From positions 1 to 64,000 of the forward strand of contig JAUNGB010000009.1 in assembly GCA_030524715.1 (NCBI GenBank): DNA of 64,000 bases, written 5' to 3'. Position 1 is the first letter of the stretch. Every line of letters starts with the position of its first letter. The position numbers and the translations under genes were made by a program. Below are positions 1 through 64,000 of this stretch, in pieces. The notes beneath the pieces were generated by a model that saw only the letters and a program-made list of their open reading frames with translations, searched no databases and was not told the DNA's origin. The DNA is from Eubacteriales bacterium. Lineage in GTDB: Bacteria > Bacillota > Clostridia > Lachnospirales > Lachnospiraceae.

Positions 1-63
1 GAAAACAGAATGGATTTTCCCGTCAACTGTCGTATTTATTCAGGTGCGCTTTTATTATAATTT

Positions 64-762
64 TTACAGATTTGAAGTTACAAGGTCCAGAAGCTTCTGA
101 TACTGCGGCGGCGAAATGCAGACCTTGCCCTTCACCGTACTGATAAAATCCTCTGATTTTAACGAGCGGATATGACGTTCGATGGTGCGTGGGCTGACGC
201 CAAGAAACGTGCCGATCGTTTCATGGGTTTCCTGAATTTTGACAGGGCCGCTGCCTGTAAGTGACAGGGAGGTGAACTCCATATTATAGCGGTCTATGAA
301 ATACTTTGCCAGATTGATTTTGGGAGCGCTTGTCTGGCAGTTGGCGGAAAAGTCGGCAGTATAGTGCAGGCGTGTTACCAGGTTTTTCAGGACAAAATTT
401 ACGAAACAGGGATAATTGCGCAGCCAGCTTCTGAAAGTGCTGTCATCCAGTTCAGCGACAATTACCGGGGTGCAGGACTTTACGGAAGCGATGTATCGCA
501 TACTGTTTAAAATGCTTTCGGAAACCCCGATCACATCCCCGAGCGTAAGCTTCAGAGTGATGTTTTCGGTACCGTTGTCCAGTTGGTTTATTACATCGCA
601 GATGCCGTCCAGAACAATAAAAACATGTTGATAGAGCTGGCCTTTCAGCGCCAGGGCTTCACCTGCTTCAAATTTTCGTATTACGAGTTTGTCCGTTTCC
701 GCTCTGGGGATTTCGGCAAGCCAGTTGTAAAGTCGGGAATAATATGTATTCAGATCCTGCAT
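64..762 (-). CDS. Crp/Fnr family transcriptional regulator
   Basis: A protein of 232 aa with the Crp/Fnr plan: an N-terminal cyclic-nucleotide-binding-like beta barrel (about residues 15-125) and a C-terminal winged helix with the recognition segment GVSPRTIERHIRSL. The start at 762 is chosen because AAAGGAGGC lies just upstream on the minus strand; the frame stays open to 918 but has no such site there. No cysteine cluster typical of FNR iron-sulfur sensing is seen, so the effector is unknown. It is divergent from the deoD remnant and may control it or the nucleoside genes beyond; that is inference from position. Confidence 0.85.
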   Translation of the reverse strand: MQDLNTYYSRLYNWLAEIPRAETDKLVIRKFEAGEALALKGQLYQHVFIVLDGICDVINQLDNGTENITLKLTLGDVIGVSESILNSMRYIASVKSCTPVIVAELDDSTFRSWLRNYPCFVNFVLKNLVTRLHYTADFSANCQTSAPKINLAKYFIDRYNMEFTSLSLTGSGPVKIQETHETIGTFLGVSPRTIERHIRSLKSEDFISTVKGKVCISPPQYQKLLDLVTSNL

Positions 763-801
763 GGCAAAAAGCCTCCTTTGATGAATATATATCTTCTCGC
801 A

Positions 802-826
802 CCGTTTATACCATAGATGTAAACGG
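802..826. promoter_or_regulatory. Candidate operator palindrome in the divergent regulator/deoD spacer
   Basis: The arms CCGTTTA (802-808) and TAAACGG (820-826) form a perfect inverted repeat with an 11-bp spacer. It sits between the divergent Crp/Fnr-type gene and deoD, a usual place for an autoregulatory site. Spacing and symmetry suit a dimeric regulator, but no binding evidence exists. Confidence 0.4.
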
Positions 827-889
827 CGGCTTCTTAACAAACAGTATACCATAAAAAACAGAGAAAGAAAGGCAAAAAGGTGATTGAAA

Positions 890-1507
890 ATGAGTTTAGT
901 AATTCCTACTCCACACATCGAAGCAAAAAAGGGAGATTTCGCAAAAACAGTTCTGATGCCGGGCGATCCGCTGCGTGCGAAATTTATCGCGGAAACCTAT
1001 CTGGATGAGGTGCGCTGCGTGAATCAGGTAAGGGGAATGTATGGCTTTACCGGAAAATATAAGGGAAAAGAAGTGTCAGTTATGGCAAGCGGTATGGGAA
1101 TGCCTTCTATGGGAATCTACTCCTATGAACTGTTCCATGGCTATGATGTGGAAAATATCATCCGCATCGGCACGGCCTGCTCCATGTCTGAGAAACTGAA
1201 TGTGAAGGATATTGTCATCGCTATGGGCGCATGCACAGATACTAATTTTGCAGGTCAGTTCCGCCTTCTGGGTAACTTTGCCCCAACCGCGTCCTACAGC
1301 CTGCTCCGCAAAGCGGTAGAGGAAGCGGAAAAGAGAGAAGGACTGCATTTTGAGGTGGGAAATGTATACTCCCATGATGCCTGGAGGTACTGGCGGCGAA
1401 AGCATGTGAGACAGGTATGGGGGCAAGGGTTTCCGCAAGCCATACAACAGCTATGCACTCTTACAATAATGCGTACTGCAGCAAGCTGTTTCAGGTACTT
1501 TCCATGA
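890..1507 (+). pseudogene. deoD: deoD-type purine nucleoside phosphorylase, 3'-truncated
   Basis: The start at 890 follows AAGGTGAT. The first ~160 residues match the hexameric DeoD family clearly (PTPHIEAKKGDFAKTVLMPG, VRGMYGFTGKYKG, MGMPSMGIYSYEL, GACTDTNFAGQF, GNVYS). After about position 1372 the similarity stops and the frame runs on with unrelated residues to a stop at 1507. The family is about 235 aa, so roughly the last third, including the segment that carries the catalytic aspartate, is missing. It probably makes no active enzyme. A complete PNP of the other, trimeric class lies at 7264, so purine nucleoside phosphorolysis need not be lost. Confidence 0.8.
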
Positions 1508-1530
1508 GTGGAATCAATATCATCACAAAA
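1378..1530 (+). pseudogene. Internal fragment of cytosine deaminase (codA-like)
   Basis: In a different frame from deoD, with a stop codon just upstream at 1375-1377, about 51 codons encode a segment very like the middle of E. coli CodA. It includes [19 protein letters not shown] and [13 protein letters not shown]; the CodA region holding a metal-ligand histidine carries the same [10 protein letters not shown] signature. Both ends of the deaminase gene are missing. It joins directly onto truncated deoD, so this is a deletion scar between two nucleobase-salvage genes. The match is from memory of the family. Confidence 0.65.
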
Positions 1531-1582
1531 AATTACAAGAAATTTTATGAAAAAGAACTAAAAACAGGTAAATATATACAAT

Positions 1583-1626
1583 CAAGGACATATGTCCTTG
1601 GGGAAAAATGGTGAAAAATATATAAT
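1583..1626 (+). promoter_or_regulatory. Promoter with palindromic operator for the second Crp/Fnr-type gene
   Basis: A -35 TTGGGG (1598-1603), a 17-bp spacer and a perfect -10 TATAAT (1621-1626) precede the gene at 1651. An 18-bp perfect palindrome, CAAGGACATATGTCCTTG (1583-1600), overlaps the -35 box. A symmetric site there fits binding by a dimeric Crp-type protein, possibly the gene product itself. Confidence 0.6.
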
Positions 1627-1650
1627 CTTTGACTAGAGGCGATAAATTCC

Positions 1651-2346
1651 ATGGAAAAAATGAAACTCTTACCAAAAAAAGAACAGGATTATATGAAACA
1701 GCTATTTAAAAACTGCACAAAAGAAATCAGAGAGAATATGTTTTACATCGAGGTTAAAAAAGGACAGAACTTCATTGCCGCGGGAGAAGAATGCAGGAAC
1801 ATTTTTATTATTCTCAGCGGGCGGACAAGAGGGATCGATATGCAGATCCAGGGGAAGGTTTATATGTTTAAAGAATTCGGTCCCGGAAGAATCCTCGGCG
1901 AATTTGAATGCCTGTCAGGAATCCCGAAGTACAGCATTACGGTTCAGGCTGTTACGGATTGTACGCTCTGCGTCATTCCGGCAGGTCTGTATTTGCGGTG
2001 GATGCGGAAGGATGGAGACGCGCTGTTTATGCGGACGCAGAAGCTTCTGCTTGAATTGACCTGGCAGACGATGGAGGACAGGAAATATATTCTTCTAAAC
2101 TGTAGTGACCGCCTGATTTTATATCTGATCGAACAGTATGAACGACGGCAGAGGCAGGAAATACTAGTAATGGAAAAGAGCAGGGAAGAGCTTGCAGATG
2201 TGACCGGATTTTGCGTAAAAACCATTAATCGTAATATAAAAACACTGCAGGATAAAGGTTTTCTTTCTGTTGTGGCAGGGAAGATAGCCGTTTCAAAAAG
2301 TCAGTATGAAATGATGCAGCAATATACAGAAGAAACGCTTTTTTGA
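1651..2346 (+). CDS. Crp/Fnr family transcriptional regulator
   Basis: A protein of 231 aa: N-terminal effector barrel (about residues 25-135, with FGPGRILGEFECLSG) and C-terminal winged helix (SREELADVTGFCVKTINRNIKTLQ). It differs clearly from the other Crp-type protein at 64-762. The ATG follows AGAGGCGAT. Just downstream are a family A repeat and then the nucleoside transport operon, so it is a candidate regulator of nucleoside salvage. Its own promoter carries a palindrome over the -35, which suggests autoregulation. Confidence 0.85.
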   Translation: MEKMKLLPKKEQDYMKQLFKNCTKEIRENMFYIEVKKGQNFIAAGEECRNIFIILSGRTRGIDMQIQGKVYMFKEFGPGRILGEFECLSGIPKYSITVQAVTDCTLCVIPAGLYLRWMRKDGDALFMRTQKLLLELTWQTMEDRKYILLNCSDRLILYLIEQYERRQRQEILVMEKSREELADVTGFCVKTINRNIKTLQDKGFLSVVAGKIAVSKSQYEMMQQYTEETLF

Positions 2347-2349
2347 ACG

Positions 2350-2415
2350 CACAAGGTCGCGCAGTAACCTGCGTTCATGAGCATGCAGCAAAGCGGAATG
2401 TGAATGTCCGTTTTA
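2350..2415. repeat. Family A interspersed repeat, copy 1
   Basis: The core reads CGCAG..CCTGCGTTCATGAGCATG.AGCAAAGCGGAATG and then a weakly symmetric arm. The same core recurs at 7122, 27098 and 57392, with partial or diverged copies at 33672 and 43795. All lie between genes. Confidence 0.75.
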
Positions 2416-2457
2416 GCGATTGCTGCGGATCATACCAGGGATTGTAAGGAGGTTGGC

Positions 2458-3507
2458 ATGAAGAAAAAATGTCTTGTAATGACAGCGTTGGCGGCAGCCG
2501 CGGCAGTTCTGGCAGCGGGCTGCGGCATTCCGCAGAAAGATACTACAAAGTTTAAAGTAGCGACCATTACCGATACGGGCGGCGTAAACGACCAGGCATT
2601 CAACCAGTTGGCATGGGAAGGCCTGCAGGAATTCGGGGAGGAAACCGGAGCCGAGGTCAGTTATCTTGAATCCAAGCAGGCATCGGATTATTTCACAAAT
2701 CTGGACCGGGCCACGGACGGCTTTAACGACCTGATCTGGGGAACCGGATTTGCCATGGCGGATTCTATAGTAACGGTAGCAAAAATGAACCCGGATATTT
2801 CCTTTGCCCTGATCGATAATGAGATCAAGGACGCGCCCTTTAACGTAACGTCCGTTACCTTCCGGGCGGCAGAACCCTCCTTCCTGGTGGGATATATTGC
2901 CGGAAAAACCACAGAGACTGATAAGGTAGGTTATGTAGGGGCAGTAAGAACGGAGACGAGCATGCAGTTTGAGTACGGATATGCGGCAGGAGTGGCTTAT
3001 GCCGCACAGGAACTTGGAAAAGAGATTCAGGTTTCCGTACAGTTAACAGAGAGCTATGCGGATGCGGCAAAGGCAAAAGCAGTGGCAGGTAAGATGTATT
3101 CCTCCGGCTGTGACGTGATCTTCCACGCGGCGGGCGGCGCAGGCTACGGGGTCATTGAGTCGGCTAAAGAATGGGGAAAATACGTGATCGGGGTAGATAA
3201 GGATCAGTCCTACCTGGCGCCGGACAATGTGCTGACCTCCGCCCTTAAAAATGTAAATGTGGCCATCGGAATCGTTTCAAAAATGGCAATGGACGGTGAA
3301 GAAATCGGCGGGAAGACTCTGGATTACGGCCTTGAGGAAGGTTGCGTGGGTATTCCGGAGGAAAACCCGAATCTGGACCCGCAGGTTCAGGAGGATACCA
3401 TGAAGCTGAAGGAGATTATTCAGAGCGGAGAGATCGTTCCTCCGGCAAATGAGGAAGAATATCAGAGCTTTATAAGCGAAAGGGGGCTTTATGATGGAAA
3501 GCAGTAA
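2458..3507 (+). CDS. BmpA/PnrA-type nucleoside-binding lipoprotein of an ABC transporter
   Basis: A protein of 349 aa. The N-terminus is a lipoprotein signal with the lipobox LAAGC (Cys22); the ATG at 2458 follows AAGGAGG and so is preferred over an in-frame start at 2404. The fold signature ITDTGGVNDQAFNQ is that of the BmpA/PnrA/NupN family, which binds purine nucleosides outside the cell. The gene overlaps the downstream ATPase by 17 bp and heads a complete importer followed by two salvage enzymes, which supports a nucleoside substrate. Confidence 0.9.
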   Translation: MKKKCLVMTALAAAAAVLAAGCGIPQKDTTKFKVATITDTGGVNDQAFNQLAWEGLQEFGEETGAEVSYLESKQASDYFTNLDRATDGFNDLIWGTGFAMADSIVTVAKMNPDISFALIDNEIKDAPFNVTSVTFRAAEPSFLVGYIAGKTTETDKVGYVGAVRTETSMQFEYGYAAGVAYAAQELGKEIQVSVQLTESYADAAKAKAVAGKMYSSGCDVIFHAAGGAGYGVIESAKEWGKYVIGVDKDQSYLAPDNVLTSALKNVNVAIGIVSKMAMDGEEIGGKTLDYGLEEGCVGIPEENPNLDPQVQEDTMKLKEIIQSGEIVPPANEEEYQSFISERGLYDGKQ

Positions 3508-5026
3508 GGATTATGCAGTACAGATGCGGGATATCACCATCCATTTCGGCTCTCACTGCGCATTAAATAAAGTAAAACTTGATGTAAAAAAAGGTTCCGT
3601 CCATGCGATCCTGGGAGAAAACGGAGCAGGAAAAACGACTCTGATGAACATCCTTTACGGCCTGTACCAGAAGGATTCAGGAGAAATTTATCTGAACGGC
3701 CAGAAGCAGGAGATCAAGAATCCAAGCGCTGCCATTGCGAAAGGAATCGGCATGGTACATCAGCACTTTATGCTGGTGGAGAATTTTACGGTAACACAGA
3801 ATATTATTCTGGGAAGCGAAACCGTAAAGGGCTTCGGGATTCTGGATATGCAGCGCGCTAAAAAAGAAGTGGAAGATATTGTGGAGAAATACGGGCTTCA
3901 GGTGGATCCGGACGCGGTGATCTCCGATATTTCCGTGGGTATGCAGCAGAGGGTTGAAATCCTTAAGGCGCTGTACAGAGGCGCGGAAATCCTTATTCTG
4001 GACGAGCCGACGGCAGTTCTGACGCCCCAGGAAATCGATGAGCTGATCCACATTATGAAGAAGCTCATTTCCGACGGAAAAACCATCATCATTATCACCC
4101 ATAAACTGAAGGAAATCAAGAAATCCGCAGACTACTGCACGATCATCCGCAGGGGCGAGTATATTGATACGGTTGCGGTACATGACGTCAGCCAGGAAGA
4201 ACTGGCAGCTATGATGGTAGGGCGTAAGGTACGTCTGGAAGTGGAAAAATCTCCTGCAAAATTCGGGGACGTTGTGTTTGAAGTATCCAAGGTCTGTGCA
4301 AAGGATGACAGAGGCGTCGGCGCCCTGAATAATCTGTCTTTTAAAGTAAGGAAAGGGGAAATCTTCGGTATTGCCGGGGTAGACGGAAACGGGCAGAAGG
4401 AGCTGGTGGAGGTCATCACCAATCTTCGCCGTGTGGAAAGCGGAACCATTAAGATCCACGGGAAAGAAATTCAGAATACCACCACCAGAAATACCATGGA
4501 TTCCAAAATCTCCACGATCCATGAGGACAGGCACAGAAGAGGGATCATCCCGGATTTTACAGTTGCGGACAATGTGGTCCTTGACAATTTCCGCAGCAGC
4601 GCATTTTCAAAACATGGGATTCTGGACCAGAAGGCCATCGGCGAGGCGGCTGAGGTGCTGCTGAAGGAATATGACGTAAGGCCGGACGGATGCAAGGATC
4701 TTTTGATCAGAGGACTGTCAGGGGGAAACCAGCAGAAGGTAATCATCGGCAGGGAAATTTCAAATAATCCGGATCTTCTGATCGCGGTGCAGCCCACACG
4801 GGGACTGGATGTGGGAGCAATCGAATATGTGCATAAGACACTGATCAGAGAGCGTGATAAAGGAAAGGCGATTCTTCTGATTTCGCTGGAATTGGACGAA
4901 ATCCTCGGGGTTGCGGATTCTATCGGAGTTATTTACGACGGTTCCATTAATGTTGTGCTGGACAGAAGCGAAGCAAACGAAAAGAATATCGGGCTTTTGA
5001 TGGCGGGAGGTACCTTACATGAATAA
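3491..5026 (+). CDS. Nucleoside ABC importer ATPase, tandem nucleotide-binding domains
   Basis: A protein of 511 aa with two ABC domains, as in NupO/RbsA-type ATPases. The first has Walker A GENGAGKTT, an ISVGMQQRVEIL signature and Walker B ILILDEPTAVLT. The second has a relaxed Walker A (GVDGNGQKE), a canonical LSGGNQQKV signature and LIAVQPTRGLD in place of a normal Walker B, an asymmetry common in this group. ATG at 3491 or 3494 after AGGGGG. The gene overlaps both neighbours, so it is probably translationally coupled. Confidence 0.92.
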   Translation: MMESSKDYAVQMRDITIHFGSHCALNKVKLDVKKGSVHAILGENGAGKTTLMNILYGLYQKDSGEIYLNGQKQEIKNPSAAIAKGIGMVHQHFMLVENFTVTQNIILGSETVKGFGILDMQRAKKEVEDIVEKYGLQVDPDAVISDISVGMQQRVEILKALYRGAEILILDEPTAVLTPQEIDELIHIMKKLISDGKTIIIITHKLKEIKKSADYCTIIRRGEYIDTVAVHDVSQEELAAMMVGRKVRLEVEKSPAKFGDVVFEVSKVCAKDDRGVGALNNLSFKVRKGEIFGIAGVDGNGQKELVEVITNLRRVESGTIKIHGKEIQNTTTRNTMDSKISTIHEDRHRRGIIPDFTVADNVVLDNFRSSAFSKHGILDQKAIGEAAEVLLKEYDVRPDGCKDLLIRGLSGGNQQKVIIGREISNNPDLLIAVQPTRGLDVGAIEYVHKTLIRERDKGKAILLISLELDEILGVADSIGVIYDGSINVVLDRSEANEKNIGLLMAGGTLHE

Positions 5027-6143
5027 GACAATAGAGAAAATTTTGAGAAAGCCTATTACGGCTACGGTTGTATCGATCCTTTTTGGCTTTATTGTAGCCG
5101 CTTTGATCCTGGCGGCGGCAGGGTATAATCCTTTTTCGGCTTTTGCGTCACTGCTCCGGGGAACTCTGGGACGGCCCAAGTACATTGCCAATGTGCTGAT
5201 AAAGGGAACGCCGATCATCATTACCGGCCTTAGTATTGCTTTTGCATATAAAATGGGCCTGTTTAACATCGGGGCGGAAGGACAGTATGTGGTAGGCTCC
5301 ATCGCGGCTACGGTTGTGGGTATTATCTGCGATCTTCCGCCGGTGCTTGAGATTCCGCTGATTCTTCTGGCGGGAGCCGCGGCAGGCGCTCTTTACGGGG
5401 GAATTGCAGGTTATCTGAAGGCCAGATTCGGTATCAATGAGGTTATTACGACTATTATGCTGAACTGGATCGCTCTGTACTTATGCAACTTTATTTCTCA
5501 GATACCGCCGTTCTTTAAATCAGGAACCACCGGTACCTATGCCATTCATGAATCAGGCTATACAGTGCTGCTGTCAAAATGGAAAACATCTGAGGCCGCG
5601 GCGGAGTTTATGGCGGAACATCCGCTGATCGGAGATATGATGAGAACGGACTTTAATATTGGGATTTTTATCGCCGTAATTCTGGCTTTTGTGATTTCCT
5701 TTTTCCTGTTCCGTACTGCGAAAGGGTATGAGCTGAGGGCGGTAGGATTTAACAAGGACGCCGCGGAATTTGCGGGGATTTCCGTAAAGAAAAATATCAT
5801 CCACACTATGCTGATCGCAGGCGCTCTTTCCGGGCTTGCCGCAGCTCTTAATATTACGGGAATCAATCCTCACAATATTTCCCATCTTGCCATGTTTGAG
5901 CAGAATGGTATGAACGGAATCGCGGTGGCGTTTATTGCGGGAGGCTCTCCCATCGGATGTATCTTCTCCGGACTGCTTTTCGGCGGATTATTATACGGGG
6001 GACAATCCATTCAGTATGATATCGGGGCTCCGTCAGAAATCATTAATATTATGATCGGAACTATCGTATTTTTTGTAGCGCTGACAAAGATTTTGCCGAC
6101 ACTGGCAGATCGCTTTGCAAAGAGAGGTGGAAGCAATGCTTAA
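5019..6143 (+). CDS. Nucleoside ABC transporter permease, first subunit
   Basis: A protein of 374 aa with about eight to nine hydrophobic segments and the BPD_transp_2 motifs FNIGAEGQYVVGSIAA and FGINEVITTIMLNWIALYL. This is the NupP/YufP-like subunit that pairs with the next gene in a heterodimeric pore. It starts at 5019 inside the ATPase stop region (8-bp overlap) after GGGAGGT and overlaps the next permease by 8 bp. Confidence 0.9.
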   Translation: MNKTIEKILRKPITATVVSILFGFIVAALILAAAGYNPFSAFASLLRGTLGRPKYIANVLIKGTPIIITGLSIAFAYKMGLFNIGAEGQYVVGSIAATVVGIICDLPPVLEIPLILLAGAAAGALYGGIAGYLKARFGINEVITTIMLNWIALYLCNFISQIPPFFKSGTTGTYAIHESGYTVLLSKWKTSEAAAEFMAEHPLIGDMMRTDFNIGIFIAVILAFVISFFLFRTAKGYELRAVGFNKDAAEFAGISVKKNIIHTMLIAGALSGLAAALNITGINPHNISHLAMFEQNGMNGIAVAFIAGGSPIGCIFSGLLFGGLLYGGQSIQYDIGAPSEIINIMIGTIVFFVALTKILPTLADRFAKRGGSNA

Positions 6144-7053
6144 TACATTATCATTATTGATCGGAATCACTCTGATGTATTCCACACCGTTTGTGTTCGG
6201 AGCCCTGGGCGGCGTAATATCCGAGCGGTCAGGGGTCATGAACATCGGAATCGAAGGTATGATGACAGTGGGTGCGTTTACCGGCGCGACGGTGGGGTAT
6301 TATACAGGCAGCCCGCTGGCCGGCGTACTCTGCGCAGCGGCGGCCGGAGGCGTAATGGCGGCGCTCCACGCGGTGGCGGCGATTACCTTTAAGGCGGACC
6401 AGACGATTTCCGGCTGCGCCATAAATCTTCTGGGACCCGGCCTGGCGCTGTTCTTATGCCGTCTTGCCTTTGACGGAGCGACCATGTCTATGCCTGTAGA
6501 AAATAAAATCCCGAAAATTTTCGGCAGCAACATGACGGGAGTTATGGCAAATCTGAATGTAAGCGTGATCACAGTGCTCGCACTTGTTGCCGCGGTTCTT
6601 ATGTGGTTTGTTCTGTATAAAACAAAATGGGGGCTGCGTATCTGTGCCGTTGGCGAACAGCCGGCAGCAGCCGATACTTTAGGAATCAATGTATATAAAA
6701 CCCGGTATGTCTGCGTGATCATTTCAGGAATGCTGGCCGGAATTGCCGGGGCATCGATCACAGTGGATATCGTGGCACAGTTCACGCCGACTGCTGTAGC
6801 GGGACAGGGATTTATCGCGCTTGCCGCCGTTATTTTCGGTAAATGGAAGCCCATCGGTACCTACTGCGCCTGCCTGATCTTCGGACTTGCACAGGCTCTG
6901 ACGGTCGTTCTGGGAGGCGGTGCCATTGCGATCCCATCTGCGTTACTGGCAATGCTGCCTTACGTACTGACCATTGTGATCCTGATCCTGTTCGTAGGAA
7001 AATCAGTGGCGCCGAAGGCAAACGGTATTGCATATGAAAAAGGAAAACGATAA
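6136..7053 (+). CDS. Nucleoside ABC transporter permease, second subunit
   Basis: A protein of 305 aa of the same permease superfamily as its neighbour but of the NupQ/YufQ type. Visible motifs are SERSGVMNIGIEGMMTVGAF and IFGKWKPIGTYCACLIFG. The start at 6136 (after AGAGGTGG) is preferred over 6115 and gives an 8-bp overlap with the upstream gene. Last gene of the transporter block; about 210 bp then separates it from punA. Confidence 0.9.
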   Translation: MLNTLSLLIGITLMYSTPFVFGALGGVISERSGVMNIGIEGMMTVGAFTGATVGYYTGSPLAGVLCAAAAGGVMAALHAVAAITFKADQTISGCAINLLGPGLALFLCRLAFDGATMSMPVENKIPKIFGSNMTGVMANLNVSVITVLALVAAVLMWFVLYKTKWGLRICAVGEQPAAADTLGINVYKTRYVCVIISGMLAGIAGASITVDIVAQFTPTAVAGQGFIALAAVIFGKWKPIGTYCACLIFGLAQALTVVLGGGAIAIPSALLAMLPYVLTIVILILFVGKSVAPKANGIAYEKGKR

Positions 7054-7121
7054 AATAAAAAGAAAAATGAAATAAAGAAAAGAATAAACATAGAAAGAAA
7101 GCTGTTTGAAAAGAAGGAAAT

Positions 7122-7190
7122 ACAAGTCGCGCGGCGGCCTGCGTTCATGAGCATGAAGTAAAGCAGAATGCGGACGAACGCTTTATAAAA
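7122..7190. repeat. Family A interspersed repeat, copy 2
   Basis: Core GCCTGCGTTCATGAGCATG followed by AAGTAAAGCAGAATG and an arm ending GAACG that can pair with CGTTC, then a T-rich CTTTAT. It lies between the nucleoside permease and punA and might act as a partial terminator. Confidence 0.7.
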
Positions 7191-7208
7191 GATATACAAA
7201 GGAAACCA

Positions 7209-7251
7209 ATAAAAAGTGGTAAAAGAAAATTATAAAAAGTGGTAAAAGAAA
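7209..7251 (+). repeat. Tandem 20-bp duplication upstream of punA
   Basis: The unit ATAAAAAGTGGTAAAAGAAA occurs at 7209-7228 and again at 7232-7251, identical, with period 23. The second copy runs into the AAAGGAAG ribosome site of punA, so each unit can present a near ribosome-site sequence. Confidence 0.8.
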
Positions 7252-7263
7252 GGAAGTAAAAAT

Positions 7264-8085
7264 ATGTTTTATGATAAGGTAAAAGAATCTGCGGATTATA
7301 TTAAAGGGAAGATCAGCGAGCTGCCGTCTGTGGGAGTAATCCTGGGCAGCGGTCTGGGCGGCCTGGTAGATATCATGGAGGAAAAAACAGTGATCCCGTA
7401 TAAAGAGATCCCCAATTTCCCACAGTCCCACGTAGCGGGACATGCAGGCAACCTGGTGATCGGAAGAATCGGAAACGTAATTGCAGCGGCTATGCAGGGA
7501 AGATTCCATTTCTACGAAGGGTTTGAAATGAAAGAGGTAACGTATCCCATTTATGTGATGAAAATGCTGGGAATTGAAAGCCTGATCGTGACAAATGCCT
7601 GCGGCGGCATTAACGCATCCTTTGTTCCGGGCGACCTGATGATCCTCACAGATTACATCAACATGCTTGGAATCAACCCGTTGATCGGACCAAATGACGA
7701 GCGTTTCGGCGTCCGTTTCCCGGATATGTCCGAGGCATATTCCCATGAGCTGACCGAGAAAGCGGAGCATATTGCGGAAGAGCTGGGAATAGCTTATAAA
7801 AAGGGCGTTTATGCGATCTTCTCCGGCCCGTGCTATGAAACGGCAGCGGAAATCCGTGCATATGAAAGACTGGGCGCAGACGCCATCGGCATGTCCACCG
7901 TGCCGGAAACCATCGTGGCAAATTATCTTGGGATGAAGGTGCTTGGAATCGCCTGCATTACAAATATGGCCACCGGAATCGCGAAGGAAAAGCATACCCA
8001 TGAGGAGGTTGTCCGTATTGCGAACGAAAGCAGCGAAAAGCTGTGTAACTGGGTTAAGAAGATCATGACTGACTGGCAGGAGTAA
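7264..8085 (+). CDS. punA: Purine nucleoside phosphorylase, trimeric class
   Basis: A protein of 273 aa, the usual length for trimeric PNP. It cleaves inosine and guanosine with phosphate to base and ribose-1-phosphate. Visible motifs are [34 protein letters not shown] and GMSTVPE (phosphate and nucleoside sites). It is 5 bp upstream of deoB, so the product feeds straight to phosphopentomutase, and it is preceded by the nucleoside importer. Confidence 0.93.
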
Positions 8086-8090
8086 GAACT

Positions 8091-9281
8091 ATGAAGAAAT
8101 ATAAGAGAGTGTTTTTGATCGTAATGGATTCCCTTGGTGTTGGAGCGCTTCCCGATGCGGCTGATTACGGAGACGCCGGAACAGATACCCTGGGGCATAT
8201 ATCGGAATCTGTAAAAGAATTTCATATCCCGAACCTGCAAAAGCTTGGGATGGCAAATCTTCATCCTCTTGTGCAGGTGGATCCTGTGGACAGCCCGAAA
8301 GGATATTTTACCAGATTAAAAGAGGCAAGCTCCGGAAAGGATACCATGACAGGACACTGGGAGATGATGGGGCTTCATATTACGAAACCTTTCAAGACAT
8401 TTACGGAGAATGGATTTCCCAAAGAGCTTCTGGATGAGCTTTCCGCAAGAACCGGCCGCGTGATTATCGGAAATAAGAGCGCCAGCGGCACGGAGATCCT
8501 GGAAGAGCTTGCGGAGGAAGAAATTGCCACAGGACATATGATCGTATATACCTCCGCGGACTCTGTTCTCCAGATCTGCGGAAACGAAGAAACCTTTGGT
8601 CTGGATGAATTGTACCGCTGCTGTGAGATCGCAAGAGAAATCACCATGAAGGATGAGTGGAAGGTCGGCCGTGTAATTGCAAGACCTTATATCGGAAAGA
8701 AAAAGGGTGAATTTAAGCGGACAAGCAACCGTCATGATTATGCGCTGAAGCCATACGGACAGACGGCGTTGAACGCTTTAAAGGATGCCGGGCTGGATGT
8801 GATCTCTGTTGGTAAGATCTTTGATATTTTTGACGGAGAGGGCCTTACGGAATCCAACAAATCCAAAAGCTCCGTACACGGCATGGAGCAGACCATTGAA
8901 ATTGCAAAGAGGGATTTTACAGGGCTTTGTTTTGTAAATCTGGTTGATTTTGACGCTCTTTGGGGGCATCGTCGCGACCCGCAGGGCTATGCGCAGGAAA
9001 TTGAAAAATTTGACGTGAAATTAGGCGGGCTTCTTGAGCTTTTGCAGAAGGACGACCTTCTGATTATCACAGCCGATCATGGAAATGACCCCACCCATAC
9101 AGGAACGGATCATACACGTGAGCACGTGCCGTTTATCGCATATTCTCCGTCAATGGAGGGCAGCGGTAAGCTGGAGGGAATGGAAACCTTTGCAGTGATC
9201 GGAGCGACGATCGCGGACAATTTTGAGGTTCCAATGCCGGAAGGAACCATCGGATACTCCATTCTTAAAAAAATAGTTTAA
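8091..9281 (+). CDS. deoB: Phosphopentomutase
   Basis: A protein of 396 aa of the alkaline phosphatase superfamily. It interconverts (deoxy)ribose-1-phosphate and the 5-phosphate. The metal and phosphate motifs are visible: [12 protein letters not shown] near the N-terminus, the GTDTLGH threonine region and [18 protein letters not shown] near the C-terminus. It is the last gene of the nucleoside salvage cluster. Its last codons and terminator are duplicated 12,480 bp downstream, at the far edge of the agr island. Confidence 0.95.
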
Positions 9282-9361
9282 CGGCGAAAGATTGGCGGAA
9301 TTAATTGATGCAGCCCTGGCGGTAGCCAGGGCTGCGTGCCTTTTCTATTTTCTTTTATATT
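9268..9361. repeat. Left 94-bp direct repeat flanking the agr island
   Basis: This segment contains the end of deoB (codons for KKIV and the stop), the hairpin terminator and, on the minus strand, a YKRK-stop end like that of the ATPase gene at 21825. A copy with four base differences lies at 21748-21841. All four differences are transitions and the right copy has A or T at each. Confidence 0.9.
9310..9346 (+). terminator. Rho-independent terminator after deoB
   Basis: Arms GCAGCCCTGGC (9310-9320) and GCCAGGGCTGC (9325-9335) form a perfect 11-bp stem with loop GGTA, followed by a T-rich tract. It can also serve as the end of a convergent transcript. Confidence 0.9.
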
Positions 9362-9393
9362 ATAATGAATTTTTCTGATTATGCAATTAGTGC

Positions 9394-9422
9394 TTGCTAA
9401 TGAAGATATTTTCTGATAACAT
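9394..9422 (+). promoter_or_regulatory. Possible promoter of the agrA/agrC-like pair
   Basis: TTGCTA (9394-9399), 17 bp, then TAACAT (9417-9422), about 35 bp before the agrA-like ATG. The boxes are weak. The paired direct repeats seen at the three other island promoters are absent here, so this pair may be expressed independently of the peptide signal. Confidence 0.35.
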
Positions 9423-9457
9423 ACTGAAAAACTTTAAGTAGTGGGGAGGGAAAAACA

Positions 9458-10183
9458 ATGCATGTCATTATATGTGACGATGAGAAAATTACATGTGCGG
9501 AATTGGAAAGGATATTAACAGAATATTCTTCTGAACGAGGAGTTAAATTACAGACAGATGTTTTCTTCTCAGGGGATGCACTAATTGATTATTTGTATAA
9601 AGAGGAAGCTCCGGATATTCTTTTTTTAGATATTGAACTGCCGGGAGTCAATGGAGTAGTTGTTGGCGATTATGTCAGAAGGATACTGGAAAATGAGCAG
9701 ATATTTATTGTTTATATCTCTTCCAAAGAGCAGTATGCACTACAGCTTTTCAAGAACCGGCCGTTCGATTTTCTGGTGAAACCATTAAATGCGGAAAAGA
9801 TATTCCGTGTACTTGATAATATTTACCGGATCGTCGGAAAAAGTAATTGCGATTTTGAGTATCAGAATAAAGGGATTACGTATCGGGTACAGTATAGGGA
9901 TATTCTTTACTTCCAAAGTATCGGCAGGAAGATAAATATTGTACTGAGGCAGGAAACAAAGGGCTTTTATGGGAAGCTGACAGATGTGGAAGCAAAGCTT
10001 CCAAAATACTTGTTCCTAAACATTCATAAATCATATCTGATCAATTTTAATTATGTGAAAGAATATACGTATGAGTGGGTAAAAATGGTTAATGGGGATA
10101 TTTTGAATATAAGTAAAGCAAACAGAGCAGAAGTACGTAGGAAAATATTGGAGCGGGAAGCAAATGAACTTAGAAATTACTGA
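9458..10183 (+). CDS. LytTR response regulator, AgrA-like
   Basis: A protein of 241 aa. Residues 1-120 are a receiver domain with the acidic pair Asp7/Asp8, the phospho-acceptor Asp58 in LFLDIELPG and a conserved lysine in FLVKPLN. Residues about 135-240 are a LytTR DNA-binding domain (YRVQYRDILYFQS, FLNIHKSYLINF). RBS GGGGAGGG. It overlaps the kinase gene by 20 bp, as in agr-type pairs. The likely targets are the paired repeats upstream of 11586, 15380 and 17118; that link is inference. Confidence 0.9.
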   Translation: MHVIICDDEKITCAELERILTEYSSERGVKLQTDVFFSGDALIDYLYKEEAPDILFLDIELPGVNGVVVGDYVRRILENEQIFIVYISSKEQYALQLFKNRPFDFLVKPLNAEKIFRVLDNIYRIVGKSNCDFEYQNKGITYRVQYRDILYFQSIGRKINIVLRQETKGFYGKLTDVEAKLPKYLFLNIHKSYLINFNYVKEYTYEWVKMVNGDILNISKANRAEVRRKILEREANELRNY

Positions 10184-11438
10184 TTTATTACTTGGATTGC
10201 TGGCAAATGGCGTACGGTTTTATGCAATAAAACGTTTTATAGATATTTTTTTGTCAAGAGATGAGTGTCGATGGAAGCATATATGGGTACTGTATGTGAT
10301 CGCTTGTATTTGGACAAGCCTTATATACTGGCTGTTCATGTCGCCTACACTTAATATTATTTCAAATCTGATTGGATTTTTATTGTTGGTTTTACCGTAT
10401 AGGGTGAAGCTTTCGAGAAAGCTGTTGGTTGCGTTCATGATTTACGTTGTAAATCTTTTGGTAGACAGTATCGTAGTAATTTCATTCACGAAATATATTG
10501 TAGGGGAACCGGTAAAACAGATATATGAATGCGTAACGAGTCTGGTAATATTATTAATTGCAATTTTGTTAGAACGTACTATTCTGGCAGAGAGGGATAT
10601 TAATTTACCGATGTTTTACAGGATTGCCCTTTGTCTGGTTCCCGTTATTAGCATTGCCTGCATTTATTATATGGTTATGACTGCGATCGATCTGAAGATG
10701 ACAGTAGTTGTTGTTGCTGCCAGCGTACTGCTTATAAATATATTGGATTTTTATTTGTACAACTCTCTTGTACAGTTTTGTTCTGCCCGCATGGAAAAGA
10801 AAATGTTCGAGCAAATGGTAGAAGTATATGCATACCAGCTCGATGTAGTTAGAGAGTCACAGGAGAGAGTGGTTGCATTGAGGCATGATATGAAGCATCA
10901 TATTATTGAACTGTCCTCTATGATCAATGAAAATGAGAATCCGGAAATGATGAAATATTTACGTGATATGGGGAAGTTTATGTTGAATCCTGAAGAGCAT
11001 GTTTCAACGGGAAATAAGGAGATTGACGGGGTACTGAATTATATGCTCCAAAAGGCGGACGCAGTTCTGTCACATGTAGATATAAAGATTAATGTACCGG
11101 AAAAGATTTGCTGGACAGATTTTAATATTTGTGTGATTCTCGGAAATCTGGTAGACAACGCGATCCGTGAGGCAAGTAAATCAAAAGAGAAGTATCTGGA
11201 AATAGATATTCAATCAAAACAGGGGATTATGTTAATCTTTGTAGAGAATAGTTATTCCGGTGAAATTGTAGAAGCCGATAATAAATTTAGAAGTTCACAA
11301 AAGGAGCTCGCAATTCACGGCATTGGACTTGAAAATGTAAAGAAGGTTGTTCAGGCAAATGGGGGAGAAATGAACATAGATTACGCGGATAACAGGTTTA
11401 AGGTACAGGTACTTTTATATTTATCGAACATCAAATAA
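10164..11438 (+). CDS. GHKL sensor histidine kinase, AgrC-like
   Basis: A protein of 424 aa. The first ~205 residues hold about six membrane segments, as expected of an AgrC-type peptide sensor. Then come a coiled stretch, a phospho-acceptor region ALRHDMKHH and a GHKL ATPase domain (ILGNLVDNAIREA, then HGIGLENVKKVV). It should detect the cyclic peptide made from agrD by AgrB and phosphorylate the overlapping LytTR regulator. A hairpin terminator follows, so the pair forms its own transcript. Confidence 0.88.
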   Translation: MNLEITDLLLGLLANGVRFYAIKRFIDIFLSRDECRWKHIWVLYVIACIWTSLIYWLFMSPTLNIISNLIGFLLLVLPYRVKLSRKLLVAFMIYVVNLLVDSIVVISFTKYIVGEPVKQIYECVTSLVILLIAILLERTILAERDINLPMFYRIALCLVPVISIACIYYMVMTAIDLKMTVVVVAASVLLINILDFYLYNSLVQFCSARMEKKMFEQMVEVYAYQLDVVRESQERVVALRHDMKHHIIELSSMINENENPEMMKYLRDMGKFMLNPEEHVSTGNKEIDGVLNYMLQKADAVLSHVDIKINVPEKICWTDFNICVILGNLVDNAIREASKSKEKYLEIDIQSKQGIMLIFVENSYSGEIVEADNKFRSSQKELAIHGIGLENVKKVVQANGGEMNIDYADNRFKVQVLLYLSNIK

Positions 11439-11450
11439 ATGTCTGCGACA

Positions 11451-11477
11451 GGAGGCCGGGAAAGGCTTCCTTTTTTA
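11451..11477 (+). terminator. Terminator after the agrC-like gene
   Basis: GGAGGCC (11451-11457) pairs with GGCTTCC (11464-11470) with one G-U pair, followed by seven bases that are almost all T. A related hairpin lies at 15241, after agrB. Confidence 0.7.
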
Positions 11478-11489
11478 TTCTAATGTCTA

Positions 11490-11554
11490 ATTTTATCAAA
11501 ATCGTGGTCCATTTTTTACAAGTGGGAAATTTCCGGAAAATAATGTGATATGAT
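11490..11554 (+). promoter_or_regulatory. Island promoter P1 with paired LytTR-like boxes
   Basis: ATTTTATCAAAA (11490-11501) and ATTTTTTACAAG (11511-11522) are direct repeats 21 bp apart, and TGATATGAT gives an extended -10 (TATGAT at 11549-11554). There is no good -35 box, as in activator-dependent promoters. The layout, with 38 bp from the second repeat to the -10, is exactly conserved at P2 and P3. Confidence 0.7.
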
Positions 11555-11585
11555 GCGGCTATCAAATGAAAAGGAGGCAAAAGAT

Positions 11586-11678
11586 ATGGGCAAAAAAATG
11601 TCTGGGTGCTGTAGGAAGATAATTGGAAATTTGGCTAAGAAAGTGGCGGAGAGGGATGCTCTGCCTATCAGGGGATGA
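11586..11678 (+). pseudogene. agrD-like gene lacking the signal and C-terminal part
   Basis: The ATG at 11586 follows AAGGAGG and encodes the amphipathic N-terminus MGKKMSGCCRKIIGNLAKKV and AERDA, nearly identical to the intact agrD at 17118. At the point where the NTSCPFLG core should begin, the sequence jumps into the lipoprotein leader (CTCTGCCTATCAGGGGATG), giving a 30-aa product with no cyclisation region. It looks like a deletion junction between agrD and the lipoprotein gene. Confidence 0.8.
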
Positions 11679-11682
11679 AAGT

Positions 11683-12795
11683 ATGAAAGGAATACGTCGA
11701 TATCTGATAGCAGTTTTATGCGCTGTAGTTTTGTTTACAGGATGCGGAAAAAAGAACATGGGCGGGGAAACTTCGAACGAGATTGTAAATATAGAAAATG
11801 AGGAAGCCAGTAATATTGAAGAGGAAGGTTTTTTTCCGGCTTCTTACACGGGTGGTTCAGATATAGTAAAGTTTGATTGTACACTGGAAGTCCCTGCGGA
11901 GTTTGATCCTAAGAATTTTTATCTTCCGGAGATAACGGGGATGCAATATATAGATGGAGATGCGGTGTATAGAAATTATGTGGAGGGAGAGGAAATCAAG
12001 GAGACATATAATTATCCATCGGAAAAGGAAGGCGTGCCAGATGATAATGTTTATATATTTAATGATGATAGGACTGTTTCCGTAAGTGGTGTGGATGGAT
12101 TTGGTTATTATGATCCGGAAGTGAGCAGATATCGTCAGGTAATGCGTGCAACAGAACGTGGAGCATCTCAGGAAGATTTCGAATTTGGTACAGGTGAAAG
12201 CTGCGTTGAACAGGTAAAAGAGGCTCTGAAAAACATCTCCTATCCGGTGGATGAGTTTGAGTTTTCATGGTTTTCGCTTAGCGGGGAAGAGCATGAAAAG
12301 CTGGAGCAGGAGGCGCTTCGAAATGGAGTTATCGGAGAAGAAAACCTGCAAGGCGACTGGACAGGTAAGGATGAATATGAAATTTATGCCTGGCAGATTT
12401 ATGATGGACTTCCGGTATTTCCGCAATGGATGACAACCTCATTAACAAGGGCAGTGGAATCTTACCAGAAAGCTCAGGTGTCTGCTGTATTCACCTCAAA
12501 TGGGATGGTTAATTTGGATGCTGACCCACCATATATATTTGAGAAAACGGACAAAACCGCTGATTTTTTGTCCTTTTCGGAAATAGCGAAAGCCGTAGAA
12601 GAGCGGTATAAAAAAATACTTACGGATTCTACTTATACGGTAAACAGGGCGAAATTAGCGGTAAGAGTTTATATTGATGAAAACCAGAAGTATAAAGCAG
12701 AACCTGTCTGGTATTTTGAAGTGGCAGATAATAATGGAGGAACAGAAATTCTATTATTTAATGCGGAATCCGGAAAAGAAATTTTTCTCAATTAG
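11683..12795 (+). CDS. Repeated island lipoprotein, copy 1
   Basis: A protein of 370 aa with lipobox LFTGC (Cys21), so membrane-anchored and facing outward, then an acidic linker and a soluble domain with FDCTLEVPAEFDPKNFY and DGFGYYDPEVSRYRQVM. I do not recognise the family. The start at 11683 is homologous in all four copies. The C-terminal half is identical in DNA to copy 4 and the N-terminal half differs, so the gene is a mosaic. Expressed from P1. A role as receptor, immunity protein or partner of the small secreted proteins is possible but unproven. Confidence 0.85.
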   Translation: MKGIRRYLIAVLCAVVLFTGCGKKNMGGETSNEIVNIENEEASNIEEEGFFPASYTGGSDIVKFDCTLEVPAEFDPKNFYLPEITGMQYIDGDAVYRNYVEGEEIKETYNYPSEKEGVPDDNVYIFNDDRTVSVSGVDGFGYYDPEVSRYRQVMRATERGASQEDFEFGTGESCVEQVKEALKNISYPVDEFEFSWFSLSGEEHEKLEQEALRNGVIGEENLQGDWTGKDEYEIYAWQIYDGLPVFPQWMTTSLTRAVESYQKAQVSAVFTSNGMVNLDADPPYIFEKTDKTADFLSFSEIAKAVEERYKKILTDSTYTVNRAKLAVRVYIDENQKYKAEPVWYFEVADNNGGTEILLFNAESGKEIFLN

Positions 12796-12818
12796 TTGTC
12801 TGAAGAATAAGAAGAAGC

Positions 12819-12919
12819 TGGCAAAGAAAGTGGCGGAGAGGGATGCCAACACCAGTTGTCCGTTCTTGGGCTATCAGCCGAAGCTGCCGAAATCCGTAAA
12901 GAAACTGAGAAAATTTTAA
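12819..12919 (+). pseudogene. agrD-like 3' fragment without start
   Basis: This segment encodes AKKVAERDANTSCPFLGYQP and the rest of the agrD C-terminus to a stop, matching the intact agrD at 17118. The 5' half is gone and replaced by the end of lipoprotein copy 1 plus a short linker. The signal core is intact but no well-placed ribosome site or start codon precedes it. It is the complement of the truncation at 11586. Confidence 0.8.
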
Positions 12920-12941
12920 AACTGAAAGGAGAATTGAGAAA

Positions 12942-12992
12942 ATGAAAGGATTAAAAAAAGCATTTTGCGTGTTTGGATATAGAACAGCTTAA
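12942..12992 (+). pseudogene. Stub of the small secreted protein gene
   Basis: After GAAAGGAGAATTGAG the ATG at 12942 encodes MKGLKKAFCVFG, identical to the start of the gene at 17287. It then joins the downstream leader (TATAGAACAGCTTAAG), giving a 16-aa peptide. The body of the gene has been deleted. The joined leader is the one found just before lipoprotein copy 4. Confidence 0.85.
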
Positions 12993-13018
12993 GTAAGATA
13001 CAGAATTAGAATATAAGA

Positions 13019-13058
13019 GGCAGAGGTAGTCCCGAAAACAAAAGAGGCTATCTCTGCC
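13019..13058 (+). promoter_or_regulatory. Hairpin upstream of lipoprotein copy 2
   Basis: GGCAGAGGTAGTC (13019-13031) pairs with GGCTATCTCTGCC (13046-13058), with two G-U pairs. It ends about 6 bp before the AGAGGATG ribosome site. There is no T-tract, so it is more likely a processing, stability or translation element than a terminator. The counterpart before copy 3 shows compensatory changes. Confidence 0.65.
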
Positions 13059-13075
13059 TATCAGAGGATGAAAGT

Positions 13076-14188
13076 ATGAAAGGAATACGTCGATATCTGA
13101 TAGCAGCTTTATGCGCTGTGATTTTGTTTACAGGATGCGGGAAAAAGAACACGGACGGTGAAGCTCCGAGCGAGATTGTAAATATGGAAAATGAGTCAGC
13201 TGGTGATATTGCAGAGGAAGAACTTTTTCCGGCTTCTTACATGGGTGGTTCAGAGATAGTAAAGTTTGATTGTACGCTGGAAGTTCCGGCAGAGTTTGAT
13301 CCCAAGAATTTTTATCTTCCGGAGATAACAGGGATGCAATATATAGATAGCGATGCGGTGTATAGAAATTATGTGGAAGGAGAGGAAATCAAGGAGACAT
13401 ATAATTATCCATCGGAAAAGGAAGGCGTGCCAGATGATAATGTTTATATATTTAATGATGATAGGACTGTTTCCGTAAGTGGTGTGGATGGATTTGGTTA
13501 TTATGATCCGGAAGTGAGCAGATATCGTCAGGTAATGCGTGCAACAGAACGTGGAGCATCTCAGGAAGATTTCGAATTTGGTACAGGTGAAAGCTGCGTT
13601 GAACAGGTAAAAGAGGCTCTGAAAAACATCTCCTATCCGGTGGATGAGTTTGAGTTTTCATGGTTTTCGCTTAGCGGGGAAGAGCATGAAAAGCTGGAGC
13701 AGGAGGCACTTCAAAATGGAGTTATCGGAGAAGAAAACCTGCAAGGCGACTGGACAGGCAAGGATGAATATGAAATTTATGTTTGGCAGATTTATGATGG
13801 ACTTCCGGTATTTCCGCAATGGATGACAACTGCATTAACAAGGGCAGTGGAATCTTACCAGAAAGCCCCGGTGTCTGCTGTATTCACCTCAAATGGAATG
13901 GTTAGTTTGCATGGTGACCCACCATATATATTTGAGAAAACGGACAAAACCGCTGATTTTTTGGCTTTTTCAGAAATAGCGAAAGCCGTAGAAGAGCGGT
14001 ATGAAAAAATACTTACAGATTCTACTTATACGGTAAACAGGGCGAAATTAGCGGTAAGAGTTTATATTGATGAAAACCAGAAGTACAAAGCAGAACTTGT
14101 CTGGTATTTTGAAGTTGCAGACAATAATGGAGGCACAGAAATCCTGTTATTTAATGCGGAATCCGGCACAGAAATTTTTCTTAATTAG
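13076..14188 (+). CDS. Repeated island lipoprotein, copy 2
   Basis: A protein of 370 aa with the same lipobox (LFTGC, Cys21) and soluble domain as copies 1, 3 and 4. At least 310 bp in the middle, about 13,395-13,705, is identical in DNA in all four copies, and most of the C-terminal half matches copy 3. The N-terminal linker after the lipobox is the most divergent of the set. It has no copy of the P1-type promoter directly upstream, so it is probably read from P1. Confidence 0.85.
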   Translation: MKGIRRYLIAALCAVILFTGCGKKNTDGEAPSEIVNMENESAGDIAEEELFPASYMGGSEIVKFDCTLEVPAEFDPKNFYLPEITGMQYIDSDAVYRNYVEGEEIKETYNYPSEKEGVPDDNVYIFNDDRTVSVSGVDGFGYYDPEVSRYRQVMRATERGASQEDFEFGTGESCVEQVKEALKNISYPVDEFEFSWFSLSGEEHEKLEQEALQNGVIGEENLQGDWTGKDEYEIYVWQIYDGLPVFPQWMTTALTRAVESYQKAPVSAVFTSNGMVSLHGDPPYIFEKTDKTADFLAFSEIAKAVEERYEKILTDSTYTVNRAKLAVRVYIDENQKYKAELVWYFEVADNNGGTEILLFNAESGTEIFLN

Positions 14189-14235
14189 TTATCTGAAGAT
14201 TAGTGGTTATGTGATAAGAAAACAGAGGAGAAGGT

Positions 14236-14613
14236 ATGAGAAGAGAACGAAAAAAGATATTTTGTTTATTGAGTATTACGATTGGATTATTGCTGTATCC
14301 AATTGCTGCAAATGCAGATACATATGCGTTTAATGTTACAACTCCGGCAAGCGAGTATTCCTACAGCGTAAAGAAAACAAATTCTGAACAAAAGTTTTAT
14401 GTAAGAGGCGTTTCTTTTAGTAAATCGGGGAAATTATACTGTCGCTCTGAAAGTTGCGCTAATAGGAATGTTTACGGTCAGACGGCAATTTCTGCTGAAA
14501 ATCCGGTTTCATCAGGAGAATATGTAAATTATGCGGCTCCAAATGGATTATATAGATTATCTTTTTATTCATCTGTGAGTGGACTTCAAGTAGTCGGGTA
14601 TTATACACCGTAA
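14236..14613 (+). CDS. Small secreted protein, divergent paralogue 1
   Basis: A protein of 125 aa: a signal peptide with probable cleavage after ANA (residue 27) and a mature part of about 98 residues rich in Ser, Tyr and Thr that ends VVGYYTP. It shares YSYSVKKTNSEQKFYVRG, SFSKSGKLYC and VSGLQV with the proteins at 15380 and 17287 but is clearly more diverged. RBS GAGGAGAAGG. It lies just upstream of agrB. The family is not recognised; a bacteriocin-like or signalling role is a guess from size and setting. Confidence 0.75.
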   Translation: MRRERKKIFCLLSITIGLLLYPIAANADTYAFNVTTPASEYSYSVKKTNSEQKFYVRGVSFSKSGKLYCRSESCANRNVYGQTAISAENPVSSGEYVNYAAPNGLYRLSFYSSVSGLQVVGYYTP

Positions 14614-14655
14614 AGTATAAGCATATTTGGATAAACTGGAAAAGGAAATTTACAG

Positions 14656-15240
14656 ATGGGACGATTAGAAGAGAAATGGCTGTATGGATTTGCAGAAAAA
14701 ATCAGTGCAAATAAAGACGAATATGAAGTAGTTCAATATGGACTTCACCAGAGTGTTTTGATAATGGTAAATTTTTTATCTATATTGATTTGCGGGGCAT
14801 TCTGGGGAGAATTATTGTTTAGTTTGCTTTTATTTATGGTGATTTTTTTCCTGCGCCCATATGCAGGAGGCTATCATGCGGATACGGAGCTTAGATGCTA
14901 TATGATATCTGTAGGGGCTATGAATGCTGCTATGTTTTTAAGAAAATCTGTGACAATATCAATAACTATTGAAATGGTGATGTATATAGGCGCTGTTTTA
15001 TATATTTGGATAAATGCACCTTTGGAAAATCCTCAAAATGAATTGGAAGAAATTGAAATAGAGGAATATTCCCGGAAAGCAAATCAGATTTTACTGGTAT
15101 GCAGTTTATTAACAGGACTAAGTCTTTATTTTAAAAACAGACTTTTTCTGGATGCCAACTATTACGGGATAATAATAGTTGCAACCGCAGTTTTAACCGG
15201 AAAATGGAAATATAAAAAGAAATCCTTGCCTACTATATAG
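14656..15240 (+). CDS. agrB: AgrB-type autoinducer-processing membrane protease
   Basis: A protein of 194 aa, the usual AgrB length, with about five to six membrane segments. The signature FLRPYAGGYHADTELRCY gives His74 and Cys81 at the seven-residue spacing of the AgrB catalytic pair. AgrB removes the C-terminus of AgrD and forms the thiolactone ring. It is the only intact agrB in the window; a relic lies at 18907. A hairpin terminator follows, then P2. The intact agrD partner lies 1.9 kb downstream instead of adjacent, which is unusual. Confidence 0.93.
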   Translation: MGRLEEKWLYGFAEKISANKDEYEVVQYGLHQSVLIMVNFLSILICGAFWGELLFSLLLFMVIFFLRPYAGGYHADTELRCYMISVGAMNAAMFLRKSVTISITIEMVMYIGAVLYIWINAPLENPQNELEEIEIEEYSRKANQILLVCSLLTGLSLYFKNRLFLDANYYGIIIVATAVLTGKWKYKKKSLPTI

Positions 15241-15272
15241 AACAGTAGGCTGGGAAAGGCTTCCTGTTTTAT
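15241..15272 (+). terminator. Terminator after agrB
   Basis: AACAG..GGC pairs imperfectly with GGCTTCCTGTT and is followed by a T-rich tract. It is the homologue of the hairpin at 11451; both immediately precede a P-type promoter. Confidence 0.6.
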
Positions 15273-15283
15273 TCTAATGTCTG

Positions 15284-15348
15284 ATTTTATCAAAATTGTG
15301 GTCTGTTTTTTACAAGCGGGAAATTTCCGGAAAATAATGTGGTATGAT
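15284..15348 (+). promoter_or_regulatory. Island promoter P2 with paired LytTR-like boxes
   Basis: ATTTTATCAAAA (15284-15295) and GTTTTTTACAAG (15305-15316), again 21 bp apart, with TGGTATGAT giving the extended -10 (15343-15348). The agrD gene expected next is cleanly missing: the sequence passes from ATCAAAC directly to the ribosome site of the small secreted protein. Confidence 0.7.
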
Positions 15349-15379
15349 GCGTCTATCAAACGAAAGGAGAATTGAGAAA

Positions 15380-15754
15380 ATGAAAGGATTTAAAAAATTG
15401 TTTTGCGTGTTTGGAGCTGCTATGTGTCTGTTAGGGTCAACCGTGACTGCAAGTGCAGATACGATTCGGTTCGATGTTACATGTCCGGGCGATCCGTATT
15501 CTTATACTGTAAGAAAGGCTGACTCAGAACAGAGATTTTACGTGACGGGAACATCATTTAGTAAAAGTGGAAGGCTGTTTTGCACTTCCTATAAAGTTTC
15601 CGATCATAGTGTCAGCGGTTCGACATCGATTACGCCGTCCAGTCCGTCCTCTTCAGGTGTATATGGTAAATACGCGGCGCCAAACTTACTGTATGAGCTG
15701 TATACCACTTCATCTGTAAGTGGATTGAATGTAATTGGACGATATACACCGTGA
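15380..15754 (+). CDS. Small secreted protein, paralogue 2
   Basis: A protein of 124 aa. The signal peptide has a probable cleavage after TASA (residue 26). The mature part starts DTIRFDVTCPGDPYSYTV and ends NVIGRYTP, with a Ser/Thr-rich middle (SSPSSSG) and two cysteines. It is about 85-90% identical by eye to the protein at 17287. The start at 15380 after AAAGGAGA is supported by alignment of all copies. It is the first gene after P2, so should be directly under peptide-signal control if that promoter is. Confidence 0.8.
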   Translation: MKGFKKLFCVFGAAMCLLGSTVTASADTIRFDVTCPGDPYSYTVRKADSEQRFYVTGTSFSKSGRLFCTSYKVSDHSVSGSTSITPSSPSSSGVYGKYAAPNLLYELYTTSSVSGLNVIGRYTP

Positions 15755-15808
15755 GTAAAGTCTAATAATAAAATCTTAAACAATTCGATAAGTAGCTTAA
15801 GTAAGAGA

Positions 15809-15844
15809 CAGAGATAACCGTGAAAGTAAAAGCGGTTATCTCTG
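15809..15844 (+). promoter_or_regulatory. Hairpin upstream of lipoprotein copy 3
   Basis: CAGAGATAACCG (15809-15820) and CGGTTATCTCTG (15833-15844) form a perfect 12-bp stem with a 12-nt loop. Compared with copies 2 and 4 a G-C pair is replaced by A-T and a U-G pair by C-G, so pairing is kept although the bases changed. Confidence 0.75.
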
Positions 15845-15863
15845 CCTATCAGGGGATGAAAAT

Positions 15864-16976
15864 ATGAGAGGAATATGTCGATATTTGATAGCAGCTTTAT
15901 GCGCTGTAGTTTTGTTTACAGGATGTGGAAAAAAGAACACGAGCGGGGAAATTTCGAACGAAACTTTAAATATAGAAAATGAGTCAGCCAGTGATACTAC
16001 AGAGGAAGAGTTTTTTCCGGCTTCTTACACGGGTGGTTCAGATATAGTAAAGTTTGATTGTACGCTGGAAGTTCCGGCAGAGTTTGATCCCAAGAATTTT
16101 TATCTTCCGGAGATAACAGGGATGCAATATATAGATAGCGATGCGGTGTATAGAAATTATGTGGAAGGAGAGGAAATCAAGGAGACATATAATTATCCAT
16201 CGGAAAAGGAAGGCGTGCCAGATGATAATGTTTATATATTTAATGATGATAGGACTGTTTCCGTAAGTGGTGTGGATGGATTTGGTTATTATGATCCGGA
16301 AGTGAGCAGATATCGTCAGGTAATGCGTGCAACAGAACGTGGAGCATCTCAGGAAGATTTCGAATTTGGTACAGGTGAAAGCTGCGTTGAACAGGTAAAA
16401 GAGGCTCTGAAAAACATCTCCTATCCGGTGGATGAGTTTGAGTTTTCATGGTTTTCGCTTAGCGGGGAAGAGCATGAAAAGCTGGAGCAGGAGGCACTTC
16501 AAAATGGAGTTATCGGAGAAGAAAACCTGCAAGGCGACTGGACAGGCAAGGATGAATATGAAATTTATGTTTGGCAGATTTATGATGGACTTCCGGTATT
16601 TCCGCAATGGATGACAACTGCATTAACAAGGGCAGTGGAATCTTACCAGAAAGCCCCGGTGTCTGCTGTATTCACCTCAAATGGAATGGTTAGTTTGCAT
16701 GGTGACCCACCATATATATTTGAGAAAACGGACAAAACCGCTGATTTTTTGGCTTTTTCAGAAATAGCGAAAGCCGTAGAAGAGCGGTATGAAAAAATAC
16801 TTACAGATTCTACTTATACGGTAAACAGGGCGAAATTAGCGGTAAGAGTTTATATTAATGAAAACCAGAAGTACGAAGCAGAACCTGTTTGGTATTTTGA
16901 AGTGACAGATAATAATAGTGGTACAGAAATCCTATTATTTAATGCAGAATCTGGAAAAGAAATTTTTCTCAATTAG
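15864..16976 (+). CDS. Repeated island lipoprotein, copy 3
   Basis: A protein of 370 aa with lipobox LFTGC (Cys21). The N-terminal part is nearly the same as copy 4, the middle is identical in all copies and much of the C-terminal half matches copy 2; the last ~45 residues carry private changes (YINENQKYEAEP, VTDNNSG). This patchwork points to gene conversion. Probably co-transcribed with the small secreted protein at 15380 from P2. Confidence 0.85.
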   Translation: MRGICRYLIAALCAVVLFTGCGKKNTSGEISNETLNIENESASDTTEEEFFPASYTGGSDIVKFDCTLEVPAEFDPKNFYLPEITGMQYIDSDAVYRNYVEGEEIKETYNYPSEKEGVPDDNVYIFNDDRTVSVSGVDGFGYYDPEVSRYRQVMRATERGASQEDFEFGTGESCVEQVKEALKNISYPVDEFEFSWFSLSGEEHEKLEQEALQNGVIGEENLQGDWTGKDEYEIYVWQIYDGLPVFPQWMTTALTRAVESYQKAPVSAVFTSNGMVSLHGDPPYIFEKTDKTADFLAFSEIAKAVEERYEKILTDSTYTVNRAKLAVRVYINENQKYEAEPVWYFEVTDNNSGTEILLFNAESGKEIFLN

Positions 16977-17021
16977 TTGTCTGAAGAATAAGAAGAAGCT
17001 TTCTTTTTTATTTAATGTCTA

Positions 17022-17086
17022 ATTTTATCAAAATCGTGGTCTATTTTTTACAAGTGGGAAATTTACGGAAAATAATGTGATATGAT
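17022..17086 (+). promoter_or_regulatory. Island promoter P3 with paired LytTR-like boxes
   Basis: ATTTTATCAAAA (17022-17033) and ATTTTTTACAAG (17043-17054), spaced 21 bp, with TGATATGAT (TATGAT at 17081-17086). It drives the only complete unit: agrD, small secreted protein, lipoprotein, agrB relic and the ABC genes. Confidence 0.72.
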
Positions 17087-17117
17087 GCGACTATCAAACA
17101 AAAAGGAGGCAAAAGAT

Positions 17118-17264
17118 ATGGGCAAAAAAATGTCTGAGTGCTGTAGGAAGGTAATTGGCAATTTGGTTAAGAAAGTGGCGGAGAGGGATGCCAACACCAG
17201 TTGTCCGTTCTTAGGCTATCAGCCGAAGCTGCCGAAATCCGTGAAGAAACTGAGAAAATTTTAA
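17118..17264 (+). CDS. agrD: AgrD-type cyclic peptide autoinducer precursor
   Basis: A protein of 48 aa starting at 17118 after AAGGAGG. It has the three AgrD parts: a basic amphipathic N-terminus (MGKKMSECCRKVIGNLVKKV), the core ANTSCPFLG and a charged C-terminus (YQPKLPKSVKKLRKF). By analogy with clostridial AgrD, AgrB would cut before YQPKLP and join Cys29 to Gly33 in a five-residue thiolactone (Cys-Pro-Phe-Leu-Gly). The ring is predicted from family pattern only; Tyr34 could be the last residue instead. Confidence 0.88.
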   Translation: MGKKMSECCRKVIGNLVKKVAERDANTSCPFLGYQPKLPKSVKKLRKF

Positions 17265-17286
17265 AACCGAAAGGAGAATTGGGAAA

Positions 17287-17661
17287 ATGAAAGGATTAAA
17301 AAAAGCGTTTTGCGTGTTTGGAACTGCTATGTGCCTGTTAGGGTCAACCGTGACTGCAAGTGCAGATACGATTCAGTTTAATGTTACATATCCGGGGGAC
17401 CAGTATTCTTATACTGTAAGAAAAGCTGACTCGGAACAGAGATTTTATGTAACGGGAACATCATTTAGTAGAACAGGAAGACTGTATTGTACTTCCCATA
17501 AAGTTTCCGATCACAGTGTCAGCGGCTCTACATCCATTACACCGTCTAGCCCGTCCTCTTCAGGGGCATATGGTAAATATGCAAAAGCTAAAGAGCAATA
17601 TGAGCTGTACACTACTGCATCAGTAAGCGGCTTGAATGTAATTGGACGATATACACCGTGA
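17287..17661 (+). CDS. Small secreted protein, paralogue 3
   Basis: A protein of 124 aa with the same signal peptide (cleavage after TASA, residue 26) and the same ~98-residue mature part as the protein at 15380; differences cluster in the second half (AKAKEQYELYTTASVSG). RBS AAAGGAGAATTG. It sits between agrD and lipoprotein copy 4. No cell-wall anchor or transmembrane segment follows the signal, so it should be released. Confidence 0.8.
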   Translation: MKGLKKAFCVFGTAMCLLGSTVTASADTIQFNVTYPGDQYSYTVRKADSEQRFYVTGTSFSRTGRLYCTSHKVSDHSVSGSTSITPSSPSSSGAYGKYAKAKEQYELYTTASVSGLNVIGRYTP

Positions 17662-17731
17662 GTAAAGTGTGATAAAGGCCAGTAATAATTTATAGAACAG
17701 CTTAAGTAAGATACAGAATTAGAATATAAGA

Positions 17732-17771
17732 GGCAGAGGCAGTCCCGAAAACAAAAGAGGCTATCTCTGCC
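17732..17771 (+). promoter_or_regulatory. Hairpin upstream of lipoprotein copy 4
   Basis: GGCAGAGGCAGTC (17732-17744) opposite GGCTATCTCTGCC (17759-17771); nearly the same as the copy 2 hairpin but with one mismatch in the middle of the stem. It ends just before TATCAGGGGATG, which carries the ribosome site. Confidence 0.6.
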
Positions 17772-17788
17772 TATCAGGGGATGAAAAT

Positions 17789-18901
17789 ATGAGAGGAATA
17801 CGTCGATATTTGATAGCAGCTTTATGTGCTGTAGTTTTGTTTACAGGATGTGGAAAAAAGAACACGAGCGGGCAAATTTCGAACGAAACTGTAAATATAG
17901 AAAATGAGTCAGCCAGTGATACTACAGAGGAAGAGTTTTTTCCGGCTTCTTACACGGGTGGTTCAGATATAGTAAAGTTTGATTGTACGCTGGAAGTTCC
18001 GGCAGAGTTTGATCCCAAGAATTTTTATCTTCCGGAGATAACAGGGATGCAATATATAGATAGCGATGCGGTGTATAGAAATTATGTGGAAGGAGAGGAA
18101 ATCAAGGAGACATATAATTATCCATCGGAAAAGGAAGGCGTGCCAGATGATAATGTTTATATATTTAATGATGATAGGACTGTTTCCGTAAGTGGTGTGG
18201 ATGGATTTGGTTATTATGATCCGGAAGTGAGCAGATATCGTCAGGTAATGCGTGCAACAGAACGTGGAGCATCTCAGGAAGATTTCGAATTTGGTACAGG
18301 TGAAAGCTGCGTTGAACAGGTAAAAGAGGCTCTGAAAAACATCTCCTATCCGGTGGATGAGTTTGAGTTTTCATGGTTTTCGCTTAGCGGGGAAGAGCAT
18401 GAAAAGCTGGAGCAGGAGGCGCTTCGAAATGGAGTTATCGGAGAAGAAAACCTGCAAGGCGACTGGACAGGTAAGGATGAATATGAAATTTATGCCTGGC
18501 AGATTTATGATGGACTTCCGGTATTTCCGCAATGGATGACAACCTCATTAACAAGGGCAGTGGAATCTTACCAGAAAGCTCAGGTGTCTGCTGTATTCAC
18601 CTCAAATGGGATGGTTAATTTGGATGCTGACCCACCATATATATTTGAGAAAACGGACAAAACCGCTGATTTTTTGTCCTTTTCGGAAATAGCGAAAGCC
18701 GTAGAAGAGCGGTATAAAAAAATACTTACGGATTCTACTTATACGGTAAACAGGGCGAAATTAGCGGTAAGAGTTTATATTGATGAAAACCAGAAGTATA
18801 AAGCAGAACCTGTCTGGTATTTTGAAGTGGCAGATAATAATGGAGGAACAGAAATTCTATTATTTAATGCGGAATCCGGAAAAGAAATTTTTCTCAATTA
18901 G
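17789..18901 (+). CDS. Repeated island lipoprotein, copy 4
   Basis: A protein of 370 aa, lipobox LFTGC (Cys21). From about residue 105 to the end its DNA is identical to copy 1, while its first 50 residues are close to copy 3. All four copies are intact, which suggests selection for dose or variety even while agrD and agrB duplicates decayed. Downstream are the agrB relic and the ABC genes on the same strand with no clear terminator. Confidence 0.85.
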   Translation: MRGIRRYLIAALCAVVLFTGCGKKNTSGQISNETVNIENESASDTTEEEFFPASYTGGSDIVKFDCTLEVPAEFDPKNFYLPEITGMQYIDSDAVYRNYVEGEEIKETYNYPSEKEGVPDDNVYIFNDDRTVSVSGVDGFGYYDPEVSRYRQVMRATERGASQEDFEFGTGESCVEQVKEALKNISYPVDEFEFSWFSLSGEEHEKLEQEALRNGVIGEENLQGDWTGKDEYEIYAWQIYDGLPVFPQWMTTSLTRAVESYQKAQVSAVFTSNGMVNLDADPPYIFEKTDKTADFLSFSEIAKAVEERYKKILTDSTYTVNRAKLAVRVYIDENQKYKAEPVWYFEVADNNGGTEILLFNAESGKEIFLN

Positions 18902-18906
18902 TTGTT

Positions 18907-19000
18907 AATGTATAAGCGTAAGGATTTATTCGGATAAACTGGAAAGAAAATTTGCAGATGGGATAATTAAGAAAAGGAATTCTTGACTACTATATAGAAT
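18907..19000 (+). pseudogene. agrB relic with internal deletion
   Basis: The segment aligns with the region around agrB: the leader ATAAACTGGA.AG.AAATTT.CAGATGGGA matches the start (14614-14670), and TTG.CTACTATATAGAA matches the end (15220-15245). Almost the whole coding region is missing and the start now reads ATG GGA TAA. It shows that an ancestral unit also carried agrB after the lipoprotein gene. Confidence 0.7.
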
Positions 19001-19016
19001 AGGAGAGGGTGTTCTG

Positions 19017-19775
19017 TTGAAGATATTGAGAAATTATGTTAAATCAGATTTAAGACAACTTGTAAAAAGTTACACATGGCTTATCGGAATGATCGGAGTA
19101 GCTGTTTTTCTTTTTTTTGCGTTAGAAACGCAGGGATTTTATAATAATAACGTTGTGTCAACTTATACATTTGCAACAATGATGACCGGCGCTTTAATTA
19201 CATATGTATTCTGTGCATTTCCTTATGCAACGACATTCAGTGAAGAATTGGAGCATCAGTATGCTCGCTATTGTATAATACGGGGAAATTTAAAATGGTA
19301 CGTATTGTCAAAGTCATTAGTGATTTATTTTAGTTCTATTGTTGTAATGCTCGGAGGAAGCTTTCTCTTTTTAATTTTATGCCGTACTCAGGTTCCCTGG
19401 ATGGACTGGGAGGTGGGAAATGACTACGGATCTTTATTGGCAGAATGTTATGGGGATATACTGCGGGCTAATAAGCCAATAGTGTATTGTATGCTGTATG
19501 CATTACATACGGGACTTCTTGCGGGAATGTTGTCTTTAGTTGCTGCTTTTTGTTCTATTCATATTTCTAACAGAGTTCTTATCTTAGTTATGCCGGCTTT
19601 TGTATTCCGTATATTGGCATCCCTGAATATTGCGGGGTATAACATATACATTTTCTATTGCTTTAAGATTTTTGAAAAAAACTGGCAAAATTTTTTGTTT
19701 ATTTTTTTGCTGTCAGCGATTCCGTCATTACTTTTAACAATAGGAATTTATCAGAGTATGAAGAGAAAACTATAG
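19017..19775 (+). CDS. ABC-2 type membrane protein of the island
   Basis: A protein of 252 aa with about six hydrophobic segments and a short cytoplasmic N-terminus. The start is TTG at 19017 after AGGAGAGGG. The layout and size suit ABC-2 permeases of bacteriocin export or self-protection systems, and the ATPase lies two genes downstream. No close family is recognised by eye. It lies 17 bp before a second membrane protein, forming one operon. Confidence 0.7.
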   Translation: MKILRNYVKSDLRQLVKSYTWLIGMIGVAVFLFFALETQGFYNNNVVSTYTFATMMTGALITYVFCAFPYATTFSEELEHQYARYCIIRGNLKWYVLSKSLVIYFSSIVVMLGGSFLFLILCRTQVPWMDWEVGNDYGSLLAECYGDILRANKPIVYCMLYALHTGLLAGMLSLVAAFCSIHISNRVLILVMPAFVFRILASLNIAGYNIYIFYCFKIFEKNWQNFLFIFLLSAIPSLLLTIGIYQSMKRKL

Positions 19776-19792
19776 GGGGACAGGGGACAGAT

Positions 19793-20665
19793 ATGACTCA
19801 ATACATAAATAAAACCTCAATGGTGAAAATTTTTAATAATAAAGTGGGAACGTTTTTGCTGATCATTTTAGTAACAGCATGGAGCTATGATCAGCCCTAT
19901 TTACGGTTTGTACAGGAAAAACAATATCCAATCTCCTGGTGTATATTTCCATTTTATCTGATTTCCTTCGGATTTTTGTCGCTTTTTTATTTTGGTATTA
20001 TTTATATTAATTCCGATGTTCCATTTATGCAGCATGCAAATATGTATCAGGTAATTCGAACAGGGAGAAAAAAATGGGCAGCCGGACAGATCGGAGGGAT
20101 TTTTATACGGTCTTTTGTCATAACACTTTTGTCTGCTGTTATTGCAATCTTACCATTTATGGGCAAGCTGGAGCTGACGAATGAGTGGGGTAAGGTTGTC
20201 TATAGTCTTGCCTCAGAACGAATTCAGTTTTCTGAATTTATTCTGGAGAATAATCTCGAATTTCGTTTTAACTATGAGATATTGGAAGAATTTACACCGA
20301 TGCAGCTTATGGTAATCACAATACTGCTCTGCACATTTATATGTACCTTTTTGGGAATGGTAATGTTTGTATTAAGCCTTTTTGCGGGACGTGTAGTTGC
20401 CGTTTCCGGAGCTTTAGTTTTTGTAGTGCTGTTATTCTTTGTACAAAATGCTCCTGAAGTATATAAGCGGCCTCTTGCACATTTTGTCCCTACATATTGG
20501 GGAGAAGTGGCGCTTATTGCTACGCCTGGAAGCGCCGGTTATTATCGGCTGCCATCCCTTACATATATGTTTTCTTTTCTGATCATCGCTATTCTGGCGA
20601 TGTCAGCTATAGTGCTTTTTCGTGTCAAACATATTGAATTTAATTGGGAGAATGAAGATGCATGA
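19793..20665 (+). CDS. Multi-span membrane protein, probable second ABC permease subunit
   Basis: A protein of 290 aa with about six hydrophobic segments and a large soluble loop (about residues 125-170, SEFILENNLEFRFNYEILEE). With the previous gene it would form the membrane part of an ABC-2 type transporter whose ATPase follows at 20740. The family is not recognised. Export or immunity for the island peptides is the simplest reading of the context but is inference. Confidence 0.65.
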   Translation: MTQYINKTSMVKIFNNKVGTFLLIILVTAWSYDQPYLRFVQEKQYPISWCIFPFYLISFGFLSLFYFGIIYINSDVPFMQHANMYQVIRTGRKKWAAGQIGGIFIRSFVITLLSAVIAILPFMGKLELTNEWGKVVYSLASERIQFSEFILENNLEFRFNYEILEEFTPMQLMVITILLCTFICTFLGMVMFVLSLFAGRVVAVSGALVFVVLLFFVQNAPEVYKRPLAHFVPTYWGEVALIATPGSAGYYRLPSLTYMFSFLIIAILAMSAIVLFRVKHIEFNWENEDA

Positions 20666-20747
20666 CAGGAATAGAAAAGTGGTAGAAATAGAAAATATAA
20701 ATAATAATGCAGTAAAATGTGAGGAAGGAGAGGTATTTTATGATTGA
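20658..20747 (+). CDS. Possible small coupled ORF of 29 aa
   Basis: ATG at 20658, inside the end of the permease gene, after GGGAG at good distance. It encodes MHDRNRKVVEIENINNNAVK and nine more residues and ends 8 bp into the ATPase gene. The overlaps on both sides suggest translational coupling; it may be only a coupling leader. No similarity recognised. Confidence 0.35.
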   Translation: MHDRNRKVVEIENINNNAVKCEEGEVFYD

Positions 20748-21417
20748 AAATATTCCGGTTATTGAGGTTGATCATGTATATAAGACATTTAAAGGCAATG
20801 AGGTATTAAAGGATATTTCAATGCGTTGTGAAGGTAAGCATATTTATGGCATTGTCGGTCATAATGGTTCGGGAAAGACGGTATTGTTTAAATGTATCTG
20901 CGGTTTTTTTGATTGTACGCAGGGGAGTATAAAAATTAACGGAAAAACAATGGGAAAAGAAATTGATATGCTGACGAATGCGGGAATTATTATTGAAGAA
21001 CCGGGATTTATGCGCAGATGGAGCGCGTATCATAATCTGGAATTTCTTTATACCATACGAAATAAAAAAGATAAAAAGTATTTATATTCCGTTTTAGAGA
21101 AAGTTGGTTTAGATCCTGCTCAAAAGAGGGCTGTTGGAAAATATTCTCTTGGAATGCGGCAGCGCTATGCTCTGGCGCAGGCTATTATGGAAAATCCGGA
21201 TATTCTGATTCTGGACGAGCCAATGAATGGGCTGGATAAAGATGGCGTTAATGAAATGCGGGAATTGTTTCTTCAGATGAAGTCAGAGGGAAAGTTGATT
21301 CTTTTAGCCAGTCATAATAAAGAGGATATCGAAGTGCTTTGTGATGAAGTGTATGAGATGGAAAACGGCGTTTTGAGTAAACTGAGAGGCAAAAAGGCAT
21401 GGGATATGGAAGAATGA
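20740..21417 (+). CDS. ABC transporter ATPase of the island
   Basis: A protein of 225 aa with Walker A GHNGSGKT, signature YSLGMRQRYALAQAI and Walker B ILILDEPMNGLDKDGV, and a switch histidine in LLASHN. It is of the short single-domain type that partners ABC-2 permeases (BcrA/NatA-like). The ATG at 20740 after GGAAGGAGAGG is preferred over GTG at 20719. Its stop overlaps the next gene by 4 bp (ATGA). Confidence 0.9.
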   Translation: MIENIPVIEVDHVYKTFKGNEVLKDISMRCEGKHIYGIVGHNGSGKTVLFKCICGFFDCTQGSIKINGKTMGKEIDMLTNAGIIIEEPGFMRRWSAYHNLEFLYTIRNKKDKKYLYSVLEKVGLDPAQKRAVGKYSLGMRQRYALAQAIMENPDILILDEPMNGLDKDGVNEMRELFLQMKSEGKLILLASHNKEDIEVLCDEVYEMENGVLSKLRGKKAWDMEE

Positions 21418-21743
21418 TTCCGAATGGTCGGATGGAAGAAATCCGGAGATATAATCAGAGGATTGAGGAAACATCAGATGAGTTAGAGAAGGAAATCTAC
21501 AGGAAGGCTAAAAGCTTTAGGGTTCCTTATGAAAAACTGGATATGATATCAAGAGACAGTGCGGAAAAGATATATATTTTAAATAAAAAAAGGAAGAAAA
21601 AGCGGTTCATTAAAATTATGCTGGGGGTCATACCTTTATTATCCTTGATATTATTTTGCGTATTATCTCTAAAAAAGGCAGATAGTATTCGGAGTATGAC
21701 CAAGCAAAATCAGGCTTGGACTGTAAAAAACAGAAAAAAATGA
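21414..21743 (+). CDS. Small single-span membrane protein after the ABC ATPase
   Basis: A protein of 109 aa. A charged helical N-terminal part (about residues 1-65, likely coiled coil, RIEETSDELEKEIYRKAKSF) is followed by a Lys/Arg-rich patch (NKKRKKKRF), one membrane segment (IMLGVIPLLSLILFCVLSL) and a short basic tail. The start at 21414 overlaps the ATPase stop as ATGA. It is the last gene of the island and ends 4 bp before the right direct repeat. Function unknown. Confidence 0.65.
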   Translation: MIPNGRMEEIRRYNQRIEETSDELEKEIYRKAKSFRVPYEKLDMISRDSAEKIYILNKKRKKKRFIKIMLGVIPLLSLILFCVLSLKKADSIRSMTKQNQAWTVKNRKK

Positions 21744-21747
21744 GTTG

Positions 21748-21841
21748 AAAAAATAGTTTAACGGCAAAAGATTGGCAGAATTAATTGATGCAGCTCTGGC
21801 AGTAGCCAGGGCTGCGTGCCTTTTCTATTTTCTTTTATATT
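21748..21841. repeat. Right 94-bp direct repeat flanking the agr island
   Basis: The counterpart of 9268-9361, exactly 12,480 bp away and differing at four positions. It carries codons for KKIV and a stop (a deoB 3' tail without deoB), the hairpin terminator and, on the minus strand, the last codons of the ATPase gene at 21825. Confidence 0.9.
21790..21826 (+). terminator. Duplicated terminator at the right island edge
   Basis: GCAGCTCTGGC and GCCAGGGCTGC form a stem with one G-U pair, followed by CCTTTTC. It ends transcription out of the island and faces the convergent gene at 21825-23408. Confidence 0.85.
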
Positions 21842-23408
21842 TTTCGATAATACAACTGTGCTGTTTCTTTTTTGTGCTGTAATTAATTCCAACCAGCAGA
21901 ATTTCACCTCCATAATTTTCGATTGCCTGTACATAATCTTTGCTTTTAATTTGTCTGATCGCCCCTTTGTCTGATTTGTTCCACTTCAGTTCAACAAGCA
22001 TGGCCGGTTTATCAGAGCTTTTGTTCGGCAGAAAAAAAATGTCCGCATAGCCCTTGCCGGACGGCAATTCCTGAATCTTGGAGTAATGATCAATACAACT
22101 AAGATATGCCATCATAACCACGCTGCGGAGAGCCTGCTCGTTGTTATAAAAATCAGGCGCAGTATTGGTATTATGCGCTTCATCAATCAATTTAGCGACT
22201 GTCTCAGCATCCATTTGGAGGGTTGCTTCCAGTAGTTTGTCGGAGGTTGTGATTGCTTTTACCAGTTCAGGCCGTGAACCGTTTTTGATCGCACGGACAA
22301 ATTCCTCACGCACTTCTTCATTAGGGATAAAAACTTCTTTGGTTTTTATGTCATATGCCAGATATCCTAAATGGACAAGCAGTGTAAAAACATCATCTTT
22401 GCTTTGCAGAGAGGTCATATCGTTCTGGAACGATCCGGTATCGATCTGGCATTTTTCTCCTCCGAGCATGTTGATGACAGCGGTTTTGATCCCGTCAAAA
22501 TTCATATCAATATAAATGCGAAGGGATTCATAGGTCTCGGATTGCGTCCAATAATTGCTGAATTGTCTATTTGCAGCCGCCTTTATAATGGAATTCGGAC
22601 TATAAATATGTCCGATAGCTTGAAATCGATATCCGTCGTACCATTTGCGGGTTTCCTCATAGTCTAGTTCGTATTCCATACATATTTTTTTGACTTCGCC
22701 TTCCGTAAAACCCACATATTCTGCCAGTGGACCCGGCTGAAGCATAGTATATTCATAAAAATCTGTTAACGCGGACTGTGTTCCGTATTTTTTGATCGGA
22801 AGGATCCCTGTCATATAGGCGCCGATGATAAATCTGGAAACCTGTATTCCCTTAAACATGCCGCGAAGAAACTGGATATAAGATTTCTGCAATTCCGTGT
22901 CTTCCTTTGCTTCACGAAAAAGAGCATCCCATTCATCGATCACGATATAAAACTTTTTTCCCGTCGCTATATTGATCTGGGATAATGCCATTGGAATCGT
23001 CTTTGTTTCCGGACGGATACAGTCAGGATATGCTTCTTTAAGCTCTTCAATCACATATTTTTGTATATCTGAAACGGTATCTTTAACATTGGAGGCATTG
23101 GAAATGAACCATGTAATATCCAATGACAGAACCTCATATTTGTTAAGGTGCGTCTCAAAATCTCCGGATTTTGCAATCTTAAGGTTTTTAAATAATGCTC
23201 CGGCGTCTGCGCCCTTTGAATAATATGCCGTTACCATATTTGCCGCAAATGATTTTCCAAAGCGCCGCGGCCGGCTGACGCATGTTAATTTCCGGGCGCT
23301 TCCCAATACTTCGTTAAGATATAAAAGCAATTCGGTTTTGTCCACATATAAACCTGTATTTAATATTTCTTGAAATCCATCGGCGGGCGGATTTAAGTAC
23401 ATCCCCAT
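21825..23408 (-). CDS. AAA-ATPase-like protein with C-terminal PD-(D/E)XK nuclease-like domain
   Basis: A protein of 527 aa of the large AAA-ATPase-like/DUF1703 group common in gut Firmicutes and Bacteroidetes. The Walker A variant is SRPRRFGKS (about residues 45-53) and Walker B is in FYIVIDEWDALF. The C-terminal part (ADIFFLPN..., MLVELKWNKSDKGAIRQI) has the D...E-K arrangement of PD-(D/E)XK nucleases. These are often present in many copies per genome; the role is not established. Its last four codons lie inside the right direct repeat, so it was the original convergent neighbour of deoB. Confidence 0.85.
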   Translation of the reverse strand: MGMYLNPPADGFQEILNTGLYVDKTELLLYLNEVLGSARKLTCVSRPRRFGKSFAANMVTAYYSKGADAGALFKNLKIAKSGDFETHLNKYEVLSLDITWFISNASNVKDTVSDIQKYVIEELKEAYPDCIRPETKTIPMALSQINIATGKKFYIVIDEWDALFREAKEDTELQKSYIQFLRGMFKGIQVSRFIIGAYMTGILPIKKYGTQSALTDFYEYTMLQPGPLAEYVGFTEGEVKKICMEYELDYEETRKWYDGYRFQAIGHIYSPNSIIKAAANRQFSNYWTQSETYESLRIYIDMNFDGIKTAVINMLGGEKCQIDTGSFQNDMTSLQSKDDVFTLLVHLGYLAYDIKTKEVFIPNEEVREEFVRAIKNGSRPELVKAITTSDKLLEATLQMDAETVAKLIDEAHNTNTAPDFYNNEQALRSVVMMAYLSCIDHYSKIQELPSGKGYADIFFLPNKSSDKPAMLVELKWNKSDKGAIRQIKSKDYVQAIENYGGEILLVGINYSTKKKQHSCIIEKYKRK

Positions 23409-23556
23409 AGCCTTTCACACCCCTTTCCGGTTTATTCCAGCGAGCAACACGCCAGGCGGACATGCCTGCACGTCCATTTGACTTATATTTTACCTGAATT
23501 ATTGCCCGGATACAACAGGATTTCGCTTTTTTGCTTGCCCCTGCATTTATAAGAGC

Positions 23557-23586
23557 TTGCGGGAAGGGAAATAATACAGGTATAAT
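23557..23586 (+). promoter_or_regulatory. Promoter of the bile salt hydrolase gene
   Basis: TTGCGG (23557-23562), an 18-bp spacer and a perfect -10 TATAAT (23581-23586), 34 bp before the ATG. Confidence 0.55.
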
Positions 23587-23620
23587 ATATCAGTAGTTAT
23601 GCGGAAAGAGAGGAAAAAAT

Positions 23621-24595
23621 ATGTGTACAGCAGTGACATACAGGACAAAGGATCACTATTTCGGGCGGACTTTGGATTATGATATTTCTTATAATGAAAC
23701 GGTGGCTGTGACGCCAAGAAATTATTCGTTTCATTTCAAAAAGGTGAGAAGCCTTACTTCTCATTATGCTATGATTGGGATGGCAAGTATGGCGGGAGAT
23801 TACCCGCTTTATTATGATGCAACGAATGAAAAGGGATTGAGTATAGCGGGGCTGAATTTCCCGGGAAATGCAGATTATAAGCCGGAAATGTCCGGGAAAG
23901 ATAATGTAACGCCTTTTGAACTGATTCCCTGGATCTTGGGACAGTGTGCGAAAGTGGCGGAGGCCAGAGTACTTCTGGCGAGAATGAATCTTGTAAATAT
24001 TCCATTTAGTGCTGACCTCCCTCTGGCAGCGCTGCACTGGATCATTTCTGACAGGAATGAATCTATTACGCTGGAATCTGTGAAGGAAGGATTGAAGGTT
24101 TATGACAATCCGGTTGGCGTCCTGACCAATAATCCGCCTTTTGATTACCAGATGTTTTATTTAAACAATTATATGAGCATATCCAGAGAGGATCCAACCA
24201 ATTGTTTTTCAAAGGAATTAAACCTGAAACCCTACTGCCGTGGTATGGGGGCTATGGGGCTGCCGGGAGATCTGTCCTCTGCGTCCCGTTTTGTAAGGGC
24301 TGCTTTTACAAAGATGAATTCCGTTTCCGGAGACTCTGAGTCGGAGAGTATCAGCCAGTTTTTTCATATTCTCGGCTCCGTGGAGAACCAGAGGGGGTGT
24401 GTTCATATGGGAGAAGGAAAATACGAGATTACTCTTTATACTTCCTGCTGTAATACGGATAAAGGAATTTATTATTACAAGACCTATGAGAACAGTCAGA
24501 TTACAGGAGTGGATATGCACATGGAGGATTTGGACAGCGCCAAAACAGTAAGCTATCCCCTGATACAGGGGCAGCAGATCAGGATGCAGAACTAA
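23621..24595 (+). CDS. cbh: Choloylglycine hydrolase (bile salt hydrolase family)
   Basis: A protein of 324 aa, close to the ~325-330 aa of clostridial bile salt hydrolases. It is an N-terminal nucleophile enzyme: Cys2 becomes residue 1 after loss of Met. Arg16 and Asp19 (FGRTLDYD), GLNFPGN, the asparagine in GVLTNNPPFDYQ and the arginine in ASRFVRAAF match the active-site pattern. The family splits glycine or taurine from conjugated bile acids; penicillin V acylases share the fold, but the overall match is to the bile salt branch. It is a single gene with its own promoter, as usual in gut strains. Confidence 0.9.
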   Translation: MCTAVTYRTKDHYFGRTLDYDISYNETVAVTPRNYSFHFKKVRSLTSHYAMIGMASMAGDYPLYYDATNEKGLSIAGLNFPGNADYKPEMSGKDNVTPFELIPWILGQCAKVAEARVLLARMNLVNIPFSADLPLAALHWIISDRNESITLESVKEGLKVYDNPVGVLTNNPPFDYQMFYLNNYMSISREDPTNCFSKELNLKPYCRGMGAMGLPGDLSSASRFVRAAFTKMNSVSGDSESESISQFFHILGSVENQRGCVHMGEGKYEITLYTSCCNTDKGIYYYKTYENSQITGVDMHMEDLDSAKTVSYPLIQGQQIRMQN

Positions 24596-24684
24596 AGAGT
24601 GCAGATTTAAGTGCATAGCCAGAAAAAATTTCATCTGTGTGGATATAGCAAAGTGTGTTATAATGAAGAAACAAGCTGCAATGA

Positions 24685-24707
24685 GATTCGCGGGCGAGTC
24701 TTGAAGT
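24685..24707. repeat. Family B interspersed repeat, copy 1
   Basis: GATTCGCGGGCGAGTCTTGAA: two near-complementary arms (GATTCGC and GCGAGTC) followed by TTGAA. The same element occurs at 31480 and 45475 and in part at 46463. Confidence 0.65.
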
Positions 24708-24774
24708 GTGGTGTAGTGTGAAATAAAATAATGTGGTATACTTAACTATGAGAAAGAAATGAGGATATAAAACT

Positions 24775-25053
24775 TTGAAATTTGAATGGGATGAAGAAAA
24801 GAACCTGATAAACCAGCGAAAGCATAAAATATCATTTGAGACAGCAGCGTATGTATTCGAAGATGAAAATTATATAGAGATGTATGATTTTGAACACAGC
24901 ATAGATGAGGATAGATATATAGCTATAGGTTGTGTTAATGATGTTTTATTCGTAGTATTTACGGAGAGAAAAGAAAATATTAGATTGATATCTGCCAGAT
25001 TGGCGACAGAATCAGAAAGGAGACTTTATTATGACCAAGACATTCATTATTAA
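24775..25053 (+). CDS. brnT: BrnT family toxin
   Basis: A protein of 92 aa beginning with TTG at 24775. It has the BrnT pattern: FEWDEEKNLINQRKHKISFE at the N-terminus, a central RYIAIG strand, LFVVFTER and RLISARLATESERRLY at the C-terminus. BrnT is a RelE-like ribonuclease held inactive by BrnA. The antitoxin gene overlaps its 3' end. A weak promoter (TAGTGT, 17 bp, TATACT at 24737-24742) lies upstream. Confidence 0.88.
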   Translation: MKFEWDEEKNLINQRKHKISFETAAYVFEDENYIEMYDFEHSIDEDRYIAIGCVNDVLFVVFTERKENIRLISARLATESERRLYYDQDIHY

Positions 25054-25210
25054 TAAGGGCCAGAAGCCTACAGAAGAACAACTGCAGGAAATAAAGGAAG
25101 CTAAGAAGTATCCGATTGTATTCGATGAAGATTCTCCCGAATTATCACCTGCAATGTATAAAGCTTTCAAAAGTTCTGTCATACAAAGAAATCGAAAGAA
25201 AGACGCTTAG
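25031..25210 (+). CDS. brnA: BrnA family antitoxin, short form
   Basis: A protein of 59 aa whose ATG at 25031 lies 23 bp inside brnT, after AGGAGAC. It begins MTKTFIINKGQKPTEEQLQE and has SPELSPAMYKAFKS, as in BrnA-type antitoxins, which bind the toxin and repress the operon. The C-terminus is short and basic (QRNRKKDA). The order toxin then antitoxin with overlap is standard for BrnTA. Confidence 0.75.
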   Translation: MTKTFIINKGQKPTEEQLQEIKEAKKYPIVFDEDSPELSPAMYKAFKSSVIQRNRKKDA

Positions 25211-25247
25211 AGCGTGTTTGACTTAACGCATACAGGAGGAAAAGAAA

Positions 25248-25661
25248 ATGGAATCAAGAGTAGAAAAAACAATAGAGAAGCACGATAAAGGATATAACTG
25301 TGCGCAGGCGGTCGCCTGCACCTATTGTGATCTGGTAGGAATAGATGAAGAGACAATGTTTAAGCTGACGGAGGCCCTGGGAGCCGGAATGGGAAATATG
25401 GAGGGTACCTGCGGAGCTGTTTCAGGAGCGTGCGTCCTTGCCGGGATGAAAAGAAGCAGCGGTAATCTGGCTGCGCCGGACAGCAAGGGAAAGAGCTATA
25501 AGCTCTCCAAAGCAATTCTTAATGAATTTAAGGGCCAGAACGGATCGGTCATATGCAAAGAATTAAAAGGCGTGGGAACCGGAAAAATTCTCCGGGCATG
25601 TCCGGACTGCATCAGGGATGCGGCGCGTATTGCGGAGGACGTGCTTTTTGGAGAAGAATAA
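25248..25661 (+). CDS. C_GCAxxG_C_C family redox-associated protein
   Basis: A protein of 137 aa with the family's conserved cysteines: GYNCAQAV near the N-terminus, GTCGAVSGACVLAG in the middle, and Cys-x2-Cys (CPDC) close to the end. Members are small and cytoplasmic and are thought to bind a metal or act in redox chemistry; the exact role is not settled. It lies upstream of a HAD phosphatase with a 31-bp gap, so the two may be co-transcribed. RBS AGGAGG. Confidence 0.85.
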   Translation: MESRVEKTIEKHDKGYNCAQAVACTYCDLVGIDEETMFKLTEALGAGMGNMEGTCGAVSGACVLAGMKRSSGNLAAPDSKGKSYKLSKAILNEFKGQNGSVICKELKGVGTGKILRACPDCIRDAARIAEDVLFGEE

Positions 25662-25692
25662 TGACAAGGATATAGATAGGCGAGGTGAAAAA

Positions 25693-26481
25693 ATGTCCGG
25701 AAAAAAAGCGGCTTTTTTTGATATAGACGGTACTTTATGGAACTTTAACAACGAAATCCCGGAAAGCACGGTGCGGGCAATACGTCAGATGCGCGCAAAC
25801 GGAAATCTGGCGTTTCTCTGCAGCGGACGCTGCCGGGCGTATATCCAGGATCCCAGGCTGTTTGAGATTGGGTTTGACGGTGTTATTTCCGGATGCGGTA
25901 CAATGATCGAGTATGCCGGGGAGAACGTTTTTTATAAGCGGTTGGACAACGAGCTGGTGGAGCGCACGTTACATACTATGCGCCGATACGGTTTCCGGCC
26001 TATTTTAGAGGGCAGAGAATACCTGTATATGGATTTTGAAGAATTTGCAGAGGATAAATTCGGAAAAAAGGTTAAGGCGGAGATGGGAGATCATCTACGG
26101 ACCATCAAAGGAGAATGGGGACGATGGGAGGTATCCAAAATGGCATGCGCCACGGAGGATGCGGATCGGGAAGCCGGTTTTGCCGCGCTGTCAGAGGACT
26201 ATGATTTTATGATCCATGGTGAAGCAGTGGCGGAGATCGTGCCGAAGGGCTTTCATAAGGGAACCGGAATTACCAGAGTGTGCGAACTGCTTGGGATAGA
26301 CCTTGCGGATACCTTTGCTTTTGGCGACAGCGCTAATGATCTCGGGATGCTTCGTACTGCCGGTGTGGGCGTGGCAATGGGAAACGGTACCGAAGAGGTA
26401 AAAGCTGCGGCCGATTACGTGACGACGCCTCTGATGGAGGATGGGATCTGGAACGCCTGCAGGCATTTCGGGCTGATTTAG
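25693..26481 (+). CDS. HAD superfamily phosphatase, Cof type
   Basis: A protein of 262 aa. The start at 25693 follows GAGGTGA and is preferred over an upstream in-frame codon. HAD motif I is FFDIDGTL, motif II CSGR, motif III a lysine near GFHKGTGI and motif IV FGDSANDLGML. The C2-type cap lies between motifs II and III. Cof-type enzymes dephosphorylate sugar phosphates or cofactors; the substrate cannot be read from sequence. Confidence 0.88.
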   Translation: MSGKKAAFFDIDGTLWNFNNEIPESTVRAIRQMRANGNLAFLCSGRCRAYIQDPRLFEIGFDGVISGCGTMIEYAGENVFYKRLDNELVERTLHTMRRYGFRPILEGREYLYMDFEEFAEDKFGKKVKAEMGDHLRTIKGEWGRWEVSKMACATEDADREAGFAALSEDYDFMIHGEAVAEIVPKGFHKGTGITRVCELLGIDLADTFAFGDSANDLGMLRTAGVGVAMGNGTEEVKAAADYVTTPLMEDGIWNACRHFGLI

Positions 26482-26518
26482 AGCAGAGCATACAGCAAAG
26501 CGGGCAACGGAGCGATAT

Positions 26519-27097
26519 ATGAAAAATACGGAGAACTTTAATGAAAAGCTGCGGATTGTCCGCAGCAGCAGAAAAACCCTTGCCATGGAAATTACAAAAG
26601 ACGCAGAGATTCTGGTCAGGGCGCCATACCTTATGCCGGAGGCGGAAATACAGAGATTTATTGCAGACAGCGCAGAGTGGATAGAAAAGCATCTTCAAAA
26701 AGTAAAAGCTGAGAATAGGGCTGCTTCTTTGGAGGGGAAGCTTACCATGGAGGAAATCCGCGCGCTTGCGGATAAAGCCCTCGTTTTGATTCCGGAACGG
26801 GTTGCTTATTATGCGCCGAAGGTGGGCGTTACTTATGGGCGTATTACTATCCGCAACCAGAAATCCCGCTGGGGGAGCTGCAGTGCCAAAGGCAATCTGA
26901 ATTTTAACTGTCTTTTGATGCTGGCCCCGCCGGAGGTGATGGATTATGTGGTCGTACATGAGCTCTGCCACCGGAAGGAAATGAATCATTCCCGGGCCTT
27001 CTGGGCGGAGGTTGAGAAAATTCTTCCGGATTACCGCATAAGGAGGCAGTGGCTGAAGGAAGAAGGTGGCCGTCTGCTCAGGCGGATGACGGGCTGA
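26519..27097 (+). CDS. YgjP-type zinc metallopeptidase (DUF45)
   Basis: A protein of 192 aa. The C-terminal half has the zincin motif VVHELCHRKEMNHSRAFW (HExxH plus a third ligand), preceded by RWGSCSAKGNLNFN, both typical of YgjP/SprT-like proteins. The N-terminal ~80 residues form a beta-rich DUF45 part. Probably cytoplasmic. It overlaps nothing and is followed by a family A repeat that may end transcription. Confidence 0.85.
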   Translation: MKNTENFNEKLRIVRSSRKTLAMEITKDAEILVRAPYLMPEAEIQRFIADSAEWIEKHLQKVKAENRAASLEGKLTMEEIRALADKALVLIPERVAYYAPKVGVTYGRITIRNQKSRWGSCSAKGNLNFNCLLMLAPPEVMDYVVVHELCHRKEMNHSRAFWAEVEKILPDYRIRRQWLKEEGGRLLRRMTG

Positions 27098-27163
27098 CAA
27101 GCCGCGCAGCGGCCTGCGTTCATGAGCATGGAACAAAGCGGAATGCTCATGAACGTTTTATTC
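27098..27163. repeat. Family A interspersed repeat, copy 3, hairpin form
   Basis: After GCCGCGCAGCGGC, the arms CGTTCATGAGCAT (27117-27129) and ATGCTCATGAACG make a perfect 13-bp inverted repeat, followed by TTTTATTC. This copy looks like a working terminator between the convergent metallopeptidase and AraC genes. Confidence 0.8.
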
Positions 27164-27175
27164 TTATGTTACATT

Positions 27176-28018
27176 TTACGTAGCTTCATGCAGCTTCCTG
27201 TATTCGGAAGGGCTCATTTTCATCTTGTTTTTAAATTGTTTGCAAAAATGGGATGGGTATTCAAAATCCAGCCATTCTGAAATTTCCCGGATGGGGAGGT
27301 CTGTCTTGGCAAGAAATTCGCATGCTTTTTCCATGCGCATATCGCGTATGACCTTCTGGGGTGATTTTCCGGTATTTGCCATGAAGATCCGGTATACCTG
27401 GGAAGGGCTGAGCCGGAGATAATTCGCCAGATGTTCTACGGAAATCTGATAGCGTATATTCCGGCGTATATAGATCATGGCATCCTCAAAATGGCTGAAG
27501 CTGGATGCCTCTTCCCGGTTTTTCTGGCGGCGCTGCTCCTGCTGCTGTTCGATCAATTTCCCCATGAACTGATAAAAGGCTCCTTTGATATATGCCGTAT
27601 TTTTTTGATTCCGGCTCTCGTTATAAATATCTTTGATACATTTCTCAAGAAAATCATCTTTATCATAATGAAAGATCAGATGATCTTCGTCCAGCCCGGC
27701 ATCCTTAAGAAGTTTCGGGATCTCCCTGCCGAAAAAGGCGACCCAGCAGACATCCCACGGATCATTTTTATCTGCAGTGTGGACAATGGTGCTGCCCGGG
27801 AGGATCAGAAATCCATCGTTTTCCTTCAGATGGTACAGGGTATTTCCTACTCGGTAAAGCCCTTTTCCCTTTGTGACATAATGGATCAGATAATAATCCC
27901 TGGTATCTTTTCCATAGCTGTAATTGGGTGCGGTAGAGCAAAAACCGGCATGAAAGACTACCACATCATCATCCAGGTCGGGCTTTTCTTCATAAAGATA
28001 CTGGTCGTAAACAAGCAT
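27176..28018 (-). CDS. AraC family regulator, probable controller of the alpha-galactoside operon
   Basis: A protein of 280 aa: an AraC-type cupin effector domain (about residues 20-160) and two helix-turn-helix motifs at the C-terminus (SVEHLANYLRLSPSQVYRIF and REISEWLDFEYPSHFCKQFK). RBS AAAGGAGCGCC. It is divergent from the binding-protein gene at 28305, like MsmR/RafR-type regulators of raffinose and melibiose operons. The 286-bp spacer should hold both promoters; I could not identify them with confidence. Confidence 0.85.
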   Translation of the reverse strand: MLVYDQYLYEEKPDLDDDVVVFHAGFCSTAPNYSYGKDTRDYYLIHYVTKGKGLYRVGNTLYHLKENDGFLILPGSTIVHTADKNDPWDVCWVAFFGREIPKLLKDAGLDEDHLIFHYDKDDFLEKCIKDIYNESRNQKNTAYIKGAFYQFMGKLIEQQQEQRRQKNREEASSFSHFEDAMIYIRRNIRYQISVEHLANYLRLSPSQVYRIFMANTGKSPQKVIRDMRMEKACEFLAKTDLPIREISEWLDFEYPSHFCKQFKNKMKMSPSEYRKLHEAT

Positions 28019-28304
28019 AGGCGCTCCTTTCTTTGAAATCTGATTTTATGAAAAATTACTTTTTCAGTCTTTGTTTATCTGAAATTATAAAAAAATTATA
28101 GGATAAGTCTGTTTAAAATGCAAGATTTATATAAAAGCCTGCACGTAATATTTATGGAATTACCTTTGGAAAAAATGTATGATAAATATACAAAAACAAA
28201 TCCGGATTTGTACAAAATGGCAGAAATTGGACGAAGTAATCTGGCAATAATGAACAAAAAAACCGTGAAACTATGCAATAAAAGAAGAAAAGAGGTAGAA
28301 TGAA

Positions 28305-29558
28305 GTGAAAAAGTATAAGAAGATAACGGCGATTTTGACAGCAGGTATTATGACAATGGCTTCAGGTGCGTTTGCGGCAGAGGTTATGGCAGAAGAAAAC
28401 AATATATCCGGAGAACTGAAAATGATCTTCTGGGATTCCAATCAGGAGCCGGGTCTTGTAAAAATGGCGGAAGGCTTTATGGAAAAATATCCGGACTGCA
28501 AAGTGACCGTAGAAACTGTTCCGTGGGATGAATACTGGATGAAGCTTCAGGCAGCAGCACAGGGCGGAAACATGCCGGATGTGGTCGTTATGCATCCCGA
28601 TGAAGTGCAGAACTACGCAGAGGGCGGAATGCTGATGGATCTCACTGACATTTTAAATGGTGATGTGGCAAATGCAGAAAACTTTCCTGAGAACGTATTA
28701 AACGATTTTAAAGTTGGAGATTCCTACTATGGTATCCCGAAGGATATCGGAACTCTGGGACTTTTCTATAATAAAGACATTTTTGATGCGGCAGGTGTGG
28801 AATATCCGACGGACGACTGGACATGGGATGACTTGATGACGGCGGCTGAGGCGCTGACAGATAAAGAAAAGGGTATCTACGGTATCGTAGCGGAAAATAA
28901 TGGTCAGGATTTCTATTGGAGCCTGATTTGGCAGAACGGCGGAGAGATTTTTGATAAAGAAAATAACGTTTGCGTGATAGATTCGCCGGAAGCAATCGAA
29001 GCCATCGAATATGCCGTATCCTTTATTGAAAAAGGTTACTCTCCGACAGCAGCCGATGTAGCAAACCTGACAGATGACCAGTATTTTGAATCCGGCAAGG
29101 TTGCCATGAACTTTGCAGGCTCCTGGTATCTTACGGAATATACCTCTGTGGAGGATCTGAACTTTGGTATTGCGGAGCTTCCTACAGGCAAAGAAAAAGC
29201 GACGATCAACAGCGGCATGGCATTCTCCGTAGCTTCAAGTACAGAGAATCCGGAAGCAGCGCTTGCGCTGGTAGAGTACCTTGGCTCTGAGGAAGGACAG
29301 ACTCTGGAGGCAGAATCCGGTGTGGCAATCCCTGCATATAACGGAACTCAGCAGCCGTGGATGGATTTATATACTGTTGATGTGTCCGCCCTGGTAGACT
29401 GTGCGTCTTACGGACACAGCAGTCCTGGATTTACAGCAAGCACAAGTGTGGGTACAGCGATCATTGACGAATATATGGCGCAGGTATTCTCTCTGGAGCT
29501 TCCGGTAGAGGAAGGTCTGACAAAAATTGCGGAGGAGATCAATGCAAGCCTTCAGTAA
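28305..29558 (+). CDS. ABC sugar-binding protein, alpha-galactoside type
   Basis: A protein of 417 aa of the family 1 extracellular solute-binding proteins (MsmE/RafE-like). GTG start at 28305 after AGAGGTAG. It has a signal peptide (LTAGIMTMASGAFAAE), but unlike most Gram-positive binding proteins it has no cysteine in the first 60 residues and so no lipobox. Downstream are two permeases and an alpha-galactosidase, which points to raffinose or melibiose-type sugars. No ATPase gene is in the operon; a shared MsmK-type ATPase elsewhere is usual. Confidence 0.85.
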   Translation: MKKYKKITAILTAGIMTMASGAFAAEVMAEENNISGELKMIFWDSNQEPGLVKMAEGFMEKYPDCKVTVETVPWDEYWMKLQAAAQGGNMPDVVVMHPDEVQNYAEGGMLMDLTDILNGDVANAENFPENVLNDFKVGDSYYGIPKDIGTLGLFYNKDIFDAAGVEYPTDDWTWDDLMTAAEALTDKEKGIYGIVAENNGQDFYWSLIWQNGGEIFDKENNVCVIDSPEAIEAIEYAVSFIEKGYSPTAADVANLTDDQYFESGKVAMNFAGSWYLTEYTSVEDLNFGIAELPTGKEKATINSGMAFSVASSTENPEAALALVEYLGSEEGQTLEAESGVAIPAYNGTQQPWMDLYTVDVSALVDCASYGHSSPGFTASTSVGTAIIDEYMAQVFSLELPVEEGLTKIAEEINASLQ

Positions 29559-29655
29559 ATATCCGGAGTAACCATAAGGCGGCCTATGCCTTCTTAAAAA
29601 GTAAGAGAAAACTGCGCGGCTTTATAACTGCGCGGTTGGAGAAGCTCAATTAGAA

Positions 29656-29703
29656 AAGACCATACCGTGCACCTGAAAACAGGCTGGCTCAGGTATGGTT
29701 TTT
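29656..29703 (+). terminator. Intercistronic hairpin between binding protein and permeases
   Basis: GACCATACC (29658-29666) pairs with GGTATGGTT (29692-29700), followed by TTTTT. A partial terminator here would give more binding protein than permease, a common arrangement. Confidence 0.65.
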
Positions 29704-29729
29704 CTGTAAAAGCAATGGGGAGGTAAAAT

Positions 29730-30638
29730 GTGAACAAAAAAAGGAAAAGGATTACAAAGAGACAGGTAAAAACCTGGGGTTATGCTTATGCATTTATCGC
29801 ACCTACGGTATTAGGTGTTTTGATCTTAAATCTCTGGGCCGTAGTGCAGTCTGTCTATTACAGCTTTCATGAGGTCAGAGGATTTGCCCAGCCGGTTTTT
29901 ATAGGACTTGACAATTATATCAGGATTTTCGGAGACGCAGAGGTCTGGCGCTCCCTGAAAAACGTATTTATCTATGCGATCATTACGGTTCCCATAGGAG
30001 TTTTTCTTTCCCTGCTGCTGGCAGCGCTGCTTAATACGAAGATTAAGGGAAGAGGATTTTTCCGGTGTATCTATTTTCTTCCGGTAGTGTCGGCTCCTGC
30101 GGCGGTAGCGCTGGTATGGAAATGGCTGTACAATAAGGATTTTGGCCTGTTTAATAACATTCTCAATGCCATAGGTATTCAGGGACCCGACTGGCTGGGA
30201 GACCCGAAGCTTGCCATGATATCGGTGGCCATTGTGGGAATCTGGTCGCAGCTTGGATATAACATGATTCTTCTTCTGGGCGGGCTTCAGGATATTCCCC
30301 AGGAGCTGTATGAAGCGGCAGAGATCGACGGGGCAGGCTCAGTGGCAAAATTTACAAGGATTACGGTTCCCATGGTATCCCCTACCCTGTTTTTTGTGAT
30401 CGTTACTACGCTCATCAGCGCACTGCAGGTATTTGATACGATTTATATGATGTTTAAGCCTTCGTCGCCATCCTTTAAATCTGTGGAATCTATTGTATAC
30501 CTGTTTTACCGGTATACCTTCACCCAGTATGACAAAGGCTACGGCTCTACGATCGTCGTAGTGCTTTTTGTGATCATCATGGCGCTTACCCTGATCCAGC
30601 AGAAGCTTCAGAGTAAGTGGGTTCATTATAATAATTAA
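29730..30638 (+). CDS. ABC sugar transporter permease, MsmF type
   Basis: A protein of 302 aa with six membrane segments and the EAA loop EAAEIDGAGSVAKFTRITVP that docks to the ATPase. Start GTG at 29730 after GGGGAGGT; an ATG two bases earlier is immediately followed by a stop. Partner of the next permease. Confidence 0.9.
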   Translation: MNKKRKRITKRQVKTWGYAYAFIAPTVLGVLILNLWAVVQSVYYSFHEVRGFAQPVFIGLDNYIRIFGDAEVWRSLKNVFIYAIITVPIGVFLSLLLAALLNTKIKGRGFFRCIYFLPVVSAPAAVALVWKWLYNKDFGLFNNILNAIGIQGPDWLGDPKLAMISVAIVGIWSQLGYNMILLLGGLQDIPQELYEAAEIDGAGSVAKFTRITVPMVSPTLFFVIVTTLISALQVFDTIYMMFKPSSPSFKSVESIVYLFYRYTFTQYDKGYGSTIVVVLFVIIMALTLIQQKLQSKWVHYNN

Positions 30639-30653
30639 GAAGGAGGGAAAAAC

Positions 30654-31478
30654 TTGAAATCAACCAGAAAAAAGAAGATAGCTGTATATACGGTATTGAT
30701 TCTCATGGCATTTATTATGGTGCTGCCATTTGTATGGACGTTTCTTACCTCCTTCAAAACCCAGGCAGAATCTCTGAAGGTTCCGCCTCAGATCCTGCCG
30801 TCTTCATGGAGCTTTAAAAACTATAAGGCGGTTATGGAGGTTCTGCCCTTTGACAAATTTTTTCTGAATACGGTGCTGATGGTGGTATTCAGGGTTCTCG
30901 GTTCCGTATTTTTCAGTGCGTTGGCGGGCTATGCATTTGCGAGGTTGGAATTTCCCTTTAAAAATTTCCTGTTTACCCTTGTACTTTTGCAGATGATGGT
31001 TCCCTCCCAGATTTTTATTCTTCCCCAGTACATGATCGTCAGCAAGCTTGGCTGGCTGGATACGGTAAAGGCGCTGGTGCTTCCGGGAGTTGTCAGTACC
31101 TTTGGAACCTTCCTGTTAAAGCAGGTCTTTATGGGACTTCCGAAGGATTTGGAGGAAGCGGCGACTCTGGACGGGTGCTCTATCTGGAAAACCTTTTATA
31201 AGGTTATGCTGCCGCTGGCAAAATCAGGTCTGACTTCCGTCGGTATTTTTACCGCTTTGTTTGCATGGAAGGATCTGATGTGGCCCCTGATCGTAAATAT
31301 GTCCATTGAGAAAATGACCCTGTCATCTGGACTGGTAAGCCTGATGGGGCAGTATTCTGTGGATTATCCGCAGCTTATGGCAGGCTCCCTGATCGCGATC
31401 GTCCCTATGGTTGTATTATTTATGATTTTCCAGAAACAGTTTGTGGAGGGTATTGCTACTTCAGGAACAAAAGGCTGA
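30654..31478 (+). CDS. ABC sugar transporter permease, MsmG type
   Basis: A protein of 274 aa with six membrane segments and EAA loop EEAATLDGCSIWKTFYKVMLP. TTG start at 30654 after AAGGAGGG. It is 15 bp from the previous permease gene. After it come a family B repeat and the alpha-galactosidase. Confidence 0.9.
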   Translation: MKSTRKKKIAVYTVLILMAFIMVLPFVWTFLTSFKTQAESLKVPPQILPSSWSFKNYKAVMEVLPFDKFFLNTVLMVVFRVLGSVFFSALAGYAFARLEFPFKNFLFTLVLLQMMVPSQIFILPQYMIVSKLGWLDTVKALVLPGVVSTFGTFLLKQVFMGLPKDLEEAATLDGCSIWKTFYKVMLPLAKSGLTSVGIFTALFAWKDLMWPLIVNMSIEKMTLSSGLVSLMGQYSVDYPQLMAGSLIAIVPMVVLFMIFQKQFVEGIATSGTKG

Positions 31479-31479
31479 T

Positions 31480-31506
31480 ATCAGATGTGCGGGCGAGTCT
31501 TGAATT
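31480..31506. repeat. Family B interspersed repeat, copy 2
   Basis: ATATCAGATGTGCGGGCGAGTCTTGAA. The ATATCAGATGTGC lead-in is also present at 45475, which defines a longer element there. It lies inside the operon, 17 bp before the GH36 ATG. Confidence 0.65.
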
Positions 31507-31523
31507 AAAGGAGGAAGAAAGCT

Positions 31524-33617
31524 ATGGCGATTCAGACAATTGACGGGAAGGTATTTGGCCTTCACACAAAAAATACTACCTATATATTGTCCATCAATGA
31601 AGAGGGACTGGTGGAAAACCTCTACTGGGGCAAAAAAATAACAAGCATAGAAGATTTTGCAGGGGTTTTGGGACATAATCCCACGATCAATGTCCAAGGC
31701 GGACAGCTTTACAGGGAAGAATGCTCATCCTTTGGAGGTATGAGGTTTAAAGAAACTTCCCTGAAGGTAACCTTTGCGGACGGAGTACGGGATTTTCGTT
31801 ATGTTGTGGAAAAAACGGACATTTCCGGAGAACATCTGGAAATTGTGCTTACAGATATTTACTATCCGTTTGCGATCCATCTTCACTATGAAGTCTATGA
31901 GGAAGAGGATATTATCCGGAAATGGCGTGTGGCGGAGAACCGTGGGAAAGAGCCGATCCTTCTGGAAAGAATTTATTCTGCAGAGTACGGTCTGCCGGGG
32001 GACGGATGGAAAACTGTCAATTATAAGGGACGCTGGGGTGCGGAATTTTGTGCGCATAGCGATACAGTTCAGGCGGGAAAGCAGGTTTATGAAAGCCTGT
32101 ATGGGCTGACAGCCCATACAGTGAACCCGGTTTTCCTGATACATAAGGATGCTTCGGAGACAAGGGGAGACGTATATTTCGGCGCTCTGGAGTATTCCGG
32201 AAACTTCAAGACGGTTGTGGAACCGGTAAATACCGGATATCTGAATATCCTTATGGGTATCAGCGATACGGACTTTGCATGGACGCTGAAGGGTGGAGAG
32301 AGCTTTGAAACTCCTGCTGTATGTGCCGGCTATTCCGCTGAGGGCTTTCAGACCATGACCCATATACTTCACAGCTTTTGTACGCGTCACATCATGCCGG
32401 AAGAACTGGCCGGGAAGCCGTTGCCCATGCTGTATAATTCCTGGTATTCCACAACCTTTGATGTACGCTGTGAGGAACAGGTGGAGCTGGCAAAGCGCGC
32501 TGCCAAAATGGGCGTAGAGCTGTTTGTAGTGGACGACGGCTGGTTTGAGGGACGTGTGGACGACACGGCGGCGCTGGGAGACTGGTACGTGGATAAAGAG
32601 AAATTCCCAAATGGTTTACAGGAACTGATCCGCGAGGTCAATAATCTTGGGATGAAATTCGGCTTGTGGATCGAGCCGGAAATGACCAATAAGAAAAGTA
32701 AGCTGTTTATGGAGCATCCTGACTGGATTTATCAGTATGACACCAGAGAGGTGCTGATGGGAAGAAATCAGTACGAGCTTGATATGTCCAATCCGGAGGT
32801 TGTGGATTATCTGATAGAGATTTTTGATAACCTGCTGAAAGAAAATAATATCGAATATATAAAATGGGATATGAACCGTTATGCTGCGGAAATGGGAAGC
32901 AGAAACAGGAATCAATCCCAGTGGAAGGAATTGTGGTACCGCAATACTCAGGGCGTTTACAGACTCATCAGGGAACTGAGGGCACGTCATCCCCATGTGG
33001 AATTTGAGGCGTGCGCTTCCGGCGGAGGACGTGTGGATTATGGTGCTATGAGATATTTTGATGAATATTGGCCAAGCGACAATACCGATGCTTTAGACCG
33101 CTTGTACATGCAGCAATGGTACAGCTATTTTTATCCGATCAAATATATGCGGGCATGGCTGACGGACGATTTTGGTATGGATCAGAGAAAAATTCCGTTG
33201 CAGTTTTCCATGTACTGTGCAATGTGCGGAAGCCTTGGAATCGGAACAGATCTGAATAAAACCTCCGATGAAAAACTGGATGAACTTGCAGGCTATATCG
33301 CTTTATATAAAGAGATCCGTGAGGTGATACAGCTTGGGAAGCTTTACCGTCTCAATTCCTTTACGGACGGGGATATTCATGCCGTACAGTATGTAAAAGA
33401 TAAAAAAAGCGTTGTGTTTGCCTTCCTGGATCATGAGAGATACGGCGATTCTTATTTCCATATATATCTGAGGGGACTTAAGCCGGATAAGAAATACCGG
33501 GTAAAGCTCAAGGAGCAGGAAGAGGAAAAATCAGGAGCGTTTCTGATGAATATGGGAATCCCGGTAATACTGAAGGGCGACTATGACAGTGTATTAATTC
33601 AACTGGAAGAAGACTAA
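31524..33617 (+). CDS. Alpha-galactosidase, glycoside hydrolase family 36
   Basis: A protein of 697 aa, a usual GH36 length. It has an N-terminal beta domain, then a TIM barrel with VVDDGWF, the nucleophile aspartate in YIKWDMNRY, the FEACASGGGRVD region and the acid/base aspartate in WPSDNTDALDR. No signal peptide, so it acts on imported alpha-galactosides, releasing galactose. RBS AAAGGAGG. It fits the upstream importer and AraC regulator. Confidence 0.95.
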   Translation: MAIQTIDGKVFGLHTKNTTYILSINEEGLVENLYWGKKITSIEDFAGVLGHNPTINVQGGQLYREECSSFGGMRFKETSLKVTFADGVRDFRYVVEKTDISGEHLEIVLTDIYYPFAIHLHYEVYEEEDIIRKWRVAENRGKEPILLERIYSAEYGLPGDGWKTVNYKGRWGAEFCAHSDTVQAGKQVYESLYGLTAHTVNPVFLIHKDASETRGDVYFGALEYSGNFKTVVEPVNTGYLNILMGISDTDFAWTLKGGESFETPAVCAGYSAEGFQTMTHILHSFCTRHIMPEELAGKPLPMLYNSWYSTTFDVRCEEQVELAKRAAKMGVELFVVDDGWFEGRVDDTAALGDWYVDKEKFPNGLQELIREVNNLGMKFGLWIEPEMTNKKSKLFMEHPDWIYQYDTREVLMGRNQYELDMSNPEVVDYLIEIFDNLLKENNIEYIKWDMNRYAAEMGSRNRNQSQWKELWYRNTQGVYRLIRELRARHPHVEFEACASGGGRVDYGAMRYFDEYWPSDNTDALDRLYMQQWYSYFYPIKYMRAWLTDDFGMDQRKIPLQFSMYCAMCGSLGIGTDLNKTSDEKLDELAGYIALYKEIREVIQLGKLYRLNSFTDGDIHAVQYVKDKKSVVFAFLDHERYGDSYFHIYLRGLKPDKKYRVKLKEQEEEKSGAFLMNMGIPVILKGDYDSVLIQLEED

Positions 33618-33671
33618 AAAAGAAATCAGAATAAAAGGAAAACGAAACAAAAATAAAATTAAATTAAAAAC

Positions 33672-33714
33672 TGAATGCAGCAAAGCAAAGCGGAATGGGA
33701 ATGTCCGCCTTATT
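33672..33714. repeat. Family A repeat, partial copy
   Basis: GAATGCAGCAAAGCAAAGCGGAATGGGAATGTCCGCCTTATTA: only the second half of the element, close to copy 1 (GGAATGTGAATGTCCG). Confidence 0.5.
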
Positions 33715-33754
33715 AAAAAAGGGTTAATAAAAACCTGAAAAAGTGGATCTAACT

Positions 33755-34708
33755 ATGACAGAAACAAGAGACATTCAAATAAAAAATACTCAAATAAGAG
33801 AGATTCAATGGAAAAATTTAAGAGGAATCCAGTTAGAAAACCAACTCCTTTCCGTGGTCGTCCTGCCGTCTCTCGGCGGAAAGCTTGCTTCCGTATATCA
33901 TAAAGAACGGAAATTTGAGCTGGCTGCCCAATACCGGGGAGAGAGTTACCGCATCCCTCAATTCGGAGCGGACTTTTCCCAGTATGATGCTTCAGGGCTT
34001 GACGACGCTTTCCCCAATATTGTGGGCGCGGAACTTGAGCTTGACGGAAAAAAGCATTATTATCCGGATCACGGAGAAATATGGAGCAGTCCTTTTCATG
34101 TGGAGTATCTTCCGGAGGGGGTCGGTCTTTCTTATGAAAGTGAGATTTTTGGTTATACCTACGAAAAAAAAATCTTCCTTTCCGGGGACAGGATATGTCT
34201 GGAATATGATATCCAAAACAAAAGAACAGAGCCGCTACCCTGTATCTGGACCTTTCACGGGCTGGTACGCTATGAAGAGGATATGGAGCTTCTGTATGGA
34301 GAAGATGTGCGCGCTTTCCGAAATGTTTTTGAGAGCAGGGAGCTGGGAGAGGTAGACAGGATATATAAGAGAGAAAATGATATTTACAACTTTGAGCGGG
34401 TTCCCCATATGGAATCTGAAACCATGGTGAAATATTACGCAGAAGGCAGGCGGCAAAAAGGGTTCTGCGGATACCGGTATCCGTCTGCAGGGCTGGAATG
34501 CAGATATCATTACGATGCGGAGATCATTCCCTATCTGGGAGTGTGGATAACAGCGGGAGGCTACCGAGGGGACTATAACTGTGCCCTGGAGCCTGCAAAC
34601 GGCTACTATGACGATATCCGTATTGCAAGGGAAAATAAAAGCCTTTATTACCTGAAAAGGGAAAAGCCCCTGCGGTTTGGCATGGCGTTGGAAGTATGCA
34701 GGATTTAA
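33755..34708 (+). CDS. Aldose 1-epimerase-like protein
   Basis: A protein of about 317 aa with a galactose-mutarotase-like beta-sandwich. Visible pieces are VVLPSLGGKLASVYHKE near the start, YYPDHGEIWSSPF with the conserved His-Gly-Glu, and IWTFHGLVRY. ATG at 33755; GTG at 33743 is an alternative. It may supply alpha-galactose to later enzymes or act on a related sugar. It is followed by a protein with a related N-terminal domain, with about 40 bp between them. Confidence 0.75.
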   Translation: MTETRDIQIKNTQIREIQWKNLRGIQLENQLLSVVVLPSLGGKLASVYHKERKFELAAQYRGESYRIPQFGADFSQYDASGLDDAFPNIVGAELELDGKKHYYPDHGEIWSSPFHVEYLPEGVGLSYESEIFGYTYEKKIFLSGDRICLEYDIQNKRTEPLPCIWTFHGLVRYEEDMELLYGEDVRAFRNVFESRELGEVDRIYKRENDIYNFERVPHMESETMVKYYAEGRRQKGFCGYRYPSAGLECRYHYDAEIIPYLGVWITAGGYRGDYNCALEPANGYYDDIRIARENKSLYYLKREKPLRFGMALEVCRI

Positions 34709-34746
34709 AATTTTTAAATTTGGAAAATAAAAAAGGAGATATTGCG

Positions 34747-37700
34747 ATGGACAGAAAAGGAGTTGCTATCTGGGAAGAGGACGTGTTGATCCCTACCTAT
34801 CCTATCGGGGAGCCGAATAAAAACCCCATGTTTTTGGAAAAACGGGTCTATCAAGGAAGCAGCGGGAAGGTTTATCCCCATCCTGTGATCGATAAAATAT
34901 ATGACGAGAAAGAAGAACGGATCTACCATGCGGTTTATCTGGAAAACGAATATCTGAAGATCATGGTTTTGCCTGAGCTTGGGGGACGTATCCAGAGAGC
35001 TACGGACAAGACCAACGGCTTTGATTTTGTATATTATAATCATGTGATCAAGCCTGCGCTTGTAGGGCTTGCGGGACCGTGGATTTCCGGGGGAATCGAG
35101 TTTAACTGGCCTCAGCATCACCGTCCAAGTACCTATGATCCGGTAAGCTACTGCTTATCAGAAAATGAGGATGGAAGCGCCACTGTTTTTGTGGGAGAGG
35201 TGGAAAACATGTTCCGGACGAAGGGAATGGCGGCTTTTACCCTGTATCCGGGAAAAGCGTATCTGGAAATCCGGGGACAGCTCTATAACCGCACAAATGT
35301 GCCCCAGACCTTCCTGTGGTGGGCGAATCCGGCGGTAGCGGTAAATGAGCATACCCAGTCCGTATTCCCTCCTGATGTAAACGCGGTTATGGATCACGGA
35401 AAACGGGCGGTGTCCCGTTTTCCGATCGCAACAGGAACTTACTATAAGATGGATTATTCTGCAGGTGTGGACATTTCCAGATATAAAAATATTCCGGTGC
35501 CTACTTCCTACATGGCATACCATTCAGACTATAATTTTGTGGGAGGCTACGATTACCAGAAGGAAGCGGGGATTCTCCACGTGGCAGATCACCATATCGC
35601 TCCCGGCAAGAAGCAGTGGACCTGGGGCTGCGGTGAATTTGGTCAGGCGTGGGACAGAAACCTGACAGATGAGGACGGTCCGTATGTGGAACTGATGACG
35701 GGGTGCTTTACGGATAACCAGCCGGATTTTTCCTGGATGGAGCCATATGAGGAAAAGGTGTTTACCCAGTATTTCATGCCCTATAAGGCAGTAGGAATGG
35801 TAAAGAATGCTACGATCGATGCTTCCCTTGGTCTGGAGGTGAAGGATAACGTTGCAGAGATTATTGTGTATGCTACGGAAAAGCAGGAAAACGCACGTAT
35901 TACAGTTGCCGTAAAGGGAGAAAAAGCGGCAGAGGTACAGGCACTTATCTCCCCGGTAAATATTTATAAAGATAAAATCGTCCTTCCGGAAGGAACGAAG
36001 GAATGGGAAGTGAAAGTGACTGTGACCTCAGAAGAGGGAAAAGAGCTTGTTTCCTATCAGCCCCGCAAGCCGGAGATCGAGAGGATTCCTGATCCGGCTA
36101 AGGAGGTTCCGCTGCCCTGCGATGCTAAGACAACAGAGGATCTGTATCTTTACGGCAAACATCTGGAGCAGTACAGGCATGCTACCTATGAACCGGCAGA
36201 CTATTATCTGGAAGGACTGAAGCGTGACGACAGTGATATCCGGCTGAACAATGCATATGGAAGCCTCTTGTTCCGGCGGGGCTGTATCGCAGAAAGCGAG
36301 CCTTATTTCCGGAAAGCGATAGAGAAGCAGACCCGTTCAAACCCTAATCCGGAAGACGGAGAGGCTCTGTATAATCTGGGGCTGACTTTGAAACTTCTGG
36401 GACGTATTCCGGAAGCCTATGACGCATTTTATAAAGCAACCTGGAACGGAGCATGGCAGGATGCGGGCTTCTACCAGCTTGCCTGCATAGACTGCATATG
36501 GGGAGATTATAAGACTGCCCTGGAGCATATCGAGAGCTCCATTGTGCGCAATTATCACAATATAAAGGCGAGAAATCTCAAGTCTGCTATTCTCCGCAAG
36601 CTCGGAAAAACAGATAAGGCTGTTCAATGGTCGAAGGCCACACTGGAAATTGATATTTTGGATCTGAACAGTAGAAATGAGCTGTTTCTGGCGGGAGCCT
36701 CCGGCAAAGATTATCATAAAGAAGCTGAAAGGATTCTGGACGGCAATTTTAACACAAGCCTGGAGCTTGCCATCGACTATATGGAGGCGGGCATGATGAA
36801 GGAAGCGGAAGAGATTCTTCTTTCCGCCTGCGCCCTGTCAGAAGCAGATACTTATCCTCTGGTATATTATTATCTGGCATTCTGTAAGGAGGTTCAGGGA
36901 GAAGAGGCCGCATCCTGGATCAGAAAGGGAGAGACGGCCCAAAGGGGACGCTGCTTCCCGCATCGTCTGGAAGACATCATCATTCTTGAAAAAGTACAAA
37001 AGCTGGATGAGAATACACCTATGGCTGCCTATTATCTGGGCAATCTCCGGTATGACAAAAAACAGTACAGGGCTGCGGTGGAAAACTGGGAAAAGACAGT
37101 AAGGCTGGATCCTGAATTTCCGACGGCGCACCGGAACCTTGCGCTTGCATATTACAATAAAGCAGAGGATAAGGAAAGAGCAAGAAGAGAACTGGAAACG
37201 GCATACCATCTGGACGAAACAGACGCCCGTGTTCTTATGGAACTTGACCAGATGTACAAAAAGCTTGGGGTCGCACCCCAGGAGCGGCTGGAATTTCTTT
37301 CGGGACATATGGAACAGGTAGAAGACAGAGATGACCTTTGCGTGGAATACATTACTCTTCTGAATACGGTGGGAAGATACCAGGAGGCATTGGATATGAC
37401 TCAGGGACGCCGGTTCCATCCATGGGAGGGCGGCGAAGGAAAAATTCCGAAGCAGTATATCACTTCCCTGGTTGCGCTTGGAAGAAAGGCAATTGAAGCC
37501 GGAGAATACGAAAAAGCGGCCTCCCTTCTTGAAAAGGCAGCAGGCTCCTATCCCTGGAATCTGGGAGAGGGCAAGCTGTACGGCGCGCAGGAAAACAATA
37601 TTTACTATTATCTGGGAATCGCCTATGAAAAAGCCGGGCTTTCGGAAAAAGCAAAGGAGTGCTTTGAGAAAGCGTCCACAGGTATTTCGGAACCCGTCGG

Positions 37701-38055
37701 AGCCATGTATTATAATGACCAGCCGCCGGAAATGATCTATTTCCAGGGCGCGGCACTTAAAAAATTAGGCAGAACTGAGGAAGCAAACAGCAGATTCCAT
37801 AAACTTTTAAGCTATGGAGAAGAGCATATTTTTGATGAGATGCGTATTGACTATTTTGCTGTTTCTCTTCCGGACCTGATGATCTTTGACGAGGATCTGA
37901 ATGTGAAGAACCAGATACATTGTATGTTTATGATGGCTCTGGGATATCTCGGACTGGGAGAAAAGGCGAAGGCAGAGGAATACTTTTCTGAAATCCTTGC
38001 TTATGATAAGAGCCACCAGGGAGCTTTGATGATTCCGGCGGGAATCATGGAATAA
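34747..38055 (+). CDS. Large DUF5107 domain protein with tetratricopeptide repeats
   Basis: A protein of 1102 aa. The N-terminal ~430 residues resemble the DUF5107 mutarotase-like domain (MVLPELGGRIQRATDKTNG, GGIEFNWPQHHRP). The rest is helical repeats with TPR character (EALYNLGLTLKLLGRIPEAY, AAYYLGNLRYDKKQYRAAVE, NIYYYLGIAYEKAGLSEKAK). No signal peptide. Start at 34747 after AAGGAGA. It ends the alpha-galactoside operon, so a role on intracellular sugars is likely; the reaction is unknown. Confidence 0.8.
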   Translation: MDRKGVAIWEEDVLIPTYPIGEPNKNPMFLEKRVYQGSSGKVYPHPVIDKIYDEKEERIYHAVYLENEYLKIMVLPELGGRIQRATDKTNGFDFVYYNHVIKPALVGLAGPWISGGIEFNWPQHHRPSTYDPVSYCLSENEDGSATVFVGEVENMFRTKGMAAFTLYPGKAYLEIRGQLYNRTNVPQTFLWWANPAVAVNEHTQSVFPPDVNAVMDHGKRAVSRFPIATGTYYKMDYSAGVDISRYKNIPVPTSYMAYHSDYNFVGGYDYQKEAGILHVADHHIAPGKKQWTWGCGEFGQAWDRNLTDEDGPYVELMTGCFTDNQPDFSWMEPYEEKVFTQYFMPYKAVGMVKNATIDASLGLEVKDNVAEIIVYATEKQENARITVAVKGEKAAEVQALISPVNIYKDKIVLPEGTKEWEVKVTVTSEEGKELVSYQPRKPEIERIPDPAKEVPLPCDAKTTEDLYLYGKHLEQYRHATYEPADYYLEGLKRDDSDIRLNNAYGSLLFRRGCIAESEPYFRKAIEKQTRSNPNPEDGEALYNLGLTLKLLGRIPEAYDAFYKATWNGAWQDAGFYQLACIDCIWGDYKTALEHIESSIVRNYHNIKARNLKSAILRKLGKTDKAVQWSKATLEIDILDLNSRNELFLAGASGKDYHKEAERILDGNFNTSLELAIDYMEAGMMKEAEEILLSACALSEADTYPLVYYYLAFCKEVQGEEAASWIRKGETAQRGRCFPHRLEDIIILEKVQKLDENTPMAAYYLGNLRYDKKQYRAAVENWEKTVRLDPEFPTAHRNLALAYYNKAEDKERARRELETAYHLDETDARVLMELDQMYKKLGVAPQERLEFLSGHMEQVEDRDDLCVEYITLLNTVGRYQEALDMTQGRRFHPWEGGEGKIPKQYITSLVALGRKAIEAGEYEKAASLLEKAAGSYPWNLGEGKLYGAQENNIYYYLGIAYEKAGLSEKAKECFEKASTGISEPVGAMYYNDQPPEMIYFQGAALKKLGRTEEANSRFHKLLSYGEEHIFDEMRIDYFAVSLPDLMIFDEDLNVKNQIHCMFMMALGYLGLGEKAKAEEYFSEILAYDKSHQGALMIPAGIME

Positions 38056-38063
38056 TTTGCCTG

Positions 38064-38099
38064 AAAGGCGCCGCGCTGGTACAGCGTTCGGCGCCTTTT
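38064..38099. terminator. Terminator of the alpha-galactoside operon
   Basis: AAAGGCGCCG (38064-38073) and CGGCGCCTTTT (38089-38099) form a strong stem with A and T tracts on the two sides, so it can work in both directions between the convergent TPR and MATE genes. Confidence 0.9.
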
Positions 38100-38105
38100 A
38101 AGCGT

Positions 38106-39452
38106 TTAGGAAAGCCGGCTTTTTTTTATTTTTTTTCCGGTATAAAGTACATAGGCGAGCGTATAGCATGCCATAATGCCGGAGACAGTGGGGGCGATTC
38201 TGCCAAGCATACCCAAATCCTCTGCGAAATACTTTCCGAAAAAATATACCATCGGGATTCGCAGAAGCAGGGCTCCGGCGCTGCTGCTGAACATGGTCCA
38301 GACAGTTTTCTGGCAGCCGTTCAGATAGCCGTTCAGGATGAATACGATGGTCACCAGAAAGTAATCATAGCTGCAGGAGCGGAAGAAAGGAACTCCGGCG
38401 GCGATGACGTTCTTATCGCTGGTAAATACCCGGATCATAGACTGCGGATTTACCTGTGCCCAAAGCCAGAACAGGCAGGAGACAAACAGGGCAAAGCCAA
38501 GTCCGTACCAAAGAGATTTTCGGGCGCGTTCCGGCTTTTTGGCGCCAAGGTTCTGGGCAGTGATGGCAGCCAGGGCGTTTGCCATGGAGGTTCCGGTAAG
38601 CATGGCAAATACGTCATATTTGCTGCTGATTCCCACCACGGAAGCAGCATAAACCCCGCATCGGTTCATGACCGTCATAAGGTAAAGGAAGGAAATCCTG
38701 ATCATAAGCTCCTGGAAGGAGATAGGAATTCCCACACAGGCCAGCTTTTTGGCGATGCTTTTTACAGGACGGAAGCTTTTCAGCCTGAAATCGAAGAGGA
38801 AGTCCTTCTTTTTCAGATAAATAATGGCGATCACCATGCTCACTCCCTGGGAGAGTACTGTCGCAAGCGCTGTTCCGGCGACTCCCATGGAAAAGGCCCC
38901 TACAAAAAGGAAATCAAGCACAATATTGATCACGCAGGCGATTCCCACAAAGATCATGGGTCTTGTGGAATCTCCGTATCCGCGCAGAATGGCACTGATG
39001 GCATTATAGCCGCAGATAAAGATATTTCCCATGGCGCAGATGGCAACATACTGCATGGTAAGCTCAAAGGATTCTGCTGGGGTTCCGAGAATCGTCAGCA
39101 GCGGACGTTCAAAGGCCAGCAGGAGAATGGTGAGCAATACGGCAAAACCGGCAAAAATAGTCAGGGTGGTTCCGATGGTTTTCTTTACTCTTTCGTATTC
39201 TTTTCGTCCCATATATTCCCCGATAATGATCGTACTTCCAAGAGTCAGGCCGGTGATCAGGCTGGTGATGATCTGAGTGACCTGTGTTCCGGTAGACACT
39301 GCGGCGACACTTTCTGCCGTACAGTATTTTCCTATGACAAACAAATCCACAGCTCCGTACAGGGACTGCAGGATATTGGCGATCAGAAATGGGACGGCGA
39401 ACAGAAGCAGCGTCTTCAGGATATTTCCTTCTGTTAAATTGTTTTCTTTCAT
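38106..39452 (-). CDS. MATE family efflux transporter
   Basis: A protein of 448 aa with twelve membrane segments in two similar halves, as in MATE transporters (ALYGAVDLFVIGKYC early; GTSMANALAAITAQNLGAKKPE in the second half). These exchange drugs or metabolites for Na+ or H+. RBS CGGAGGATACC on the minus strand. It stands alone; the substrate cannot be told. Confidence 0.88.
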   Translation of the reverse strand: MKENNLTEGNILKTLLLFAVPFLIANILQSLYGAVDLFVIGKYCTAESVAAVSTGTQVTQIITSLITGLTLGSTIIIGEYMGRKEYERVKKTIGTTLTIFAGFAVLLTILLLAFERPLLTILGTPAESFELTMQYVAICAMGNIFICGYNAISAILRGYGDSTRPMIFVGIACVINIVLDFLFVGAFSMGVAGTALATVLSQGVSMVIAIIYLKKKDFLFDFRLKSFRPVKSIAKKLACVGIPISFQELMIRISFLYLMTVMNRCGVYAASVVGISSKYDVFAMLTGTSMANALAAITAQNLGAKKPERARKSLWYGLGFALFVSCLFWLWAQVNPQSMIRVFTSDKNVIAAGVPFFRSCSYDYFLVTIVFILNGYLNGCQKTVWTMFSSSAGALLLRIPMVYFFGKYFAEDLGMLGRIAPTVSGIMACYTLAYVLYTGKKIKKSRLS

Positions 39453-39617
39453 GGTATCCTCCGTTTCAGGTTGATGATGATTTCAGCATAAACCCTGCAA
39501 CGGTTGCAGACTCAAGTGTTTTTTGAACAAAAAAAGAATACTTATTGAGGTTGTCGGAGGAATCCATTATAATAGACAAAGAAAACAGATTGGAGAAAAT
39601 CAAAAAGGATGGAACAT

Positions 39618-39893
39618 TTATTCGTCCCATCCCTCATAAAATCGGATATTTACGGAAATATTCCGTACAATATCCCCTTCTTCCAGATCCATATCGCTTA
39701 CATCGGAAATGGAAGGCAGCTCACCATCTTCGGATAATTCCAGGGAAATCCAGTTGTTGGCGGCTTCATTTGCATTGTCGATGGCGTCGTCCAGTGTGTC
39801 GCCTTCGGCATAGCAGCATTCTAAGTCCGGAAAAAAGGCTTTGTAGGTCCCGGCTTCAGTTTTACGGAATACGGCTGGATATACAAATTTCAT
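39618..39893 (-). CDS. Orphan HicB-like protein
   Basis: A protein of 91 aa with the HicB fold signature: YPAVFRKTEAGTYKAFFPDL, then CYAEGDTLDDAIDNANEAANNWI. Start at 39893 after AAAAGGAGA. No HicA-like gene lies next to it and it lacks the C-terminal ribbon-helix-helix domain seen in the HicB at 48806. It could be a remnant antitoxin or one acting on a distant toxin. Confidence 0.75.
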   Translation of the reverse strand: MKFVYPAVFRKTEAGTYKAFFPDLECCYAEGDTLDDAIDNANEAANNWISLELSEDGELPSISDVSDMDLEEGDIVRNISVNIRFYEGWDE

Positions 39894-40012
39894 GGAGTCT
39901 CCTTTTCTGTCAGAATTATTTCGCAACTGTCCGGCAGTATTGTCCTGTAGTATTGCCCGGGCAGACATATTTTTGCTGCACTTTATTATAATAGGTTTTG
40001 CGGCAGAAAACA

Positions 40013-40070
40013 ATAAGAGAATTTGCAACTATCGGATGAGATATAAGAGAATCTGTAATTATCAGATGAG
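40013..40070 (+). repeat. Tandem 28-bp duplication upstream of a HAD gene
   Basis: ATAAGAGAATTTGCAACTAT followed by CGGATGAG (40013-40040), and a copy with four differences at 40043-40070, period 30. The second copy ends in ATGAGAGG, the likely ribosome site region of the gene at 40088. Confidence 0.75.
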
Positions 40071-40087
40071 AGGATTGTGATAGATTT

Positions 40088-40912
40088 ATGATTAAGCTGA
40101 TCGCCAGTGATCTGGATGGAACGCTTCTGAACAGAGCGAAGGAGATTCCTGAGTTTACGAGGCGGGTTTTAGGTGAGGCGACGGCCCGGGGAATTCATTT
40201 TGTTCCGGCGACCGGGAGAGCTTTTGCGGCAGTTCCGGAGGAGGTCAGGCAGTTTCCGGGAGTGGAATATGTGATCACCTCCAATGGCGCTACGATTTAT
40301 TCTGTTTCACAGGGGCGGCGGATCTATCAGTGCTTAATGGATGGGGAAGCCGCGGAGGCTTTGATTAAAATTCCACGTTCTGAAGGCGTGGTTCTGGAAG
40401 CATTTGTGGAGGGAGAGCCTTATTCGGAAACGCGTTATGTGGAAAATCCACAGAAGTACGGGGCGACGGAATACGGCGCCAGATATGTGAAAAAGACCCG
40501 TCATCCCGTACCGGATATGGAAGCTTTTATCCGGCAGAACCGGAACAGGCTGGACAGTATTGCTTTTGTCTGTAATGAGGAAAATGAGAGAGAGCGCCTG
40601 CGAGGGTCTTTTCAGCAGCAGAAGGATATTTATGTAACATCTTCGGTTTCTCACCTTCTGGAAATCGGACATAAGGATGCCGGAAAGGGAAATACGCTTC
40701 TGTGGCTGCTGAGATTTTTGGGGATTTCCCCGTCCGAGGCGGCGGCCTTTGGAGACGCGGATAACGATATAGAAATGCTGTCCGGCGTGAAGTATGGATT
40801 TGCCATGGCAAATGGCACGGAAAGTTGTAAAGAAGCGGCTTTTGGCGTTACCGGAAGTAATGAAGAGGACGGTGTGGGAACTGCGGTTATCCGGTTATTG
40901 CGTGGAGAATGA
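40088..40912 (+). CDS. HAD superfamily phosphatase, Cof type
   Basis: A protein of 274 aa with motif I ASDLDGTLL, motif II PATGR, a lysine in HKDAGKGNTL and motif IV FGDADNDIEML. Like the protein at 25693 it is a Cof-type C2-cap phosphatase but only distantly similar to it. Substrate unknown. ATG at 40088. Confidence 0.88.
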   Translation: MIKLIASDLDGTLLNRAKEIPEFTRRVLGEATARGIHFVPATGRAFAAVPEEVRQFPGVEYVITSNGATIYSVSQGRRIYQCLMDGEAAEALIKIPRSEGVVLEAFVEGEPYSETRYVENPQKYGATEYGARYVKKTRHPVPDMEAFIRQNRNRLDSIAFVCNEENERERLRGSFQQQKDIYVTSSVSHLLEIGHKDAGKGNTLLWLLRFLGISPSEAAAFGDADNDIEMLSGVKYGFAMANGTESCKEAAFGVTGSNEEDGVGTAVIRLLRGE

Positions 40913-41047
40913 AATGTCAGGCGGATTACAAGATTAAAAATGATATCCGGCAGTCTGTAAAGGTAAAGAGGTATAAAGCTGACCGTGAATATAAAGAGAG
41001 CACGTATTGATGAAGAGTGTAAATGGAGATAGCAGAGGAGAAAACAT

Positions 41048-42031
41048 ATGAAGATAGCAACCATAGGAACCAGTAAAATTACAAAGAATTTTTTAGATGC
41101 GGTAAGCAGAAATCCGGAAGCGGAGGCTTATGCCGCTTATTCCCGGAATCTGGAAAAGGCGCGGGAATTCGGGCAGCCTTTCGGGATGAAAAAGTTTTAC
41201 GACAGTCTGGAGGAACTGGGCGCAGACCAGGAGGTGGAGGGCGTTTATATTGCAAGCCCTAACAGCCTTCATTGCGGACAGGCTCTGGCTATGCTTAAGG
41301 CCGGAAAACATGTGCTGTGTGAAAAGACTCTTGGCTCTAATGCCCGTGAGGAAGAGCTGATGTTTCAGACTGCCTCAGAAAATCAGGCAGTGCTTCTGGA
41401 AGCCATGCGGCCGGTTCATGACCCGGCCCTGAAACTGATCAGGGATAATCTGGGAAAGCTTGGGAAGATAAGAAAAGTATTTCTGGAATACTGCCAGTAT
41501 TCCTCACGATATGATGCGTTCCGCGAGGGAAAAACAGAGAATATTTTTAAGAAAGAAATGTCTGCAGGGGCCTTGATGGATATTGGCGTTTACTGTGTGG
41601 AGGCTTTGCTGTATCTTTTCGGGGAACCTTTGGACATGACGGCGCGCGCTGTATTTTTGGATAACGGAATCGACGGTGCGGGAAGTATTCTGGCAGAATA
41701 CGAAGGGATGACGGCTGACGTTTCCTATTCCAAAATCACCTCGAGCGATGCTTTGAGCCAGATTCAGGGAGAAAACGGCACGCTGTATATTGAGAAGGTT
41801 TCAACGCCTGAACGGGCATTTATCCGGTATCAGAATGGAAGTACTGAGGAACTGGCCATTCCTGCCTGCTCCAATAATATGTGCTATGAGCTTGCTTATT
41901 TTATGGAAGCAGCGGCGGGGAAGGAGAATCCGGAGTATTATCAGCGCCTGACCCAAACGGCGATCAGAATGATGGATTGTGCCAGAAAGCAGACAGGGCT
42001 CGTGTTCCCTGCTGACAGTAAGATGGTATGA
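41048..42031 (+). CDS. Gfo/Idh/MocA family oxidoreductase
   Basis: A protein of 327 aa. The N-terminal Rossmann segment is short (IATIGTSKITKNFLDAV), followed by ASPNSLHCGQALAMLKAGKH and LCEKTLGSN, where the family often has EKP. The C-terminal alpha/beta domain includes GALMDIGVYCVEALLYLFG. NAD(P)-dependent and probably acts on a sugar or inositol-like substrate. RBS AGAGGAG. It overlaps the next gene by 4 bp (ATGA). Confidence 0.88.
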   Translation: MKIATIGTSKITKNFLDAVSRNPEAEAYAAYSRNLEKAREFGQPFGMKKFYDSLEELGADQEVEGVYIASPNSLHCGQALAMLKAGKHVLCEKTLGSNAREEELMFQTASENQAVLLEAMRPVHDPALKLIRDNLGKLGKIRKVFLEYCQYSSRYDAFREGKTENIFKKEMSAGALMDIGVYCVEALLYLFGEPLDMTARAVFLDNGIDGAGSILAEYEGMTADVSYSKITSSDALSQIQGENGTLYIEKVSTPERAFIRYQNGSTEELAIPACSNNMCYELAYFMEAAAGKENPEYYQRLTQTAIRMMDCARKQTGLVFPADSKMV

Positions 42032-42435
42032 AGCAGGAAACAGAACAGAAGCAGGAAGAGGGACAGAAGCAGGATCCAGAACAAATATACAGGAAATTTA
42101 CAGGAACAAAGCAGCAAAAGCTGCGTTTGGAGGCGGCATTACAGGGCTTTTTTCTGGCGGAAGAAAACGGTGCAAAAGCCGCGCAGAAGGAAGCGTATAA
42201 AGAAGAGTATAAAAGCTATCTGAAAACCCGTATCCGTCCTGCTATGGAAGCGCTGATCAGGGAGGAAGAGACAGAGAAAATGGAAGCATTGGCTCAGTTT
42301 GGATGGTTTGGCGCAAAGGAACTGGAAACCTTTATCCGATCCGCAAGGGAACAGGGAAAGCTTTCGGCGTTAGTCTGGCTTTTAAAGCTGAAGCAGGAAA
42401 AGTACGGGTATCAGGATAAGGATTTTTCTCTATAA
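42028..42435 (+). CDS. Hypothetical helical protein upstream of the VWA/ATPase pair
   Basis: A protein of 135 aa rich in Glu, Lys and Gln and predicted mostly helical. Its first ~25 residues are low-complexity (QKQEEGQKQDPEQ) and its C-terminus reads ALVWLLKLKQEKYGYQDKDF. No membrane segment and no recognised family. It overlaps the oxidoreductase and is 37 bp from the VWA-like gene. The arrangement suggests that it belongs with the VWA and ATPase proteins. Confidence 0.65.
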   Translation: MKQETEQKQEEGQKQDPEQIYRKFTGTKQQKLRLEAALQGFFLAEENGAKAAQKEAYKEEYKSYLKTRIRPAMEALIREEETEKMEALAQFGWFGAKELETFIRSAREQGKLSALVWLLKLKQEKYGYQDKDFSL

Positions 42436-42472
42436 GCCCCGGTTTTGAGACGGGAAGAAGACGGTTTACAGA

Positions 42473-43789
42473 ATGATAAAAAACAACAGACAGGATATCG
42501 AACGGGACAAGGATGAATTATATTTAAAAAAATCGGCGCTGGGGATTAAAATCCTTGAAAATTGCCGGAATGAATTGTACGGGCTTTTTCCCTACATGGA
42601 CGGGGCTTTTGCAAGCCTTTCGTACCGTCCAGAGGAAAAACCGGGAACCATTGCCACCCAGGGGGAAAACCTTTGCTTTTTCCCGGATTTTCTGCTGGAA
42701 ATGTACGGGAAAAGTCCGGCGAAGGTACGGCGGGGATATCTTCATATTTTACTGCATTGTCTGTATCTCCATCCCTTTCAGGAGGGAAGATATGAGGAAC
42801 GCTTGTGGAATCTTTCCTGCGATATCGCAGTGGAACTGCTTTTAGAGAGGGAGAGGATACCTGCGCTTGTACTCCCGGCAAATGATCCCGGAGCTGCCGT
42901 GCGTGAAAGATGCTTTGAGGTCATTGGGGGAAGGGCTGTTTCTGCCGAACAGATTTATAATCTGTTTTTAAAAGAGGGTTTCTTTGATGATATGGAGAAG
43001 CTGGAAAGAGCGTTTTTATTTGATGATCATAGTCTGTGGAAATCGGAAAAGGATCCGTTGAAAAGAAAAGCAAACAGGCATAGATGGGAGCGTATCCTGG
43101 CCTATACAGGTCAAAATAAAGAGGCGGAAAAGCAGCGCGCGGGACTTAAAAAGGGAAATTCGGCGGAGAAGATGGAGGCAGTTCAAAAAGGACGCTATGA
43201 TTACCGGAAATATTTAAAAAAATTTGCAGTTCCCAGAGAAGAGACAGAGCTGGATACGGAAAGCTTTGATTATATTTTCTATCATTATGGGATGGAACGA
43301 TATGGAAATATGCCGTTGATCGAACCATTGGAATATAAGGAGATCAACCGGCTGGAAGAATTAGTGATCGCCATTGATACCTCCGGCTCCTGTTCGCGGG
43401 AAACCGTGCGGCAGTTTCTTGGGGAAACCTATCGTATCCTCAGCGAAAAAGAAAATTTTTTCCGGAAAATGAAGGTGTTTTTTATCCAGTGCGACTGCTT
43501 TATCCAGGACGTGGCAGTCATACATTCCCGGGAAGAATGGGAGGACTACAGCCGGGAGCTGACGATCCAGGGCAGGAGCGGGACGGATTTCCGTCCGGTA
43601 TTCCAGTATATCAGGGAGCAGCAGGAAAAGAAGGAGATACGGCGGCTTAAGGCTTTGATTTATTTTACAGACGGGGATGGGATTTATCCCCGGGAGAAGC
43701 CGGATTATGAGACGGCTTTCGTGTTTCTGAAAAAAACGGACAGTATGAACATGGTACCTGCGTGGGCGGTGAAGCTGCTCGCCGGATAA
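42473..43789 (+). CDS. VWA-like protein with putative metallopeptidase domain (DUF2201 type)
   Basis: A protein of 438 aa. The N-terminal half has RRGYLHILLHCLYLHPF followed by LWNLSCDIAVELLLE, the pattern of the putative metallopeptidase part of DUF2201. The C-terminal third is VWA-like with a MIDAS-type motif AIDTSGSCS and later GRSGTDFRPVF. Such proteins usually pair with a MoxR-type AAA ATPase, which is the next gene. Likely a chaperone- or assembly-type machine; the client is unknown. Confidence 0.8.
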   Translation: MIKNNRQDIERDKDELYLKKSALGIKILENCRNELYGLFPYMDGAFASLSYRPEEKPGTIATQGENLCFFPDFLLEMYGKSPAKVRRGYLHILLHCLYLHPFQEGRYEERLWNLSCDIAVELLLERERIPALVLPANDPGAAVRERCFEVIGGRAVSAEQIYNLFLKEGFFDDMEKLERAFLFDDHSLWKSEKDPLKRKANRHRWERILAYTGQNKEAEKQRAGLKKGNSAEKMEAVQKGRYDYRKYLKKFAVPREETELDTESFDYIFYHYGMERYGNMPLIEPLEYKEINRLEELVIAIDTSGSCSRETVRQFLGETYRILSEKENFFRKMKVFFIQCDCFIQDVAVIHSREEWEDYSRELTIQGRSGTDFRPVFQYIREQQEKKEIRRLKALIYFTDGDGIYPREKPDYETAFVFLKKTDSMNMVPAWAVKLLAG

Positions 43790-43794
43790 ACGGA

Positions 43795-43920
43795 CGGAGG
43801 CAGCCACCCCGCGCTGTGGGTTCATAAGCATGCGGTAGAGTGGGGGATGCAGATTGCGGGAATGAATTTTCAAACACACTCTAAGGCGAAGTAAAGCGGA
43901 TATTCTTATTTCGCTTTATT
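43795..43920. repeat. Diverged family A-like repeat region
   Basis: CGCGCTGTGGGTTCATAAGCATGCGGTAGAGTGGGGGATG resembles the family A core, and GTAAAGCGGATATTCTTATTTCGC resembles its 3' end, with an inserted stretch between. A weak match. Confidence 0.35.
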
Positions 43921-43943
43921 ATAAATAAAAGGAGAGAAGCTAC

Positions 43944-45467
43944 ATGAATATCAGGGAGGCGAAGGAGGAAATCTGCAATACTCTGAGAGCCTATCATCAG
44001 AAGGATGAACAGAATCGTTATAAGTATCCTCTTATCCGCCAGCGGCCCATTTTGTTGATCGGTCCGCCCGGAATCGGGAAGACGGCAATTATGGAGCAGG
44101 CGGCAAGGGAGTGCGGCGTAGGACTGGTCGCTTATACGATTACGCATCATACAAGGCAGAGCGCCATCGGACTGCCTCACATTGAAACCAGGGTGTACGG
44201 CGGTATTCCGATGGAAGTTACGGAATATACCATGAGCGAGATCATTGCTTCCGTCTATGAGTGTATGGAACGGACAGGCAAGCAGGAAGGAATCCTGTTT
44301 ATTGATGAGATTAACTGTGTGTCTGAGACGCTTGCGCCGGTGCTGCTTCAGTTCCTTCAGAATAAGACTTTTGGAAGCCACAGAGTTCCGCCGGGATGGA
44401 TGATTGTGGCAGCGGGGAATCCGCCGGAGTATAATAAATCTGTCCGGGAATTTGACATCGTAACACTGGACAGAGTGAGAAAGATCGAAGTAGAGGCAGA
44501 CTGCGGCGTGTGGATGGAATATGCCTGGAGACAGCAGGTGCATGGCGCGGTCCTGTCGTATTTAAGTATAAAAAAAGAAAATTTTTATCTGGTGGAGAAT
44601 ACAGTTGACGGGAAATTTTTTGTAACTGCCAGAGGATGGGAGGATTTATCCGAGATTCTGAAAAGCTATGAAGAGTTTGGGATTCCCATAACAAAGGCTT
44701 TGGTCGTCCAGTATCTTCAGAAGGAGGAAATAGCAGGGGATTTTGCGGCTTACTATCAGCTATACCGTAAATATGGAACAGATTACGGTATTGGAGAAAT
44801 TCTGGACGGAACGCTGGAAAAAGAAGCTTATCAGGAGAAGATTTCCATGGCAAAAAAGGGAACCTTTGAGGAACGGTTTACGGTGGTAAATCTGGTGCTT
44901 GCCGCCCTTGACGGAAGCTTTTTACAATATGAATGGGAAGATGAAACTGTGTCGCTGCTGCATGAAGCTCTGGTGCATTTAAAGAAGTTTTTGGGAGAAA
45001 AAGGAGAAACGGAAGCCATTGACGAGTTTATCAGGAGCAGAGAAAGCAGTCTGAATATCAACAAAACGGCGGAACTGATTTCGGAGGAACGTCTGCGTAA
45101 AGAGGAATGGGTTTTGGAACAGCTCAGAGAGTACTGGCTTGTATTGAAAAAAGAGCATATTCATGGAACAGAGGAAGGATTTTCCAGGATTCGCCAACTG
45201 TTTGAAAACACAGTCGAGGCACGTAAAAGGACTGCCAAAAGAATTACAGAGCGGTTGGAAAGGGCATTTTCTTTTGTGGAGGACTGCTTTGAGGATGAGC
45301 AGGAGATGGTGCTTCTGGTGTCCGGGCTGACCCGGAATAAAAGGGCGGCGGCTTTTTTGAGTGTCCATGAAAGCGAGGCTTATTTACGGCAAAGTGAGAA
45401 GCTTTTATATAGAAAGAGAGAGAAGGAACTGCAGAAGGAGTGCCGGGAACTGATGAAGCAGTCCTGA
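43944..45467 (+). CDS. MoxR-type AAA+ ATPase
   Basis: A protein of 507 aa. AAA+ core in the first ~270 residues: Walker A GPPGIGKTA, Walker B GILFIDEINCVSE, and sensor 1 in IVAAGNPPEYNKS. The C-terminal ~230 residues are helical and specific to this group. It should form a ring that works with the VWA protein upstream, as in MoxR-VWA pairs. RBS AGGAGAG. It is followed by family B and C repeats. Confidence 0.85.
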   Translation: MNIREAKEEICNTLRAYHQKDEQNRYKYPLIRQRPILLIGPPGIGKTAIMEQAARECGVGLVAYTITHHTRQSAIGLPHIETRVYGGIPMEVTEYTMSEIIASVYECMERTGKQEGILFIDEINCVSETLAPVLLQFLQNKTFGSHRVPPGWMIVAAGNPPEYNKSVREFDIVTLDRVRKIEVEADCGVWMEYAWRQQVHGAVLSYLSIKKENFYLVENTVDGKFFVTARGWEDLSEILKSYEEFGIPITKALVVQYLQKEEIAGDFAAYYQLYRKYGTDYGIGEILDGTLEKEAYQEKISMAKKGTFEERFTVVNLVLAALDGSFLQYEWEDETVSLLHEALVHLKKFLGEKGETEAIDEFIRSRESSLNINKTAELISEERLRKEEWVLEQLREYWLVLKKEHIHGTEEGFSRIRQLFENTVEARKRTAKRITERLERAFSFVEDCFEDEQEMVLLVSGLTRNKRAAAFLSVHESEAYLRQSEKLLYRKREKELQKECRELMKQS

Positions 45468-45474
45468 GATATCA

Positions 45475-45555
45475 GATGTGCAGGGATTCGGTTGGGAATT
45501 ATGTCAGAATAGCTGATCCGAATTCAGCACCAGGACTCGCGAGCGAGTCTTGAAT
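45475..45555. repeat. Family B interspersed repeat, copy 3, expanded
   Basis: Starts ATATCAGATGTGCAGG and ends with the perfect palindrome GACTCGCGAGCGAGTC (45534-45549) and TTGAATAAG. About 45 bp of other sequence lies between the two halves. Confidence 0.6.
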
Positions 45556-45557
45556 AA

Positions 45558-45590
45558 GTTACTGTCCACACCTATGGCGTAAACAGTAAC
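45558..45590. repeat. Family C hairpin repeat, copy 1
   Basis: GTTACTGT (45558-45565) and ACAGTAAC (45583-45590) are exact complements around CACACCTATGGCGTAA. Relatives lie at 59380 and 62162, with parts at 60137 and 46517. Confidence 0.7.
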
Positions 45591-45688
45591 CTTGAATATA
45601 CTATAAAATATTGTAAAAACATATGAGAGTATTAAGATATATGATATAGATATACAATATATGATATAAGATAAAGGAGACAATACAG

Positions 45689-46462
45689 ATGAGAATTTTA
45701 TTTATCAGGCATGGCGACCCGGATTATGAGAATGACACACTGACAGAAAAGGGGCGCCGGGAAGCGGCGCTTTTGGCGGAAACCGCGGAATATTTAGGGC
45801 TTGGAGACTGTTATGTGTCTCCCCTTGGAAGGGCTCGGGATACGGCGTCTTACTCATTGAAAAAAACCGGAAAGACGGCGGAGACGAAGGAATGGCTGCA
45901 GGAATTTCCGGCTTTTGTGGATATTAACGGCTCTGAAGAGCTTATCAAAGCTTACCCGGATACGAAGAAGGATGGGGATAAGTATAAAAAAAGAATCGTA
46001 TGGGATATCTTGCCCTTTTACTGGACAGAGCATCCGGAGTATATGGCAAAGGACGGCTGGAGAAGCTCCGAGATCGCGCGCCGCGGGGATATAATCCCTC
46101 TGTATGATTCTGTTACGGGAGAGTTAGATAAACTTCTGGCAAAATATGGATATGTTCGTGAGAATGGGCATTATCGCGTAGAAAAGGAATTTAAGGGAAC
46201 CATTACCTGCTTCTGCCATTTTGGAGTGATCTGTGTCATGCTGTCACATTTATGGAATGTTTCCCCGTTCATCCTATGGCATAGTCTGTCTCTGGCGCCA
46301 ACCTCGGTCACAGAGGTGTTTACGGAGGAACGGGAGAAAGGGATCGCTTATTTCCGCGGCAGACGTACGGGGGATCTTTCGCATTTGTATGCAGGGCGGG
46401 AGGAACCGTCGTTTGCATGCAGGTTCTGTGAGGTTTACAGTAATTCTGATGAGAGACACTGA
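45689..46462 (+). CDS. Histidine phosphatase family protein
   Basis: A protein of 257 aa starting MRILFIRHGDPDYEND, with the RHG motif carrying the phosphohistidine. SPLGRARDT holds the second conserved arginine and CFCHFGVI the second catalytic histidine. This is the phosphoglycerate-mutase-like superfamily; the longer insertion makes a general phosphatase more likely than a glycolytic mutase. RBS AAAGGAGA. Confidence 0.88.
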   Translation: MRILFIRHGDPDYENDTLTEKGRREAALLAETAEYLGLGDCYVSPLGRARDTASYSLKKTGKTAETKEWLQEFPAFVDINGSEELIKAYPDTKKDGDKYKKRIVWDILPFYWTEHPEYMAKDGWRSSEIARRGDIIPLYDSVTGELDKLLAKYGYVRENGHYRVEKEFKGTITCFCHFGVICVMLSHLWNVSPFILWHSLSLAPTSVTEVFTEEREKGIAYFRGRRTGDLSHLYAGREEPSFACRFCEVYSNSDERH

Positions 46463-46487
46463 AGAGTGAGTCTTGAAGGTATTGAAA

Positions 46488-46544
46488 GGGACGCCGCAGC
46501 CAGTGCAATGCTTGGGAGTGAACAGTAATGCGGCGTCCTCTTTT
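46488..46544 (+). terminator. Terminator after the histidine phosphatase gene
   Basis: GGGACGCCGCA (46488-46498) pairs with TGCGGCGTCCTC (46529-46540), followed by TTTT. The loop contains GTGAACAGTAA, a piece of the family C repeat. Confidence 0.8.
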
Positions 46545-46574
46545 ACAATAATGATAAAAATAAGAACAATGTAA

Positions 46575-46617
46575 CAGGAAAGAGCAGGCATCCGCAGAAA
46601 GTCTCCGGGATACCTGC
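46575..46617 (-). terminator. Terminator of the sulfite/nitrite reductase gene
   Basis: On the minus strand GCAGGTATCC and GGATGCCTGC form a stem with one G-U pair (46584-46617), followed by TCTTTCC. It lies 10 bp after the stop codon. Confidence 0.65.
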
Positions 46618-46626
46618 ATGTGTTAC

Positions 46627-48159
46627 TTATTTGTTTATATACGGGGCGGCGATTTCCTGAATGCGGGTGGGCTGTGCCTGATACCATTCACTGTAGGATA
46701 AGCCGGCCTTTTCTATTTCAGTTCCCAGATCGTGAAGGAACTGAGGAATATCCTGTTCCGTGATGGTGCCAAGCTGTTCACCAAAGCGTTCCTGTCCTTC
46801 CGTATCATTTCCGTTGACAAAGAGAACGAAGGCAGATTCTGTTTTGCCGTTCACTTTCTTTGCACCGCCCCGGAAGCCGATTTCGCCGATCTGGTGGGTT
46901 CCGCAGGAGGAAGGACAGCCGGAAATATGGATTTTAGGAAGCGTGCCGTTTTTAAAGTTCCAGGTGCGGGATGCTTCTGTCAGAGTGCGGAGGAGTTTCT
47001 GGGAATCCCGGACTCCAATCTGGCAGATGGAGGCTCCGATGCAGGCCACGGAAGCTTCAAATTCACTGGAAGCGCCGTCGTTTGTAAGGGCAAGCAGGGT
47101 TTCTGCTTCGCTGCCGGTACAGTTGACAATGTAAAGAGTTTCATCGGGCGCCAGGCGAAGCTCGGTCAGGGGCATTTTACACATAGTATCATAAAGCTCA
47201 ATAAGCTTTTCCGGTGCGGGGCAGCCGCCGATGGGATGGTATTTTACTGCATACAGGCCGGGCTGCTTCTGAGGGATGGCCCTGCTGTCAGTCGGCTTGA
47301 TATCATCAGGAGTCTTACTGATTTCGTCAGGGGTAATGCTGATGGTAAGATCCTCTTCATTAAGAGCCTCTGCAAGTTTATCCTGAAATGCTTTGGCAAA
47401 GTCGGCCCCGAGAGTATCCTGCATATAGCGGGTGCGGGCTTTGGCACGGTTCTGGTAGTTGCCGTAGGTAGTAAAAAGCTTTACCATGGCTTTGATATAG
47501 TAGAGGATCTGGGAGCCGTCGATGGCTTCGGCAACTAAAATTCCCATTTTAGGGTTCGCGCCCAGGCCGCCTGCGCTGTAAACGTCAAAGGCGCCGTCCT
47601 TTCTGGCGACAAAGCCCAGATCACGGAAGGTGGCATGGGTTACGTTGGCGGGCGAGTTGGAAAAGCCAACCTTCAGCTTGCGGGGAAGCTTTACTGTGTG
47701 GATGAGTGTCATTAAATAATCAGAAGCAGCCCTTGCGTAAGGAGAAACGTCAAAATATTCGCCCTGCTCCACGCCGGACAGAGGGGAAACCATAACATTT
47801 CTCGGAAAATCTCCGCCCCCGCCTCTTGTTATGATTCCGTAATCCAGGGCTGCCGAAGCCAGATCACAGACAGCGTCCGCATTCAGATTGTGGAGCTGAA
47901 TCGTCTGGCAGGTGGTGAAATGTACCTTGTCGATGTTGTATTTTTTGATACTGTTTACCACAAAGGCCAGCTTGTCCTGGCTGATTCTGCCTCCCGGAAA
48001 GCGAAGGCGCAGCATACTTGCGGTTCCCCCTCTCTGGGCATAGCTTCCGAAGCCGCCTGAGAAGCCCTTATAATCCTTGGTGCTGACTTCGCCAGTATAA
48101 AATTGTCTGGTTACGGTCTCAAATTCTTTATACTCCTGTTTCCATTCTTCAATCTGCAT
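46627..48159 (-). CDS. Nitrite/sulfite reductase, siroheme and [4Fe-4S] type
   Basis: A protein of 510 aa. The iron-sulfur/siroheme ligands are seen as Cys-x5-Cys in ACIGASICQIG and Cys-x3-Cys in SGCPSSCGTHQIGEIGF. The N-terminal part has the ferredoxin-like half domains (LRLRFPGGRISQDKL, FTTCQTIQLHNL). It reduces sulfite or nitrite by six electrons, probably with ferredoxin. Start at 48159 after AAAAAGGAGA. No partner subunit adjacent; which substrate it uses cannot be decided here. Confidence 0.88.
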   Translation of the reverse strand: MQIEEWKQEYKEFETVTRQFYTGEVSTKDYKGFSGGFGSYAQRGGTASMLRLRFPGGRISQDKLAFVVNSIKKYNIDKVHFTTCQTIQLHNLNADAVCDLASAALDYGIITRGGGGDFPRNVMVSPLSGVEQGEYFDVSPYARAASDYLMTLIHTVKLPRKLKVGFSNSPANVTHATFRDLGFVARKDGAFDVYSAGGLGANPKMGILVAEAIDGSQILYYIKAMVKLFTTYGNYQNRAKARTRYMQDTLGADFAKAFQDKLAEALNEEDLTISITPDEISKTPDDIKPTDSRAIPQKQPGLYAVKYHPIGGCPAPEKLIELYDTMCKMPLTELRLAPDETLYIVNCTGSEAETLLALTNDGASSEFEASVACIGASICQIGVRDSQKLLRTLTEASRTWNFKNGTLPKIHISGCPSSCGTHQIGEIGFRGGAKKVNGKTESAFVLFVNGNDTEGQERFGEQLGTITEQDIPQFLHDLGTEIEKAGLSYSEWYQAQPTRIQEIAAPYINK

Positions 48160-48229
48160 AATATTCTCCTTTTTGACAGCAGTTTTGCTCTTCATTGGCA
48201 GAGAAGCGCTGTTTTTTTCTTTAAGTATT

Positions 48230-48258
48230 ATTATAGTATAGACAGCGGGCTGTGTAAA
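48230..48258 (-). promoter_or_regulatory. Promoter of the sulfite/nitrite reductase gene
   Basis: Read on the minus strand: TTTACA (48258-48253), a 17-bp spacer and TATAAT (48235-48230). This gives a 5' leader of about 65 nt. The rest of 48260-48479 shows nothing else clear. Confidence 0.7.
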
Positions 48259-48479
48259 ATACTTTTTTGAACGCAGATAAGCATTTTCCCATTTCAAGTA
48301 TAAAAGAGGTTTTATGATCTGTTTGGGTAAAAACGATCTTGCAAATAACTGTTTTGCCGGTAATGTGCCTGTGAAGTTTTGTCAAATGATTATTCAGGAT
48401 GGACCGGTTTTGATGTAAGCAAAAGAATATTTGGGGTTGGTAAACTGTCACAGAAATGCGGTAGGGCATAAAAAAGATA

Positions 48480-48508
48480 TTGACATATAGTACTAAATAT
48501 GGTACTAT
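48480..48508 (+). promoter_or_regulatory. Promoter and operator of the hicAB pair
   Basis: TTGACA (48480-48485), 17 bp, TACTAT (48503-48508). The near-palindrome TAGTACTAAATATGGTACTA lies between and over the boxes, where HicB or the HicAB complex would bind for autorepression. Confidence 0.7.
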
Positions 48509-48529
48509 AAATTAAAGGAGAGTGAGAAA

Positions 48530-48757
48530 GTGCCAAGCGTAGAAAAAATCATTGAAAAGATGAAGCGACAGCCTAATGGCATCAGACCGGAGGAAGCTGA
48601 AAAAGTGTTGAAGGCATACGGATATGAGCCAGTAAGGCAACGAGGAAGCCATAAACAGTATCTTAATGGTAAGACTGGTGATCTGACAACGATCAAGCAG
48701 GAAACTCCATTAAAAAAGGCTTATGTGGTAGACATTTTAAATCGAATAGGGGAGTAA
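48530..48757 (+). CDS. hicA: HicA family mRNA interferase toxin
   Basis: A protein of 75 aa, GTG start at 48530 after AAAGGAGAG. The dsRBD-like HicA fold is seen in VLKAYGYEPVRQRGSHKQYLN with the catalytic histidine in GSHKQY. It is slightly longer than the shortest HicA proteins because of an N-terminal helix (EEAEKVL). The antitoxin gene follows 48 bp downstream. Confidence 0.9.
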   Translation: MPSVEKIIEKMKRQPNGIRPEEAEKVLKAYGYEPVRQRGSHKQYLNGKTGDLTTIKQETPLKKAYVVDILNRIGE

Positions 48758-48805
48758 AGCCCCTTGTTCGGTATTATAATATAAAAGTAATAGAAAGGGG
48801 CATGA

Positions 48806-49153
48806 ATGATGGAAGTAAAAGATTATATGACATTACCGTATACAAGGCTGGTTCAGGAAATAAATGATGAGAGTGGGCATTATTATTATGGCAGAATTTT
48901 GGAACTGGATGGATGCCAGAGTACGGGCGACACCTTGGATGAGCTGTATGAATCACTGAACGAAGCGATGGAAGGATATCTGGAAGTAAAGCTGGAAAAT
49001 AATTTGCCCATCCCCGTTCCGGAAAAGCCAAGTTCTTACAGCGGAAAATTTAACGTAAGGCTTCCGAAGTCTTTGCATCAGCGGCTTGCAATCGAGGCGG
49101 AAAAGGAAGGCGTCAGCCTGAATCAACTGGTCTTGTATAAGCTGGCGTTGTAA
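48806..49153 (+). CDS. hicB: HicB family antitoxin
   Basis: A protein of 115 aa. The N-terminal HicB domain is YGRILELDGCQSTGDTLDEL and ESLNEAMEGYLE. The C-terminal ~40 residues are a ribbon-helix-helix DNA-binding part (FNVRLPKSLHQRLAIEAEKE). ATG at 48806 (a second Met follows) after GAAAGGGG. It neutralises HicA and represses the operon. Confidence 0.92.
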   Translation: MMEVKDYMTLPYTRLVQEINDESGHYYYGRILELDGCQSTGDTLDELYESLNEAMEGYLEVKLENNLPIPVPEKPSSYSGKFNVRLPKSLHQRLAIEAEKEGVSLNQLVLYKLAL

Positions 49154-49171
49154 AAAAATAATCTGGAAAAT

Positions 49172-49202
49172 AGCTATCAGTCAAAGGGCTGGTAGCTTTT
49201 TT
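49172..49202 (+). terminator. Terminator of hicAB
   Basis: AGCTATCAG (49172-49180) pairs with CTGGTAGCT (49189-49197) with one G-U pair, followed by TTTTTT. Confidence 0.85.
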
Positions 49203-49460
49203 ATGGAAATGTCCTGGATGTTTCCGTGGTGGCGGAAGCATCCCTGCACCATGAGACGCGCAGGATAGATGGGGCTTGGGTGTTTTTCCCTCTTGCCGGA
49301 CGCAGATCATGTAGCTTATGGACCCGACAAGGTGGTGAAACTCTGTAGGGTCAAAGAGTATATTCAGTTCTGTTAGTTTTCCTTTCCGGCCAATGATGAT
49401 ATGATATTTTACATCGAGCAGACGCTCAAAGGCTTTTGCGCAGGTCTTTAGATAATCCAT
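49201..49460 (-). pseudogene. Frameshifted PBECR4-like nuclease-domain gene
   Basis: From ATG at 49460 the minus strand encodes MDYLKTCAKAFERLLDVKYH, then IIGRKGKLTELNILFDPTEF and HHLVG. This resembles the PBECR4 family (barnase/EndoU/RelE-like nucleases of phages and mobile elements). At about 49318 the frame is lost; in the next frame it continues HKLHDLRPARGKNTQ, the expected continuation, to a stop at 49201. A single-base deletion explains this. Family naming is by memory of the pattern. Confidence 0.5.
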
Positions 49461-49489
49461 TGCGTACTTCTGTTTTTGATATGTATGGT

Positions 49490-49663
49490 TAAAAAAACCG
49501 CCCTGCATCTGCAGAACGGTTATGAGCATTTTCTTTCGACCAGAGCCTACTCCGGTTTGAGGTTTCCCTGAACACCCCTTCTTGAAAGTTCCGCATAACA
49601 AGGCATTCTGGTACGCTGTTATGCTTCAACGCTTGGACAGACACACGCCGTTGCCTGTCTGGT
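49490..49663 (-). ncRNA. Probable small structured RNA of about 175 nt, unidentified
   Basis: On the minus strand a near-consensus promoter (TTAACA 49698-49693, 17 bp, TATAAT 49675-49670) is followed by successive stems: CAGACA/TGTCTG, GCATAACA/TGTTATGC, an ACC.GAG/CTC.GGT stem and a final AACCGTTCTGCA/TGCAGGGCGGTT stem with seven Ts (terminator, 49521-49491). No good ORF with a ribosome site is inside. It does not match an RNA family that I can name. Confidence 0.55.
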
Positions 49664-49705
49664 ACTATTATTATATGTGGAATGCAAAAATATGTTAAGG
49701 AAAAT

Positions 49706-49806
49706 AAAAAAGCCCGCCAGAGTTGTTTCATGATTTTATGAAGCATCCTCAATTATTGAACCTGATATTAGTTTATTCAGAAAACAGCCCGACGGGTATC
49801 TTTTTA
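49706..49806. terminator. Possible long bulged terminator below the esterase gene
   Basis: AGCCCG (49711-49716) can pair with CGGGT (49793-49797) around an inner TTCAT/ATGAA hairpin, with A-rich and T-rich flanks. It would stop transcripts from the esterase before the small RNA. Weak by eye. Between 49807 and 49884 nothing is seen. Confidence 0.35.
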
Positions 49807-49884
49807 ATTTTTCTTCACTATCTGCTGTTCACATCCGGTAAAAAACGCAAAATCTCCATTCCTTTTTATCCCGGGAATTCAAGA

Positions 49885-51402
49885 TTAGTTTTCAAGTATC
49901 TTCCAGGCCTGCTTCAGCATATAATCTACAATAAAGTGTCTTTGTTCGTTCCAAGGAACTTTAATCATACCGACTGATTTGCCCAATTCCATGAACATAT
50001 CTTTTTTCGAATCGTATTTTTCCCAAGTTGGAAGACCTTCGCCGTTTGGATTACCGGTTTTTATAAAATTAGTCCAATAAGCAGTGATTGTTTTGGAAAG
50101 GTCATAGTCACTGCCATCAAAGGGTCTCCCGGTCTCTTTCATTGTTTCAAAAACGTAGGGCAGTTCAGCGCCATGACAAGCACCGTAGTTTTCAGGACCC
50201 GGAAGTGGTTTGGTGTAATAATATTGATAAAAATTGTTGCCTCCTCTTGAAGCTTCCAAAGCCTGCCATCCGAGAAGCGCTGTCAATTTATCATTGTTAT
50301 ACTGCTCAAAAACAGTCTGCAGGACTTTTGATTCCGTTTCCGCATGAACGGTTTTGAGATAACCTTCTGGATCATCTTTGAAGAATGTATTAGCAAACCA
50401 GGAGATTCTGTTGGGATCTTTGCTGAGGAATCCGGTCATATTACCTGTTTCGCTACAGTTACTTCCACACAGGAAGTGTACTTTATGATATGCGCCGGAC
50501 ATAATGCTGGAAATTGTACCAAGAGGGAGAACATATCCGTCTGTTTTAGGAAACCATGGCGCTTTAGTAGAGGTTTTGGCAAAAATCAGTTTTTTCGTAA
50601 TCTCCATAGCATCAAGTTTTCTTGCTTCTTTAATAGAAGATACACCAAGCTGGGCCAAATATTCAATTCCCTCCTGTTCTGCATCTTCCATACTTTGTTC
50701 GTCCTGATAGTACATAGCACTCAGCCCTGCTGTACTTTGGATGATTGCCTGTTGAAAATAGCCTTTGGTTAATGGAGTAGTGCACATGGTCATGACAGAA
50801 TGTGCTCCCGCAGACTGCCCGATCAAAGTAATTCTTTCAGGATCGCCACCAAAAGCATCAATATTCTCATGTACCCATTTTAGTGCTTCTATCTGATCCA
50901 GAGTACCATAATTTCCGCAAATATTACGATCATTTTCCGTAGCCAGTTCGGGATGACATAAGAAGCCGATCGGGCCAACCCGGTAATTAAAACTGACCAT
51001 AACGACTCCTCGCATGGCAAAGCCCTCTCCGTTGACCTGCAGATTAGTGATTGAACCGGTTCGATAGGAACCGCCATAAATCCAGACCAGTACAGGAAGC
51101 TTTTCGCCCGGCTTTTCCGCCGGAGTCCAGACATTTAAATAAAGACAATCTTCCTGTGCAGGCCATATACCCTTTCCGTAAAAAAGTGCTTCCTCCCCTT
51201 CAATGACCTGACAGGGCATTGCGCGATAGGAATCTGCATAATAAATCCCAGTCCAAGGTTCTACAGGCTGTGGTTCTTTCCATCGAAGTTCTCCAACAGG
51301 AGGCTTTGCATAGGGAATTCCCTTAAAGACGGAAACTCTATTGCTGTAGCTTGGAAGACCTTTAAAAAGGCCGTTTTTTGTCTGTACTAATGTAAGCGCC
51401 AT
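49885..51402 (-). CDS. Type-B carboxylesterase/lipase family protein
   Basis: A protein of 505 aa with the alpha/beta-hydrolase features of type-B carboxylesterases: oxyanion-hole region VWIYGGSYRTGS, NYRVGPIGFL, FGGDPERITLIGQSAGAHSV with the nucleophile serine, and the catalytic histidine in GACHGAELPYVF. The nucleophile elbow is GQSAG, where GESAG is common. No signal peptide, so cytoplasmic. It lies 20 bp after a permease, so ester substrates may be imported by that carrier. Confidence 0.88.
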   Translation of the reverse strand: MALTLVQTKNGLFKGLPSYSNRVSVFKGIPYAKPPVGELRWKEPQPVEPWTGIYYADSYRAMPCQVIEGEEALFYGKGIWPAQEDCLYLNVWTPAEKPGEKLPVLVWIYGGSYRTGSITNLQVNGEGFAMRGVVMVSFNYRVGPIGFLCHPELATENDRNICGNYGTLDQIEALKWVHENIDAFGGDPERITLIGQSAGAHSVMTMCTTPLTKGYFQQAIIQSTAGLSAMYYQDEQSMEDAEQEGIEYLAQLGVSSIKEARKLDAMEITKKLIFAKTSTKAPWFPKTDGYVLPLGTISSIMSGAYHKVHFLCGSNCSETGNMTGFLSKDPNRISWFANTFFKDDPEGYLKTVHAETESKVLQTVFEQYNNDKLTALLGWQALEASRGGNNFYQYYYTKPLPGPENYGACHGAELPYVFETMKETGRPFDGSDYDLSKTITAYWTNFIKTGNPNGEGLPTWEKYDSKKDMFMELGKSVGMIKVPWNEQRHFIVDYMLKQAWKILEN

Positions 51403-51422
51403 GTATCATCTTCCTTTCTTAA

Positions 51423-52892
51423 TTAGATAACTGCCAGAATGCTGCAGACGGCAACAGTTACTATAATCCATATTCCCAAAACACAAATACCTTTAGTCCA
51501 TATAAATTTATTATCCATATTATCGCGGTTCAGCAGAATGGCAGCCTGACCGCTGGATGCGAATGTTAGAAACGCAACCTGTGAGGACATGGTGACTGCT
51601 ACTGCCACTGCAGTAATGTTGAAGCCGGTTGCTACTATCGGGCTTGCTACGGCCGCACAGAGAGCTGCTATAACATACCCGGTTGCGGTATTGGAGAAGA
51701 AGTTGGTTAAAACTACCGTAAGGATAGTTGCTAAAACTAAAAGAACAAATCCGTTGGAATTTCCAAGAATCCTTCCAAGGATATTGGAAAGCCATGCTTT
51801 AACACCAAATTCATCATTGACTAATTGCCCGCCGATACATGCCATAGAGGCGATTGCCATTACAATCGGCCAGTTCACTCCTTCCTTGAAAGCCTGCGCA
51901 GGTTCAAAAATCTGTTCACCGTCTACACGTACTAAGGTTAAAATTGCAAGCGTAAGTGTTATGAAAAGAACTGGCCCAAGTTCCTTCAATCCTGTGAGAA
52001 TACCAATTTCAGGCCAGAAGGAAGCTGTAAATGAATAAACAGCAATAACAAGGAATGCAATTAAAGGATATAACTGTCTACGGGTCAGTTTAGTATTTTC
52101 ATTACCAAGAGTGTCGCGAAGATCAATCTTTTTAAATATGTTAATGTCACATTTAAAAAGATACTGCATAGCCAGAGGATAAACAATACAGAAAACAAGA
52201 AGCAGTGCCCAGGCGGTAATGACAAAATCCAACCCTAAAACATTTGTTCCGGCTGCATCAACAAAGTACTGATTGATCGATAGATTGACGGCTTGCATAC
52301 TTCCTGTTGCTATGGGTGCTGTACACATAACAATGTATGCACCGAGGGAAAGCAATTTTGCTATATTACTGTTGTGATCAACACCAGCTTCATCATAGAT
52401 TCCTTCAAGCAGCGGAAGAAATACCATCAGAGCACCCCAGACGCCCATGAATGCACTTGCAACTGAAATTGCCGCCAGAAGAATTATAAGCATCAGAATC
52501 GGAGCTTTCTGAGTGATTTTACGGGTAAGAAGAAATCTGGCAATTGTTTCACCGGTTCCATCGCGGACGATAACATAGCAAAGCGCACAAAGTACAATGA
52601 CCTGCCAAATAATGGACATGCCCATAAATTCGGAAATAACCTCGTTAGGTGTATAAATTCCGTATAATACCAGAGCGCCCATGGAGCACATTGCTGTAAG
52701 AATCAGGTCACGGTTGGTTAAGAAGCCGATAATACATCCGATGAAAATGCAGACGATACTAACACCGTTCTGCGTGATTACAGAATCCTGTGGAGAAATG
52801 ATTGCTGGTAATAGGTACAATGCAAGCAGCATGGCAATCGTTCCAATATAATAGGTTTTGCTGTTATAGTGCTTAGGTTTTGTTTTGTTCAT
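51423..52892 (-). CDS. SLC13/DASS-like anion permease
   Basis: A protein of 489 aa with about twelve membrane segments, of the ion-transporter superfamily that includes SLC13 and CitT proteins. Visible pieces are GVWGALMVFLPLLEGI, an SNTATGYVIAAL stretch near the second half and QVAFLTFASSGQAAIL. The start at 52892 after AAAGGAGATAC is preferred over an upstream codon. Likely imports an organic anion. In an operon with the esterase and downstream of a MerR gene on the same strand. Confidence 0.75.
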   Translation of the reverse strand: MNKTKPKHYNSKTYYIGTIAMLLALYLLPAIISPQDSVITQNGVSIVCIFIGCIIGFLTNRDLILTAMCSMGALVLYGIYTPNEVISEFMGMSIIWQVIVLCALCYVIVRDGTGETIARFLLTRKITQKAPILMLIILLAAISVASAFMGVWGALMVFLPLLEGIYDEAGVDHNSNIAKLLSLGAYIVMCTAPIATGSMQAVNLSINQYFVDAAGTNVLGLDFVITAWALLLVFCIVYPLAMQYLFKCDINIFKKIDLRDTLGNENTKLTRRQLYPLIAFLVIAVYSFTASFWPEIGILTGLKELGPVLFITLTLAILTLVRVDGEQIFEPAQAFKEGVNWPIVMAIASMACIGGQLVNDEFGVKAWLSNILGRILGNSNGFVLLVLATILTVVLTNFFSNTATGYVIAALCAAVASPIVATGFNITAVAVAVTMSSQVAFLTFASSGQAAILLNRDNMDNKFIWTKGICVLGIWIIVTVAVCSILAVI

Positions 52893-53494
52893 ACGTAGTA
52901 TCTCCTTTAAATTTTGTTTTGATGATGACCGACGGTTTCTTTTGTTGTGTTGCTTTTTTACACAACGCTGCTGTAGATGCATCTGCTATGCTTTGAAAGA
53001 AAATTTTATTCTATAAATGAGCAAATTTGAAATTTTACAAAGTTGCTTAAAATTGCTTAAAACTAAAGACATTACGCCTTTTGAAGTGTATACTGTTTAT
53101 GACTAGAAAATAATAATCTGCAATGAGCTTCCGGTACCGTCAGTGGTTTCTTATTTCCTTTACGACAGTTGGTATACATGCGGCGACGTCATGGACGCTT
53201 TTATCAAAAGGGCTTCTATTTGAGTAAGTCACGGCTTTAGTAGCATAGAAGCATTGTGTATTATTTTAAATTTTCTCATTTATAGTTTTATTCCCTTATA
53301 TAGATTATAGAATGAACTATTTTAGTTTGGTCAATATGTAAAATAAAAAAACTGAGATATCTATTTTTGAGCAAACATTTACTAAAAAAAACAAAAAAAA
53401 TTGTGAAATTCATACAAAATAATCAAAAAAGAGATGCACCATTATGGTGCACCTAAAAAAATGAACAAATTTATTCTATCTGTGAGGTTGGAAT
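52893..53494. other. 600-bp spacer upstream of the permease
   Basis: It should hold the permease promoter on the minus strand, but no convincing -35/-10 pair was found. The sequence is AT-rich. The merR terminator (53425-53456) is inside. A 34-codon plus-strand ORF at 53123 (MSFRYRQWFLISFTTVGIHA and 14 more) has no ribosome site and might be a transporter remnant; not called. Confidence 0.4.
53425..53456 (-). terminator. Terminator of the merR-type gene
   Basis: On the minus strand TGCACC and GGTGCA (53435-53451) form a stem, followed by CTCTTTTTTG. It lies about 40 bp after the stop. Confidence 0.75.
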
Positions 53495-54307
53495 TTATTT
53501 CGTCAGAGGCAACCAAAGTCGCGCGCTTTTTCTGGAATGCCCCTGTTCATCCAGTGTAAACAAAATTGATTGGATAATCACAATGCCTTGGGGCTTGAGG
53601 TTTCGTTCAAGAGCTTCCTGGTTTAGTTTTTTACATTCGTCCTGAAAGTCCTTCTTTTTATAATCTGCGAAAACAACTTTCGTCAAAGCCGGAGCCGTCT
53701 TGAGCGTTTTGAGTTTTTGATAGAGATGGTATGGAACAGATTCTAATTCTGTTTTGTATATTCCCATACCAAATTCTGTTTTGCCAGTTGCCAAATATTC
53801 TACCTGAATAAAAAAAGCGTCCGGATCCACCGAAAGTAGTTTTTGAACTGTAGAAGAAAATTCTTGTTCCCGTTTGTACCAGGCTATTCCCGGCATAGTC
53901 TTATTTTCCAGAACATTAACCGACTGAGTATCCCAGAGGCGGTGTATTATTCGGTTGAAACGCTGGATTTTGAGAGTTGCTTTCTGGATTATCTGAAAAT
54001 AAACTTCTCTTTTGGCGTTTAGGTACTCCCTGAGATCTCCCAGCGTCATGCCATCTACCAGTTTTTTTATGTCCTCAATAGAGAAATCTAGTTCCCGATA
54101 CTCCTGAATCAGAAAAATTAACTGAAGCTGGTCTTCGGTATAGCCACGGTAACCGTTATCAAAACGAATTGGCGTAATTAGACCATTATTTTCATAATAA
54201 GTGATTGCTGATTTTGATAAACCTGTTGCTTTTGCTATGTCAGAAATTGAATAATATTTTTGCTGGGCTTCTTTTGGAGATTGTTCGAAGACCTTATTTT
54301 CAGGCAT
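53495..54307 (-). CDS. MerR family regulator
   Basis: A protein of 270 aa. The N-terminal MerR winged helix is YYSISDIAKATGLSKSAITY, then NGYRGYTEDQLQLI, followed by a coiled-coil dimer helix and a C-terminal ~130-residue part that looks like an effector domain. It lies upstream of the permease/esterase pair on the same strand, so it may control them in response to a small organic ligand. A 980-bp spacer separates it from the trp operon. Confidence 0.85.
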   Translation of the reverse strand: MPENKVFEQSPKEAQQKYYSISDIAKATGLSKSAITYYENNGLITPIRFDNGYRGYTEDQLQLIFLIQEYRELDFSIEDIKKLVDGMTLGDLREYLNAKREVYFQIIQKATLKIQRFNRIIHRLWDTQSVNVLENKTMPGIAWYKREQEFSSTVQKLLSVDPDAFFIQVEYLATGKTEFGMGIYKTELESVPYHLYQKLKTLKTAPALTKVVFADYKKKDFQDECKKLNQEALERNLKPQGIVIIQSILFTLDEQGHSRKSARLWLPLTK

Positions 54308-54725
54308 AAAATCCTCCCCCTTTCTTTAATAAATTCTCATATTTCCCACACCTTTTGAGGTGTTGAACCTTGAAAAATCAATACTTTAACTATAAAAAGG
54401 CACAAACCGCTTGCGTGTGATATAATTGAATTACTGAAAACAATTACACAGCAATGAGATACATGCCATGTCAAGTATACCACAGATTACAGATAATGGA
54501 AACAGTGTTTCGGACTTTGCCATTAATTATAAAAAAGTATAAATTCTCAAAGTAAATGCCCTTTCTTTGGTTTTGATTTTGATTTATCACCTAAATTTTA
54601 CCATAGATGGAGGTCTTTTTCTATTCACTTAAAAGATAAAAAGCAATATTTGATTAAAATACAGTAACTATGCGGATTTCAGCAGTTGATGCTGTTGCTC
54701 CGTGAATAATTCAGGATAAATTTGA

Positions 54726-54905
54726 CACAAAAAAATAAGCCTGTCAAAGCTTTGCGGGATTTTGAGCGTCAAAGATTCGAAATATATCCAGCCTGGCAGC
54801 GGTTCCCTGAACGGACGCAGAAAAAAACTTCAAGATGCGCTTAAAAATCTTGATGAATACCAAAATTACGAAATGGCCTGTAATGCGGTACTTGGTGTGG
54901 ATTGA
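54726..54905 (+). pseudogene. Possible C-terminal gene fragment, unrecognised
   Basis: An open frame without start or ribosome site (upstream stop at 54723-54725) encodes SGSLNGRRKKLQDALKNLDE followed by YQNYEMACNAVLGVD and a stop. The composition looks like a real protein tail, but I cannot name it. The rest of 54308-54720 is AT-rich; it should hold the merR promoter, but nothing clear is seen. Confidence 0.25.
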
Positions 54906-54918
54906 ATCAAAATGATAC

Positions 54919-54947
54919 TTGACAAGAAATAAGAAATATGTTAATTT
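54919..54947 (+). promoter_or_regulatory. Promoter of the trp operon
   Basis: TTGACA (54919-54924), a 17-bp spacer and TAATTT (54942-54947). It precedes the T-box leader, giving a leader of about 380 nt before trpE. Confidence 0.6.
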
Positions 54948-54974
54948 ATTAAAAGAATTTAACATATTAAACCG

Positions 54975-55247
54975 TTGAAGCGGAGATAAAAGCAATTATG
55001 CGCGCACAGAGAATCCGGGAAGGTGAGAGCCGGGTCGAGATGCAGATTGCCAAATGGACCGCTGAGGGCGCAGTCAAAGGCATTTTAGCTGAGTATTCTG
55101 CGACGTAGGGCATACGTCAGTTGCCGGGAATATGAAGGTATTCCGCAAAGTGCACGGGTCAGACCGTGAAGCAAGGTGGCACCGCGGGCAGATTGATACG
55201 CTCGTCCTTGGCAGAGGCTGGAACTCTGTCAGGGGCGAGCGTCTTTT
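54975..55247 (+). promoter_or_regulatory. Tryptophan T-box leader with terminator
   Basis: The hallmark T-box AAGGTGGCACCGCG lies at 55173-55186. Upstream are Stem I-like elements (CACAGAGAATCC, GGTGAGAG) and a candidate specifier TGG at 55055-55057 (CAAATGGACC), matching tRNA-Trp. The terminator is ACGCTCGTCC (55198-55207) against GGGGCGAGCGT (55232-55242) with TTTT. Uncharged tRNA-Trp would favour the antiterminator and switch on the operon. Confidence 0.9.
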
Positions 55248-55334
55248 GCGTGCGAGCGGCGGAGTGGAGGGGAAACAATCCCCGTCGTGCTTGCACGAAA
55301 GCATAAATTAAGAAAGAATCCGGGAGGTATATCT

Positions 55335-56819
55335 ATGTATCCAACACTTGACATTATCCAAAAGCTTGCATCCTCCGGCAAATACCGCCGCATTCCGGTA
55401 TGCCGGGAATTATATGCGGACAGATATACGCCAGTAGAAGTAATGCGGGCGCTCCGGGAGGCGAGCAGGCACTGCTATCTTCTGGAAAGCGCCAGCCAGA
55501 CGGAGGTCTGGGGCAGGTTTTCCTTTTTGGGCTATGATCCTGCGATGGAAATTACCTGCACGGACGGCCTTATGAGGATCCGCCGGACAAAAGCAGAGGG
55601 GAAGGAAGAGGTTACAAAGCGGGTTTCCCATCCGGGAGATACGCTCCGTGAAATCCTGAACCAGTATAAAAGCCCGGTAATGGAAGGAATGCCGCCTTTT
55701 ACCGGAGGTCTGGTAGGATATTTTTCCTACGATTACATTAAATACAGCGAGCCGAAGCTGAAGCTTGAGGACCGCGAGCAGCAGGATTTCCGCGATATGG
55801 ATCTGATGCTCTTTGATCAGGTGATCGCCTTTGACCATTATAAGCAAAAGGTTCTTCTTATTACCGGAGTAATGACCGATGATGTAGAAAAATCTTATAA
55901 AAAGGCGGAGCAGACCTTACAGGAAATGGCGGATTTGATCAGACATGGGAAACGAAGGGAATTTTCTCCGTTAAAACTCCTTTCAGAAATCCAGCCGCAG
56001 TTTCCAAAGGAACAATACTGCCGGATGGTAGAAACTGCCAGACATTATATTTATGAGGGGGATATCTTTCAGGTGGTTTTGTCCAATCCCATGAGGGCAA
56101 AAGCGGAAGGAAGCTTATTTGATACCTACCGTGCCCTGCGCACGATGAATCCGTCCCCGTATATGTTTTATTTTTCCAGCGATGACATTGAGATCGCAGG
56201 GGCTTCACCGGAAACCCTGGTCAAGCTGGAGGACGGAAAGCTGAGCACCTTCCCTTTGGCAGGAACAAGGCCGAGAGGCCGTAACAGGCAGGAGGATCAA
56301 GCTCTTGAGGAAGGGCTTTTACAGGATGAAAAGGAACTGGCCGAGCACAATATGCTTGTGGATCTGGGGAGAAACGATATCGGAAAGATCAGTAAGATCG
56401 GCAGTGTGGAAGTGGAAAAATACTTATCTGTGGAACGTTTTTCACACGTGATGCATCTTGGCTCTACGGTAACCGGGGATATCCGGGAAGACAAGGATGC
56501 CGTGGACGCGGTAGACGCGATCCTCCCGGCGGGAACGCTTTCCGGGGCGCCCAAGTTCCGTGCCTGCCAGATTATTGAAGAACTGGAACAGAGCAAGAGA
56601 GGCATTTACGGCGGAGCCATCGGTTATCTGGATTTTGCCGGAAATCTGGATACCTGCATTGCGATCCGTCTGGTATATAAAAAGAACGGAGCTGTCTGTA
56701 TCCGCTCAGGCGCAGGAATTGTGGCTGACAGTATTCCTGAGAAGGAATTTGAAGAATGCTGCAACAAGGCAAGGGCAGTCGTGCAGGCAATCCGACAGGC
56801 ACAGGAGGGATTGGAATGA
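55335..56819 (+). CDS. trpE: Anthranilate synthase component I
   Basis: A protein of 494 aa. The N-terminal LLESAS motif is the tryptophan feedback site. The chorismate-binding part has GGLVGYFSYD, DIFQVVLSNPMRAK, FPLAGTRPRGR and GTLSGAPKFRA. With TrpG it makes anthranilate from chorismate and glutamine. The start at 55335 follows GGGAGGT. It overlaps trpG by 4 bp. First gene of a full trpEGDCFBA operon under the T-box. Confidence 0.96.
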   Translation: MYPTLDIIQKLASSGKYRRIPVCRELYADRYTPVEVMRALREASRHCYLLESASQTEVWGRFSFLGYDPAMEITCTDGLMRIRRTKAEGKEEVTKRVSHPGDTLREILNQYKSPVMEGMPPFTGGLVGYFSYDYIKYSEPKLKLEDREQQDFRDMDLMLFDQVIAFDHYKQKVLLITGVMTDDVEKSYKKAEQTLQEMADLIRHGKRREFSPLKLLSEIQPQFPKEQYCRMVETARHYIYEGDIFQVVLSNPMRAKAEGSLFDTYRALRTMNPSPYMFYFSSDDIEIAGASPETLVKLEDGKLSTFPLAGTRPRGRNRQEDQALEEGLLQDEKELAEHNMLVDLGRNDIGKISKIGSVEVEKYLSVERFSHVMHLGSTVTGDIREDKDAVDAVDAILPAGTLSGAPKFRACQIIEELEQSKRGIYGGAIGYLDFAGNLDTCIAIRLVYKKNGAVCIRSGAGIVADSIPEKEFEECCNKARAVVQAIRQAQEGLE

Positions 56820-57391
56820 TTTTACTGATTGATAATTACGATAGTTTTTCCTATAACTTATACCAGTTGATCGGCTCAGTAGAGCCTGATATCAGGGTTA
56901 TCCGGAACGATGATTATACAGTGCGGGAGATTGAAGAAATGAAGCCTGAAGCGCTGATCTTATCTCCCGGTCCGGGAAAGCCCTGCGATGCGGGAGTCTG
57001 CATTGAGGCTGTCCGGTATTTTGCCGGAAAGCTCCCGATCCTTGGCGTATGTCTTGGGCATCAGTCTATCTGTGAAGCCTTCGGAGGAACGGTATCTTAT
57101 GCCAAAGAGCTGATGCACGGCAAACAGAAAGAGATTAAGACTATCGGCAGCAGCCGGTTGTTTGAAGGGCTTGGGGACAGCTTTCTGGCTGCCCGCTATC
57201 ATTCCCTTGCAGCCATAAGATCAACGCTTCCCGAAGAATTAATCGTTACCGCGGAATCTGAGGATGGTGAAGTCATGGCAGTGGAACACCGCGCATACCC
57301 TGTCTATGGCGTTCAGTTCCATCCGGAATCAGTAATGACTCCACAGGGGAAGACCATAATCCGGAATTTTATAAAGACCATAATAAGATGA
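56816..57391 (+). CDS. trpG: Anthranilate synthase component II, glutamine amidotransferase
   Basis: A protein of 191 aa of class I amidotransferases: DNYDSFSYNL at the N-terminus, the nucleophile cysteine in GVCLGHQ, and the His-Glu pair in VQFHPESV. It supplies ammonia to TrpE. The ATG at 56816 overlaps the trpE stop (ATGA). The folate enzyme PabA has the same fold, but the operon settles the role here. Confidence 0.94.
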   Translation: MILLIDNYDSFSYNLYQLIGSVEPDIRVIRNDDYTVREIEEMKPEALILSPGPGKPCDAGVCIEAVRYFAGKLPILGVCLGHQSICEAFGGTVSYAKELMHGKQKEIKTIGSSRLFEGLGDSFLAARYHSLAAIRSTLPEELIVTAESEDGEVMAVEHRAYPVYGVQFHPESVMTPQGKTIIRNFIKTIIR

Positions 57392-57440
57392 AGCGAGCCG
57401 CGCAGCGGCCTGCGTTCTTGAGCATGCAGCAAAGAGGTGC
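57392..57440. repeat. Family A interspersed repeat, copy 4
   Basis: GCCGCGCAGCGGCCTGCGTT followed by CTTGAGCATGCAGCAAAGAGG, immediately after the trpG stop. A small stem TCCCTCATGAGTGAGGGA follows (57444-57461). The element lies inside the trp operon between trpG and trpD. Confidence 0.7.
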
Positions 57441-57530
57441 AAGTCCCTCATGAGTGAGGGATTTATCTAAAGAAGACTTGTCCTCTTTGTTCTAAAATAA
57501 ATACCATCGGCATGAAAGAGAGGAATAAAA

Positions 57531-58541
57531 ATGATCAAAGAAGCGATTTTAAAATTAGCAAAAAAAGAAGATTTGTCATATGAGGAAGCGGAAGCTGTCA
57601 TGAATGAGATTATGGGCGGAGAAGCGACGCCGGTTCAGATGTCCTCATATTTAACCGCCCTTTCGCTGAAAGGAGAAACCATTGATGAGATTACCGCGTC
57701 CGCCGCAGGAATGCGCGCCCATTGTATTAAGCTCCTTCACGATATGGATGTGCTGGAAATCGTGGGAACCGGAGGCGACGGTTCTAATTCCTTCAATATA
57801 TCCACCACGGCTTCTCTTGTGATCGCGGCGGGAGGCGTGCCTGTGGCAAAACACGGAAACAGGGCTGCATCCTCTAAATCCGGGGCGGCTGATGTCTTAG
57901 AAGCTCTGGGCGTAAAGATTACGATCCCTCCGGAAAAAAGCGCGGAGCTTCTGAAAAAGATCAACATTTGCTTCCTGTTTGCCCAGAACTACCACATCGC
58001 GATGAAATACGTGGCGCCTATCCGGAAGGAACTGGGAATCCGTACGGTATTTAATATTCTCGGGCCATTAAGTAATCCTGCCGGAGCCAATATGGAGCTT
58101 ATGGGAGTTTTTGACGAGTCTCTTGTAGAGCCGCTGGCGCAGGTTATGGCAAAGCTTGGCGTAACCCGGGGAATGGTAGTTTTCGGTCAGGATAAGCTGG
58201 ACGAAATCTCTATGAGCGCCCCTACTTCCGTATGCGAAATCCGTGACGGATGGTTCCAGTCTTATGAGATCACACCGGAGCAGTTCGGATATGAAAGATG
58301 CGAAAAGGACGCTCTGACAGGCGGTACCCCACAGGAAAATGCAGCGATCACCAGGGCAATCCTGTCAGGCGAAGAGAGAGGCCCGAAGCGTCAGGCAGTC
58401 TGCCTGAATGCAGGCGCATCCTTTTACATTACCGGAAAAGCTTCTTCTATGGAGGAAGGCGTCAGAATGGCGGAAAAAATGATCGACAGCGGAGCGGCGT
58501 CCCGCAAGCTGGAAGAGTTTATTAAAGAGTCCAATGGGTAA
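57531..58541 (+). CDS. trpD: Anthranilate phosphoribosyltransferase
   Basis: A protein of 336 aa. The PRPP-binding motif [14 protein letters not shown], the [18 protein letters not shown] loop and [11 protein letters not shown] are all present. It joins anthranilate to PRPP. RBS AGAGAGG. Separate from trpG, not fused as in some enteric bacteria. Confidence 0.95.
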
Positions 58542-58578
58542 CTGCAATGCATCCGTGGCCCTTTAAAGGAGGCAGAAC

Positions 58579-59403
58579 ATGAACATTTTAAATGAAATTG
58601 CAGAAAAAACCAGACAGAGGATTGAAGAGGAAAAGTCCCGTATTCCTGTATCTGATTTAATAGAAAAAATAAAAAGCAGGCAGGAGAAAGAAACTCTTTT
58701 TCCTGCAAAAACCACCTTCCTGAGTTCTTTGCAAAAGCCGGGAATGTCTTATATCTGCGAGGTGAAAAAGGCGTCTCCCTCCAAAGGTCTGATCGCCCCG
58801 GAATTTCCTTATCTGGAGATCGCAAGAGAATATGAAGCGGCAGGGGCCAGCGCCATATCCTGTCTCACAGAACCCTTTTATTTTCAGGGGGCGGATCGTT
58901 ATCTGGAGGAAATCGCCGAAGAAGTCCGTATTCCGGTTCTCCGGAAGGATTTTACTGTAGATGAATATATGATTTATCAGGCAAGAGCTCTGGGGGCCTC
59001 TGCGGTTCTTCTTATCTGCGCGATCCTGGCTGACAGACAGCTTGCCGATTACCGGATTCTTGCCAAGGAACTGGGTATGGATGCGCTGGTGGAGGCTCAT
59101 GATGAGAGAGAGGTAGAGCGCGCCGTTGCCGCCGGAGCTGAGATTATCGGCGTCAACAACCGTGACCTGCGCACCTTTGAGGTAAATATGAACAACAGCA
59201 TCCGTCTCCGTTCTCTTGCACCGGAAAACACGGTTTTTGTTTCGGAAAGCGGTATCCGTACCTCCGGGGATATCCGTCAGCTTTACAGCCATCAGGTGGA
59301 CGCCGTATTGATCGGAGAAACCCTTATGCGCAGCAGCAACAAAAAAGCCGCTCTGGAAGAACTGAACGGAAAACCGCTCGTTACTGTTCGCGCTTTGGTG
59401 TAA
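58579..59403 (+). CDS. trpC: Indole-3-glycerol phosphate synthase
   Basis: A protein of 274 aa, TIM barrel. It has CEVKKASPSKGLI, SCLTEPFYFQG, VLRKDFTVDEYMIYQARALG, LVEAHDEREVERA and GVNNRDLRTFEV with the active-site Lys, Glu and Asn residues. RBS AAAGGAGG. Its stop codon lies inside a family C hairpin (59380-59411), so the repeat encodes the last residues. Confidence 0.95.
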   Translation: MNILNEIAEKTRQRIEEEKSRIPVSDLIEKIKSRQEKETLFPAKTTFLSSLQKPGMSYICEVKKASPSKGLIAPEFPYLEIAREYEAAGASAISCLTEPFYFQGADRYLEEIAEEVRIPVLRKDFTVDEYMIYQARALGASAVLLICAILADRQLADYRILAKELGMDALVEAHDEREVERAVAAGAEIIGVNNRDLRTFEVNMNNSIRLRSLAPENTVFVSESGIRTSGDIRQLYSHQVDAVLIGETLMRSSNKKAALEELNGKPLVTVRALV

Positions 59404-59411
59404 ACAGTAAT
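59380..59411. repeat. Family C hairpin repeat, copy 2, overlapping the trpC stop
   Basis: GTTACTGT (59380-59387) and ACAGTAAT (59404-59411) around TCGCGCTTTGGTGTAA; the TAA within is the trpC stop codon. Confidence 0.65.
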
Positions 59412-59446
59412 GATTGGGCACAATCGATTACAGAAGGGACAGAAAT

Positions 59447-60058
59447 ATGGCAAAAATAAAAATATGCGGACTTAGAAGCCGTGAAGATATTGAAGCAGTC
59501 AATAAGGCAAAACCTGACTACTGCGGCTTTGTGATCGAATTTCCCGGAAGTTTCCGCAGCGTTACCAGACAGCAGGCCAGAGAACTGGTTTCGGGGCTTC
59601 ATAAAGAAATCCTTCCAGTAGGTGTTTTTGTCAATGCCCCTGTGGAGCTTCCGGCGGCGCTTTTAGAGGAAGGGACGCTTGCCATGGCCCAACTGCACGG
59701 ACAGGAGGACGAGGAATATATGGCCAGGCTGCGGGAATACACCCAAAAGCCTGTCATTCAGGCGTTTTCCATTAAAGAAAAAGCTGATATCCACAGGGTG
59801 CTGGCAAGCAGCGCGGATTACATACTTCTTGACCAGGGAGGCGGCGGGACAGGGACTCCCTTTGACTGGAGCTTGGTACCTGAGATAACACGCCCGTTTT
59901 TTCTTGCCGGAGGGCTTGGGCCTCACAATCTGGTACAGGCGATATGCCAGGTGAACCCCTGGGCGGTAGATTTAAGCAGCAGTCTTGAAACCAACAGAAA
60001 AAAAGATCTGGATAAGATTCAGGAAGCAGTTTCCATTGTCCGGTCTGTCCGTTATTAG
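59447..60058 (+). CDS. trpF: Phosphoribosylanthranilate isomerase
   Basis: A protein of 203 aa. KIKICGLRSREDIEAV gives the active-site cysteine, then CGFVIEFPGSFRSVT, QLHGQED and FLAGGLGPHNL, with VDLSSSLE holding the final acidic residue. The start at 59447 after AGAAGGGA is preferred over an upstream in-frame codon. Confidence 0.94.
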   Translation: MAKIKICGLRSREDIEAVNKAKPDYCGFVIEFPGSFRSVTRQQARELVSGLHKEILPVGVFVNAPVELPAALLEEGTLAMAQLHGQEDEEYMARLREYTQKPVIQAFSIKEKADIHRVLASSADYILLDQGGGGTGTPFDWSLVPEITRPFFLAGGLGPHNLVQAICQVNPWAVDLSSSLETNRKKDLDKIQEAVSIVRSVRY

Positions 60059-60084
60059 TTCATAGTCTTGCAGATAGTGCAGAG

Positions 60085-60137
60085 CCTGGTACATCATTGC
60101 ACTTATTACTTCAAAATCAGTGCAATGATCTGCCAGG
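60085..60137 (+). promoter_or_regulatory. Strong hairpin between trpF and trpB
   Basis: CCTGG...ATCATTGCAC (60085-60102) pairs with GTGCAATGAT...CCAGG (60120-60137): 10 perfect pairs plus 5 more. No T-tract, so probably an mRNA stability or processing element. It is followed by GTGTGAACAGCAAC, a piece of the family C repeat. Confidence 0.65.
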
Positions 60138-60199
60138 TGTGAACAGCAACGACAGATTACAGTATTTACATAATTTACATAACGGAAAGGAGCATACAA

Positions 60200-61384
60200 A
60201 TGTCAAACGGAAGATTTGGTATTCACGGAGGCCAGTATATTCCGGAAACGCTGATGAACGCGGTTCTGGAGCTGGAGGAAGCGTACCTTCATTATAAAAA
60301 TGACCCGGAATTTAACCGGGAATTAACGGAACTTTTAAACGAATACGCAGGACGGCCCTCCCGACTGTATTACGCGTCCCATATGACCGAGGATCTGGGC
60401 GGCGCGAAGGTATATTTAAAAAGAGAGGACTTAAATCACACCGGAGCCCACAAGATCAACAATGTTCTGGGACAGGTTCTTCTTGCGAAAAAAATGGGAA
60501 AGACCCGCGTCATAGCAGAAACAGGAGCCGGACAGCACGGTGTGGCGACAGCGACCGCGGCAGCTCTGATGGGGATGGAATGTGAAGTATTTATGGGAAA
60601 AGAGGATACCGAGCGTCAGGCCTTAAACGTATACCGTATGCGCCTTTTGGGAGCTAAAGTCCATGCGGTAACCTCCGGGACCGCTACCTTAAAGGACGCG
60701 GTGTCTGAGACTATGCGAGAATGGACCAACCGTATTGCGGATACCCATTATGTTCTTGGATCTGTTATGGGCCCGCATCCCTTCCCGACTATTGTCCGTG
60801 ATTTTCAGGCGGTTATTTCCAAAGAGATCAAAGAGCAGATGCTGGAAAAGGAAGGAAAGCTTCCGGACGCCGTTCTGGCCTGTGTGGGCGGCGGCTCTAA
60901 TGCCATCGGAACCTTTTACAATTTTATCGACGATACGGACGTCCGTCTGATCGGCTGCGAGGCTGCCGGCCGCGGGGTAAATACGGCGGAAACAGCGGCT
61001 ACCATTGCAACCGGAAAATTAGGGATATTTCATGGAATGAAGTCCTATTTCTGTCAGGATGAATACGGACAGATCGCCCCGGTATATTCGATTTCCGCAG
61101 GGCTGGATTATCCGGGCGTAGGTCCTGAGCATGCCTACCTTTACGATACCGGCAGAGCAGAGTACGTTCCGGTTACGGATGAAGAAGCTGTGGAAGCGTT
61201 TGAATACCTGTCAAGGATCGAGGGCATTATACCTGCCATTGAAAGCGCCCATGCGGTCGCCTATGCCCGTAAGCTTGTGCCGACTATGAGGAAAGACCAG
61301 ACGGTAGTGATAACGATCTCCGGCCGCGGCGACAAGGACTGCGCCGCTATTGCCCGTTACAGAGGGGAGGATATCCATGAGTAA
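60200..61384 (+). CDS. trpB: Tryptophan synthase beta chain
   Basis: A protein of 394 aa, PLP-dependent. The PLP lysine is in [15 protein letters not shown], and [25 protein letters not shown] and ISGRGDKD (phosphate and cofactor sites) are present. This is the TrpB1 type. RBS GGAAAGGAG. It overlaps trpA by 8 bp. Confidence 0.96.
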
Positions 61385-62150
61385 AAAAATTGCAGACGCA
61401 TTTAAAAACGGAAAAGCATTTATCCCATTTATCACCTGCGGAGACCCGTCTCTTGAGGTTACCGAGCAGCTTGTATATGCCATGGAAGAGGCAGGCGCCG
61501 ACTTAATAGAACTTGGTATTCCTTTCTCCGATCCTACTGCAGAGGGTCCGGTCATCCAGGCTGCCAATATCAGGGCTTTATCCGGAGGCACTACGACGGA
61601 TAAAATTTTCGACATGGTAGTGAGGATCCGAAAAAACACTTCGATTCCCATGGTATTTATGACCTATGCAAACGTAGTTTTTTCCTATGGTACCGAACGC
61701 TTTATTAAAACTGCCGCTGAAATCGGCATGAACGGCCTGATCCTCCCAGATGTGCCCTACGAAGAAAAAGAAGAATTTGACACCGTATGCAAACAATATG
61801 GCATTGACCTGATCTCCCTGATCGCCCCGACCTCCCATGAGAGGATCTCCCGTATTGCAAAAGCGGCGGAAGGCTTTGTTTACTGTGTGTCTTCCCTGGG
61901 AGTAACCGGAATGCGCGCGCAGATTACTACGGATATCGGAGCTATGGTGGGGCTGGTTAAAAAGGAAAAAGATATTCCATGCGCGGTGGGCTTCGGTATT
62001 TCCAATCCTGAGCAGGCGAAAAAGATGGCTTTACAGGCTGACGGCGTTATCGTAGGTTCTGCCATCGTAAAACTCTGCGGAACCTATGGGGCAGAATGTG
62101 TTCCATATGTAAAGGAGTATGTAAAGTCCATGAAGGACGCCATAAGGTAA
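61377..62150 (+). CDS. trpA: Tryptophan synthase alpha chain
   Basis: A protein of 257 aa. The catalytic glutamate is in [20 protein letters not shown], and the lid and phosphate regions are [24 protein letters not shown] and [11 protein letters not shown]. It cleaves indole-glycerol phosphate and passes indole to TrpB. The start at 61377 after AGGGGAGG lies inside the trpB end. Confidence 0.95.
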
Positions 62151-62161
62151 GAGCGGGGAAT

Positions 62162-62201
62162 GTTGTTGCTCACACTTGCGGTGCTGACAGTAAGCAGTAA
62201 C
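62162..62201. repeat. Family C hairpin repeat, copy 3
   Basis: GTTGTTGCTCACACTTGCGG followed by TGCTGACAGTAAGCAGTAAC: the outer arms pair with two G-U pairs. It follows the end of the trp operon and may help end or stabilise the transcript. Confidence 0.55.
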
Positions 62202-62320
62202 GAAGCGCAAAAATAACAGTAAAAATAGCTGTCCAAAAGTCCGGTTATGTGGTATGATAAGAAACAGGAGTAAAAGAAACGAAAGAAATAAAATGATTAT
62301 TTTAAGAGGAGGAATCGGAT

Positions 62321-63901
62321 ATGATTTCATGGAACAATATGGATACTCTTGCTTCGTACAAGGAACTTCTGGGTCTTGAGAAAGTAAACATCGCAAGCGC
62401 TATGAGCGGCGAGAACGGCGCGGAACGTGTAAAGAAATACAGCGTTCCTATGGCGGCAGGCCTTACATATAACTACGGCGCAAAAGCAGTAGACGACAGG
62501 ATATTGGATACTCTTTCCAAGTTGGCGCAGGAAGCTCAGCTTACAGAAAAATACGAAGCGCTCTATAATGGCGAAATGATCAATACCGGTGAGAAGCGCC
62601 TTGTGCTTCATCAGCTTACTCGCGGACAGCTTGGGGAAGACGTTATTGCGGACGGTGTGAATAAACGCGAATTTTATGTAAACGAGCAGAAGAAGATCGC
62701 TGAATTTGCCAATAAAGTACACGCAGGAGAGATCACAAATGAAGCCGGAGAAAAATTTACTACGGTAGTACAGATCGGTATCGGCGGAAGCGACCTTGGA
62801 CCGCGCGCCATGTACCTTGCCCTTGAAAACTGGGCGAAGGTTAACAATACGTTAAAAATGAACGCTGCGTTTATCAGCAACGTTGACCCTGACGACGCGT
62901 CCGCCGTTTTAAGAAACGTTGATGTGGCGCATTCTATTTTCGTGCTTGTTTCTAAATCAGGCACCACACTTGAGACGTTAACAAACGAATCATTTGTAAA
63001 GGACGCATTGGCAAAAGCGGGCTTAGACGCTTCCAAACATATGATCGCCGTTACAAGCGAAACCTCTCCGTTAGCAAAGAGCGACGACTATCTTGATGCA
63101 TTCTTTATGGATGATTATATCGGAGGACGTTATTCTTCTACATCAGGCGTAGGCGGGGCAGTATTATCGCTTGCGTTCGGACCGGAGATCTTTGAGCGTT
63201 TTCTGGCAGGAGCAGCAGAAGAAGACGCGCTTGCCAAGAATAAAGATTTACTGCAGAACCCGGCAATGCTCGATGCGCTGATCGGCGTCTATGAACGTAA
63301 CGTACTGGGCTATCTTGATACGGCGGTACTTCCATATTCACAGGCATTAAGCCGTTTCCCTGCTCATTTACAGCAGCTTGATATGGAATCAAACGGCAAA
63401 TCCGTTAACCGTTTCGGCGAACCTGTCAATTATTCAACAGGTCCGGTGATTTTCGGCGAACCGGGAACAAACGGCCAGCATTCATTCTATCAGCTTCTTC
63501 ACCAGGGAACTGATATTGTTCCGCTTCAGTTTATAGGATTTAAGAACAACCAGATGGAAAATGATGTTGAGATCCAGGGAAGCACAAGCCAGCAGAAACT
63601 CTGCGCGAACGTAGCGGCTCAGATCGTAGCATTTGCCTGCGGCAAGGATGATGAGAACAGCAACAAGAGATTTGCAGGCGGACGTCCGTCAAGTATCATC
63701 ATTGGCGAGCAGTTAACGCCGGAAGCGCTTGGAGCGCTTTTATCACACTTTGAAAACAAAGTGATGTTCCAGGGATTTGTATGGAACCTGAACAGCTTTG
63801 ATCAGGAAGGCGTACAGCTTGGCAAGGTATTAGCTAAGAAAGTACTTGCCCATGATACCGACGGAGCGCTTAAGGTTTACAGTGATCTGTTAAATATCTG
63901 A
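62321..63901 (+). CDS. pgi: Glucose-6-phosphate isomerase
   Basis: A protein of 526 aa. The sugar-phosphate site is seen in VVQIGIGGSDLGPRAMYLAL and LVSKSGTTLETL, with ISNVDPDDAS, GGRYSSTSGVG and GTNGQHSFYQLLHQGT holding catalytic residues. It interconverts glucose- and fructose-6-phosphate. RBS AGAGGAGG. A single gene after the trp operon with its own terminator; promoter not clear. Confidence 0.95.
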   Translation: MISWNNMDTLASYKELLGLEKVNIASAMSGENGAERVKKYSVPMAAGLTYNYGAKAVDDRILDTLSKLAQEAQLTEKYEALYNGEMINTGEKRLVLHQLTRGQLGEDVIADGVNKREFYVNEQKKIAEFANKVHAGEITNEAGEKFTTVVQIGIGGSDLGPRAMYLALENWAKVNNTLKMNAAFISNVDPDDASAVLRNVDVAHSIFVLVSKSGTTLETLTNESFVKDALAKAGLDASKHMIAVTSETSPLAKSDDYLDAFFMDDYIGGRYSSTSGVGGAVLSLAFGPEIFERFLAGAAEEDALAKNKDLLQNPAMLDALIGVYERNVLGYLDTAVLPYSQALSRFPAHLQQLDMESNGKSVNRFGEPVNYSTGPVIFGEPGTNGQHSFYQLLHQGTDIVPLQFIGFKNNQMENDVEIQGSTSQQKLCANVAAQIVAFACGKDDENSNKRFAGGRPSSIIIGEQLTPEALGALLSHFENKVMFQGFVWNLNSFDQEGVQLGKVLAKKVLAHDTDGALKVYSDLLNI

Positions 63902-63920
63902 TATTGTTTTAAAACGGGAT

Positions 63921-63965
63921 TCCCCGGAGCCTTTGGACGACAGAGAAGGCTCCGGGGATTTTTTG
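63921..63965 (+). terminator. Terminator of pgi
   Basis: TCCCCGGAGCC (63921-63931) and GGCTCCGGGGA (63948-63958) form a perfect 11-bp stem, followed by TTTTTTT. Nothing else is seen to the end of the window. Confidence 0.92.
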
Positions 63966-64000
63966 TATTGGGAGGGAACTGGAACGCTGCAAATTTTTTA

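Follow-up and report, generated by a model that had tools for sequence, protein, structure and literature searches.

Genomic islands are commonly recognised through an integrase. A precedent for integrase-less excision is the microcin H47 island of Escherichia coli, for which the sections of PMC3191183 and PMC5426353 devoted to it give 12,635 bp between two repeats of 148 and 144 bp with 76% identity and report both excision and empty sites. Also close are the CIME-type elements, which according to the corresponding part of PMC5704250 lie next to a housekeeping gene whose 3′ end stays intact; for the repeats of tyrosine integrases that source quotes a general range of 8-60 bp, and it calls those of serine integrases very short. 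The block described here lies within a window of 64,000 nucleotides (the whole stretch of DNA analysed), and by analogy our best reading is that it would be an acquired integrase-less island of the microcin H47 type.

A gene junction present at both edges

The edges of the block and the adjoining host genes are as follows.

8091..9281, + strand: deoB (phosphopentomutase), left host gene (Pfam Metalloenzyme 1.6e-48; 3′ ends of relatives)
9265..9361, no strand: left 97-bp junction repeat with deoB end, hairpin at 9308-9337 and ATPase-end sequence
21745..21841, no strand: right 97-bp junction repeat, hairpin at 21788-21817
21825..23408, - strand: AAA-ATPase with PD-(D/E)XK domain, right host gene (Pfam AAA-ATPase_like 2.6e-27, PDDEXK_9 5.5e-10; C-termini)

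The originally noted 94-bp repeat with a spacing of 12,480 bp and four transitions is borne out by a recomputed alignment, in which the core copies (starting at 9268 and 21748) are identical at 90 of 94 positions. At all four differences the left copy has G or C and the right copy A or T. When one more mismatch is tolerated the direct repeat extends to 97 bp with 92 identities. The pair is found with E = 4.9e-37 when the window is compared with itself by BLAST, and a search of the 5.28-Mb genome returned these two sites only. Within each copy a terminator hairpin lies between the deoB 3′ terminus and that of the AAA-ATPase gene, which runs convergently; the final 17 bp of deoB lie inside the left repeat and the final 17 bp of the ATPase gene inside the right one, with 12,383 bp between the repeats.

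To judge from homologous proteins, both gene ends in the repeat block look native. The deoB product ends in ...SILKKIV, and the termini of its relatives are alike; the ATPase ends in ...CIIEKYKRK, where homologues have ...CIIEKYEK, CIIERYHKE and similar. This argues for the duplication of a single junction, with a 12.4-kb block in between: the junction is present twice, each time with both gene ends, so that about 97 bp were duplicated. Two copies of a host stretch around the block further suggest that the block was inserted as a unit. The GC content is 38.1% in the island, 47.7% to its left and 45.7% to its right. Native gene ends and GC contrast thus support the earlier proposal of a once-continuous deoB/ATPase junction duplicated around an incoming AT-rich block. 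With four differences in 94 positions the duplication is not recent.

Such repeats are rare in comparable DNA. Apart from the island's own gene repeats, the self-comparison of the window (E 1e-5, at least 40 bp) gave two further pairs, 84.6 and 86% identical. As a control we searched the 51 of 80 deoB loci that are at least 18 kb long (1,070,957 bases) for direct repeats 80-300 bp long, with 92% identity or more and a spacing of 5-21 kb. The only one found was a dispersed palindromic repeat, and another 23 loci (459,467 bases) yielded none. The junction repeat had no match in the plasmid collection nor, as an exact 31-base pattern, in viral contigs. The window contains no tRNA, and no Rfam family reached its gathering score between 7000 and 24000.

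The junction might have been wrongly duplicated or joined in assembly, as the genome is a draft (210 contigs, contamination estimate 5.02) and the island holds exact repeats of 813 and 814 bp, which are beyond short reads alone. However, four core positions distinguish the junction copies, 97 bp is short relative to a read, the window is without N, and a similar architecture is found in the single-contig genome G037 (see below). We regard an assembly artefact as scarcely credible.

A predicted Agr circuit and a secretion cassette

One part of the cargo resembles an Agr quorum-sensing locus, with these features.

9458..10183, + strand: response regulator of LytTR type, AgrA-like (Pfam Response_reg 1.2e-13, LytTR 3.9e-16)
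10164..11438, + strand: sensor kinase of GHKL type, AgrC-like (Pfam HATPase_c_5 3e-21; six membrane spans predicted from hydropathy)
11491..11520, + strand: LytTR-box-like repeat pair, first promoter region
11550..11678, + strand: broken agrD, 5′ half, with 28 bp in common with the 3′ half at 12819
12819..12919, + strand: broken agrD, 3′ half, peptide core and tail without own start
14656..15240, + strand: agrB, AIP-processing protease family (Pfam AgrB 3.2e-31, above cut-off)
15285..15314, + strand: LytTR-box-like pair, second promoter region
17023..17052, + strand: LytTR-box-like pair, third promoter region
17082..17264, + strand: intact agrD, core NTSCPFLGYQPKLP (NCBIfam TIGR04223 quorum_AgrD 3.7e-12)

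Judged by its predicted products, the block looks like an Agr-type locus, with AgrB, an AgrD with a Cys core, a GHKL kinase and a LytTR regulator. The intact AgrD, which carries the core cysteine, scores 46.1 bits against TIGR04223 (cut-off 19), while the regulator reaches 31.7 against the quorum-sensing AgrA equivalog model NF046049, far under its cut-off of 400. One agrD copy is intact and two are broken. The 28-bp overlap flanks the segment with the lipoprotein gene LP1 within agrD, and repeated duplication and deletion are evident within the island.

The remaining genes form a cassette of secreted proteins, lipoproteins and an ABC transporter.

11683..12795, + strand: lipoprotein LP1 (lipobox LFTGC)
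13076..14188, + strand: lipoprotein LP2
14236..14613, + strand: small secreted protein sec1 (sequence alignment)
15344..15754, + strand: small secreted protein sec2 (sequence alignment)
15864..16976, + strand: lipoprotein LP3
17287..17661, + strand: small secreted protein sec3 (predicted all-beta fold)
17789..18901, + strand: lipoprotein LP4
19017..19775, + strand: membrane protein TM1, likely ABC partner (conserved order; hydropathy)
19793..20665, + strand: membrane protein TM2, likely ABC partner (conserved order; hydropathy)
20719..21417, + strand: ABC ATPase (Pfam ABC_tran 1.2e-30)
21399..21743, + strand: orf114, small protein with one predicted span, stop codon one base short of the right repeat

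The block had been called a self-contained signalling unit. The genes of an Agr circuit are indeed present, but most of the block is this effector cassette. For the ABC ATPase the best NCBIfam model is galliderm_ABC with 176.4 bits, under the cut-off of 309.75. Among 18 members of the sec family there was no convincing Pfam match (best 0.012), and sec1 had no match in NCBIfam. In the LP family, DUF6034 was found in one of 18 members (2.4e-4) and PepSY weakly in five (best 0.035). No curated bacteriocin or immunity family could be assigned to the sec and LP proteins, and a search for the lipoprotein in genome-contig, viral-contig, plasmid and phage collections found none. The predicted LP fold can be likened to that of PDB 5coz (EUBREC_2869), itself titled uncharacterised, at a sequence identity of 14%, and to that of YycI, YycH and YpeB.

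Distribution of the cargo and search for the empty site

The second unit of the cargo (sec, LP, two membrane proteins and ABC ATPase) recurs across Lachnospiraceae, often without Agr genes. Within the genus the cargo is patchy and occurs in 11 of 64 genomes, its own included. Patchiness and GC step together speak for an arrival from outside. They thereby count against an ancient local duplication, in which the junction region was first duplicated in tandem on a larger scale and later deletions left two junctions around genes already nearby. The age indicated by the four repeat differences and the duplications and deletions inside the island would agree with such a history, but several deletions would be needed, each stopping exactly at gene ends, and we consider it very improbable.

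Island genes elsewhere without the repeats had been named as evidence against the insertion. Related genes do occur in this way: of 26 cassette loci tested, 23 are without a flanking repeat of at least 75 bp in the available flank. The cargo is thus independent of the repeats, but this does not contradict an insertion at this site. An empty deoB/ATPase site was sought as well and none was found in relatives, in collections that hold one genome per species and hence no strains of the same species. In none of 29 deoB loci from relatives, viewed over about 1.5 kb next to deoB or less where a contig ended, and in none of 80 named deoB loci is this ATPase gene convergent with deoB and directly adjoining it.

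As originally noted, no integrase or transposase is recognised among the main open reading frames of the block (Pfam, NCBIfam and profile searches), nor are transfer genes. Relatives' deoB loci and viral contigs likewise revealed no integrative element at a deoB/ATPase site.

Homologous islands in other genomes

Homologous agr islands are found at other places in Blautia. In G037 such an island splits an unrelated gene with a 103-bp overlap. The arrangement resembles that at the deoB junction, though the site is unrelated and the picture is blurred by two IS: the left end of the island is formed by an IS and the right overlap copy is split by another. TTAAG stands at both outer ends, and one TTAAG touches an IS end. 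The sister genome G058 has one overlap copy and no island. We rejected it as a clean empty site, since its right-hand sequence picks up again 62 bp past the repeat, at the TTAAG which it shares with G037 and which lies beside the IS end there. With the rejoining point off the repeat, the difference between the two genomes is not a clean repeat recombination. A single deletion of 10,467 bp between two TTAAG would yield the G058 arrangement; insertion of a 10,467-bp unit with a 5-bp duplication would fit equally. The G037 case could therefore be IS-made, and the TTAAG/IS arrangement makes it a weaker second case for a duplication of about 100 bp.

The split gene had been labelled as an Rpn nuclease. 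We dropped this label: the remnant matches DUF6437 weakly (0.0052) and nothing in Pfam or NCBIfam at 0.001, and the intact homologue in G054 has no Pfam match. Another island, G037b, with 238-bp repeats about 20 kb apart, was not counted for two reasons: the block was present in 8 of the 64 genomes from the genus, and the comparison with G058 gave no simple duplicated junction.

The G037 island adjoins relaxase and mobilisation genes, and in G129, of another genus, the island family lies beside RepA_N, actin-like, MobQ and serine-recombinase genes. This neighbourhood would suit a CIME-type remnant, in which an integrative mobilisable element at the deoB 3′ end lost its tyrosine or serine integrase and its transfer genes and left attL and attR behind. 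The target, a housekeeping-gene 3′ end left intact, is also that stated for such elements in the part of PMC5704250 concerned, but 97 bp exceeds the 8-60 bp (tyrosine) or very short (serine) repeats given there. Furthermore, no integrase remnant is recognised in the block, the deoB 3′ region recurs downstream in just one of 79 named deoB loci (an 18-bp match), and the G037 island lies inside a different gene. We hold a CIME-type origin to be possible, though rather unlikely.

The two unrelated targets with similar overlaps (97 and 103 bp), one of them within a gene, could also point to a repair-type insertion, in which a staggered break of about 100 bases or template switching duplicated the target without homology or recombinase. 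The 28-bp overlap around the LP1 segment in agrD looks alike, but it could equally stem from a tandem duplication and subsequent deletion. Duplications as long as about 100 bp are unusual in end joining, and there are two cases only, of which that in G037 is blurred by its IS and TTAAG. We are doubtful of this explanation and find it unlikely. Bolder and decidedly improbable is the generalisation that Blautia Agr islands enter unrelated sites recombinase-free, each time duplicating about 100 bp (97 here, 103 in G037), while a 28-bp version of the same process rearranges agrD and the lipoprotein genes within the island.

Proposed origin and function

We lean slightly towards an acquired Agr-controlled secretion island that entered a once-continuous deoB/AAA-ATPase junction by recombination on a mobile vehicle. 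The island would arrive as cargo of this vehicle, most likely as a circular molecule that recombines with the chromosome over about 95 bp common to both. Because no recombinase is recognised in the block, the agent might be a lost or trans-acting integrase, or RecA. A single site-specific integrase for this island and that of G037 is unlikely, as the repeats of the two match over 7 bp at most. Both host genes would stay unbroken; the left hairpin would still end deoB and the right one would end the island operon as well as the ATPase gene. The island could still be deleted or circularised if the two copies recombined. AgrB would mature the AgrD peptide, to which the kinase and the LytTR regulator would respond. 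Finally, three promoters with LytTR-type boxes might drive the secreted all-beta proteins, the surface lipoproteins of YycI/YpeB-like fold and the ABC transporter.

An island of this kind in a Blautia-group gut bacterium would escape integrase-based searches. Its edges are marked by the duplicated gene junction, and the homologous island of G037 bears a similar mark. If the duplication of about 100 bp is repeatable, it would point to a route by which cargo settles in gut bacteria without a recombinase of its own. The analysis also exposes a recurrent Lachnospiraceae cassette of a secreted protein, a lipoprotein, two membrane proteins and an ABC ATPase, whose function is testable.

Comparison with known systems

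With the microcin H47 island, as far as the cited accounts describe it, the block shares a size of about 13 kb, own genes for regulation and secretion, and long imperfect direct repeats with no recombinase inside. The repeats here are 97 bp at 95%, and no empty deoB/ATPase site was found in our searches. The H47 island carries a microcin; ours carries lipoproteins and small secreted proteins together with an Agr circuit. CIME-type elements, as portrayed in the source cited, are similar in that direct repeats bound them beside an intact housekeeping-gene 3′ end and genes for integration and transfer are absent, which for our block applies to the main open reading frames. They differ in that our repeat is longer than the quoted 8-60 bp and no related integrative element was found at the site.

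With the Staphylococcus-type AgrBDCA system the block has in common AgrB, an AgrD with a Cys core, a GHKL kinase, a LytTR regulator and paired repeats upstream of agrD. The order in the island is regulator, kinase and then scattered agrD and agrB, and the S. aureus agr genes are ordered otherwise. In contrast to the Staphylococcus type, the island has two extra broken agrD copies and holds its likely output genes within the same block.

Duplicated gene junction at the island boundaries

The window covers positions 1-64000 of contig C32 in a draft genome (G000) of 5.28 Mb in 210 contigs. Its island has a GC content of 38.1% (flanks 47.7 and 45.7%) and lies between two directly repeated copies of 97 bp that are identical at 92 of 97 positions. 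The main features are as follows.

9265-9361: left repeat copy
11550-12919: split agrD region, with the LP1 lipoprotein gene between the halves
17082-17264: intact agrD, the only one
21745-21841: right repeat copy

The original prediction of a 94-bp core holds (90 of 94 identical, 12,480 bp from start to start), and the four differences within it are indeed all transitions, the left copy carrying G or C and the right copy A or T. A third copy was not found in a search of the same 5.28-Mb genome. Among 51 control deoB loci (1,070,957 bases), one direct repeat similar in length and distance was found, and this is a dispersed palindrome; none occurred in 23 other control loci. The window also has a dispersed repeat of 84-86% identity in one orientation at 2351-2400, 7122-7186 and 27097-27161.

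Each copy comprises the final 17 bp of deoB, a hairpin of 13 pairs with a T-rich tail, and the final 17 bp of a convergent AAA-ATPase gene. The C-terminal end of deoB resembles the corresponding residues of its relatives, and relatives of the ATPase terminate in CIIEKYEK, CIIERYHKE and similar residues. Judged by these homologous termini both gene ends look native, and for this reason the deoB-hairpin-ATPase junction would predate the island. We therefore consider it very probable that about 97 bp of this junction were duplicated around the block. The plus-strand hairpin is strong in each copy (minimum free energies -34.2 and -30.4 kcal/mol, z about -3), and in the right copy a G-U pair preserves the plus-strand stem while the minus-strand stem is mismatched. 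Since the last gene of the island stops one base upstream of the right copy, this copy may double as its terminator. Two genes to the right of the ATPase gene lies a BrnT-family toxin gene (24775-25053).

Search for the empty site

We searched for a deoB/ATPase junction with a single repeat copy. Queried with deoB plus repeat, 51 of 98 genomes, the window's own included, gave a hit of some kind, and the window genome was the only one in which the repeat itself turned up. This ATPase did not occur beside deoB in the loci examined from 29 of the other matching genomes (about 1.5 kb beside deoB), nor was it convergent with and abutting deoB in any of 80 named deoB loci. In one locus (L163) a distant member of the ATPase family (25% identity) lies 0.8 kb downstream of deoB and on the same strand. 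The ATPase plus repeat query matched in 36 of 64 genomes of the genus, again including the window's own; in the others, matches reached into the repeat no further than roughly the part that encodes the end of the ATPase. As the sampling comprised one genome per species, this comparison is not decisive. A second deoB-like gene in the same genome (G000:C95:11374-12530, DNA identity 73%) is a paralogue or contamination (estimate 5.02).

Cargo of the island

The island of about 12 kb encodes a LytTR regulator, a GHKL kinase with six predicted spans, AgrB and AgrD. Besides the intact agrD there are two halves on either side of LP1, the 5′ one at 11550 and the 3′ one at 12819, which overlap by 28 bp with one mismatch (11632-11659 and 12819-12846). 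The split resembles the island's own boundary pattern on a small scale; tandem duplication followed by deletion is another explanation for it.

The four lipoproteins LP1-LP4 show pairwise identities of 92.4-96.5%; between LP4 and the aligned relatives, identity does not exceed 48%. Between 11683 and 18901, LP1 and LP4 share an exact tract of 814 bp and LP2 and LP3 one of 813 bp; the 5′ ends group differently. The exact tracts suggest gene conversion and could in part be due to assembly collapse. Three upstream regions are alike (112-195 bp, 89-94% identity), and each contains a pair of TTTTATCAA / TTTTTTACA-like boxes spaced 22 bp from start to start. By eye, relatives have clearer TTTTGACA pairs in the same position. 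We regard these pairs as putative LytTR boxes because they resemble the AgrA box. Further genes for small secreted proteins, lipoproteins, the membrane proteins TM1 and TM2, and ABC ATPases are found on contigs C72 (L096 5321-9794) and C99 (L097 4123-11539) of the same genome, where no agr regulator-kinase pair like that of the window accompanies them.

Related islands and a second duplicated block

Strong regulator-kinase pairs beside a lipoprotein gene, or beside agr genes leading to one, occur in seven places: the window, two in genome G037, and one each in G059, G129, G033 and G025. We tested 26 of 29 loci for flanking repeats, leaving out G389, G033 and G025, with flanks of up to 8 kb that were shorter at contig ends (down to roughly 1 kb in G271 and G302; one side of G059 had just 3.2 kb). 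Direct repeats of at least 75 bp surround the cassette in three of the 26 (the window, G037a and G037b); in the remaining tested loci they reach at most 43 bp.

The G037b island adjoins genes for a MobA/VirD2-type relaxase and a NikA/MobC-like protein. In G129, which is of another genus, an island of the same agr family (L254, contig C20) lies among ParA, a large serine recombinase, a RepA_N initiator, an actin-like protein and a MobQ relaxase, probably a plasmid or an integrative element. These neighborhoods support arrival of the island as cargo; none of these genes was recognised in the window's block.

The G037a island lies within the remnant of a minus-strand gene. To its left are the 3′ part of the split gene and a 103-bp block, to its right the block again, followed by about 45 bp of further reading frame. 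The gene was evidently once continuous, since an intact homologue of 286 aa in G054 reads, by eye, through the region. The right block is split by an IS with an 8-bp overlap. The left end of the island consists of another IS (L090 4669-5848, inverted ends CTATAAATGAGC), whose two immediate flanks are not repeats of each other. In the sister genome G058, whose flanks are about 96% identical, the island is absent and the block occurs once. Each of the two G037 blocks has three differences from the G058 block, and the left and right blocks have four between them, which puts the duplication at about the age of the divergence of the two genomes. The right flank of G058 resumes at a TTAAG. In G037 this motif lies 62 bp beyond the right block and, once more, 1 bp beyond the left block, where it adjoins the IS end. 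The G058 state could reflect either a 10,467-bp deletion between the two TTAAG or, conversely, insertion of an IS-ended unit with a 5-bp duplication in G037. The G037 case accordingly speaks for the architecture without proving that the two islands entered in the same way.

Mode of entry

The window and G037 blocks have no common match of more than 7 bp. Two unrelated targets with similar overlaps fit a repair-type insertion, a reading drawn from two cases, of which the G037 one is blurred by IS. The idea of a decayed integrative element fits in part: a housekeeping gene whose 3′ end stays intact agrees with the published account (PMC5704250), whereas the repeat length and the second site do not fit. 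The cargo cassette had no description in the literature searched. The window island is a well-marked member of a known island type, with one informative second case.
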